Below are positions 1 to 64,000 of a stretch of 64,000 nt of DNA, piece by piece. The DNA is from Tragulus kanchil. Lineage: Eukaryota > Chordata > Mammalia > Artiodactyla > Tragulidae. The notes beneath the pieces are model-generated. The model worked only from the letters and a program-made list of their open reading frames with translations, was not told the origin of the DNA and ran no database searches. Numbering within the stretch: the stretch's first letter is position 1; every line of letters starts with the position of its first letter. A program made the translations under genes and the position numbers. The DNA is taken from contig JAIOJX010000001.1 of NCBI GenBank assembly GCA_022376925.1, positions 1,860,001 through 1,924,000 of the forward strand, in the 5' to 3' direction.

Positions 1-789
1 TTTGCCCTTTTGCAAACCAGACTCCACGAACTCTCTTGGTATGACAGATTGGGTGGGAGAGGCCCTTTGCAGAAGGCAGTAGTTGGCAAAGGTGCCATTC
101 TTCTTTTGGGGGGTCAGGGTGCTGCTTGGATGTTCTACAGAGACATCCTGCTCTGGTAATAGGATGCTTCATATCCTAATAGTCAGGTGTGTAATCTAGT
201 GAGGTCTGCCTAAGTAAGTCATTAGCTAGTAGCAAATACTAGTGAGATGGCATAACTAGTTAGAAGCTGCATCCCTGGTTGGTTCCCAGCCATCACTGCG
301 AAGGGGCCTAGGGCACGTCTCCCTGGGGAGCGGGCTGAGTGAGAGTCCAGGGTCAGCGGCCCGGCCTGAGGTAGAGACGGTAGCACACTGTGGGCGGCTT
401 GGGCTAGTTTGGCCCAACACCCCCATCCCTGGTTGGCTGTCTGCCATCAGTCAAGGTGGTTCATGAGGTATTGGGGTTTCTGGATGCAGAAGACAGTGTT
501 AAGAAAACGTGTTTTTTGTTTGTTTGAATCACAAACACAACACGTCTTTAAAAATTCACAAATTGAACCTACGAAGTTAAAGGTCTCTATGTTTCCACAG
601 TCATTTGCTGTGTTGCCGTGTCCTCACATGGAGGAAGGAGCAAGGGAGCTCTCTGGAGTCTGTTTTGTAAGAGCACTAATGCCACTCACGAGGGCCTTGT
701 GCTCATCTCCCAAGGGCCCAGCTTCCTCATAGCATCTGCTTGGAGGTTAAGATGCCAGCATAGGAATTTTGGAGGCCGGGGACCTGTGT

Positions 790-1001
790 GTGCATGCCGA
801 GTTGCTCGATCGTGTCTGACTCTTTGCAACTCTGTGGCCTGCAGCCCGCCAGGCGCCTCTGTCCAGGGGGTTCTCCAGGCAAGAAGACTGGAGTGGGGTG
901 CCATTTCCTCCTCCGGAGGATCTTCCCAACCCAGGAATCAAACCCACGTTTCCTGCATTGGGAGGTGGATTCTTTACCACTGAGCCACTTGGGAAGCCCA
1001 C
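790..1001 (+). repeat. Bov-tA-type SINE
   Basis: The unit reads from a GTTGCTC..TGTCTGACTCTTTG start, through the GCCCGCCAGGC core, GGATCTTCCCAACCCAGG and GAGCCACTTGGGAAGCCC, the classic order of a ruminant tRNA-Glu-derived Bov-tA SINE. It is diverged and lies in a BCAP31 intron. This family is restricted to ruminants, so it helps to assign the organism. Confidence 0.85.
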
Positions 1002-1157
1002 AGATGTAACACAAAGATACCAGATTTCTTATAATGTAAAGTCAACCTAAACAACAGGCAGTAGTTGCACAGTGATGCTTTGGCCCTCTCCCATGGGGAT
1101 CCATTAAGAGCCCTCTTTAGGTAAATTTTTACATGTTGACTTGAAAAGATGTCTCAG

Positions 1158-1264
1158 GTGTTCATTTCAGCAACACATATCCTAAGACCTGGAATGAGAC
1201 ACAGAAGATTAGCATGTTGCCTGCATAAGGATGATACACAAACTCATGAAGCATTCCCTGTTGT
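1158..1264 (+). pseudogene. U6 snRNA pseudogene
   Basis: The stretch aligns end to end with the 107-nt U6 spliceosomal RNA: a GTG start, CAACACATATCCTAAGACC against the U6 CAGCACATATACTAAAATT region, AGAAGATTAGCATG, GCATAAGGATGATACACAAA, and GAAGCATTCC near the 3' end, followed by a T-rich tract at 1268-1279. The ACAGA box appears as CACAGAAGA. Many substitutions, including in the 5' stem, argue against function. No U6-type proximal sequence element or TATA box is obvious upstream. It is a typical L1-mobilised or decayed copy. Confidence 0.85.
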
Positions 1265-2312
1265 TTCCTTTTTTTTTTAAAAAGCACATTGTAGGGGATA
1301 CAGAGATAGAAATAAAATGTACTAATGGAACTTATATAATGTTACAAATCAGTGTGCCTCAGTTAAGAAAAAAGAGAGATCTCTGGATCGGGGAGAAGGT
1401 ATGGGATGGTTCCATTTCTTGTCTACAAATGCACAGATGTGAATCATAGGTGAACTGGGGCACCCGTGCGAGTGGCCAGCAGTGGCTCTTCAGAGCAGAG
1501 GCTGTTCAGTGTTCAGGTGTTTGTATTCCCCCTGTGTGCCTAGAACTGTGCTAGGCCCTACGGTTTTAATAGAAGAGGTCTCTGCTCTCGTGGCACTAGA
1601 GTCTAATTTGGAGAACATGGACAATAATTTTAGGTGTGTGAATTACAAAGAAAATGACATCGAGGAATGGGAAAGAAAATGACTGCTTTAGCTCAGCTGG
1701 CCACATGTAACAGGCTCTGCTGGAGGTGATTGATTATATTGTGGGATTCTTTCTCTTTCTGCATTAAAACTTTGGTGAGCGTGAATTTCTTTTGAAATCA
1801 GAATAAAACAATTTAAATAATCTGTTATAAGGCCTAGAAGCTTAGAAATGAAAACCTTTAGCAGGCGTCCTCCAGGCCTTGACTCCTAGGCGACTCATGC
1901 TTCCCTAGTGGGCATTTCCATAAACAGGACTCCCCCGACTTACTAGTTGGGTGGCTAATGGCCAGCCCAGTTTGTGATAAACAGAACCAAACACTGGGTT
2001 CCCTGCGAGAAAGGGAGTTGCCCCCATTGCCAGAAACGTCTCAGGTTTGGTGAGCTTCTTGCCCCGGAGAGCCGGCTTGTAGCCTGGGTGGAAGGGTCCA
2101 GGAAGTGACCTGGATGAGGAAAGGTGGAGGGGAGAGCAGGCTGGAGGGCAGCACTTCTGACAAGGCTTCCCCCGCGATGGGTGGAGGAGGGGAGGGCAGG
2201 GGAATCAGATTCGAGGAAAGCAGGACTGCCCGGACTCGGGCCGCACCTCTCACCGGAACAGCCTGGGCTCGTCTGAGTCGGGCTCGGTGCCGGTTGCTCT
2301 GCTCTGCCACAG

Positions 2313-2460
2313 ATGCTGTTCGTGAGATTCGAAAGTATGACGACGTGACGGAGAAGGTCAACCTCCAGAACAACCCCGGGGCTGTGGAGCACTTCCACAT
2401 GAAGCTCTTCCGTGCCCAGAGGAACCTCTACATTGCTGGCTTTTCCTTGCTGCTATCCTT
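2313..2460 (+). CDS. BCAP31: BCAP31 coding exon 4
   Basis: 148 nt, entered after ..TGCCACAG and left by TT|GTGAGTGG. It starts in phase 1, completing an Asp codon. It encodes DAVREIRKYDDVTEKVNLQN, then PGAVEHFHMKLFRAQRN and a hydrophobic LYIAGFSLLLS stretch that begins the third membrane segment. This corresponds to about residues 65-114 of human BAP31, with Val for Met before the EHFHMKLFRAQ block. Confidence 0.95.
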
Positions 2461-5400
2461 GTGAGTGGCTAAGGGTGAGGGACTCTGAAGGGACCTGTGA
2501 CCTAGTCTGTGGCCTTGAACTGGAGCCCCTTTCTGTGTCAGGGGAACCATGGTTTCTCCAGAGGCAACACGGAGGGTGGGAGAGGGCTGACTGGAAGGTC
2601 AGAAAGACCATCTTGTAGCTCTGCCATAACCTGCAATCTATCCTTTTAGATGTGTTACTGTCAATTTGCTCTCTCTGCACAGAGTGAAGTAAATGACAGT
2701 TGTTTCCCTCTTCTGGAGAGGCCCTTTGGAGCCCAGCTTAAAAGGGAAAACTGAATAGGGCCTTTTTGTGTATGGGGTCCCGTCCTGAGAAAAGTGGGCA
2801 GAAAGGACACAGAAAGGAGCTGAGGCCCACTGTGTCCCCAGGTGTAGACCTATCACAGGAGCGGGAGACCTGTTGGAACCTGGAGCCTGGCGTGCTGCCT
2901 CCTATTCACAGGGCTTCTGACGGAGCTGGGGGCTGGCTCTTCTCGAGTGTGCTGCCTGACAGGGAGTAAGGCATCGTCCTCAGGCCAAGGGGTTGCAGAG
3001 GCATGGGGAAGGGCTTCCCGGGAGGTTACACAGAAGTAGGGTGAGTGTGTGGATTCTTGGGCTGGGCTGTCTTCCCTCCAATCACCTGGACATCTTTCTC
3101 GACTAAGCATCGGAATGACTTGTCTTGGTTTCAGTTTTTCACAGAAAAGGTCAGTTGCTCAGCTGAGCCTGGCCTCTCTGGGTCAAAGTTGGAAAATGGT
3201 GAGTGGTGGAGCTAGAAGGGGCTTTTCAGGCGGAGACATTTAATCACGGGAGTGATCTGTAAGCCGGCCGTGTTCTACCTTCTGCGAGTTAGTAACTGAA
3301 AGTGCTGGGAGGAGTTGGACACATACCTTGCAGTCTTAGGGTTTAAGGAAGCTCCAAAAAAGAAGTATGATCTTGTGGACTGAAATTGAAAGGGAAGCAG
3401 ACCCACGGGACTGAATCTCAAAAGTAAAATTCTGAGTCCAGCTGCAAGAGAGCCAGAGGGTGGAAAAAGAGAACTGGCTGTGTCTGAAGGAACCACGGAG
3501 GCTCTTGAGGGAGACTCCCAGATAAGGTTAGATTTCATCTAGAAGTTAGGAAAGACAGAGAGAAAACAGGATTGCACGGGAAGAGGACAGGGAGCTTTAA
3601 GAATAGTACTAAGGAGGTAAAAGCCTGTGGTGAGCTTTGGGTTGGGAGCACAGTCAGGCCTGGGAAGCAGACAGGCCCCTGGGGTGTCTGTGTAAAGTGA
3701 AGAAATGGTGGGGAGCGTGTCAGGGCAGAGGAGGCGCTGTGAAACCCCAGACGGGCAAGGAGGTCTGCAGCGCCCGACGTCTTTGACTTGCCTTCTGCTT
3801 GGACTGATGAAGGTCAGTCCAGCGGCTCTTGAGACTGTTTGCAGGTGGAATTGGCGGTCCTTGAGGAACTGCAAGGTAGGAGAGATTCTGCGAGACTGCG
3901 GACAGGCAGGCACCTCAGTTTCCAAAGGAGGGAGATTGTAGGTGAGGAACAACTAGAATGGGAGGGTCTGGTCTGACTTTGATTTCCAGCTGTGTTCTAG
4001 AAAAAATAGCTTGTATGCGTTTAGAGAAGTGAGAGGGATCATTGGCAACTACTGTGAATTCTTAGAGAACTGGTTCTATCCGTCTTATCCCTGCTTTTGC
4101 CCATTTAGTATGTGTGAATTTTCTGCAGAATGTTTGCCGGTTTCCAATTAGAGAAGCTTCTTGTGGACCAGGTGCTGAAGTGAGAGCAGGGTGTTGGCGT
4201 AATAGTGTGGTTGGGCGGGGGCCTAGCTCCCAGGAGCGACTGCTGTGTGGGTCAGCTCCATCCAAATAGGGCTCTCAGTAGCTTGCATCTGCCCCTGGCC
4301 TGCCCGGTGCTTCTCTGCTGAGGACAGTTGTCCTGGCAAGCAGATGCAGGGAGAAGTGAAAAGGTGCAGGGAGGATTTGAATAACAGGTACGCGGCCTAC
4401 TACGCAGAACCCGCAGCCATCTAGACAGGTTTGCTGAGGAGGCCAACTCAAACGAGATGTGAGTTTTTAGTAGGGTTCTGTTTGCAGATGTGTGTGGGTT
4501 CGTAAAGGGCCAAACAGGAATCCAAAAGACATGGGGTTGTGCCTGCTGGAGCTTAGTGAGAAGCTCATGAGCTGTGGGTCCTCTTCAGGAGAGACCGGAG
4601 GCACCAGCCTTACTTGTCAGCCTGGAGGGCTGCAGCTGGGGCCCCACCTGTAGAGAAGAGCTCAGATGGCGAATTCAGAAATAGTCACAGTGGTGGCAGG
4701 TGGAGTGGTGTTTGTTCCCCCACGTACTGTGGTTTTGAAGTCTTACTATCCTGACTTCTCTGCTTTTGGGATGTCTTCCAGAAGAATACTTCCAGGGCAG
4801 GTATTGTCCGTCTGGGCCAAGGGTCAGCGGGTAGCCCGTGGACCAGACGAGTGAGGGTGTGCTCAGCTCAGTCCTCTCTGCAGCACCACGAAGCTAGGTG
4901 TTCCAGCCTAATTCCTGCAGTTGACTTTAAAACACTGATATAAAGCGCAGTTCAGCATCTAGTTCTAGGTAGGAGAGATTCTGCGAGACTGCGGACAGGC
5001 AGGCACCTCAGTTTCCAAAGGAGGGAGATTGTAGGTGAGGAACAACTAGAATGGGAGGGTCTGGTCTGACTTTGATTTCCAGCTGTGTTCTAGAAAAAAT
5101 AGCTTGTATGCGTTTAGAGAAGTGAGAGGGATCATTGGCAACTACTGTGAATTCTTAGAGAACTGGTTCTATCCGTCTTATCCCTGCTTTTGCCCATTTA
5201 GTATGTGTGAATTTTCTGCAGAATGTTTGCCGGTTTCCAATTAGAGAAGCTTCTTGTGGACCAGGTGCTGAAGTGAGAGCAGGGTGTTGGCGTAATAGTG
5301 TGGTTGGGCGGGGGCCTAGCTCCCAGGAGCGACTGCTGTGTGGGTCAGCTCCATCCAAATAGGGCTCTCAGTAGCTTGCATCTGCCCCTGGCCTGCCCGG

Positions 5401-8400
5401 TGCTTCTCTGCTGAGGACAGTTGTCCTGGCAAGCAGATGCAGGGAGAAGTGAAAAGGTGCAGGGAGGATTTGAATAACAGGTACGCGGCCTACTACGCAG
5501 AACCCGCAGCCATCTAGACAGGTTTGCTGAGGAGGCCAACTCAAACGAGATGTGAGTTTTTAGTAGGGTTCTGTTTGCAGATGTGTGTGGGTTCGTAAAG
5601 GGCCAAACAGGAATCCAAAAGACATGGGGTTGTGCCTGCTGGAGCTTAGTGAGAAGCTCATGAGCTGTGGGTCCTCTTCAGGAGAGACCGGAGGCACCAG
5701 CCTTACTTGTCAGCCTGGAGGGCTGCAGCTGGGGCCCCACCTGTAGAGAAGAGCTCAGATGGCGAATTCAGAAATAGTCACAGTGGTGGCAGGTGGAGTG
5801 GTGTTTGTTCCCCCACGTACTGTGGTTTTGAAGTCTTACTATCCTGACTTCTCTGCTTTTGGGATGTCTTCCAGAAGAATACTTCCAGGGCAGGTATTGT
5901 CCGTCTGGGCCAAGGGTCAGCGGGTAGCCCGTGGACCAGACGAGTGAGGGTGTGCTCAGCTCAGTCCTCTCTGCAGCACCACGAAGCTAGGTGTTCCAGC
6001 CTAATTCCTGCAGTTGACTTTAAAACACTGATATAAAGCGCAGTTCAGCATCTAGTTCTAGTTTGGTCGGTGTAGAGTAGGGTATCACCACCACAGCCAG
6101 GGGACAGAGCGGTTGGCAGGTGAATTCAAAGAGCAGTCCTCGTTTACAGTAACTCTGCTGTCTCCTAAGGGGCGCGTGGAGGCTGAGAGGAGGGCCCTGG
6201 TGCATGCACGCTGCTCTGTCGTATTAGCTGCCTCCCCCACTGTGCTGTGACCTCTCCATTTGACAGGCATGTAAGGAAGGCTTCGTTGAATTCCCTTTAA
6301 ACTGTGTCAGGCAAAGTAACTTCTAGGGCCTGGTTGTTCCAGCAGCCGCACACCTGTAACCTGTCCGCCTTAGCTGAAAGAGGCTCTGCTGTACTTGCCA
6401 CACCCTCCCTTGTCCCTGTGCGGTAGCTGGTCAAAACAAAATGACGTTCTTATGTGACTTCTTAGAAAAGAAACAGTGACCCTGACCCCAAGGATCAGTG
6501 TGGATTCACCAGTTGCCCACCAATGATCTGTTCAGTTGTTTCTAGAGTTTTTCAAGATGATATACTCTTCCCTAGTAGGGTCTGATCCTGTATGGTGGCC
6601 GTGACCCTCGAGGAGCTTCTCTCCCTGTATGACATCAGCCACAGAACTTGCAGGAGACACTTGAACACAACTGGCATCTTGTTGTTTGGATTTAGAAGTT
6701 ACACCTGCTACTGTAAAAAACCAAAACCCCCGAGCTTCCAGTAGTGTAGGAATGTGTGGTGAGAAACGGCCAGTTTTCATCTCCAGAGATAGCTGTAGGT
6801 AGTAAGTGGGATGTTTCTGAACGTTTAAAAATAATCTTTGACATATGTGTAACTTTTCTCTTATGAGTGCTGTGGGTTTTTTTTAAATTTTTTTGGTCTC
6901 CTTGACTTGCCCTTCTCACTCAGTTATTGTCTTGGCAGTTTTTCCAAGTGACTTGCACGGACTTCTGCTGTGCTTCATGTCTGGTCAGCGTTCTGTGCTG
7001 TGAGCACACCATCGCGTGTTAACCAATTCCCTGCTCACATATATGAGCTGGTTCGAAATTTTTACTGTTAAGAAATCACTTTCCCACATTGATGTTTTCT
7101 AATCCGTCTGGCACAGGATGCTCCTTGTTTCCTTTTTCTCTCTTTAATCACTGGAAATGGGTCTGTGGGATCCTGGTTCCCTGGCACGTAGCTGCTCCCA
7201 GTGTGGCCTGTAGCCAGCAGTGTTGACCAGACCCTCCGGCCCTGCCTCTGGCCTGCTGACAAGGGCCTGCATTTCGTTGTGCTCCCAGTGACCCTGACTT
7301 TTAATTTTAACCAGTAAAAAAATTGAATTAAAAGAATAAAAAAATTTAAAAAAACTGAAGAAAAAAAACAACTATAGTTACTGTACAATGTTGTGTTAGT
7401 TTCAGGTGTACAGCCATTTTTTGACCCTGCTGCATGGCTCGTGGGATCTCAGTCCTACCATTTCCCCACTGCTCAGCATCAGGCTCGTCTCCCCATTTTT
7501 CTGAGATCATAAACAGGGAAGACCTGTCTCAGCTAGGCCTCCTGGTCCTCTTCATCCTGTTTGTGTCCCTCTTCCTATCCTCTCATCTGTGTTTGCACAT
7601 GTCTCCCTGGCTGGCACTGCCTTGTCCTGAGCCCCAGTTAGGAGAAGAGCACGTGGAGCAGAGTGGGTGGGTCAGGAGTGGCCAGAGCCGTGGTGGAGGG
7701 TTTTGAATGCCAATTGCAGAGTTTGTGCCCAACCTCTGTGTGGTCGAGCTCCGAGCTTCTCCGGTGACGCTGGGGGTGGAGCAGAGCAGGAGTGCCTGGA
7801 AGCAGGGGACCCACGTCAGAAGCCACTGAATTGAGAGGTGCCGGTGGCCTGAGCCAGGTTTCAGAGGTGCTGGTGAGTGAAAGGGGAGGAGCTAGAGGGG
7901 ATGCCAAGCCCCTAAGGCTGACGCGGTGGTGGTGGTTCTCCTGTGGGTGCCTGCAGAGTGGCAGAACCCAGAGGAAGGCTAGCACATATGTGCGGGTGGG
8001 GGAGAGGAGCCAGAGGGAAGTGGGAAGGCAGTGGAGTGGTGACTTTACTGGGGGGGTCGAGGGATGGGCACATGGGCGAGAGGGTGGCCACTCCCTGGAA
8101 GCGAGGTCAGGGGCGTTGAAAGCAGGTTCAGGGAGAGGCAAGACTGGGGGAGACGGCAGGTGTGGCTGAGAGGGACTGCAGGGGAGAGGGCAATGCTGGG
8201 AAACGGGGCTGGGAGGGGCGCTGCTCTCATGGAGCGGGTGTCAAGAGCGCGAAGGGGGCGCGCTCCCTGTGGGTCCGGTGGTTGGGCACCTGCGCTCTCA
8301 CTGCCCCTGGGGTTCAGTCCCTGGTCGGGGAGCTGAGGTCCCGCAGGTTGCGCAGGGTGACCAGCAACCAAAAAAGACCACATGCAGGGAGCCTTGAGCT

Positions 8401-11400
8401 GTGCTCATAGTTGAAAATGGGGGACCCAGGCTTAAAGAATGCATCACATCCTTCACCTGGTCCGTACATCCCCACGAAGCTCTCCCCGGGCTTCTGTCCT
8501 CTGCTTCATGGTGGCTCTGACGTGGGACAGCTTGCTTCCTTCCCAGGTCTAGGTGCTCCTTTCACTGTGGGCTGGGCTGCAGAGTCTGAGAACAGCTGTC
8601 TCCACGCAGAAGCCTGGGGGGCTCTGCCCCTTTTTCTTGTTCCATGTGGTACCCTGCTCCTGGTTTTTTTTTTTTTTTGTAATTGTGGTAAAATGTACAT
8701 ACCGTCAAACTGACCCTCTGAACCATTTTTTGGTTCATCTCCAACATATGAATTTGTCAAATGTGCTTTCTTGTATTTGTTTCTTATTCTTGTTGTTTTG
8801 CCCATGCTGTGTGACTTGTGGGATCCTAGTTCCCCTGTCAGGGATTGAACCCGGGCCCTCGGCACTGAAGGCACAGAGTCCTGCTCACCAGTGGATCACC
8901 AGGGGAGTCCTCCCATCAACCATGGCAAGAGGGGGTGCGGGGTCCGTGCAGAGGCCACAGAAGTACACAGGGAAGGGTCCCCACATGGCTGGCTCATGAC
9001 ACAGGGAGGTCAAAGCAAAGACTGTAGAGGGCTGTAGGAAGGAGCCACATCCCGAAGGATCTAGGCATCGAGCTTTGATGCCCAGGGTGCTCTGACAGCA
9101 CAGGAAGCAGGGGCTGGGGAGGCTGGTTTTCCACGCCGGAGCGCCCGCGCCGCTGGGCAGGCACGGTGGACAGGCTGCAAGACCTGCCAGCAGGAGGGAG
9201 GCCCGGGGGCAGGGAGGGGTGCTCATGCAGACACACATGGCCGGGTGCCCCAAAGATGTGGATGCTGCAGGCCTGGCACTGTGCTGTGGGCCTCTGGTCT
9301 GTGAGGGCGGGGTGCGGGTTGCCATGAAGCGTGGGCCGCGGCGGTGTGGCCTGTCTCACGCGGGCCTGCTCGCCTTTGCCTCGGTGCCTCCTTCCCTGTG
9401 CTGAGCGGGCCGGCCGCTGGCCCTCTGGAGCAGGGTCCGCGGCTGCCTGCCCTCTCCTGCCGGGCTGAGGGTTGATGTGCTGAGAGCCAGGCTCTGTTTC
9501 GCCTTTGCTGAAGCGTTAGTGGCCAGGACTAAAGCTGTCGTCTCGTCGGGCCCAGGAAGGGCCTCGTGTGCGAGCCTCGATCCCTAGCGGCCTGACTGGG
9601 CCCGCAGGTGCCGCTCGTGCTCTGTCTTCTCCTCCGGGGCTGGGTTGTGTCGCCAGTCAGCACAGGTGGGGCTGCCTGCGCTTGCCTGCCACGTTCTCTT
9701 CTGGACAGCCAGTGCCCGGGGGCCTGGGCGGGCTCCTGGACGGTGACTGAGCCCATCACAGCCCTGGAGGGGCCGGTCCATCCAGGCCCTCCGGGGAGAG
9801 CGGAGCACTCTGCTCTGCCGTAGCTCCGCTGCGCGGGTAGTTGGTGCGCCTGCGGCCGCCGGGGCTTATGCACATGGCCAGAGAAGCCAGAGCCGCCGTT
9901 CCGTGGGGGCCCATGGGCCTGGCAGGTCCAGCCTGGCCAGCCTTGGCCACGGGGCGCTTCCCTTGCCCAAGGGACTGTAGCAGCCCGAAAGACAGGCGGG
10001 TGTGGTGAGAGTTGATTTTGGAATGAGCGGGCTTTGGGTCCCGACTCTGTCACCGTTCAGCCGTGTGCACCTCGAGTGGCTCACCGGCTCCGGAGCCTTG
10101 GCCTGCGCCTGCTGGACGGGGGTGAGGCTAGAGGGCACCGGGGCCGTGCTCTCAGCGTGTTGCTCGGTATGTGGGGCGTGCCCAGTAAACGGGTGCTGCT
10201 CCTGGCGCAGGTAGGGAGGGTTTTGTGGGATTTTGCCCACCAGGGTGGTGGCTGTGCCAGGCCCCGGTAGGGAGGTGGAGACAATGCCAGTCTTGGCCCT
10301 CGGGGGCCTTCCATTCCAGGCTGGCCACAGGCTGGGTAGAGGGGGGGCAGCAGAGCAGACTGAGGCAGGGGCCAGGGGACAGTCCCGAGAGCAGGGGGAC
10401 GCGTGGAGGGCCGCCCCGGCGGAGGCGGGGGAGGGCACGCGAGGAGGCCTCGGGCGCTGGGGTCCGGCTGGGTGGCGCTGCGGCTCTCAGCCCTTACGGT
10501 AGCGTCTTAGGAACCAGCGCAGTGGTGAGTGGTCCCGTTTCCCAGATAACTTGGCAAGTTTTGTTGATGCTTTTTTGCTGTTGGTTTAATTTGTGTCTAG
10601 GTAAGGTCATAAAGGTATTTTTAAAATCTGATGCTCAGAGTCAACCCAAAGAGGAAGTGATCTAACTGGAGGGGTGACCTTAGCAGGCCCGGTAGAGGCG
10701 TTTGGGGCCTTTATTTCCTCTTGATCCTTCGGTGAGCTGACACCCTTTTTTGAGACTACAGATACAGTAGTGCTTCTCAGCTCAGCCCTGCTGAGGTCCT
10801 CGATTTCTAGCCGCCTGCAGGTGCTGGGCCTAGGAGGGCTCTGATGAGGGGGACTGTGGTCAAGGTGAGGAAGTCGCCTACGAAGAACCCAAGGAAGAGT
10901 GTCTAACGTGCGTCAGAACGACTGTCAGCTTCTTTCAGCAGTGGGTCGTCTGCTCAGCTGCTTGGTTTTGGCCAAGATTTCTCTTCCTCACACTGTGAGG
11001 GCAAATGGCAAATGGACTCTTTGGGGGCAGGGTGCCAAACAATAGGGGTCCAGTCCATTCATTTAAAGGTAAACTTAAACGTTAGACATAGTCCTAACTA
11101 TGCACAAAGCTCTTTTTCAGGGTCCACTTTCCACAAACCATCTTAGCACTTTTTGTACCCATTGATTTGTTCTCCCGTCTTGAAGTAGCCACTTCAGTCT
11201 TCTTGATTCCAAGGTCGTGGGAAGGAAGCCTGGTGTTGCAGCAGGGCCCCTTCTCTGAAGGCAGGGGGCGGGCGGAGTGGAGAGGGGCTGGAGATGGGAA
11301 GGACTCTGGGCGCCTCCAGCCCAGCACCATCGAACTGACTGCCTCCAGGCTGGAAACGCTCTTGCTGTGAACAAGCGTGGCTGCTGTGACTGAGGAGCTG

Positions 11401-14400
11401 TATTTTTCATTTTATTTCATTGAATTTATTTGAATGGAAAGGCCACCAGTGGCCTCAGCTGGCTTGAGTCGCTGATACCACCTCTTGTCCTTTACTTCAT
11501 TCCCTGCCAGGGCCAGGCCCGTTTCCGGGCTCGCTGCAAGGGACGCTGCTCTTGGCTCGGAGGAACTTGTGGGCACGTCTCGGGCAGCCTGCTCGCTCCC
11601 TCTCACTCCCTCCGTGTAGCCAGAGTGCCACCCACGTTTCAGTACCAGAGCATCTGCCTAGGTTGCGTGGCCTCTTGGTTGCTCTCTGTACCCTGGTTTC
11701 AACTAGGCAACGTGAGAAGCTTGCTCCTCTTCGTGGGTTCTCTTCAGCTCCAGGGGGCCCACCCCGCCAGCCCTTTCTAGCTGACCTCGCTCTCCCCAGG
11801 ACAGATAGGCGCTGTCTGGGCTTAAGGTAGAATTGCTGCAAGGCCTTGGCCTTTCCTTGACCCCTTCCCATTTTTTCTGACCTCAAGGTTTGGGAGGAAG
11901 TCTCAGGGTTGAGATGTACTCCTAAGACAGATGGACGGGGGCAGCCCTCGAAAGATTTTCCCTGAACATTTCTGAGTAAACTCTCCCCATTCTGCTGCCT
12001 TCTTATTTCCATGACTCCAGACTATTAGGGTGAGTTTCCTTGGGGCGACTTCCGCCCTACTGTTGCTGGTCTGCTTTGCCTGAGACTTCTGCTAGGGCAG
12101 CACCTGGCTTTTGACTCTTACCAGAGTTGCCCCCTCCCACTCCTCTGCACGGCCGCCGCCTCCATGTTTTCTTCCTGGTGAGCTGGCCTGAGGTCACTGG
12201 GAGTCCACGTGCCACAGCGCGGAGCGCCGCCTGAGTCAGGGCTGTAGTCAGCCTGGGATGTCAGCAGGTGGCGCCGTGCCACCAGCTTCCTGCTTGCCCC
12301 GTGCAGCGGGGTGAAGGCAGTTAGTTGCCTTCCCGCCTGTCTTGTATCCCGAGGGCTTGCTGACCTGAGGGTGTGGCAACTGACCTACCTGGTAAATGCT
12401 AGTGACGGATTGGCAAGAGGGCGTGCAGGGGTGGGGTGGGGTGGCCACAAGCCTGGAATATTCCATCCGGGACGTGGGAGGATTCTCCCTCGTGCTCTTG
12501 TCTCACTTCCTATTAGGCCAGTGTCTGCCTCCCCCCGTTTGCCCAGAGGGGGGAGGGAGGATGAGTGGAAAGCGCCTGTGCGCCAGCGCTCTGCTGCTTG
12601 GTATGGTTGGCTCTGTTTCTCCTGCCGGTTCCTGTTTACTCAACCTTTATAACAGCGTGAAAGTCCCACTCAGAGTCCAGAACCGTTCTACCAGGAAAAC
12701 CCAGTTGAGTTCAAGCGTTTGGGACGACATAGGTCTGCCAAGGACACATTTGGATTCTCTCGTGGATATACACTGACTTTGCCCTCTGTCGCTGGGTGCG
12801 TTGAGCCCAGACCCCTGGCCCTGCTGCCAGCCCGATACCTTTGGGATTCCCTTTGGCTGTGGCTTCTCACCTGTTGTCCAGAAATGGCTAAGAGTAGTTA
12901 CCTACATAGCAGGACTCGGGCAGTCGAGCCGAGCGTGTTGGGGAGGGGACAGCGGGCGTGTAGAGGGTAGTCTGCCAGCTGTCTGTCTAGACTGGCCTCT
13001 GGACTGTTGAGACTGGGGAGGCTGTGACGCTCAGCACCCTCCACCATGTGCTCTGACCTGGGTCTCAGTCCTGGTGGACACTCAGACCATTGGTGTGCCT
13101 GACAGGGTCACGGGGAGCGCTGGAACCGAATCTTGGGTGATTTTAAGGGCAGGCACAAGAGCCTCATGTGTGAGGGGCAGTAAGAAGTTCTAGAATGCTG
13201 ACTCCTGGGAAGGCCTGCTTGGCCGTGCTAGGGAGTGCTGCTCTTGGTTTAGCTGGGAGCCCCAGGGGCACCCTTTGGACTTGGGCTGGGGCACGGGCTC
13301 TGCCCCCAGCTTTGATGATGAGTTTTCCCAAGTGCCTTCTCAGCTCCCACTGCAGTCACAGGCCTCGCGGGCTCCTCCGCAGGGGTCTGGCACAGCACCT
13401 GCCCGCTGCTGTTTCCTGTCACCATGTTGCTCAACAGACTGATGAGCCCTGTCCGTGTCGGCCTGTGTCCCCGCAGTGTGGCAGGGCTGAGGGAAGGCTG
13501 AATCCAGGGACCGCCCAGGCCCCAGACCCACATTCTGTCCTGGCCTGAGATGTGGCCTCACACTCGTGGGGGCAGGGGAAGCCATCTGCAGGCCCCTCCC
13601 CAGCGGACCAGGTGTGGGAGGAGATGCAAGGTGCAGTGCCAGGCCTGCAGGCATGTGTAGCTGGGCAGCCAGATGCGGAGCAAATGAGAAGGAGATGTGG
13701 GGAGACGAGTGGGAGACGGCAGCCAGAGCCACGCGCTGGCTGAGGGCTGGGGCTGCGGCGGGACGCAGAAGGGGCCCTAGGGGTCCAGGAGAGGCCATAA
13801 GGGCAGAGTGGCAACCACACTGGGTCTTGGGTCGTCAGGGAGCGTTTTCAGAGGGCCTGGGGCACCGGCGGGCTGGCCTGCAGTGGCATGGAGACGAGGC
13901 AGGCGAGGACGGGCGTGCTCCAGAGCAGCCGGCGGTTTGGTGTGACTAGAGCAGAGGGCCCGGCAGAGGGTGAGCGGACAAGAGCCGGCTCGCAGAGGGC
14001 CGCGTGCCAGCCAGAGGCATGGGCGGGCCTCGGGGATCGAAGCAGACGGGTGACGTGATCAGATCGTCTTGGAGAAGGGTCACTGGCTTTCCTTGGGGTC
14101 CTGGTTTGCAAAACTGTGTGGTCGAGGGTAGGGAGGAGGCTGGTTAGGAACTGCTAAAAGTCCCCAGGAGAGCACGGGGTGCTGGATGGCATGCCTGCCG
14201 CGCGCTGGGATGGATCAGTGATGCTGTCCACTGCAGCACCATGCAGGGGTGTCGGCCTCTCTTGAATGGGCTGAGTCGAGCGTGCCTTGGGGACACCCGG
14301 GAGCCACCAGTGGGTAAGCTGCTGGATGTTAGGGTCTGGTTGAAATTCTGAAGGCAGGCAGTAAGGGAAGAATTCCAAGGGGTGACCTGTCAGCTGCAGC

Positions 14401-17400
14401 AGATGCCACAGATGGGTAAGGGCACGGGTCGTCCCGTGGGTGGCGTTGTCAGGGCAGGCGGAAGTGTGGAGGCCCAAGGCAAGCTGGGAGGGGCTTGGGC
14501 TGGTGGGACGGAGAGCCTCGAGGGATGAGGTTCCTGGAGGGAGGAATTACCCAGGATTATCTGTGACTGGCGTGGGGAAACAAGTCTAACAAGAAGGGAG
14601 AGGCTGGGTGGTGGGGTGGGGACACGTGGTGGAAACAGGGCGCTAATCCGGGAGGCTCCTGTGCCGCCCGGAGTCTGGGAGACCCTCAGGGTGGGCCGGG
14701 GGCCGGCGGCAGGAGGCCTCCTGGACAGTTCTTGGGCTAGGTGCCTGTCTCCTCTTAGGGGTAACCCTGGCTCTCCGTGACGGCGGATGGGCTGGGAGGG
14801 CGCCGAGCAGAGCTGGGCCCTTGCTGCGCGGCCGTGCTCGTCGCCATGTTGGGCCTGGCCTGCCTGGGTCACGGGGGCGGCCGCTGCGGAGTCGGCCCAC
14901 GTCCGGCGGCTCCGGCCCAGCCTCGTGGTGGGGCAGGGTAAGGAGGGAGTGTCACTTTGGCTTGCCCGCGCCATCTTTGCTGGCTGGGTCTGCCGGGTGG
15001 CACACGTGCCCTTCCCCCCGAACCCAGTCTCCAGCTGGGAGGAGCGGCCTGCGCCACGTCGGCAGGATCCACTCGGAGCTGCCCGAGCGCCCTGTGCCCG
15101 CGAGCTTGGGGTTTCGTCAGACTTGCCTTTTTTGGGGGGCTCCTTCGGTGGCCGCCACTCTGCCTGTATGCCTCAGGCATGTTGCTTCTCTCTAGCTCCT
15201 GGGGCACTCGGGAGCTCCCTCCACCTCCAGGGCTCTAGCCGGGTGGGGGCAGGCTGGTGGGCAGTCAGGGCTGAGGCAGGGAAACCTGAGCCCTGGGCCA
15301 CGAGGTCCCCTTCGCTAATTTTAGAGAGCACATGTCACTGGAAACTCTCCCTTTCTGCCAGGAATCAGTAGCCTGGCTCTCCCGTTCTGACAGGGGCCCT
15401 GGAGCCGCTGTCTAAACCAGGAAGTGGATGGGTGCCTCACGGCCCCTGGAGCCGCTTCCCCTTGGGGCTCGTTCCTGGCAGGGGCTGTGCCAGGGAGAGC
15501 TGGGTGCCTTGTTGGCTCTCCTGGTTCTCCCTAGTCCCCTTGGGCTGTGTGAGCAGCAGGTGGCCACAAGAGCCCTGCAAAGGCCAGAGACGGTGCCTCA
15601 GAGCAGGCGGTCTCAGCTGCTTGGTCTCCTCTGAGCACTTGCTTGTGGACGCACCCTCGCTCCCGGGGCCTGCCCCCGCCGCGCCCTCCTCAGGGCAGTG
15701 ACCAGGCAGGCCCACGCTAGGCGCGGGGAGAGGTGCCCCCGCCACGCCCCGCTCCGCTCTCCCGTCCTCCTTCCTCCTCTGGCTGATGTCTCGGGGCAGG
15801 GTGCCTGTTGGGCATCGGAGCAGCGTACGTCCAGCTGCCACCTGCTTGCCTCTCGTGGCTGGTCTGGACCTGAGATGTGTGCCTGGGCCCCGAGTCTTCA
15901 TTTTCTGCCCCCTAGTTCTGGGAAGCCTCAGTCTGGTGATACTGTGCAACAGATGGGCTCTAGAGCTGCCTGTGGACTGCACTGGGGAAGGGGCTGAGGA
16001 GAGAAGCGTTGTTTCCATCTCACTCGGTTGGCCCGGGTGCGGTTCCCTGGAAACTGAGAACATGTTGTGGTTGCCAGCTCAGGCCTTGGGGTCAGAACAG
16101 GCAGGAGTGCAAATTCCAGCTGCATTTGTTTCTGGCTCTTAACCAGTTGCTTCAGCCTGCTGAGTCTCCGTCTCCCCTCTGGGAAATGGGGGCCGCGGGA
16201 GTGCTGGTCTCGCCAGGTAGGCTGGGGGATTCGACTCGCTTGTCGGAAGCTCCCCCAGCACTGGCTGCTCCTTCAGGAAGGAGAGCAGCGTGGAGAGTGC
16301 CAGGTTCTAGGCCTCTAGGCTGCATTTAGGCCCTCCTGTCCTGTCGAGCCCCTGTGTCCTGTGCCTTTGGAGGCGCTAGGGGTCATGGCGGCGTGGGACG
16401 GCTCCCGGCTCCCTCTCTCGCCTCGTGTGGCCGGCGTGTTCCTCTTTCCCAAGCTGGCTGCCCCGAAGGGCAGGTCTGGGCTGGAGGCAGGTGTGGGCTG
16501 GGAGCAACCAAAAGAAATCCATGCTCGCCATTTTCCCCCTTCTCAATTCTCCTTTTGTTTGATAAATAATCACAGCCTGCTTAGACGCCTGGTAACGCTC
16601 ATCTCCCAGCAGGCCACGCTGCTGGCCTCCAATGAAGCCTTTAAAAAGCAGGCAGAGAGTGCTAGTGATGCGGCCAAGAAGTACATGGAAGAGAACGACC
16701 AGCTCAAGAAGGTGGGTTCGGTCTGCCCGACGGCCCCTGGCGTGTGGCACTGTTTCTATGGGCTGGGTGGCTGCCATTAGCCTGTGAGGCTGGAAACTGG
16801 GGTACACAGCTGCTGTCGCGTGAAGGAGTGGGGCAGAGGGACGAAGCGGGTTTCTCAGCGTGGAGGGCGGCGGTGTGGGAGGGGTCTGAGGGGCGATAGA
16901 GGAAAGGGGGCGCCCTTGCTGCTGTCTTGCCTCGGCACTCGCTGCGTCCAGGCCAGACGACTCCTGGATAAACCAGGCTCCCTCAGGAGCCAGGCCCTGC
17001 GCCGTGAGCACCGGGGAGCACGAGGTCAGAGCCCTGGTCTCCCCAGGCTTGCGATCAGCTGGGGACGAGGTGGGGCGATCCTCGAAGGCTTGACGGAGGA
17101 GGCGAGGTGTGAGCCAAGCTGGGAGGACATGGCTGGACTTGGCTTCACAGGCCGAGTAGAGGCGGGTGGCAGGGCTGAGCGGGGCTTCTTGGCCAGATGG
17201 AACTGTGGAGCTCGGGGAGAGGGTGGGAGGGTATTTGTCCATTGGGGTGACTGGCAGCAGTCCCCAAATGACAGCAAATGGAGTTGCTGGGTAGACTCTG
17301 AGGAGCTGCTGAGAAGAGAGGCAGGGCCCAGAGCCAGAGCCGGCAGGGCGTGTGGCCTCTGAGCTGGTGCAGGTGGCCCTGCTCGCCCTGGACTTTGCCT

Positions 17401-19465
17401 GGTGGCTGCGAATAAGCAGTGGCACGATGCTGCGCTGACATTTCCCACGGGGCAAGTGCCCGGGGCAGCTTGAGGCCTCCCAGCTTCGCGGGAGGGCTCG
17501 GCAGGACTCCCTTCTCCTCCCCACCGCACCTGGGTAACCCGGATCCTTGGCGCTCTTCTAGGAAACTGTCGGTGGAATCAAGTTGGATGGCAAGGGCACC
17601 GAAGCAAAGGTGGAGGAAGAGAACAGGGGCCTCAAGGCTGATCTGAAGAAACTGAAGGACGAGCTGGCTGTCAGCAAGCAAAGTGAGCACCATGCCTGGG
17701 TCGCCCCCAGAGCCCTGGAACCTCTGCTGGTGGCGGCCACGCCTTCTGTGCCAAAGTATTAATAACAAACTCACACACAGGCTCAGGAGCTCAGTGAAAA
17801 CAAACAAGGACTCCCTGCTCACCCAGTGCAAATACGGCCGGGCTGGGCCCCAGCCCGTGGAGATTAGTGGTTTGGTGGGACATGCAGGGTCCCAAGAGAC
17901 CCATGGGCCGACCCAGACCATCTCATCCAGTGTCAGGTGTGGGGAGTGGCACCCTGTGCCTTGTCGCCGGGAGCCTGGTGGCTGGGGGAGGAAGGCTCAG
18001 GCAGACCTGGTTGAGATGTCCCCATCCGCTCCCTGCCCGAAGGCTTCTCTTGACGCATCTCTCTCCTGGGCTCTGAGGCTGGAGTTCTGCCGCTGGTCTC
18101 AGCCCCTCTCTCTTCAGAGTGTCTGTCCTGTGCCATCAGCCTCCCTGAAGTCACCTCTGCTGGGAGCCATGCAGGGGCTCTGCATGCAAGGGGTCGGGGC
18201 CGGGTCCTCGGTGTTTTCCTGTTGTCGCGGCTCTGTGGGCCCAGTGGTCTCCTGGACGTCCTCACTGGGGACAGACCTGGGGCAGCTGCATCTGCCATCT
18301 CCAGGAAGTGGGGGTTTTCTTCCTAAACTTGACCTTTGAATTTTCCCTTCCTTCACCACTTGCATTGTCCCCAGAACTAGAAAAAGCTGAAAATGAAGCT
18401 CTGGCCATGAGGAAGCAGTCTGAGGGCCTGACCAAGGAGTACGACCGCCTGTTGGAGGAGCACGCGAAGCTGCAGGTCAGCCCGGCTAAGCCTGTTCTGA
18501 TGGAACCGAGCCACCTTACCCCATGCCACCTACTCCCGCACCCTCAGGGCCAACCCGTCTGCTTTGAGAGGCCTCGGCGCGAGTGGCCTCGGCTCAAGTT
18601 GGCAGCTGTCTTTCCCAGTTCCCCTTATTTCCTCTCGCTGCTGAGTCTGATGCCAGTCCAGGCTCAATAGTCAGAACCCATTCTTGGGCAGGAGGGATGT
18701 GGTCTGGGTCGATGGCACCCACTTAGTCAGGTGGCCTTGGCATCCAGGCCAGCCTTCTGCCCTGTGGGCCTTCCCAGCCTCGTGGCCAGCCTCGGAGCCC
18801 TTGAGGAGAGGTCCTTCCCTGACGTGCACCCTGGTCCACAGGGCGGAGCCCCTGGCTGCAGGTCAGCAGCCAGGCAGATCCTGCGGGGGCAGCCCACTGC
18901 TGGCTGCTGGCCTTCCGCCTGTCGGGGCTGTGGCTGACGGAGGGCAGGGAGCTGGGAGCCGCGCGGGCGGCCCCTACCCGGGAGGTCCTGACCGCTCCCC
19001 TGCGTCTGGGCGTGAGAGCTAGACCTGTCAGTTCTGATGGTTTGACCAAGTGCTTGGTGGCCCGAGTTGGGGCACCACACAGGGTAGGGAGGGTGTGCTC
19101 AGCCCTCACCTGGGGACCAGCAGCTTGAGTGCATGGCGGCCTCCCTGGCAGGACCTGTGGCACGAAAGTTGGCAGGGACTCGGATGCAGAGGCCGCTGTG
19201 AGCACGAGATGGGGGCAGGCGAGGCCTGGGAGACAGTGTCGCTGCTGGGCCGGGACTCTTAATGAAAGGCTGTCTCCGCTCCCCACCAAGCCCCATGCCC
19301 CTGGCCAGCTGTGAGGTGGGGTCCCTTGCTCATCTGGCTGCCTGGCATTTGGTGGGGGTGGGCGGGGGGAAGGGGAAGACTGCGCCCTGCCAACCCACCG
19401 CTTTGCCATTTCTGTCCCCTTTGCAGGCGGTGGTAGATGGCCCCACGGACAAGAAGGCGGAGTGA
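2313..19465 (+). CDS. BCAP31: BCAP31, B-cell receptor-associated protein 31 (exons 4-8; 5' part outside window)
   Basis: BAP31 is a three-pass ER membrane protein that works as a cargo/quality-control chaperone and as a caspase-8 platform in apoptosis. Five exons are present: 2313-2460, 16576-16711, 17562-17682, 18375-18475 and 19427-19465. All have AG/GT borders and consistent phase, giving about 181 codons of an expected total near 245. They encode the end of the second and the third membrane region, the long cytosolic coiled coil and a C-terminal DKKAE, a KKXX ER-retrieval signal. The introns at 16712-17561, 17683-18374 and 18476-19426 hold nothing recognised. The gene is tail to tail with SLC6A8, as in human Xq28. 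The upstream caspase-site motif of human BAP31 is not conserved here (see findings). Identification is by recalled similarity to human BAP31. Confidence 0.95.
3874..6060. repeat. Tandem direct duplication 1 (period 1093 bp)
   Basis: Copy 1 is 3874-4966 and copy 2 is 4967-6059, abutting head to tail, with one shared base at the borders. Every position I compared is identical. It lies in BCAP31 intron 4 and no gene part is copied. It is one of twelve duplications of nearly equal period in the window. Confidence 0.95.
7270..7460 (-). repeat. Decayed retroelement fragment, A/T-rich
   Basis: An A-rich run (7315-7370) is followed by ACAATGTTGTGTTAGTTTC and a TGCATGGCTCGTGGGATCTC remnant. These resemble the inverted 3' end of an artiodactyl L1 or SINE. 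Too decayed for a firm family call. Confidence 0.45.
8271..8384 (+). repeat. tRNA-derived SINE (SINE2/CHR type)
   Basis: GTGGTTGGGCACCTGCGCTC, GGGGTTCAGTCCCTGGTCGG (a B-box-like segment), GAGCTGAGGTCCCGCAGG and a terminal CCAAAAAAG tail give the order of an old cetartiodactyl tRNA-derived SINE. Confidence 0.7.
8655..8760 (-). repeat. L1 3' remnant
   Basis: AATTGTGGTAAAATGTACAT followed by an ACCATTTTT stretch resembles the inverted 3' region of old L1M elements. It starts with a T run (8664-8678). Confidence 0.5.
8785..8909 (-). repeat. tRNA-derived SINE, inverted
   Basis: The plus strand reads TGTGGGATCCTAGTTCCCC, CAGGGATTGAACCCGGGCCC and CACCAGTGGATCACCAGGGG, which is the reverse complement of the artiodactyl SINE body (CCACTGG..GGGTTCAATCCCTG). 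Confidence 0.75.
16576..16711 (+). CDS. BCAP31: BCAP31 coding exon 5
   Basis: 136 nt between ATCACAG and GTGGGTTCG. It completes a Phe codon (TT plus C) and reads LLRRLVTLISQQATLLASNE, AFKKQAESASDAAKKYMEEN, DQLKK. It finishes the third membrane segment and starts the cytosolic coiled coil. It ends on a codon boundary. Confidence 0.95.
17562..17682 (+). CDS. BCAP31: BCAP31 coding exon 6
   Basis: 121 nt between CTTCTAG and GTGAGCACC. It reads ETVGGIKLDGKGTEAKVEEE, NRGLKADLKKLKDELAVSKQ and one nt of the next Lys. The start is where human BAP31 has its first caspase motif GAAVDG; here it is ETVGG with no Asp. The rest is a heptad-rich coiled coil with high Lys/Glu. Confidence 0.95.
18375..18475 (+). 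CDS. BCAP31: BCAP31 coding exon 7
   Basis: 101 nt between TGTCCCCAG and GTCAGCC. It completes Lys and reads LEKAENEALAMRKQSEGLTK then EYDRLLEEHAKLQ, the most conserved part of the BAP31 variant death-effector-domain coiled coil. Confidence 0.95.
19427..19465 (+). CDS. BCAP31: BCAP31 coding exon 8 (C-terminus)
   Basis: After CCCTTTGCAG the exon reads AVVDGPTDKKAE and TGA. AVVD|G corresponds to the second, C-terminal caspase site of human BAP31 (AAVD|G). KKAE keeps Lys at -3 and -4, the dilysine COPI retrieval signal. The 3' UTR follows directly. Confidence 0.93.
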   Translation, partial: AVVDGPTDKKAE

Positions 19466-19785
19466 GGGCCGCTGCTGCCTGCCCGCCTGCGCTGGCTGCT
19501 GCCCCGCAGCCCAGCCTCCCTCGGCACTTCAGCCCTCTCCCCGCCGCTTCTGTTCCCTCGCGCTGCTTGCAGTTCCGCACTCCCCCAGCGTTCTTCCGGG
19601 ACCGGTTCCCGCCCAGGATGAGCAGGCGGCGGCCGGGATGGCTTCCTGCTGGGTTAAGCCCTTGCTGTTGTCTGTTAGCGTTCTGGGCTCTGAGGCCGGT
19701 CTTCCCTGGTCCTGCAGGAAGGCAGGTGAAGCAGGAAGAGCAGAGTTTCTTTGGAGGCAATAAATGCTGTTGTGCTGTGTCCCTG
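19466..19785 (+). terminator. BCAP31: BCAP31 3' UTR and poly(A) signal
   Basis: A canonical AATAAA lies at 19759-19764, 294 nt after the stop codon, followed by a GT-rich stretch (TGTTGTGCTGTGTCC and GTGTGTGTCTC) of the kind needed for cleavage. The cleavage site is likely near 19780. The UTR is short and has no repeat insertion. Confidence 0.85.
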
Positions 19786-22084
19786 GCGCGTGTGTGTCTC
19801 TGAGGCCGAGGGGCGGTCTCCTTGTGACCCCCCTCCCTGGGCTGGCTGAGAAGGGGATGGCAGGCAGCGCGGACAGACGCCCTGGCCCCAGCCTGGGCCC
19901 TGGAGGCGCTCGGGACAGTTTCCTCGCCTTTGTTCTGCCTCCTGAGGGCTCCCGCACCCCTGGCTGGGAGCAGGCTCGCACTTGCCCTCTCTGTCCCCTG
20001 CCTCCTGCTCCCAGACCAGGCCCTGCTTTATGGCCACGCGGGGTGTGTCTGTCCTTTCGCCTCCCTGGGGATTGGCTGCTGGGCCCGGGCGAGCTTGGGA
20101 GACAGTGAACCTGCAGGCTTTCCGTGCGGCAGACTCTCTTGCCTCCTCCGGGTCCTGTTCATCCCATTTAGGGCAGATAGCGCGTGACAGAGTGCCACCC
20201 GTCACGCCCTGCCCCACCCCTTCCTGAAGGTTTGCAGGATGACCTCTGACTAATGCTGGCGAGAGAGGAGACTTGCCCTTGGCAGTGACCTACCGCTGGC
20301 CCAGGGCAGACTGAGGCGGTGGGGAGCGCCTCTGGGTGGGTCAGGTGCCGCCTCTGACAGCAGGCTCCCCTCAGGGACCCCCTGGCCGACTTTGCCAGGT
20401 GGCTGCCATTGAGGAGGCCCTGCTGCTCATTCACTGCTGGTGCTGAGGGCCGGCGTGGGGGAATCGGGGCAGGTTGGAGGTGTGGGAAGTAGGAATTAGG
20501 TGGCCTCTGGCCATGTTGGTGTGGACACCCAGCCTTGCACACGTGCTCCTCCTGCCAGGCTCAGGCTGCTGGCTCCCCTCACCGGTGTTCTTTCCCCGTG
20601 TTCTCATGAGGAGTGCCGCCTCTCTCTGGGCAGCCTTCTAGGGGATGTCTGCCGGGCCGGAGGCCGCGGGTGGCGCCTCTGGTTGCTGGGCTCGGGCTGA
20701 GGGCTGCTCCTGCTTTTCCAGGAAGTGTTTCCTGGCTGCCTCGGCCTCCCTCAGCTCGCCCGTCTCTGACCTTCCGCAGGCCAGAGTCCGAACAGTGCTC
20801 CTTCAGGTTCTTCCCTGTGCTGGGCGGAGGGGAACAAGCTGGTTGGGGACGGGAAGAGAGTGATGTGGACGGCAGACTTAAAAGTGGAAACCACGGTGCT
20901 TACCCGGCCTAGACTGGAGGGCCGCCCGCGGGAACCGGCCCCCTGGCCCATCCTTTGACCCACTGTGCCCGTATTGGCTCCAGTTCTCTTAACCTCGTGG
21001 TACCACAGGGCTGGGCTGATCCATTTCCTTGCCCGTCTCTCCCCCTAAAGTGCTTGTCCCCACGTCTCCAGCCTGCGGCAGGCACAGGTTCCTGAGTAAA
21101 TGGCACCTGCCCTCTGCAAGCGTGACTTCTATTAGGTTCCCTTTTTTGTGATGCTGATGTTTCCTGAGTTCTTTGGCCTTGAGGCAGGTGTCTCGGAGGC
21201 AGCTTGGCAAGAGGGGATGAGGGCTTGAGACAGGGATGGCTCTGCGGGGAGCGGAGGTGTCAAGGAGCTGGTGTGACTCACGGTGGGGAGAGCCTGGCGG
21301 GCTACGGGCCAGGGGGCCGCAGGGTTGGGCACGACAGCATGCAGGCGCCCGCAGGGTCGGGGTGGGCTGGGTCTGGGGTGCCGGGGTGGCAGGGATGGTG
21401 GAGGGCGCAGGAGCTGGCTTCCGTGTGAGGGGCCTCCTTGGGAGAGCCGGGCTGGTGGTTTGGGGGCGCTGCCAGCTTGCAGGCTTCTTGGAGTTGTGGG
21501 TGTGGCAAGAGCAGAGAGTGGCAGGGTGAGGAGTCTTAGAGAGAAGGGCGGGACCAGGGTTGGGTCAGAAAAACAGTTTGTCAGGCCAAGGCGTTGGCGC
21601 TGCAGGGGCCGGGCCAGCGTCTCGCCAGGGAGGCGCCTCTACCCTCACAGACTCCAGAGGCCTGGGCCGAGGTGGGGTTGGGCCGGCTCCGTGCTGCTCC
21701 TCCCTCAGCTCGGCTGACCTTCAGCCTGTCCAGGTTCTCGGGGACCAGAGCACGGGCTGCCACTGCCCTCAGAGCCCAGCCCTCGCTCTGTGGTTGAGGG
21801 CGCAGGCCCTCCCCTCCCTGAGGAGGCCTGCCTGGGAGGGACTGAAGAGGAGCTGGCTGGCTGTTTCCTCCTCCGAAGCCTCTGCCCATGCTGGCACGCG
21901 ACATGGGCAGCAGGCCCTGACCTTGACTCCCACCTCAGGCCTGCCTCGCCGCGAAGTGGTCTGTCCTTGGGCCCCCCGTGTCTGTGCCTTATCACACCCT
22001 TCCTCCCGTTACTGTGACTGGGTGGGGACCCGAATGGGTTTCCTTTCTCCAGTTCTCCCTGCCTTTCTGTACAGTGTGTAAAGC

Positions 22085-22350
22085 GTGTGTAATCTCAGAG
22101 TTCTGTTTTAACCACTTTCAGGTTGACAGTTGTGTGGCCTTAAGTGCATTTATGGGTGTGCACCCCCCTGTTTCTGGCCCCCCCCGCTTCCTGTCTCTGG
22201 GTGACTCCTCGAGGCAGTCACAGAAGTGGAATCGCACAGAAGGTGTCTCTTGTAATTCTCTTCTTCCACTGAGTATGGTGCCGCTGAGGGTCACTTGTCT
22301 CGTGTGGACAGGACACATTTGTTCCTGCTGGCGGACAGCTGGGTTGCTTC
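22085..22350 (-). repeat. L1 3' remnant, inverted
   Basis: The order TTTTAACCACTTTCAGGTTG, GACAGTTGTGTGGCCTTAAG, TGGAATCGCACAGAAGG and CACTGAGTATGGTGCCGCTG follows the well-known reverse complement of old L1 3' UTRs. An inverted SINE interrupts or ends it at about 22355. Confidence 0.6.
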
Positions 22351-22354
22351 TACC

Positions 22355-22640
22355 CTTCTTTCTTTCTTTTTTAATTTTGGCCTCTTTTATTGGTCTTTCA
22401 TTTATTTAGTTTCGTCCACTTTTGTTCTCTGGCCCGTGTGGGCCTCCCATCGCAGTGGCCTCTCTCACTGCAGAGCGCTGGCTCTGGGCGCATGCGCTCC
22501 AGAGCTCTGGCTCGGCAGTTGGACACACTGGTCCAGCCGCTCCGCTTTGGCACGTGGGATCTTCCCAGGCCAGGGATCGAACTGGCGCCCCTTGCACTGC
22601 AAGGCGGTGTCCTTACCCACTGGACCACCAGGGAAGCCCC
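22355..22640 (-). repeat. tRNA-Glu SINE (CHR/SINE2 type), inverted
   Basis: The T-rich leader (22355-22410) is the inverted tail. It is followed by GTGGGCCTCCCATCGCAGTG, GGCACGTGGGATCTTCCCAG, GGGATCGAACTGGCGCCCC and GGACCACCAGGGAAGCCCC. The same element occurs at 48.3, 48.6, 51.1 and 52.2 kb. Confidence 0.85.
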
Positions 22641-23084
22641 ACCCCTTTCTTAATACTATCCCAGTCAGACTCCCCCCACTCCTACCCTAGACCTCTCTCA
22701 TCCGGTCTCCTGTGGTCACTTGGGCACCCCTTGGTCGCCTTGTTGGGTGCTCACCAGACACAGCCCACCACTCCCTCCTCCCTGATGTCTGAGGGGAAGG
22801 GGGCGCCCTCACACATGTTCCAGGACCTGTGTGGCTCTCGGGGGGTGAGTGTCCGCCACGGCGCCCTCTCCAGCTGCCTGGGTGCCCATCCAGGCTCAGG
22901 GCCATCTATATGTAATGTCTGTAGCGCAGACTCCAGAACTTCAAACTCCCTGTGTACCTGCCGACTGGACATTTACACTTGGAAGAGAACACTGTCCCCT
23001 CCAAACCTTGTCTTCCACGTGCAGGGCCTGGCGACACCACCCTGCTTGGCATCCCGGCCGTCCGCAAGCCTGCCGGCCCTGTCT

Positions 23085-23290
23085 TTCAGCTGTCCAGTCG
23101 CTCGGTGGCGTCTGACTCTGCCGCCCCACGGGCTGCAGCGCCCCAGCCTGCCCTGCCCTTCCCCCTTGCCCGGAGCCTGCTCAGACTCATGTCCATTAAC
23201 TCAGTGACGCCATCCACCATCTCGTGCTCTCGCCCCCTTTTCCTGCCCTCAATCTTCCCCAGCATCAGGGCCTTTTCTGGTGAGTCGGGC
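23085..23290 (-). repeat. BovB 3' end / Bov-tA-related fragment, inverted
   Basis: CAGTCGCTCGGTGGCGTCTG, CATGTCCATTAACTCAGTGA, CGCCATCCACCATCTCGTGC and CTTCCCCAGCATCAGGGCC match the reverse complement of the BovB 3' region, the same as the better preserved copy at 52915-53330. It is diverged. Confidence 0.75.
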
Positions 23291-23664
23291 ACTAATCTGG
23301 AGACCTCACATCTGCCAGCCTGCTGGTCCTGCCCAGTGAGCTGCCTCCCAGGGCCCCGCCTGCCCTAAGGAGTGCCTGCTCCGTGCGGCAGCTGCGCAGC
23401 CTTGAGAAGCTGCAGAGCCTGGACTCGGCTGCCTTCCCCACCCAGCACGTTCCTCGTGAGCAGAGTCATCCTAGGTCCCCAAGTAGGCCAGCTCCGTGAA
23501 GAAAAGGCTTTCTGCCGGCTCCCTGCGCTGTTCCAAGGTCCTGGCACTGCTGGGTGCAGGGACCCTCGGGACGAACACTTGCCCCAGGAAGCCCTTCCGG
23601 CCGGGGAGGCCACCTCCACCCCCTCTCCTCCCCCGAACGCCCCCGACACCGGCCAAGCAGGAGC

Positions 23665-26012
23665 CAGCTTTGGAAAATGACGTTTATTGCTATGTTTGCG
23701 GTGGCTCTGAGCACAGTAAGGGCGCCCCCACAGGACCCTGGCCCTCCCCCAGCCCCAGCCGTCCAGCCCCGTCAGGGTGTGAGGCGAGCCCCGCAGGGGC
23801 CCTCTCAGCGGTCTCAGGACTGGACGTGACAGACACGCTGAGTGACCCGCCACGGGAGGATGGGAGCCGTGGAAAGTGCATCCGCCTTCTGGCGCTCCCA
23901 GGCCGGAGCCCCGCCCAAGCCGGTGCCCACCTCAGGCCCCTGCAGCGGTGGGGCCCAGCCCAGAGGGCAGGGTGTGGGCCAGCCTGAGTGTGCCTGGTGG
24001 GCGGCCCCAGACCCCGACGGTAACGGCATCAGGTCACCGCGCCACCCCCCAACTCGTGGGCAGGAGTGTGGGACACCCACGGAGGCCCCCACCACGCACC
24101 TTTCCACTGGTCTAGGGCCGGGGACGACACATGCACACCCACACAACGGACTTGCACACTTGATAGCTTGAAGCTTCTGTTTTGCCTATGAAAATTAGAT
24201 CTATAAATTCACACTCCTTGGCTGGGGCAGAGGTATAAGAGAGTTGAGGATGGGGTGTGGTGAGGAGAGGGGCATCGGGGTGTTTCTCTTAGAAATATAC
24301 AAGCAGAAATCTCAAGTTTTTATAAAATGTGCAAAATACAAGCCTCGTTTGCTCACAGGCACAACTCACACCTGGTATTCACCTTTGCTAAGAGAGAGAG
24401 ACCTATGCCCTGTGTGCGCTGGTACACAAGCTCACACAATTGGCTCAGGAACCGAGGGCCCGCTGCTGCCTGGCTCTCTAAGCTTCTGGGAGAGGGGTCT
24501 AGCCCAGCGGAAGTATTTGCCTGGTTCTACTGTCCCCGCTCACCTTCCCCTGCACTCTCTGGCCCTGTTCTCCAAGCGGCCACTTTTGCCTCGGGTGGGG
24601 GCCACCCAAAGGTATGGGGGGCAGAGCCTAGAGAGGCAGGCGAGGCGGCGTGGGGCCAGGTGAGACTCGGCTAGCGGGTACTCGAGGGCAGGCGGCAGGG
24701 CCTGGGAAGCAGCGTGTGCACCAGCTGGGTTAAGGGGCGGGTAGGGGAGGCATCTAGTTTTGGTGGGTTGTGGTATTTTTGGCATTTTATTAAAAATGGA
24801 AAAAAGTTAGTTATAAGCACTCTGGTGCTTCCTCCCCTCCCCCCACCCCAGACAGACCCCTTGTCAGGGAAAGGCCAGTCCCCTGGAGGGCTGGGAGGCT
24901 AAAGCAGGGGCTGCTATGGCTACAAGAGGGTGAGCTGGTGCGGAGAGCCGGTGCCCGTCACATGACACTCTCAACCACCACTGCTTTGCTGCTCCCAGAC
25001 ACGGGGGTCAGGGTGGTCAGGCCCCTGACGTCCGAGTCTTGAGCTCTGTATTCCACGTGGTGGAGTCCCCAGATGGGCTGCGTCAGGTGCTGCCAGCGCT
25101 GTAGGAAAGGGTCGCCTTGAGCCCAGGGGAGGGGCCCCTGCTCACCCCTGACCTCTGATCCCCACTGGTCTAGGGCCGGGCGACACATGCACACCCACAC
25201 AACGGACTTGCACACTTGATAGCTTGAAGCTTCTGTTTTGCCTATGAAAATTAGATCTATAAATTCACACTCCTTGGCTGGGGCAGAGGTATAAGAGAGT
25301 TGAGGATGGGGTGTGGTGAGGAGAGGGGCATCGGGTGTTTCTCTTAGAAATATACAAGCAGAAATCTCAAGTTTTTATAAAATGTGCAAAATACAAGCCT
25401 CGTTTGCTCACAGGCACAACTCACACCTGGTATTCACCTTTGCTAAGAGAGAGAGACCTATGCCCTGTGTGCGCTGGTACACAAGCTCACACAATTGGCT
25501 CAGGAACCGAGGGCCCGCTGCTGCCTGGCTCTCTAAGCTTCTGGGAGAGGGGTCTAGCCCAGCGGAAGTATTTGCCTGGTTCTACTGTCCCCGCTCACCT
25601 TCCCCTGCACTCTCTGGCCCTGTTCTCCAAGCGGCCACTTTTGCCTCGGGTGGGGGCCACCCAAAGGTATGGGGGGCAGAGCCTAGAGAGGCAGGCGAGG
25701 CGGCGTGGGGCCAGGTGAGACTCGGCTAGCGGGTACTCGAGGGCAGGCGGCAGGGCCTGGGAAGCAGCGTGTGCACCAGCTGGGTTAAGGGGCGGGTAGG
25801 GGAGGCATCTAGTTTTGGTGGGTTGTGGTATTTTTGGCATTTTATTAAAAATGGAAAAAAGTTAGTTATAAGCACTCTGGTGCTTCCTCCCCTCCCCCCA
25901 CCCCAGACAGACCCCTTGTCAGGGAAAGGCCAGTCCCCTGGAGGGCTGGGAGGCTAAAGCAGGGGCTGCTATGGCTACAAGAGGGTGAGCTGGTGCGGAG
26001 AGCCGGTGCCCG
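23665..26012 (-). terminator. SLC6A8: SLC6A8 3' UTR with poly(A) signals
   Basis: On the minus strand, AATAAA occurs at 25841-25846 (about 170 nt after the stop), again at 24786-24791 in the duplicated copy, and at 23683-23688. The last is the likely main signal, with cleavage near 23665. The UTR spans tandem duplication 2, so its apparent length of about 2.35 kb would shrink to about 1.3 kb if one copy is false. Confidence 0.7.
24958..25098 (-). pseudogene. SLC6A8: Second copy of SLC6A8 exon 13 (duplicated)
   Basis: It repeats coding exon 13 (acceptor [27 protein letters not shown] to ESVM and stop) at an offset of 1055. It lies downstream of the intact exon and so inside the apparent 3' UTR. 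In a transcript from this sequence the nearer copy at 26013-26153 would be used first. Probably a product of false duplication. Confidence 0.85.
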
Positions 26013-34333
<8,321 letters not shown>

Positions 34334-34423
34334 TCATGTGTGTCGGGGGCCCGGGGGGCGCGCGGGCGGCGGCGGGGCCCGGTCGGGCGGCGGCGGCTCC
34401 CGAGGCTCCTGCCTGCAGCTCCC

Positions 34424-34448
34424 GCGGCGGCGGCGGCGGCGGCGGCGG
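34424..34448. repeat. SLC6A8: (CGG)n trinucleotide run in SLC6A8 5' UTR
   Basis: Eight successive GCG/CGG triplets lie about 310 nt upstream of the SLC6A8 ATG. On the transcript strand this is (CCG)n. Short and likely stable, but length-polymorphic repeats often arise at such sites. Confidence 0.85.
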
Positions 34449-35380
34449 GTCGCCCGGCCCGAGGTTCAGCCTAGCGGGGCGCGGGAGGCATCCGGAGCCC
34501 ACGGTCTGCAAGCGGCGGCCGGAGCAGGGGCCTGCGGCCCGCGCCCCCCACCCCGGCCCGGATCTGCTCGGCGGCCGGCCTCGTCCGCGGCGGCGGCCTA
34601 GGCGCGCTCGCCCCTCCTTCCCGGCAGCGGCGGCGGCTCCAGCCGCTCTCCGGGCCGCGGCGGGATCAGCGACTCACCAGCGCGCTCCGATCTCGCCTCT
34701 CTTCCTCGGCCGTACCGGTCGCCGCTTATGAACTGTCTCCAGGATGATGTCACTATCGCCCCACCCCCCCAACGAGGGCGCTGCTCTCCCTCCCCCCCGG
34801 CCCCTCCCGCGCGCCCGCCCTCCCCGTCACTCCGCCCACCTTCTCCCGCCCTCCTCCCGAGCAGGAGCCGCCGCTCCTGCGGGAAGCCGCATGCTACCTG
34901 GGGCGCCGGCCAGCAGCACCTTCCTGCGGCCCGAACCGCCCCAACCCCAGGTTCACCTGGCCCTGGGGCGTGTCGACCCTCCTAACCTGCCCTTCCGGGT
35001 TCTAGGCCAGCTACGTCCCCAGCTGCCTTCTCGACATCCTTGACCCCCACTCCCCTCCTGCTCCTTCCAGCCTGTCCCGTCCCCGGCCTTTCTCGGACTC
35101 ACAGCTGCAGCCAAGGCCCTTGCTGGCTCCCGAGGCCTGCAGCCTCCCGGCCTGGCTGCTCCAGAGGGGCTGCAGGGGGCTTCCACCTGCTGAAGGGCTG
35201 GGCCCAGCGGGCCCAGTCGGGAAAGGCGGAGCTGGGGGTGGGGGCTGGGCCTCCAGGTGTGCTGCGGGGCTTTGCCAAGCCTCTCCTGCCATTGGGCCCT
35301 CCCCGAGGGCGACAGGCCCGGTAGCTTGTGGTCAGGGTCCCAGTTATTGGAGTGACAGGTGTGAGTCTCCTGAGCAGACA

Positions 35381-37584
35381 GAGGGCAGCCTGGCTGGCCA
35401 GGGACAATGCCACACTTTTTCACCAGAGTGGAGGCTGGTGAGGACTCTGGCCGCCCCCGCCCCCTGCCCGCCTTGCAGGACACACCGGCAGCGGCAGCGT
35501 GAGAGCGAGGCTGCCCTGGTGCCCGGCAGGCGCACGGACCCTCCCCCAAAGGCCACTTCTCAGAGGCCCCAGCTCCCACCTTCCAAGCTTCTCTCCCGAG
35601 GGACCTGCAGGAGCAAAGTTGTTCGGCTGCTTCCCCAGCAGCCAGTGAGCCGCCTGCTTGGAATTTTCCAGGACCACGATCAGCCCTAGGATGGGCACGG
35701 GAGAGGTCATTGTCCTGGCCGCAGATGTCCAGTGTGCTCGCCCCCACCCCTGCCCCCAGTCCCGGGCTCCCCAATTGCCACATTGCAGTCCCCAGATGGC
35801 TCATCTCGTTAAGCTAAACCCTCATCCATCCGGTGGCTTTAGGAAGAAAAGCAGTTCTGGTCCAAGCCAGCTTGAGCCTGTTAGGTGAGGGAGGGGCAGC
35901 GTCTCCAACCAGGCTGGCCTTCACTGGCCTGTGGGAGAGACGCGCCGGGTCTCCGGGCTTAGACTGAGCAGGGGCTCTGGAACTTGGGGCCCCTTGAGGT
36001 GGCGAGGTCCCATGGCTCCTCAGACGACCCCATCTTGAGTCTTCTCTGGCCCAACCGAAGAGCGAAGCTGGTCGAAAGACAACAGACAACTGAGAAGTAC
36101 GTGACCCAAAGACGGCCTGAGGAAGCGGGGGCCGCCCACGGAGTGAGGACGGAGCGGGAAAGAACCAAACCAGTCAAACGCAGGCACCCCTGGGCCTGTT
36201 CAAGAGAGGAAAGAGAATCTAGTGAAGGAGGCAGAGGGGAAGGGGCGTTTGCAGGTGTTTGAGGGCACCGCCTGTGGAGAGGCAGTTAGCTGTTGGCGGG
36301 GGCCTGGGCGAGGACCACTGGGAGGAGCTCGGGGAAGTGAGATCGTGGCCAGGGCGGGAGCCTCCAGAGCGTAACAGCTTGTCCTAAGAGGTTGGTGAGG
36401 GGAGAAGACAGGGCCTGGAGGATGATGTGGTGAACTGTTAACCCTTTTGGAGGAGGACACAGGCTGATTGGCGCAAGGCGGAGGGCAGCCTGGCTGGCCA
36501 GGGACAATGCCACACTTTTTCACCAGAGTGGAGGCTGGTGAGGACTCTGGCCGCCCCCGCCCCCTGCCCGCCTTGCAGGACACACCGGCAGCGGCAGCGT
36601 GAGAGCGAGGCTGCCCTGGTGCCCGGCAGGCGCACGGACCCTCCCCCAAAGGCCACTTCTCAGAGGCCCCAGCTCCCACCTTCCAAGCTTCTCTCCCGAG
36701 GGACCTGCAGGAGCAAAGTTGTTCGGCTGCTTCCCCAGCAGCCAGTGAGCCGCCTGCTTGGAATTTTCCAGGACCACGATCAGCCCTAGGATGGGCACGG
36801 GAGAGGTCATTGTCCTGGCCGCAGATGTCCAGTGTGCTCGCCCCCACCCCTGCCCCCAGTCCCGGGCTCCCCAATTGCCACATTGCAGTCCCCAGATGGC
36901 TCATCTCGTTAAGCTAAACCCTCATCCATCCGGTGGCTTTAGGAAGAAAAGCAGTTCTGGTCCAAGCCAGCTTGAGCCTGTTAGGTGAGGGAGGGGCAGC
37001 GTCTCCAACCAGGCTGGCCTTCACTGGCCTGTGGGAGAGACGCGCCGGGTCTCCGGGCTTAGACTGAGCAGGGGCTCTGGAACTTGGGGCCCCTTGAGGT
37101 GGCGAGGTCCCATGGCTCCTCAGACGACCCCATCTTGAGTCTTCTCTGGCCCAACCGAAGAGCGAAGCTGGTCGAAAGACAACAGACAACTGAGAAGTAC
37201 GTGACCCAAAGACGGCCTGAGGAAGCGGGGGCCGCCCACGGAGTGAGGACGGAGCGGGAAAGAACCAAACCAGTCAAACGCAGGCACCCCTGGGCCTGTT
37301 CAAGAGAGGAAAGAGAATCTAGTGAAGGAGGCAGAGGGGAAGGGGCGTTTGCAGGTGTTTGAGGGCACCGCCTGTGGAGAGGCAGTTAGCTGTTGGCGGG
37401 GGCCTGGGCGAGGACCACTGGGAGGAGCTCAGGGAAGTGAGATCGTGGCCAGGGCGGGAGCCTCCAGAGCGTAACAGCTTGTCCTAAGAGGTTGGTGAGG
37501 GGAGAAGACAGGGCCTGGAGGATGATGTGGTGAACTGTTAACCCTTTTGGAGGAGGACACAGGCTGATTGGCGCAAGGCGGAGG
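35381..37584. repeat. Tandem direct duplication 4 (period 1100 bp)
   Basis: Copy 1 is 35381-36480 and copy 2 is 36481-37584, beginning at the same GAGGGCAGCCTGGCTGGCC. Only one difference was noticed (GAGCTCGGGG against GAGCTCAGGG). It lies upstream of SLC6A8. Confidence 0.95.
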
Positions 37585-39623
37585 GAGCCTGAGACCCGTG
37601 GCCAGAGCCGAGAGTGGGGACCGCCCGCGCCCCGGCCGGGAGGGGGAGAGACCTGTGTCAAGCGCAGCGGCAGGGCAGGGAAGGAGCCGTGGCTGCCCCT
37701 GTGAGGTCAGAGGCTGCTGAGGGGGAGGGGACGGGGTCGAAGAGAGCCCTGAAGGGTGGGCTGGCTGCAGAGAACGGCTCCGGGGACCACTTGAGCAGGG
37801 GAGTCTGCATTTAAGGGGTGCAACAGGCCTCCAGACCCGACAGGTCCTCCCCGCAGCACATGTCTGCAGGCCCCCATCCGTCCTGCCCCGCGCTCTCCCG
37901 TGGGCTGAAGGTCAGTCTACGTTCCTCGAGCTAGTCCATGGGCTCCCCTGCCCGTGCCTTGGCCTGCTGCCCGGGGTGCCTCTTTTTCTTTAATTTTAGT
38001 TTTTATTTATTTTTGGGGGTTCCTTTTCTTTGCCCACTCGTTTCCAATCCTGTGGGGTTCAGCTCAGCTTCCACCTGGCCCGGGAGGCTGACGGGGAAGC
38101 CTGGGGGCCCTAGCGATGCAGCCTCCCCCGTCCAGCCGGAGGGCGCTGGGCTTCGGAGACACATGAAGATCGCGGACCTGTCCTTGCCACCAGCCTCTGG
38201 TGTGTGGACCCCAGCAGCCTGTGGGGGTGTCCAGCTGACTGGGAGGTCTACAGTGTTTGAAACGCAGGCAGACAGATTTCCAACCCTTTGCGGGTTCTCT
38301 GGACTTTGCAAAGGTAGATTTGCCAACACCTCCCTCCCCCTGCCGCAGAACCTCGGCTGAGGCAAGGAGGCTGTCCTCTGTCGGGCCCAGGTATGGATGG
38401 CCCTTTGAGGCTGGTTCCCAAGCCCGTGCGGGAGGGAGTAGGGGTGCCCCAACGGCTGTTCCCAGGTGAGAAGCAAAGCATTCCATATTTGCAGGTGTTT
38501 GAGGGCACCGCCTGTGGAGAGGCAGTTAGCTGTTGGCGGGGCCTGGGCGAGGACCACTGGGAGGAGCTCGGGAAGTGAGATCGTGGCCAGGGCGGAGCCT
38601 CCAGAGCGTAACAGCTTGTCCTAAGAGGTTGGTGAGGGGAGAAGACAGGGCCTGGAGGATGATGTGGTGAACTGTTAACCCTTTTGGAGGAGGACACAGG
38701 CTGATTGGCGCAAGGCGGAGGGAGCCTGAGACCCGTGGCCAGAGCCGAGAGTGGGGACCGCCCGCGCCCCGGCCGGGAGGGGGAGAGACCTGTGTCAAGC
38801 GCAGCGGCAGGGCAGGGAAGGAGCCGTGGCTGCCCCTGTGAGGTCAGAGGCTGCTGAGGGGGAGGGGACGGGGTCGAAGAGAGCCCTGAAGGGTGGGCTG
38901 GCTGCAGAGAACGGCTCCGGGGACCACTTGAGCAGGGGAGTCTGCATTTAAGGGGTGCAACAGGCCTCCAGACCCGACAGGTCCTCCCCGCAGCACATGT
39001 CTGCAGGCCCCCATCCGTCCTGCCCCGCGCTCTCCCGTGGGCTGAAGGTCAGTCTACGTTCCTCGAGCTAGTCCATGGGCTCCCCTGCCCGTGCCTTGGC
39101 CTGCTGCCCGGGGTGCCTCTTTTTCTTTAATTTTAGTTTTTATTTATTTTTGGGGGTTCCTTTTCTTTGCCCACTCGTTTCCAATCCTGTGGGGTTCAGC
39201 TCAGCTTCCACCTGGCCCGGGAGGCTGACGGGGAAGCCTGGGGGCCCTAGCGATGCAGCCTCCCCCGTCCAGCCGGAGGGCGCTGGGCTTCGGAGACACA
39301 TGAAGATCGCGGACCTGTCCTTGCCACCAGCCTCTGGTGTGTGGACCCCAGCAGCCTGTGGGGGTGTCCAGCTGACTGGGAGGTCTACAGTGTTTGAAAC
39401 GCAGGCAGACAGATTTCCAACCCTTTGCGGGTTCTCTGGACTTTGCAAAGGTAGATTTGCCAACACCTCCCTCCCCCTGCCGCAGAACCTCGGCTGAGGC
39501 AAGGAGGCTGTCCTCTGTCGGGCCCAGGTATGGATGGCCCTTTGAGGCTGGTTCCCAAGCCCGTGCGGGAGGGAGTAGGGGTGCCCCAACGGCTGTTCCC
39601 AGGTGAGAAGCAAAGCATTCCAT
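37348..39623. repeat. Tandem direct duplication 5 (period 1137-1140 bp)
   Basis: Copy 1 is 37348-38487 and copy 2 is 38488-39623, starting at TTTGCAGGTGTTTGAGGGC. Three single-base deletions, all in homopolymer runs, fall in the first ~100 bases of copy 2 (for example GGCGGGGGCC against GGCGGGGCC). It overlaps duplication 4. Confidence 0.95.
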
Positions 39624-39909
39624 AGGTAGAAGCCACAGCCAGTCTGTGGATAAGAGTCGAGCAGAGGAAGAAGGGAAGGGGAGGAGGGGAGACCTGGAAG
39701 GGGGGAAGGGGAGGGAGGGCCGGTCAGCCAGAGGGCTCCTGTTGTCCAGGGCGGTCTGGGAATTCGGACTGGGGATTGGATCCAGTGCCCACAGCGACCC
39801 CAGCCACTCGAGAGGCTGGAAGCCGGTGGAGGTGGATAGCGGGCACCCTGCCCCTCCCCAGCACGCACAGGACCCTGGTCCACCAGCTGTGTGCATCCAG
39901 ATTCCCACA

Positions 39910-40520
39910 ACAGGAGTTTTAAAATTTGTTTTATTGTTTCAAATGAACTTTTCATATCAGAATAGCTTTAGGTGCACAGGTAAACTGCGGAGCTGCTGGT
40001 AAGAGTTCCCACACCTACACCTGGCTTTCGCTTGTTACTAACATTCTCCATTGTATGATCCCTTTGTTACAATAATCAACCAATATTAGACCCATTGTCA
40101 CCAACTGCAGACTAGACTCTTTTTCTCCCCCCTTGTCCTGGTGCTTGAGGATAGAACCAGCGGACTGGAAGCTGCCAATACAGAAGACAAGACACTGAGG
40201 GCCCCGGGCCCTTGCCCTCTGCCTCCGTTACTTACACAGCCCAGGACCGCACACCCGATCCTTGTCAAGAAAAGGAGGGTTCAAGTCCAGAGTCTTACTC
40301 ATATTTCCTCATGTGTGTTTTCTGCCCCAGGATCCCACATTGCGCTGGTGTCCTCGCATCTTAGGCTCCTCTGGCTGTGACTGTCCTTGGTTTTGGTGTC
40401 CGGGAGGAGGTCCTGGGGGGGTCCTTGTAGTTCTGCTGGTCTTCCTGTCTTGAGTCGACAGGGTGATGCTTACTGAGAGGAGGACCATGGAAGCAAAGAG
40501 CCCTCTCATCACGTCCCGGC
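39910..40520 (-). repeat. L1 3' UTR remnant, inverted
   Basis: AACTTTTCATATCAGAATAG, GAGTTCCCACACCTACACC, TTACTAACATTCTCCATTG, CAATAATCAACCAATATTAG, CAGGATCCCACATTGCGC and TCTTAGGCTCCTCTGGCTG follow the order of the reverse-complemented 3' region of old mammalian L1M elements. Confidence 0.7.
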
Positions 40521-40879
40521 AAGATGCCGTGCTTCCAACACGACTCCCCCTGTCAGGGTTGACCTTGGTCACCGGGCTGAGGTCGTGGTCGCTCAGCAGA
40601 TGTCTCTATCCTGCCTCTTGGGAATGCAGGCACTGTGTGTGACCCACACTTGAGGAAGGGTGGTCATGTTCCTGAGACAGGAGGGAAGGGAGCAAGGCAC
40701 AGTCCTTGAAGAATGACGCATCCGTGGAGGAAAACCGGGTACGATAAAAACTGGTTAAAACTGATTAAGCCCAAGATGGCAGAACAGTCACTTCCAGTGG
40801 ACCTTGTGCCCCATTGTAGTTAGCCTGCCAGGCGACGCGCCCGCGGGCGCAGAGACAGCTCCCAGGCTGGCCGCGTCAG

Positions 40880-41091
40880 GCGGCCCGGACTCGCTCTGTC
40901 CCGTCTGAGTGCGTGGCTCCCTGGACGGCAGCCCGCCAGCTTCCGCCGTCCGCGGGAGTCTCCTGGCAAGATGACTCTGGTCGCCACGCCCTCCGCCAGG
41001 GGACCCTCCCGACCCAGGGACCAGACCCGCGTCTGAAGTCTCCTGCATTGGCAGGCAGGATCTTCGCCAGCAGCGCCACCTGGGAAGCCCA
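40880..41091 (+). repeat. Bov-tA-type SINE, CpG-rich and diverged
   Basis: GACTCGCTCTGTCCCGTCTG, GACGGCAGCCCGCCAGC, GTCTCCTGGCAAGATGACTC, CGACCCAGGGACCAGACC, TCTCCTGCATTGGCAGGCAG and GCCACCTGGGAAGCCC give the Bov-tA order with many substitutions. Confidence 0.8.
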
Positions 41092-41269
41092 TAAAAGGCC
41101 CCAAAAGAGGGCGATGGCCCAATTCCTGTCAGGCTCCACCCCTTCTCCAAAGTAGATGGGGTAATCCTCCCGCCGCCAGCCTGTGAGATCACCCGGCCCG
41201 TAAAGGCTGGCCCGGTGGCTCAGGACCACTGCCGCTCCGGAGCCGGCCCACGCTCCGCCTCCTGGGCGT

Positions 41270-41440
41270 GTGGTGTGTGGTTTAGCCACCAGATTGTGCC
41301 TAAGTCTTTGCCACCCCAGGGCCTGCAGCCCGCCAGGCTCCTCTGTCCATGAAATTCTCCCGGTAAGAACACTGGAGTGGGCGGCCACGCCCTCCTCCAG
41401 GGCACCTTCCTCACCCAGGGAATCACCTGGGGGATGACTA
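41270..41440 (+). repeat. Bov-tA-type SINE, 3' truncated
   Basis: TAAGTCTTTGCCACCCCAGG, GCCTGCAGCCCGCCAGGC, TGTCCATGAAATTCTCCCGG, ACACTGGAGTGGGCGGCC and TTCCTCACCCAGGGAATCAC mark a Bov-tA copy that lacks the terminal GAGCCAC..GGGAAGCCC. Confidence 0.8.
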
Positions 41441-41744
41441 TCCTCTTGTGCTCCATTTTTCTGCACTGTCTTTCCTGGTGGCCACAGGGACCTCAAAGGG
41501 CATAACCTCAATCCGTCTCTTGGGCTATGACTCTCCTCTGTGGAGCGTGGCTGAGACTCAGCCCAAGCAGGTAGACTCAAGTAGCCAGAGTGACAGGAGG
41601 AAGGTGTGGTGAGGCCGGGACATGGGCAGTGCTCAGGGCTGGGCCAGCTGTGAGCTGAGGCGGGCCTGGGGTGGAGGCCAGGACTGCGAACCTGCTGCTC
41701 GTTCTGAACGCTGCGGAGAGAGCCATGCAGACTTCCAAAGTGTT

Positions 41745-42508
41745 ACTGGGTTGGCCAAAAAAGTTAATTTGTTTCCTCTAAGCTGGCTCTAGTAGCATTT
41801 AGTTGTCTTTAATTTCATTCAAAACGATGATCTTAGATTGTTTTGTGACAGCTGTCACATCTGTGAGCATGAAAAAAAAACATGAAAATTGATGAACGTT
41901 TGTGTAGCCATTTTAATATTTTGGAACAGAAGCGATCGTGGGCACACAGAATGAACCACCAGCCATACCAAAGGCTGGCCTTCAGCCAGAGGAGGTGCTG
42001 CAGTGTGTAGGGCGCGAATGGAAGGGAGGCCTCTGGTATGAGCTCTTTGTGGAAAACCAAAAAGTTAATTCCAACAAGTGTTGCTCCCAATTAGCCCAAC
42101 TGAAGTCAACAGAAAACACATAATCTTCCATCAGGACATCACAAGACCATATGTTGCTTTGATGACCAGGCAAAAACTGTTACAGCTTGACTGGGAAGTT
42201 CTGATTCATCTACTATATTGGCCAGACATCCCACCTTTGGATTTCCATTTATTTCAGTGTTTACAAAATTTTCTTCATGGAAAAAATTTCAATTCCCTGG
42301 AATACTGTAAAAGGCATCTGGACTAGTTCTTTGCTCTAAAAGATAAACAGTTTGGGGAAGATGGAATTACGAAGTCGCTTGAAAAATGGCAGAAGGTAGT
42401 GGGACAAAAAACGGTGAATAAATTGTTTGATTAAGTTCTTGGTGAAAATGAAAAATGTGTCTTTTATTTTTACTTTAAAACCGGAGGAACCTTTTGGCCA
42501 ATCCTAAA
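41745..42508 (+). mobile_element. Mariner DNA transposon, internally deleted
   Basis: Imperfect terminal inverted repeats flank the unit: TACTGGGTTGGCCAAAAAAG on the left and, inverted, TTAGGATTGGCCAAAAGGTT on the right. Inside are recognisable transposase pieces: NEPPAIPKAGLQPEEVLQC, LFVENQKVNSNKCCSQLAQ, then HQDITRPYVA and WPDIPPLDFHLFQCLQNFL, the neighbourhoods of the second and third acids of the D,D34D triad. Length is about 760 bp against about 1.3 kb for a full element; the N-terminal DNA-binding part is gone and the frame is broken. Confidence 0.88.
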
Positions 42509-43449
42509 GTTGGGGACTTGATTGAGCACGTTTCCCCTCCGTGGCTCCTCGCGCCTGCCGCCTGCTCCGCAGTGGCTCATGGTGTCAGTCTGGTTCCGAG
42601 ATACTGGACTGCGGCGGGGAGAGCAATCTGGGGGCCTCCGTGAGTGCTGCTGGGGCCCAGGGCCTTGCGGCACCCCCAGGTGGAAGTTGTGGGCGAGCAC
42701 TTCCTCCATGAGGGTCGCAGTCCCTTCCCGTGCTAGAAGTGCACATTCCTAGTCCCACTCAGTCTTCCTCTTTATTTCAACCCCCCCGTGGATTGTGGCA
42801 CCAAGATGTGGGCTGTGCTCCCCACTCCCTTCTCGTAGGGAGCCCAGATCCCCCTGCGTGGAAGCTGTGAGTGAGCCCCTTTCTCACTGGACTTGTGAAT
42901 CTCATTTGGGAATGGTCGTGGTTGTCTATCCTGAATTTCTCTGTTGTCCTCCTCTCCTGACTTCTTGCCCTGTCGACTGGTCCTTGAGCCCCTTTGCCAG
43001 CTTTGCCAGCAGATGGGTGTTGCCTCTTTCCTGACGGGAGCTCCACACCTTGTCCTATTGCTGCCCTGTGGGTATGCACCAGCCCTACCCTGAATTCAGC
43101 ACTCTTTGTCTCTTTCTGTTGCAATGATACAGGTAATCTAGTTGACTGAGAGTCTAGGTCTTTCCCCTCCTCTGAAGGATTTAGGCCCTGGGACTCTGGT
43201 GTTTTTTTTCCCCACTGGCCCTCGTTCCTTTTCTTGACTAATCCAAGGGGTCTCCTCAGGCTAACCGACCTGGCAGATTTCGGGTGCTCAACAGGGAACC
43301 TACTGTTACCTTTGCCAAACAGACCCTTTCTCTCATGGCTGGAAAGCTACAAGCCCAGTTTTCCATGCTTAATTAAACAGTTTTTCTGCCAAATCCCCAG
43401 AGTCAGGGACTGTCAAGGATAAGGCCAATTATACTGTCTGCTAAACTGC
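42509..43449. other. Unassigned intergenic, possibly LTR-derived
   Basis: About 940 bp without a recognised gene. The base composition differs from the GC-rich flanks, and motifs resembling old LTR or internal retroelement DNA occur, but no clear TG..CA ends or paired LTR could be seen. I leave it unclassified. Confidence 0.4.
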
Positions 43450-44978
43450 CATCAGTGAGTAGCAAAGAGAGATAAGAAGACCTTCTTAAATGATGAACAG
43501 TGCAAAGAAATGGAGGAAAACAACAGAATGGGAAAACTAGAGATCTCTACAAGGACGTTCAAGCTATCAAAGGAACATTTCATGCAAGAATGGGCAGAAA
43601 TGGCAAGGACCTAACAGAAGCAGAAGAGATTAAGAAGAGGTGGCAAAAATACACAGAGGAGCGACACAAAAAAGATCTTAATGACCCAGATGACCTCAAT
43701 GGTGTAGTTACTCATCTAGAGTCAGACATCCTGAAGTGTGAAGTCAAGTGGGCCCTAGGAAGCATTACTACGAACAAAACTAGTGGAGGTGATGAAATTC
43801 CAGCCGAGCTACTTCAAACCCTACAAGATAATGCTGTTAAAATGTTGCACTCAATATGCCAGCACATTTGGAAAAGTCAGCAGTGACCACAGGACTGGAA
43901 AAGGTCAGTTTTCATTCCAATCCCAAAGAAAGGCAATGCCAAAGAATGTTCAAATTACCACACAATTGCACTCATTTCACATGCTAGCCAGGCCATGCTC
44001 AAAATCCTTCAAGCTAGGCTTCAAGAGTATGAGAACTAAAAACTTCCAGATGTACAGGCTGGATTTAGAAAAGGCAGAGGAACCAGAGATCAAATTGTCA
44101 ACATCTGTTGGATCATAGAAAAAGCAAGGGAAATTCATGAAAACATCTACTTCTGCTTCACTGGTTACTAAAACCTTTGACTGTATGGGTCACAACAAAC
44201 CATAGACAATTCTGAAAAAGATGGGAATACCAGACCATCTTACCTGCCTCCTAAGAAACCTGTATGTGGGTCAAGAAGCAACATTTATTACCGGACATGG
44301 AACAACAGACTGGTTGCAAATTGGGAAAGGAGTACGTCAAGGCTGTATATTGTCACCCTGATTATTTAACTTATATGCAGAGTGCATCATGCAAAATGCC
44401 AGGCTTAAGGAAGCTCAAGCTGGAATCAAGATTTCTGGGGGAAATATTAATAGTCTTAGATATGCAGATGATACCACCCTAATGGCAGAAAGCAAACGAG
44501 GACTAAAGAGCCTCTTGATGAAGGTGAAAGAGGAGGGTGAAAAAGCTGGCCTAAAACTCAGTATTCATAAAAGTAAGATCATGGCATCTGGTCTCATCAA
44601 TTCATGGCAAACAAATGGGTAAATATTGGAAACAGACAGACTTTATTTTCTTAGGCTCCAAAATCACTGTGGATGGTGACATGAAATTAAAACGCACTTG
44701 CTCCTTGGAAAGGAAACTATGACAAACCTAGGCAGCATATTAAAAAGCAGAGACATCACCTTGCTGACAAAAGTCCATGTAGTCAAAGCTATGGTTTTCC
44801 CAGTAGTCATGTGTGGATGTGAGAGTTGGACCCTAAAGAAGGCTGAGCGCCAAAGAAATGTCTTTGAAACTGCTATTGGAGGAGACTCTTGAGACTCCCT
44901 TGGACTGAAAGGAGATCAAACCAGTCAGTCCTAAAGGAAATCAGCCCTGACTATTTCTTGGAAGGACTGATGCTGCCT
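43450..44978 (+). mobile_element. BovB (RTE) LINE fragment with reverse transcriptase
   Basis: The central ORF of a BovB non-LTR element is legible: KRWQKYTEERHKKDLNDPDD, ALGSITTNKTSGGDEIPAEL (the finger/palm start), then, after frame changes, LRYADDTTLMAESKRGLKSL with the RT YADD active-site box, and FPVVMCGCESWTLKKAE. The endonuclease end is missing and the copy stops after GGAAGGACTGATGCTG. Frameshifts and stops show it is dead. Confidence 0.92.
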
Positions 44979-45410
44979 GCTAGGTAGTTGTACCTTTCAC
45001 ATATCAGTCTCTGCTCGCACCTGAGTCCACCATCTCCTTACTGGGAAGGGACTACATTTGAGGCAATAATCCAACTTGGAGACCCTTACAAAGAAGGCAC
45101 CCAGCAAGAAAAATGATTGCTCTTGCCTGTGGGAGCCTGCCTCAGTCCTAAGCCAGTGGGGGTCTCCCGTCCACCCCAGGTTGATTTTCAAGTGAATCCC
45201 TCTGTGTATGATGCTGAGGTTTCTGGTGGCGCTTCTGCCATCAGGCTACTTTTAGAAATGGGACCATGTGAAGCTGTAGGCCGGCCTCTTCAGATATAAG
45301 GCCGAATAATAAGAGAGTTTCTTAAACCCAGGGAAGATCTTCAAATAAATAGTTTATAAATTATCAAAATGGGAGGCCCACCTTTTTGACTAAACTAGCC
45401 ACGTGCTGTG
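44979..45410. other. Unassigned intergenic
   Basis: About 430 bp between a BovB fragment and a Bov-tA SINE. No element recognised; low GC compared with the gene-rich flanks. Confidence 0.45.
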
Positions 45411-45621
45411 CTGTGCTCAGTCACTTTAGTCTCGTCTGACTCTGTGTGACCCTGTGGGCTGTAGCCCGCCTGGCCCCTCTGTCCATGGGATTCTCTAGGC
45501 AAGAAGACGGGAGTGGGGTGCCATGCCCTCCTTCAGGGCATCTTCCCAGCCCAGGGATAGAACCCAGATCTTCTGCATTGCAGATGGAGTCTTTAATGTC
45601 CGAGTCACCAGCAAAGCCCAC
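45411..45621 (+). repeat. Bov-tA-type SINE
   Basis: GCTCAGTCACTTTAGTCTCG, GGCTGTAGCCCGCCTGGCC, GTCCATGGGATTCTCTAGGC, CAGCCCAGGGATAGAACCC and CGAGTCACCAGCAAAGCCC. All but the first ~25 bp is repeated at 46532-46717 as part of tandem duplication 6. Confidence 0.88.
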
Positions 45622-47615
45622 AGCTGATAGGAATTTGCATGGTGTGGGGGGAGGACTTTCTCTCCTATGCTAAATGAGGGAAACTGAAGCATTCCAACAT
45701 CAGTGAGGGGGTGTGTCAGTCCTTGGATATCCTTGAGGTGGCCACCCAATTCTTCAATGTAATAAAAGGAAAAACAAAAGCAAAAAACCTCCTAGTTGTG
45801 TAAATCTAGTCTTTCTAGGACCAGGGGTGTGGCACCATGGCTCCAGAAATAATCAAAGCCCACCAATCCGTTACCATGCCCCAAAGCTCCCCTATCTGTG
45901 TTAACACAAGTTCATGTGCCTGATACACAGTGAGGCCAGCTGACGAGTTTGGAGCAGAGAGAGGTTTACTGCAGTGCTGTGCAAGGAGATTGGTGGTTCT
46001 TTGCCCTAAAAAACCTGGAGTTCCCTAAAGGGTTTTGGCAAAGCATTTTAATTTATGTATTTATGTTTACAATTTATTTATTTTTTTAATTGAAGACTAA
46101 TTGCAGGTTCAGCTGGTCTGGGGTCTACATGCTTGTGGGCAGCATACCAGTGGGGATTTCAGAATCAGCAAAACAGCTCAAACATGTGGTTATGTGTAGA
46201 CAGCGAAGCAGGACCTTGCCCCAAGCCTGCTCTTCACTGTTTATTTCTCCCTGGTCTCACATCCCCTTCCTTCCCTAATTAACAACTGCTTGAATCTGCC
46301 CATTGGAGCTCAGGGAAGGTCATGGAGGTCGAATGAATGCAAATGTACTGTAATCAAAGAAATGAGGGGCACAGAAAGGCTTTGTGCCCAAGTGCCCCAC
46401 AGGGCCCTGCTCAGTATCACTTCCTGGGATCCTCCAAGCTCCTCCCCCTTTCTGTTGGCTGGTTCTCTGCCGGGTGTCACGTAGCCACCATTAACCAAAA
46501 CATCCCAGAGAAAAGGGAAAAAGGGTTCAGGCTGACTCTGTGTGACCCTGTGGGCTGTAGCCCGCCTGGCCCCTCTGTCCATGGGATTCTCTAGGCAAGA
46601 AGACGGGAGTGGGGTGCCATGCCCTCCTTCAGGGCATCTTCCCAGCCCAGGGATAGAACCCAGATCTTCTGCATTGCAGATGGAGTCTTTAATGTCCGAG
46701 TCACCAGCAAAGCCCACAGCTGATAGGAATTTGCATGGTGTGGGGGGAGGACTTTCTCTCCTATGCTAAATGAGGGAAACTGAAGCATTCCAACATCAGT
46801 GAGGGGGTGTGTCAGTCCTTGGATATCCTTGAGGTGGCCACCCAATTCTTCAATGTAATAAAAGGAAAAACAAAAGCAAAAAACCTCCTAGTTGTGTAAA
46901 TCTAGTCTTTCTAGGACCAGGGGTGTGGCACCATGGCTCCAGAAATAATCAAAGCCCACCAATCCGTTACCATGCCCCAAAGCTCCCCTATCTGTGTTAA
47001 CACAAGTTCATGTGCCTGATACACAGTGAGGCCAGCTGACGAGTTTGGAGCAGAGAGAGGTTTACTGCAGTGCTGTGCAAGGAGATTGGTGGTTCTTTGC
47101 CCTAAAAAACCTGGAGTTCCCTAAAGGGTTTTGGCAAAGCATTTTAATTTATGTATTTATGTTTACAATTTATTTATTTTTTTAATTGAAGACTAATTGC
47201 AGGTTCAGCTGGTCTGGGGTCTACATGCTTGTGGGCAGCATACCAGTGGGGATTTCAGAATCAGCAAAACAGCTCAAACATGTGGTTATGTGTAGACAGC
47301 GAAGCAGGACCTTGCCCCAAGCCTGCTCTTCACTGTTTATTTCTCCCTGGTCTCACATCCCCTTCCTTCCCTAATTAACAACTGCTTGAATCTGCCCATT
47401 GGAGCTCAGGGAAGGTCATGGAGGTCGAATGAATGCAAATGTACTGTAATCAAAGAAATGAGGGGCACAGAAAGGCTTTGTGCCCAAGTGCCCCACAGGG
47501 CCCTGCTCAGTATCACTTCCTGGGATCCTCCAAGCTCCTCCCCCTTTCTGTTGGCTGGTTCTCTGCCGGGTGTCACGTAGCCACCATTACAGCATCCCAG
47601 AGAGTAGGTTCAGGC
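45436..47615. repeat. Tandem direct duplication 6 (period 1096 bp)
   Basis: Copy 1 is 45436-46531 and copy 2 is 46532-47615. The breakpoint lies inside a Bov-tA SINE. The copies are identical until the last ~40 bp, where copy 1 reads ACCAAAACATCCCAGAGAAA and copy 2 ACAGCATCCCAGAGAGTAGG: the differences sit at the junction. Confidence 0.95.
45622..46530. other. Unassigned, possible old LTR
   Basis: Includes AGAGAGGTTTACTGCAGTGC and an A/T-rich run (46040-46095). Its twin is 46718-47615. It resembles LTR-derived sequence in composition but lacks recognised ends. No coding feature. Confidence 0.4.
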
Positions 47616-48294
47616 TCTAACCACACCCTGGACTTCCCCAGTCAAACCCTACCCCCTTCTCAAATCTCTGGCCGTCAAAGATCTCTTACTACTGTCTGCA
47701 GCTTTGCTTTTTCTGAAATGTCATATAAATGTAATCAGACCATATGCAACCTTTTCCAAACTGGTTTCTTTTACTTAGTAGTGTGCATTTAAGATCCCTA
47801 CATTTTACAAAAAAAAAAAAAACCCATACATACATAAATAAAATCCCTGCATTTCTTTTCATGCTGGCATAGCTCTTTAGCTCTTTATCATTGAATAGTA
47901 TTTCATTGACTGGATGGGCCGCATTGTGTTGATCCATTCACCTAACGAAGTGCATCTCGGTGCTTCCAGTTTTCCTGATTCTGCATAAAGCTGATATGAA
48001 CATTGGTGTGCTGGTTTTTCTGTGGCACAAGTTCTCTACTCCTCTGGGTAAAATACCAAGGGCTGCAGCTGCTGGATGGTAGGAGCACCCGTTAGTGTTG
48101 TAAGGAACCACCACACTGCCTTCCTAAGTGGCTGCAACCCCTCCAGCGCTGAATGAGCTCCTGTTGCTCCCCATCCTAGCCACTAGTGGGTGTTGTCCAT
48201 GGTCCAGATTTTAGTCATTATTATAGTGGTGCCCCGTTGTTATTTTAATTTGCAATTCATTAATGACATATGATGCTAAACATCTTTTTATTTT

Positions 48295-48521
48295 TTAAAA
48301 TTTGCCCTCTTTTATTGTTTTTTTGTTTATTTATTTATTTTCATCCATCTTTATTCTTTGGCCTGTGTGGGCCTCCCATTGCATTGGCCTCTCTGGTTGC
48401 AAAGCACCGGCTCTGGGCGCATGCGCTCCAGTATGAGGGATCTTCCTGGGCCAGGGATCAAACTGATGCCCCTTGCATTGCAAGGTGGACTCTTTACCCA
48501 TTGGACCACCAGGGAAGCCCT
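48295..48521 (-). repeat. tRNA-Glu SINE inserted in L1, inverted
   Basis: T-rich inverted tail, TGTGGGCCTCCCATTGCATT, GGGATCAAACTGATGCCCC and GGACCACCAGGGAAGCCC. The flanks carry a target-site duplication, TAAACATCTTTTT, at 48277 and again at 48522. Confidence 0.85.
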
Positions 48522-48599
48522 TAAACATCTTTTTGCATGCTTATTTGCCCTCTGTATTTCTTCTTTGGTTACGTATCTTTGACCTATTTTTTTTGAGCA

Positions 48600-48861
48600 T
48601 TTATTTATTATTATTATTTTTTATTTATTTATTTTCATCTATCTTTATTCTTTGGCCTATGTGGGCCTCCCATTGCAGTGAACTTTCTCGTTGCAGAGCA
48701 CCAGCTTTGGGTGCATGTGCTCCAGAGCACAGGCTTGTAATTGGACACACTGGCCCAGTCGCTCTGCGGCACATGGGATCTTCCCGGGCCAGGGATCGAA
48801 CCGGTGCCCCTTGCATTGCAAGGTGGACTCTTTACCCATTGGACCACCAGGGAAGCCCTGG
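48600..48861 (-). repeat. tRNA-Glu SINE inserted in L1, inverted
   Basis: Starts with a TTATTATTATTATTTTTT inverted tail, then GGGCCTCCCATTGCAGTG, GCACATGGGATCTTCCCGG, GGGATCGAACCGGTGCCCC and ACCACCAGGGAAGCCC. Its twin in duplication 7 is 49730-49985. Confidence 0.85.
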
Positions 48862-49425
48862 CCTAGTTTTAAATTGAGTTGTTTGTGTTCTGTTCAGTTT
48901 TAAGAGTTCCTTATCTACTTTGGCCCTTTCATGGATCACAGCCTTGATGTGGTGAAGGGGCTTGCATAACTCAATAATAAAGCAAAGCAATTCCAGACAA
49001 ACATCTACTTCTGCTTCACTGACTACACTAAAGCTTCTGACTGCATGGATGACAACAAACTGGAAAATTCTTAAGGAAATGGAAATACCAGACCACCTTA
49101 CCTGCCTCCTGAGAAAACTGTGTGCAAAACAAGAAGCAACAGTCAGAACCTTACATGGCACAATGGACTGGTTCAAAATTGGGAAAGAAGTACGACAAGG
49201 CCGTGCATTTCCATCCTGCTCATTTAACTTACATGTACAGTACATCACACAAAATGCCTAGCTGAATCATAAGCTAGGATTAAGATTTCCAGGAGAAATA
49301 TCAACAACATTAGATATGCAGATGATACCACTCTTATGACAGAAAACGAAGAGGAACAAAAGGGCCTCTTGAAGGTGAAAGAGGAGAGGGGAAAAGCTGG
49401 CTTAAAACTCGGTATTCAGGGTCTC

Positions 49426-49510
49426 CCTGGGTAGCTCAGTGGTGGAGAGTTCGCCTGCCAGTGCAGGAGACACGGGTTTGAGCCCGAGTAAATCCACATG
49501 CGGGGCAACT
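49426..49510 (+). repeat. SINE fragment at a duplication junction
   Basis: GGTCTCCCTGGGTAGCTCAG and GGAGACACGGGTTTGAGCCC are the head of the SINE seen complete at 50546-50880. It is cut short by the start of copy 2 of duplication 7. Confidence 0.8.
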
Positions 49511-50545
49511 AAGCCCACTCTCTGGTTGCAAAGCACCGGCTCTGGGCGCATGCGCTCCAGTATGAGGGATCTTCCTGGGCCAGGGATCAAACTGATGCCC
49601 CTTGCATTGCAAGGTGGACTCTTTACCCATTGGACCACCAGGGAAGCCCTTAAACATCTTTTTGCATGCTTATTTGCCCTCTGTATTTCTTCTTTGGTTA
49701 CGTATCTTTGACCTATTTTTTTTGAGCATTTATTTATTATTATTATTTTTTATTTATTTATTTTCATCTATCTTTATTCTTTGGCCTATGTGGGCCTCCC
49801 ATTGCAGTGAACTTTCTCGTTGCAGAGCACCAGCTTTGGGTGCATGTGCTCCAGAGCACTGGCTTGTAATTGGACACACTGGCCCAGCCACTCCACAGCA
49901 TGTGGAATCTTCCCGGGCCAGGAAGTCCGGTGCCCCTTACACTGCAAGGTGGACTCTTTACCCATTGGACCATCAGGGAAGCCCTGGCCTAGTTTTAAAT
50001 TGAGTTGTTTGTGTTCTGTTCAGTTTTAAGAGTTCCTTATCTACTTTGGCCCTTTCATGGATCACAGCCTTGATGTGGTGAAGGGGCTTGCATAACTCAA
50101 TAATAAAGCAAAGCAATTCCAGACAAACATCTACTTCTGCTTCACTGACTACACTAAAGCTTCTGACTGCATGGATGACAACAAACTGGAAAATTCTTAA
50201 GGAAATGGAAATACCAGACCACCTTACCTGCCTCCTGAGAAAACTGTGTGCAAAACAAGAAGCAACAGTCAGAACCTTACATGGCACAATGGACTGGTTC
50301 AAAATTGGGAAAGAAGTACGACAAGGCCGTGCATTTCCATCCTGCTCATTTAACTTACATGTACAGTACATCACACAAAATGCCTAGCTGAATCATAAGC
50401 TAGGATTAAGATTTCCAGGAGAAATATCAACAACATTAGATATGCAGATGATACCACTCTTATGACAGAAAACGAAGAGGAACAAAAGGGCCTCTTGAAG
50501 GTGAAAGAGGAGAGGGGAAAAGCTGGCTTAAAACTCGGTATTCAG

Positions 50546-50888
50546 GGTCTCCCTGGGTAGCTCAGTGGTGGAGAGTTCGCCTGCCAGTGCAGGAGACACG
50601 GGTTTGAGCCCTGATCCGTGAAGATTCCACATGCTGCGGAGCAACTAAGCCCATGAGCCACAACTATGGAGCCCATGGGCCACAACCACAGAAGCCCATG
50701 TGCCCTAGAGCCCGAGTTCCACCACAGGAAAAGTCATCACAACAAGAAGCCTGCTCACCTCAATTAGAGAGGAGTCTCCACTCCCTGCAACTAGAGAAGA
50801 GCCTGTGGCAGCAGTGAAAACCCAGAAGAGCCAAAAATAAATAAATAAATAAAATGCATTTTTTTGAAAAAAAACAAAAACAAAACCC
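50546..50888 (+). repeat. tRNA-derived SINE (long type) inserted in BovB
   Basis: GGTCTCCCTGGGTAGCTCAG, GTGCAGGAGACACGGGTTTG, internal repeats with AACTAAGCCCATGAGCCAC and AACTATGGAGCCCATGGGCC, then GCCAAAAATAAATAAATAAA. Flanks show an imperfect target duplication, CTCGGTATTCA and CTCAATATTCA. Twin at 51633-51975. Confidence 0.85.
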
Positions 50889-51110
50889 TCAATATTCAAA
50901 AAAGTAAGATCACGGCATCTGATCACATCACTTTATGGCAAATAGAAGGGGAAAAACTGGAAACAGTGACAGATATTCTTTTCTTGGGCTCCAAAAATCA
51001 CTGTGGATGGTGACTGCTGCCATGAAATTAAAAGATGCTTGTTCCTTAGAAGGAAAGCTATGACAAACCTAGAGTATTAAAAAGCAAAGTATTAAAAAGC
51101 AGAGACAGGG

Positions 51111-51329
51111 GCTTCCTGGTGGTCCAGTGGGTAGGGACACCGCCTTGCAGTGCAGGGGGCACCGGTTCGATCCCTGGCCTGGGAAGATCCCACGTGCCGC
51201 GGAGCGGCTGGACCCATGTGTCCAACAACCGAGCCAGAGCTCTGGAGCGCATGTGCCCAGAGCCGGTGCTCTGTGATAACAGAGGCCACTGCGATGGGAA
51301 GCCCACACGGGCCAAAGAACAAAAAAAAA
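51111..51329 (+). repeat. tRNA-Glu SINE (CHR type), copy in unit 1
   Basis: GGGGCTTCCTGGTGGTCCAG, CACCGGTTCGATCCCTGGCC, GAAGATCCCACGTGCCGCGG, GGAGCGCATGTGCCCAGAGC and GGCCACTGCGATGGGAAGCC. The tail is lost at the duplication junction; the complete copy is at 52198-52505. Confidence 0.87.
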
Positions 51330-52197
51330 ACTGTGTGCAAAACAAGAAGCAACAGTCAGAACCTTACATGGCACAATGGACTGGTTCAAAATTGGGAAAG
51401 AAGTACGACAAGGCCGTGCATTTCCATCCTGCTCATTTAACTTACATGTACAGTACATCACACAAAATGCCTAGCTGAATCATAAGCTAGGATTAAGATT
51501 TCCAGGAGAAATATCAACAACATTAGATATGCAGATGATACCACTCTTATGACAGAAAACGAAGAGGAACAAAAGGGCCTCTTGAAGGTGAAAGAGGAGA
51601 GGGGAAAAGCTGGCTTAAAACTCGGTATTCAGGGTCTCCCTGGGTAGCTCAGTGGTGGAGAGTTCGCCTGCCAGTGCAGGAGACACGGGTTTGAGCCCTG
51701 ATCCGTGAAGATTCCACATGCTGCGGAGCAACTAAGCCCATGAGCCACAACTATGGAGCCCATGGGCCACAACCACAGAAGCCCATGTGCCCTAGAGCCC
51801 GAGTTCCACCACAGGAAAAGTCATCACAACAAGAAGCCTGCTCACCTCAATTAGAGAGGAGTCTCCACTCCCTGCAACTAGAGAAGAGCCTGTGGCAGCA
51901 GTGAAAACCCAGAAGAGCCAAAAATAAATAAATAAATAAAATGCATTTTTTTGAAAAAAAACAAAAACAAAACCCTCAATATTCAAAAAAGTAAGATCAC
52001 GGCATCTGATCACATCACTTTATGGCAAATAGAAGGGGAAAAACTGGAAACAGTGACAGATATTCTTTTCTTGGGCTCCAAAAATCACTGTGGATGGTGA
52101 CTGCTGCCATGAAATTAAAAGATGCTTGTTCCTTAGAAGGAAAGCTATGACAAACCTAGAGTATTAAAAAGCAAAGTATTAAAAAGCAGAGACAGGG

Positions 52198-52510
52198 GCT
52201 TCCTGGTGGTCCAGTGGGTAGGGACACCGCCTTGCAGTGCAGGGGGCACCGGTTCGATCCCTGGCCTGGGAAGATCCCACGTGCCGCGGAGCGGCTGGAC
52301 CCATGTGTCCAACAACCGAGCCAGAGCTCTGGAGCGCATGTGCCCAGAGCCGGTGCTCTGTGATAACAGAGGCCACTGCGATGGGAAGCCCACACGGGCC
52401 AAAGAACAAAGATGGATGAAAATAGATAAATGAAAGACCAATAGAAGTGGCCCGCCTGCCCCTACCCACCCTACCCCCCCAAATAAATAAATAAATAAAT
52501 GTTTTAAAAA
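52198..52510 (+). repeat. tRNA-Glu SINE (CHR type), complete, inserted in BovB
   Basis: Same body as 51111-51329 with its full 3' part, ending in an AAATAAATAAATAAATAAAT tail. An AGAGACA target duplication flanks it (before GGGGCTTCC and again at 52520). BovB resumes with CATCACTTTGCCAACC. Confidence 0.88.
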
Positions 52511-52914
52511 AAATAAGGTAGAGACATCACTTTGCCAACCAAGGTCCATCTAGTCAAAGCTATGGTTTTTCCAGTAGTCATGTATGGATGTGAGAGTTGG
52601 ACCCTAAAGAAGGCTGAGTGCCGAAGAATTGATGTTTTTAAACTATGGTGCTGGAGAAGACTCTTGAGACTCCCTTGGACTGAAAGGAGATCAAACCAGT
52701 CACTCCTAAAGGAAATTAGCCCTGAATATTCATTGGAAGGACGGATGCTGAAGCTGAAGCTCCAATACTTTGGCCACCTGATGGGAAGAGATAACTCCTC
52801 GGAAAAGACCCTGATGCTGGGGAAACTTGAGGGCAGGTGGAGAAGAGGGCAACAGAGGATGAGGGGGCAAAATGTACATCTGATATAGGACTGGTATCCA
52901 AAATAGATGCTGTT

Positions 52915-53690
52915 CAGTCGTTCGGTTGTGTCTGAACCTGTGACCCATGGACGGCCGCACACCAGGCTTCCCTGTCCTTCACCATCTCCCGGAGTTTGCT
53001 CCAACACATGTCCATTGAGTCGGTGATGCCATCCAACCATCTTATCCTCTATTGCCCCAGTCTCATTCTGCTTTTTAATTTTTTTCAGCATCAGGGGCTT
53101 CTCCAACAAGTCATCTCTTTGAATCAAGTGGCCAAAGTACTGGAACTTCAGCATCAATCCTTCCAATGAATAGTCGGGGTTGGTTTCCTTTAGGATTCAC
53201 TGGTTCGATCTCCTTGCCGTCCATGGACTCTCAAGTGTCTTCTCCAGCATCACAATGCCAAGCCATCAGTTCTTCAGCACGCAGCCTTCTTTATTGTCCA
53301 ACTCTCACATCCATATGTGGTGCTGAATGGTTTGCCTTGGAAACAAGCCGAGATCATTCTGCTGTTTTTGAGACTGCACCCAACTACTGCATTTCAGACT
53401 CTTCCGTTGAATATGAGGGGTACTTCGTCTCTTCGAAGGGATTCGTGCCCACAGGAGTAGATACAATGGTCACCTGAATTAAATTCACTCATGCCAGCCC
53501 ATTTTAGTTCACTGATTCCTAAAATGTCAATGTTCATTTTTGCCATCTCCTGTTTGATCACTTCCAAATTACCTTGATTGATGGACCTAACATTCCAGGC
53601 TCCTATGCAATATTGCTCCTTACAGCACTGGACTTCACTTTCACTACCAGACTTACCCACAACTGCTTGAGCCAGGAGAAGAGTGAGTGG
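52915..53690 (-). mobile_element. BovB LINE, opposite strand, endonuclease to 3' end pieces
   Basis: The left part (52915-53330) is the inverted BovB 3' region (CATGTCCATTGAGTCGGTGA, CATCAGGGGCTTCTCCAAC). The right part (53395-53690), read on the minus strand, encodes the APE-type endonuclease block: NIDILGISELKWAGMSEFNS, GDHCIYSCGHESLRRDE. The RT middle is deleted. It faces the plus-strand BovB that ends at 52890. Confidence 0.88.
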
Positions 53691-54234
53691 AGAGGGGCCA
53701 GAGCAGTGATGAGGAAGAGGGACCAATCCTGCAGTCTATAGGCCCCTGGAAGGACTTACACTTTGGTTCGGAGTGGCACGGAAGAGCCATAGCAGGATTT
53801 GGAGCTCAGGGTTGGTACGATCTCAATGACAGGAATGCTCCAGCTGCTTGGTGGGGAGGAAGGTGCCAGTCAGAGAGGTTAAGGGTGTGGTCACAGGGCA
53901 GGGGAGCTCAGCACGGAGGCTGTTGCTGTCCTTACCAGAGTGCCCCACGTGGGCTCAGGCCAAAGCACCAGAAGCGGCAGAGGCAAGGCTGGGGCTAGAG
54001 CAGGAGGCTGTTTTAGGCCAGCTGGCCCCGACGGCCTGGCTGCAGAGAGGCCGGTAGAGCAGAGACCTGAAGGCAGGTAGAGAGCCAGGTCAACATGTGG
54101 GTGAAGAAACTTCTGCATAGAGGACAGGTGGTGCAAAGGCCCTGGGGTCGACCCAGTCAGTCTGCTGGGGGAGCAGGAACCCGCACAAATGACCAAGGAG
54201 GGAGGCGGGGGCAGCCAGCGCGGGCCCATTGCCT

Positions 54235-54660
54235 TACAAGGTGCCCTGCAGTGCCGCCGCTGCTCTCAGCCACCGGGAGCTCGCCGCCAGCGGGCAGCAC
54301 GGGCGCGCGGAGGGGCGGGGCCGAGGGGGCGAGCCCGGGGCTCGGCGAGGGGCTGCGGCTTTGCTTCAGTTCCAGGGCCGCACTCGGCGCTCCAGGATGC
54401 GGGCGCGCGCAGGCGGGGCGCGCAGGGTCTCAGGCCGCGGCAGGCCCCCCAAGCACCTGTCACGCCTGGCGCGGTCCCGGCCGTCACGCGCGTGGCCCAC
54501 GCAGCTCGGGACGCAGGAGGCCCAGGCTGCCGAGTCCCTCCCGCCTCGAGGCTCCGAGGGCTGGATGGAGCCGGGGACGCAGGTGCATCTCGGGCGGTGG
54601 TGGCTTGGAGGGCGCGTGTCTGTGGGCGCTGGGCCGTGGGTGGCAGGTCTAGGTATGGGG
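54235..54660 (+). promoter_or_regulatory. PNCK: CpG island, probable PNCK promoter (copy 1)
   Basis: Dense CpG with GC boxes (GGAGGGGCGGGGCCGAGG), about 0.4-0.8 kb upstream of the PNCK first-coding-exon relic. A non-coding first exon is expected here by analogy with other PNCK genes, but none can be delimited by eye. Confidence 0.6.
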
Positions 54661-54998
54661 GCGAACCGGAGGGGCCGGGGGAAGGGGCATGGAGCCTTCT
54701 GGAAGGCAGTCAGTCAAGGCTGACTGGATTGTGTAGAGGCGGAGAGGCGCGTGTGGGCGCTGATCGTCGTAGGAGTGGCAGTTTGGGGGGCGCCGGATGG
54801 CGGCGTATCTGGGAGGGGGAAGGAGTGTAGTGGCGGCCTCGCTGGAGGCGCCCACCTGGGAGGGCAGCCCTGGACGGCGGGGGAGGGGCGAGATGTACCG
54901 GGCTGGGGGAGGGTGGCCGAGGGCTGCTGGGTCCGGGCTTGGGGATGGGGCTGCCCCTGCCCCAGGGAGCCTCCCCCCACCTCTTCCTGCGCCCCTAG

Positions 54999-55061
54999 AC
55001 TTGCTGCTGCTCAGGAAACACACAGAGGACATCAGGGCTAGATCCGGGAGAAGCTTGGCTC
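54999..55061 (+). pseudogene. PNCK: PNCK first coding exon relic (duplicate copy 1)
   Basis: After CGCCCCTAG the exon reads TTGCTGCTGCTCAGGAAAC, i.e. LLLLRKHTEDI with Leu for the initiator Met, then a disturbed end before GTGAGTGTG. It lies at the low-quality end of duplication copy 1 and differs from copy 2 by deletions. Confidence 0.75.
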
Positions 55062-55359
55062 GTGAGTGTGTTTAAGTGAATTTGTGTGTCTGGGCGGGGT
55101 GGGGGAAGGGATCTGGGGGCTAGAGCAGGAGGCTGTTTTAGGCCAGCTGGCCCCGACGGCCTGGCTGCAGAGAGGCCGGTAGAGCAGAGACCTGAAGGCA
55201 GGTAGAGAGCCAGGTCAACATGTGGGTGAAGAAACTTCTGCATAGAGGACAGGTGGTGCAAAGGCCCTGGGGTCGACCCAGTCAGTCTGCTGGGGGAGCA
55301 GGAACCCGCACAAATGACCAAGGAGGGAGGCGGGGGCAGCCAGCGCGGGCCCATTGCCT

Positions 55360-55785
55360 TACAAGGTGCCCTGCAGTGCCGCCGCTGCTCTCAGCCACCG
55401 GGAGCTCGCCGCCAGCGGGCAGCACGGGCGCGCGGAGGGGCGGGGCCGAGGGGGCGAGCCCGGGGCTCGGCGAGGGGCTGCGGCTTTGCTTCAGTTCCAG
55501 GGCCGCACTCGGCGCTCCAGGATGCGGGCGCGCGCAGGCGGGGCGCGCAGGGTCTCAGGCCGCGGCAGGCCCCGCAAGCACCTGTCACGCCTGGCGCGGT
55601 CCCGGCCGTCACGCGCGTGGCCCACGCAGCTCGGGACGCAGGAGGCCCAGGCTGCCGAGTCCCTCCCGCCTCGAGGCTCCGAGGGCTGGATGGAGCCGGG
55701 GACGCAGGTGCATCTCGGGCGGTGGTGGCTTGGAGGGCGCGTGTCTGTGGGCGCTGGGCCGTGGGTGGCAGGTCTAGGTATGGGG
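55360..55785 (+). promoter_or_regulatory. PNCK: CpG island, probable PNCK promoter (copy 2)
   Basis: Same as 54235-54660 at an offset of 1125; one difference noted (CCCCCCAAGCACC against CCCCGCAAGCACC). Confidence 0.6.
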
Positions 55786-56123
55786 GCGAACCGGAGGGGC
55801 CGGGGGAAGGGGCATGGAGCCTTCTGGAAGGCAGTCAGTCAAGGCTGACTGGATTGTGTAGAGGCGGAGAGGCGCGTGTGGGCGCTGATCGTCGTAGGAG
55901 TGGCAGTTTGGGGGGCGCCGGATGGCGGCGTATCTGGGAGGGGGAAGGAGTGTAGTGGCGGCCTCGCTGGAGGCGCCCACCTGGGAGGGCAGCCCTGGAC
56001 GGCGGGGGAGGGGCGAGATGTACCGGGCTGGGGGAGGGTGGCCGAGGGCTGCTGGGTCCGGGCTTGGGGATGGGGCTGCCCCTGCCCCAGGGAGCCTCCC
56101 CCCACCTCTTCCTGCGCCCCTAG

Positions 56124-56191
56124 ACTTGCTGCTGCTCAGGAAACACACAGAGGACATCAGCAGGGTCTAAGATCCGGGAGAAGCTTGGCTC
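56124..56191 (+). pseudogene. PNCK: PNCK first coding exon relic (copy 2)
   Basis: Reads LLLLRKHTEDISRV then stop; human has MLLLKKHTEDISSVYEIRER. TACGAGATC is reduced to TAAGATC. Donor GTGAGTGTG is kept. Confidence 0.82.
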
Positions 56192-56352
56192 GTGAGTGTG
56201 TTTAAGTGAATTTGTGTGTCTGGGCGGGGGTGGGGGGAAGGGATGGGTGGCACATGACAGGGAGGGCCTCGCATCTCCTGCAACGAAGGAGGTCCTTCCC
56301 TCTGCCCACCTCTGCTCCCCGTCTCTTCCCTGTCTTTCCCTCTCCCTTCCTG

Positions 56353-56481
56353 CGTTTTCTCCAAGGTCGCGCTGGCCCAGGAGCGCGGCTCCTCACACCT
56401 GGTCGCCCTCGAGTGCATCCCGTAGAAGGCCCTTCGAGGCAAGGAGGCCTTGGTGGAGGATGAGATTGTGGTATGCCGCAG
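56353..56481 (+). pseudogene. PNCK: PNCK coding exon 3 relic (ATP-binding lobe)
   Basis: Reads VALAQERGSSHLVALECIP, stop, KALRGKEALVEDEIVVCR. Human has VALKCIPKKALRGKEALVEN. The VALK Lys is Glu and the next-but-three residue a stop. No AG precedes the exon. The donor GTGTGC is poor. Confidence 0.85.
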
Positions 56482-56702
56482 GTGTGCACCTCGCCATGGC
56501 TGGGAATGTCCTGGGGTGGAGCCCCCTGTCTCCTCCGTGTCCCCAAGAAAGGCCTCGCCTGGGGCTCTGCCTCGCTGACCAGGGTGGGCAGCCTGTGGTC
56601 GGGAAGAGGGCAGGGGCGGGAGAAAGAGACGAGGATGAAGGGCTTCCCTGGGGGCCCAGAGGGGCCAGCGGTGGCCCATAAGCGACTTTCTTGCCACGGC
56701 AG

Positions 56703-56777
56703 GGTCAGCCATCCCAACATTGTGGCTCTGGAAGATGTCCACGAGAGCCCTCCCCACCTCTGTCTGGCCATGGGGCT
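56703..56777 (+). pseudogene. PNCK: PNCK coding exon 4 relic
   Basis: 75 nt as in human, open, between CCACGGCAG and GTGAGGAGG. Reads RVSHPNIVALEDVHESPPHL, CLAMGL; human has AMEL, so the hinge Glu is Gly. Confidence 0.85.
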
Positions 56778-56831
56778 GTGAGGAGGGCGGGGCGCTGGGG
56801 TATGGCGGGTGAAGGGGCCGGGGCCAGCTGA

Positions 56832-56986
<155 letters not shown>

Positions 56987-57098
56987 GTGCCTGCCCTCCT
57001 GCTTGCCCACCTGGGTCTCGCCCTGTGCCCCTGAGGGCCTCGGCTCCCAGAGCTGCTCCCGGGCTGACCTTGTGTTCTTTCTGGCATCTGTGTGTCAG

Positions 57099-57194
57099 CC
57101 AGAAGACCTCCTTTATGCCACGCCTTTCAAGGACTCCAAGATCATGGTGTCTAAAACATGCTACGCACTGCCTGTGGGATTCCGGGCTATGTGG
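57099..57194 (+). pseudogene. PNCK: PNCK coding exon 6 relic (DFG deleted)
   Basis: Reads PEDLLYATPFKDSKIMVS, then a ~30-nt deletion that removes DFGLSKIQAG, then an out-of-frame TACGCACTGCCTGTGGG. Splice sites GTCAG and GTGAGTG are intact. 96 nt against about 124 expected. Confidence 0.85.
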
Positions 57195-57326
57195 GTGAGT
57201 GAGGCGGTGTCCCCAGGCTCCCTGGGGGCTGGGGAGGGCCTGGGGACCTGTGAGAGTTGACGAGGAAACCCTGCAGGCACGATGTGCGCGTGCACGGGTG
57301 CACGTCTGTCTGTCTCTGGCCGCCAG

Positions 57327-57402
57327 CCCCGGAGCTCTTGGAGCAGAAACCCTACTGGAAGCCCATAGGTGTGCGGGTCCTGGGTGTCGTCTCTTACGTC
57401 CT
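57327..57402 (+). pseudogene. PNCK: PNCK coding exon 7 relic
   Basis: 76 nt, open, between CCGCCAG and GTGAGTGG. Reads PELLEQKPYWKPIGVRVLGV, VSYV; human PYGKAVDVWALGV. The invariant subdomain IX Asp (DVW) is Gly. Confidence 0.83.
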
Positions 57403-57497
57403 GTGAGTGGCCACTGGGAAAGCTTTTCTTCTGCCTGCCTGCCCCCTGCTGGGTTGGGGAGGTTTGGCCAGCTGGGTGATTCATCTGCGGGAACCAG

Positions 57498-57609
57498 GCT
57501 GTGTGGGCGCCCCTCCTTCTATGATGAGAGCGACCCTGAATCTTCAGCCAGATCCTGAGGGCCAGCTGTGAGTCTGACTCTCCCTTTTGGGATGATATCT
57601 CAGAATCAG
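57498..57609 (+). pseudogene. PNCK: PNCK coding exon 8 relic (frameshift)
   Basis: Reads LCGRPSFYDESDPE then a one-base deletion (GAATCTTC for GAACTCTTC) shifts the frame to a stop; in the other frame SQILRAS.. and DSPFWDDISES follow. Splice sites CCAG and GTGAAC are kept. Confidence 0.83.
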
Positions 57610-57678
57610 GTGAACTTGGGATGATCCTGATCTCAGGGGTGGGGAGTGACGAGGCGCCCTGGGGACATGGAGGGCTGA

Positions 57679-57777
<99 letters not shown>

Positions 57778-57855
57778 TGAGCCAGGCCCCTGCCGAGCTG
57801 TCTAGGAGCCTTCAGAACCGCCCCCGCCCCCCACTGACCTTTGGCCTCCCCCTAG

Positions 57856-57943
57856 GATCTCCAGGGATGCAGCCTTTGACAAGGACATCCTGGGCCCAGT
57901 CAGTGAGCAGACCCAGAAGAATTTTGCTTCGAATCACTGGAAG
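57856..57943 (+). pseudogene. PNCK: PNCK coding exon 10 relic, frame open
   Basis: 88 nt between CCCCTAG and GTCAGCG. Reads ISRDAAFDKDILGPVSEQTQ, KNFASNHWK: the autoinhibitory helix and start of the calmodulin-binding segment, with TQKNFASN for human IRKNFART. Confidence 0.85.
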
Positions 57944-58086
57944 GTCAGCGTGGAGAGGGGCCTGGGACCCGGCTTAAGGCTGGTGCCCCATCCCTCAGCC
58001 TTAGGATGCTCTTGGCCACCGGTGACCTTGATGGTCCTTGAAGTCTTAGACCCAGGGCATGACCTGACACCCCTCTCTCTCTGCAG

Positions 58087-58191
58087 CACGTGTTCAATGC
58101 CACCTCCTTTCTGCGCCATGTCCGCAAGCTGGGGCAGAACCCGGAGGGCGAGGAGGCCTCCGGACGGAGGGCGAGGAGCCGCAGCCACTAG
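58087..58191 (+). pseudogene. PNCK: PNCK coding exon 11 relic with stop
   Basis: After CTCTGCAG it reads HVFNATSFLRHVRKLGQNPE, GEEASGRRARSRSH and TAG. The calmodulin-binding FNATSFLRH motif is kept; the tail is shorter than the human one. Confidence 0.83.
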
Positions 58192-58212
58192 GGCCTCCAG
58201 GCCAGTCGACTC

Positions 58213-60391
58213 CTGGGAGCTGGTTTCTCGGTGAGGTCGGGGTGCCAGGCTGCATGCAGCCAAGAGCTCAGTGGCCTGAGGGCAGAGAGCAGAGAGAGAG
58301 GGGAGGAGCTGGGGTTCCCAGAGACGGGGATGGGGGCAGGCCACGCTGCTGGCAGGGACTGTGAGTGTTCTTGAGGGGCCCAGTGCCAAGCCCCAGTGGG
58401 TGCCTCTGCTGAGAGCCTGGGCTGGGAGCAAGGGGCACAGGGCAGGCCAGAGGCGCCTCCTCAGCGTCCCTTTTCTTGTGCTTCTCTCTTCCTCTCCACC
58501 TCAGACAGATGCTGAGACTGACCGCATGGGCTCGGATTCTCTTCCAGGGGTCCATTTCAGTCCCTCCACCCCAGGGCAGGGGGCCGCTCGTGGGCGCATC
58601 CACAGACTCGCCTTCCCCTGTGGCCATCTGGAAGCCTTTTCTGGAAGCCCCCAGAGGTGTCCTTCCCATGTGCCGTTCTGTGCTTCATTGACTGTGGGTG
58701 GTCCTGCTCGTGTCGTGGCCTTCCAGTCCGCCTCCAGTCCCCAAATCAATAAAGACCGACAAAGCGGTGGGCAGTGGTGAGCTGGCGGGAAGGCTGAGGA
58801 TCGGGGTGAGTGTGGAGGAGTTCTGTGGAAGGAATCAAGGAGGCAGGCCCACTGCCCAGCAGGCCCCACCCACGAGATCTCGCCCTTCGCCACCCAGACT
58901 TCTGCACAGAAGCTCCTGGTTGTCTAAGAACTTCCCGTTCGCACTCCCCACAATGCCGGCAAGAGGCAGCCCGGCGAGCCAGCTTCGCCACCCTCGAGAT
59001 GGGCTTGTGTGTGGCTCTGGGGCCCGAGGAGCGCGTGGGCACAGCTCAGGCCTGCTGCGCTGCTGGCAGCCGGAGCGGGAGGCAGGCCGGGGGCCCGAAG
59101 AGGGCGGACTCCAGGCCTCCAGGGCTGGGCTGAGCAGGGCTCAGGGCTAAGACGCCGCGTGCTGTATCCAGGAGGGCGACCAGAGCCCCGGGCTGTCTTC
59201 TCCCCGCTCTCCGTTCCTTCCTCTGCTTCTTGCAGCCGTGAACAGACAGCACAGTCCCAGCGCCCGCTCCGGGTGTGCACAGAAAGGCTCTGCGCCTGTG
59301 CTGGGAGCTGGTTTCGGTGAGGTCGGGGTGCCAGGCTGCATGCAGCCAAGAGCTCAGTGGCCTGAGGGCAGAGAGCAGAGAGAGAGGGGAGGAGCTGGGG
59401 TTCCCAGAGACGGGGATGGGGGCAGGCCACGCTGCTGGCAGGGACTGTGAGTGTTCTTGAGGGGCCCAGTGCCAAGCCCCAGTGGGTGCCTCTGCTGAGA
59501 GCCTGGGCTGGGAGCAAGGGGCACAGGGCAGGCCAGAGGCGCCTCCTCAGCGTCCCTTTTCTTGTGCTTCTCTCTTCCTCTCCACCTCAGACAGATGCTG
59601 AGACTGACCGCATGGGCTCGGATTCTCTTCCAGGGGTCCATTTCAGTCCCTCCACCCCAGGGCAGGGGGCCGCTCGTGGGCGCATCCACAGACTCGCCTT
59701 CCCCTGTGGCCATCTGGAAGCCTTTTCTGGAAGCCCCCAGAGGTGTCCTTCCCATGTGCCGTTCTGTGCTTCATTGACTGTGGGTGGTCCTGCTCGTGTC
59801 GTGGCCTTCCAGTCCGCCTCCAGTCCCCAAATCAATAAAGACCGACAAAGCGGTGGGCAGTGGTGAGCTGGCGGGAAGGCTGAGGATCGGGGTGAGTGTG
59901 GAGGAGTTCTGTGGAAGGAATCAAGGAGGCAGGCCCACTGCCCAGCAGGCCCCACCCACGAGATCTCGCCCTTCGCCACCCAGACTTCTGCACAGAAGCT
60001 CCTGGTTGTCTAAGAACTTCCCGTTCGCACTCCCCACAATGCCGGCAAGAGGCAGCCCGGCGAGCCAGCTTCGCCACCCTCGAGATGGGCTTGTGTGTGG
60101 CTCTGGGGCCCGAGGAGCGCGTGGGCACAGCTCAGGCCTGCTGCGCTGCTGGCAGCCGGAGCGGGAGGCAGGCCGGGGGCCCGAAGAGGGCGGACTCCAG
60201 GCCTCCAGGGCTGGGCTGAGCAGGGCTCAGGGCTAAGACGCCCGCGTGCTGTATCCAGGAGGGCGACCAGAGCCCCGGGCTGTCTTCTCCCCGCTCTCCG
60301 TTCCTTCCTCTGCTTCTTGCAGCCGTGAACAGACAGCACAGTCCCAGCGCCCGCTCCGGGTGTGCACAGAAAGGCTCTGCGCCTGTGCTGG
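58213..60391. repeat. Tandem direct duplication 10 (period 1086-1088 bp)
   Basis: Copy 1 is 58213-59300 and copy 2 is 59301-60391. Differences: GTTTCTCGGTG against GTTTCGGTG at the start of copy 2 and GACGCCGCGTG against GACGCCCGCGTG. The unit starts just after the PNCK stop and copies its 3' UTR and poly(A) signal. Confidence 0.95.
58748..58753 (+). terminator. PNCK: PNCK poly(A) signal
   Basis: AATAAA 557 nt after the PNCK stop, followed by a GTGGGCAGTGGTGAG G/T-rich stretch. A second copy lies at 59834-59839 through duplication 10. Confidence 0.7.
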
Positions 60392-62475
60392 GCGATGGCT
60401 CTGGCGCTGCGGGGCTCCAGGCTCTGCTCGGCCTGAGTCCTGTGCCGGCAGGGAAGACGCTTAGGCTCTGTCTTTGACTCCATCCAGGGCAGAGGGAGTG
60501 CCCTGAGTTCTGTGCAAACTGGCCACAGCTTTGCCCCACTGGCACCCCTGCCCCCTAGCCCTCGCCAGCCTGCGTCGCCCTGAGCAGAGCCAGGAAAGGC
60601 TTGGGGCCCATCAAGGCCGGGCTCTGGAGCTCTGGCCATCCAAAATGGAGCTGCTCATGGCAGGGGCTGGCCGAGCAGCCACCGCGGGATCTGATGCAGA
60701 CACTTCTTCCTGTGACTTTTGGGACCTGGACCGAGGCAGCCAGAAGACCCGGAACAGGGCCGGCCTGGGTCTTGGGGTGCCGCTGGAGCAGGGAACTGGC
60801 TTCCACTGAGGAGGCAGTGGGGCATGCCTGCCCGCTGCTTCCCAAGCCCACAAGTGTGTCTCTGACTTTCTGCTTCTCCCACCGCCTTCCGTGCACCCGT
60901 GACACGGGCCCCTGAGGCCGGGACAAGTCCCGAGGGCGTAGGCAGCTTCTTCATCTGTCCCCACAGACACTTCTCAGCTGTCCTTTGCTCCAGGCTTCAG
61001 GGTCAAACGGTGAGGTCCCGCCATACCAGTTGCCCACAGCTCAAGGGACCTTGACCACAGCTTGGCTCTGAACCTCCAACCGTCTGTCCTGGCCGCACTT
61101 GGCCCCCAACTTAGGGCCTTGCCATCTCCTGTCCTGCCCCTTGAATGTCCACTTCAGTGGCTCTCCCTCCCTGATTTCAGTTGTCCACGCTGGCCTCCCC
61201 GCACACGCACTGTGCAAGGTGCCCGCTTCACGCAGAAGGCCCTGTAGTGGAGGGGGTGGGATTACTCAGACGGTGGGGCTGTTCTGTGTGGAGAAAGTCG
61301 TGGCTGGCTGCTCATGAAGGCTTGAACGGGAGCTCCAGAGCCGTCCTTCCAGAAGGAGTCACCTTCCTTCAGAGACTCCCAGCTCTTCCAGCCCAGCTTG
61401 GGCCAGGTCCCTCCAGACAGGCTAGTGAACCTCCGACCAGCAAGGCTCTGCGCCTGTGCTGGGCGATGGCTCTGGCGCTGCGGGGCTCCAGGCTCTGCTC
61501 GGCCTGAGTCCTGTGCCGGCAGGGAAGACGCTTAGGCTCTGTCTTTGACTCCATCCAGGGCAGAGGGAGTGCCCTGAGTTCTGTGCAAACTGGCCACAGC
61601 TTTGCCCCACTGGCACCCCTGCCCCCTAGCCCTCGCCAGCCTGCGTCGCCCTGAGCAGAGCCAGGAAAGGCTTGGGGCCCATCAAGGCCGGGCTCTGGAG
61701 CTCTGGCCATCCAAAATGGAGCTGCTCATGGCAGGGGCTGGCCGAGCAGCCACCGCGGGATCTGATGCAGACACTTCTTCCTGTGACTTTTGGGACCTGG
61801 ACCGAGGCAGCCAGAAGACCCGGAACAGGGCCGGCCTGGGTCTTGGGGTGCCGCTGGAGCAGGGAACTGGCTTCCACTGAGGAGGCAGTGGGGCATGCCT
61901 GCCCGCTGCTTCCCAAGCCCACAAGTGTGTCTCTGACTTTCTGCTTCTCCCACCGCCTTCCGTGCACCCGTGACACGGGCCCCTGAGGCCGGGACAAGTC
62001 CCGAGGGCGTAGGCAGCTTCTTCATCTGTCCCCACAGACACTTCTCAGCTGTCCTTTGCTCCAGGCTTCAGGGTCAAACGGTGAGGTCCCGCCATACCAG
62101 TTGCCCACAGCTCAAGGGACCTTGACCACAGCTTGGCTCTGAACCTCCAACCGTCTGTCCTGGCCGCACTTGGCCCCCAACTTAGGGCCTTGCCATCTCC
62201 TGTCCTGCCCCTTGAATGTCCACTTCAGTGGCTCTCCCTCCCTGATTTCAGTTGTCCACGCTGGCCTCCCCGCACACGCACTGTGCAAGGTGCCCGCTTC
62301 ACGCAGAAGGCCCTGTAGTGGAGGGGGTGGGATTACTCAGACGGTGGGGCTGTTCTGTGTGGAGAAAGTCGTGGCTGGCTGCTCATGAAGGCTTGAACGG
62401 GAGCTCCAGAGCCGTCCTTCCAGAAGGAGTCACCTTCCTTCAGAGACTCCCAGCTCTTCCAGCCCAGCTTGGGGC
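60371..62475. repeat. Tandem direct duplication 11 (period 1071 bp)
   Basis: Copy 1 is 60371-61441 and copy 2 is 61442 to about 62475, starting AAGGCTCTGCGCCTGTGCTG. The last ~45 bp of copy 1 (CCAGGTCCCTCCAGACAGGC) is a scrambled or shortened form of 62474-62545. It abuts duplications 10 and 12. Confidence 0.95.
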
Positions 62476-64000
62476 CAGGTCCTCACGGAGGCATCCGAGC
62501 CCCAGCACCGGCCTTAGTGATCTGGTGCAGTTTAACCTCCGACCAGCAAGTGGCGCCATGGTCACATTTTTTCCACGGTCACCAGCCACCCGTGGCTCCT
62601 TCAGCACCTAGGGCAGCTGCTCAGGACCTGTCTCCTCCACCTCGCGCCCACACTCTGCCCCAGGGACGACCTCGCCCGGGGGAGAGTTCCTGCTTGCCTC
62701 TGTGGGCGCAGGAGACAGGCGCTCTTCCTTTTATCCCATCTGGGGGGGTGGGCTGAGAAGGCAGCTTTGGATCCCCCAGGGCGTGGGAGCACGGGGGGCT
62801 CAAGGCGGCCGGAGTCTCTGCACCTGCCGAGCCGCGCGGGACAGGACCGGCTTCCCGGGAGGGGAGGAGGGCGCCCCTGTGGGTGCTGTGGCACCAAGTG
62901 CCCCCGCTGCGGGCCACACCGGGCGGGTCGCGTGCTGTGCCCTGGCGCGAGCCTCGGGGTGTCACGGCGTTTCGGGGGCGCTCAGCCTGAGAGGCCGCCC
63001 TGGGGACGGGGAGACTAGGCCCGCGGTCCTGGGAGCCCCTGAGAAGGCAGGGATGGGCCGCGGGTGGCAGTGAAGCCGAGCAGGCCCGGGGTGGCCGGTG
63101 CCGTTTCTGGGTAGCCCGGGGGTCGCTCGCCGAGGGGTTCCGCTGGGATGCGCTTGGGAGAGAGCCTGAGGCTGGACCTGGTGACGGGGCGCTGCCTCAG
63201 GGGCAGGGAGTCAGGCAGAGGAGACACGCTCCTCACCCCTCTGATCAGAAGGGCTCGACCCCATGCCCGCGCTCAGCACCCCTGCTCTGCGTATGGGGGC
63301 GCTGGGGCGTCGAGGCCGCGCCGCGGCGCGGGGCCCTGCAGCCTTGCTCTCTGCCTGCCGCAGAGAGGGGGCTCCCCGGGCCGCGAGGGCGGTGTGGGGA
63401 CCGAGGAGAAGCGCAGACTGCCGCCGTGAGCAAAGAGGGGAGCCCTGGGCTGGGGGCCCTGGGCTTTGCATTTCAGCCCTGCCGGTGGTTCTGTTGCCTT
63501 TATCCTCGGCGCCTGTTTTAGTGAAGGAGTTCCTTGAGATGGGAACCCGTGAACCCTTGGGGTTGAGTGTGCGGGCTTCGCCAGGTCCTCACGGAGGCAT
63601 CCGAGCCCCAGCACCGGCCTTAGTGATCTGGTGCAGTTTAACCTCCGACCAGCAAGTGGCGCCATGGTCACATTTTTTCCACGGTCACCAGCCACCCGTG
63701 GCTCCTTCAGCACCTAGGGCAGCTGCTCAGGACCTGTCTCCTCCACCTCGCGCCCACACTCTGCCCCAGGGACGACCTCGCCCGGGGGAGAGTTCCTGCT
63801 TGCCTCTGTGGGCGCAGGAGACAGGCGCTCTTCCTTTTATCCCATCTGGGGGGGTGGGCTGAGAAGGCAGCTTTGGATCCCCCAGGGCGTGGGAGCACGG
63901 GGGGCTCAAGGCGGCCGGAGTCTCTGCACCTGCCGAGCCGCGGGACAGGACCGGCTTCCCGGGAGGGGAGGAGGGCGCCCCTGTGGGTGCTGTGGCACCA
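60391..64000. other. Intergenic beyond PNCK, CpG-rich at 62.8-63.5 kb
   Basis: No exon with recognised product, RNA gene or well-marked transposon. A CpG-dense stretch at about 62820-63440 might be a CpG island of an unseen or distant gene. In human the next gene on this side is DUSP9, but none of its coding sequence is visible. Confidence 0.5.
62474..64000. repeat. Tandem direct duplication 12 (period 1106 bp), runs off the edge
   Basis: Copy 1 is 62474-63579; copy 2 begins at 63580 (GCCAGGTCCTCACGGAGGC) and continues to the window end. One 2-bp difference seen (GAGCCGCGCGGGAC against GAGCCGCGGGAC). Confidence 0.93.

Follow-up and report, generated by a model that had tools for sequence, protein, structure and literature searches.

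The Tragulus kanchil genome assembly (3,167,203,957 bp in 32 contigs) repeatedly writes a unit of about 1.1 kb twice in tandem. These pairs are almost certainly an assembly artefact of one kind or another. They probably formed at joints inside contigs, where neighboring pieces of consensus sequence shared a unit that was not merged. An initial annotation of the 64-kb stretch that we analyzed (positions 1860001-1924000 of contig C1; hereafter, the window) had reported twelve such head-to-tail pairs and had preferred an artefact to a biological cause. That preference is borne out by the single length class of the pairs, by their presence in 19 of 22 further stretches, by the concentration of errors at their ends, and by the doubling of exons. 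The same annotation had attributed the pairs to contig or read ends that overlap but were not merged. The unmerged overlaps stand, but contig ends are not where we would place them: because there is a joint every 2-5 kb or so and the window contains no N letters, joints between consensus pieces within contigs are more likely.

By exact offset matching and gapped alignment, we recovered all twelve pairs in the window, with starts at most 4 bp from those first reported; the copy-start offsets in the gapped alignments (1058-1140 bp) are within 0-3 bp of the original values. Each pair comprises two copies of a unit of 1.06-1.14 kb, and in a histogram of 20-mer offsets across the window, the eleven commonest offsets all lie at 1055-1137. 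For the 11 complete pairs, the ratio of matched length to period is 0.964-1.005, which corresponds to a copy number of two. The copies are nearly identical, and every one of these pairs has a longest exact run of between 420 and 1095 bp, which rules out chance. The copies had also been described as abutting exactly. This is nearly so, as the junctions of the 11 complete pairs range from an overlap of 12 bp to a gap of 17 bp (or gaps of up to +38 bp with stiffer gap costs, which stop the alignment earlier). Across 44 pairs, the corresponding range is -13 to +119 bp, with 43 of the 44 at -13 to +30 bp and the remaining one at +119 bp.

Pair 1 (3874-6061, period 1093 bp) lies between two coding exons of BCAP31, and its copies (3874-4968 and 4967-6061) show no differences. 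Pair 2 (24104-26212, period 1058 bp; copies 24104-25157 and 25162-26212) and pair 3 (31095-33279, period 1100 bp; copies 31095-32177 and 32195-33279) double exons of SLC6A8, the last coding exon and exon 2, respectively. Pair 4 (35381-37591, period 1100 bp; copies 35381-36492 and 36481-37591) overlaps pair 5 (37348-39624, period 1140 bp; copies 37348-38487 and 38488-39624). Pair 6 spans 45436-47616 (period 1096 bp; copies 45436-46533 and 46532-47616). Pair 7 (48389-50653, period 1129 bp; copies 48389-49517 and 49518-50653) overlaps pair 8 (50240-52410, period 1087 bp; copies 50240-51323 and 51327-52410). The remaining pairs are at 53991-56244 (period 1125 bp; copies 53991-55112 and 55116-56244), at 58213-60392 (period 1088 bp; copies 58213-59305 and 59301-60392), at 60367-62550 (period 1071 bp; copies 60367-61444 and 61438-62550), and at 62474-64000 (period 1106 bp), whose second copy begins at 63580 and is clipped by the end of the window. 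Because neighboring pairs overlap, two patches are present three times: about 240 bp at 36248-36485 (pairs 4 and 5) and about 370 bp at 49114-49485 (pairs 7 and 8). Together, the second copies make up a fraction of 0.193 of the window.

The window includes coding exons of the creatine transporter SLC6A8 (24961-34108, minus strand), which we identified from the SNF domain and from the human sequence, and coding exons of BCAP31 (2294-18496, plus strand), which match the human sequence from residue 59 on. Pfam searches with ten open reading frames gave one match, to SNF; a PDB search with one open reading frame gave no match, and we found no match to ABCD1 in the window. With the human SLC6A8 protein as the query, exon 2 matches twice (31095-31229 and 32197-32328), as does the last exon (26016-26156 and 24961-25101, with identical translations), and the remaining matched parts occur once. 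The first copy of exon 2 is in frame and has a normal splice donor (AAAG/GTGAGC). The second copy has lost one G from a run of G about 10 bp from the joint, which shifts the frame and gives CPCSK in place of CPLFKG. Furthermore, its donor context reads GTCCCC at the joint; the donor is spoiled because the unit ends at that point. Both defects are within 12 bp of the joint, and this copy resembles the careless end of a piece of consensus sequence. SLC6A8 and BCAP31 also adjoin on human Xq28, so C1 is probably the X chromosome. (The window also contains a SNORA57-like snoRNA at 40131-40278 on the minus strand, with 112.4 bits against Rfam, which could be a gene or a retrocopy, and a U6 snRNA-like copy at 1158-1265 on the plus strand, with 72.6 bits against Rfam. 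U6 pseudogenes are numerous in mammals.)

We also examined 22 stretches of 10 kb: eight from C1 (four of which adjoin the window), one from C9, and 13 from C2-C8 and C15. Their positions were hand-picked round numbers (0.5-50 Mb on C1, and mostly 20, 100, or 150 Mb elsewhere), and we counted pairs with periods of 900-1300 bp. Pairs of the same class are present in 19 of the 22 stretches and on nine of ten contigs: in 6 of 8 stretches from C1, in all 13 from C2-C8 and C15, and in 0 of 1 from C9. The three stretches with no pair are L003, L006, and L020 (C9:1000001-1010000). When the window is included, 144 kb of C1 were sampled; this sequence holds 21 pairs, and second copies account for 14.8% of its bases. 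The 13 stretches from C2-C8 and C15 have 39 pairs in 130 kb, and second copies account for 32.6% of the bases. The density of pairs on C1 (1.46 per 10 kb) is thus half of that on the other contigs (3.00 per 10 kb); the half coverage of a male X chromosome, or base composition, are our guesses as to the cause. We also noticed two runs of N in stretch L009 (416-477 and 4150-4481), which are either assembly gaps or withheld letters.

The initial annotation estimated that about 13 kb might be false. That there is false sequence we agree, but its extent was underestimated, as the problem is genome-wide. Outside of C1 and C9, about a third of the sampled bases are probably falsely duplicated, in units of about 1.1 kb with one unit per internal joint. 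By a rough extrapolation, which takes the unsampled contigs to be alike, there may be roughly 1 Gb of redundant sequence across the assembly. Taking 33% off the contigs other than C1 would leave about 2.16 Gb. Ruminant genomes are around 2.6-2.8 Gb, so it may be that the density in our sample does not apply throughout, or that some sequence is missing. (The large size of the chromosomes suggests that they are few.)

The length of the unit is nearly constant. Among 55 complete pairs (of 60; the five clipped by the ends of stretches are excluded, including one with an offset of 1202 at the start of L011), the period is 1105 ± 33 bp, with a median of 1099, a range of 1024-1191, and 5th-95th percentiles of 1063-1168. 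The standard deviation is just 3% of the mean, and the two shortest periods are 1024 and 1025 bp. In 20 of the 23 sequences (the window and L003-L021), we looked for other periods of 300-8000 bp, requiring a minimum of 250 matched bases, and found no other common class, save for overlaps between neighboring pairs and a repeat of 362-366 bp on C9. The former explain five offsets of 2.1-2.3 kb, which are partial overlaps (301-425 bp) between neighboring pairs rather than third full copies. The latter comprises six pairs in L020 and is satellite-like. Separately, L008 contains a tandem pair with a period of 717 bp (3911-4777), which is possibly real.

The spacings between joints are irregular. 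Among 40 spacings, the minimum is 1.73 kb, the maximum is 20.2 kb, and 17 are at 1.73-2.20 kb, or about two units back to back. Pieces are therefore never much shorter than two units, and a cluster at 1.73-2.20 kb is what we would expect if every piece bears a unit at each end. These spacings bear on two other explanations. First, scaffolding might have concatenated ordinary contigs whose ends share about 1.1 kb, without a gap or merging. This would predict the same pattern of two copies with error-rich ends, and duplications at contig boundaries that lack haplotype divergence (homotype duplications) have been reported by the VGP (PMC8081667). But it would require contigs of only 1.7-6 kb (26 spacings from the 13 stretches outside of C1 and C9), which could hardly be scaffolded into sequences as long as 297 Mb; no N occurs in the window; and the lengths of such overlaps ought to vary much more than they do. 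We consider this explanation unlikely. Second, a program that builds or polishes the consensus window by window, with neighboring windows overlapping, might have kept these overlaps. If they were fixed at a size near 1 kb, they would yield the observed length, but joints would be expected at regular intervals instead of at spacings of 1.7 to 20 kb, which makes this explanation quite improbable. MBG/Verkko-like assemblers use overlaps by homopolymer-compressed k-mers, and we rejected such overlaps as well: for 11 first copies, the compressed lengths are 727-809 with a coefficient of variation of 3.0%, versus 2.8% uncompressed, so compression leaves the length no more constant.

Differences between the copies are concentrated at their ends. 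In 49 pairs (from the window and L003-L022), we counted 143 differences in the 11,760 bp that lie within 120 bp of either end (12.2 per kb, although this may be somewhat inflated because local alignments can stray a few bases into the flank), while the interiors have 53 differences in 42,019 bp (1.26 per kb), or about ten times fewer. The interior differences are 29 mismatches and 24 indels, and 27 of the 49 pairs have none. End-heavy differences point to low-quality ends of consensus sequences and not to genuine duplication, which would scatter them. Indeed, we rejected genuine segmental tandem duplication because the differences are at the ends instead of spread and because the lengths form one class instead of varying.

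Another explanation is that the copies are the two parental haplotypes placed side by side (a heterotype false duplication). The interior mismatches and indels counted above would fit with some allelic divergence. However, a single pair holds 12 of the 29 mismatches, pair 7 (at 48389) alone accounts for 14 of the 53 interior differences, over half of the pairs have no interior difference, haplotype blocks would not be expected to have one common length, and pairs are also present on the probable X chromosome. We therefore view a haplotype origin as very improbable. In pair 7, which has 14 mismatches in all, the mismatches are mostly in a SINE-like stretch (48731-48847, compared to the second copy) that is flanked on each side by a long exact run; mis-mapped reads may have changed one of the copies during polishing. 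(The repeats at 48.4-50.7 kb are BovB-like and Bov-tA-like, which marks the host as a ruminant.)

Finally, a real biological process that yields 1.1-kb tandem units across the genome would have the sequence itself in its favor, and nothing more. It would have to account for units that come in twos, with nearly identical interiors and with differences at the ends, for the cutting of genes and transposon sequence alike, for a doubled exon in SLC6A8 with its splice site spoiled, and for units that would occupy one third of what was sampled outside of C1 and C9. We regard this as hardly credible.

We return to unmerged units at joints inside contigs. In the mechanism that we propose, neighboring pieces of consensus within a contig would each carry the shared unit at their common end. 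The two copies of the unit should be merged, but if the pieces were placed end to end instead, then the unit would be written twice; we infer that the stitching step failed in this way. Because the length is nearly constant, the unit would be an overlap whose size is fixed by the program. The best candidate is the 1024-base segment of a read that serves as a vertex in wtdbg2 (also known as Redbean). A segment of 1024 read bases would correspond to 1105 bp of true sequence if the reads had a net loss of about 8% of bases, and a net deletion of about 8% is plausible for older noisy nanopore reads. Given such a loss, the unit in our 55 pairs is near 1024 read bases. The consensus step of wtdbg2 reportedly merges neighboring edges across their shared vertex, and we know of no published case of such a stutter from this program. 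According to a benchmarking paper (PMC7730629), wtdbg2 cuts reads into 1024-bp segments that are merged into the vertices of its fuzzy Bruijn graph, and this fixed unit is similar to the minimum periods of 1024 and 1025. Its bins are described as 256 bp in another paper (PMC11831799). Multiples of this bin were sought in the 40 spacings by eye only, and the 3% noise in length would mask a bin of about 275 bp. The vertex serves here as a model of the cause only; on balance, we lean towards wtdbg2/Redbean or its close kin as the assembler.

In the homotype false duplications of Rhie et al. 2021 (PMC8081667), software rewrites one locus in tandem without haplotype divergence; one of their examples was traced to a bug in FALCON. 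They are similar to our pairs, which probably lack such divergence as well: in the letters of the assembly, 27 pairs out of 49 have interiors free of differences, and the others have few. The VGP's homotype duplications are often at contig boundaries, are about as long as a read, and have a gap between the copies. In contrast, our pairs have a nearly constant length, have no N in the window, and recur every few kb. We rejected membership in the contig-boundary subtype, which has a gap between the copies, because the window has no N and because 43 of 44 pairs abut within -13 to +30 bp; the pairs work like this subtype nonetheless. Before purging, the VGP's assemblies had 0.3-30% of extra duplication (PMC8081667), and the amount that we found is near the upper end of this range. 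In Ko et al. 2022 (PMC9516828), false exon gains arise from doubled exons that could be mistaken for gene evolution, much as for SLC6A8. Their duplications are mostly heterotype, except in the previous hummingbird assembly, and their highest tabulated total is at least 15.9%, versus 32.6% in our stretches from eight large contigs other than C1. In those parts of the assembly-error literature that our search covered, we found no description of a genome-wide stutter of 1.1 kb.

In summary, the pairs have no biological meaning, and their importance is for quality control. It is unsafe to rely on this assembly for gene models, numbers of exons, repeat content, the size of the genome, or calls of structural variants. 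If our explanation is true, then this is a systematic signature of software that may sit unnoticed in assemblies that were built alike, and would inflate their counts of exons, genes, and transposons. Other assemblies can readily be scanned for this signature, in which a sequence is present twice at a distance of 1024-1191 bp and the copies differ at their ends.
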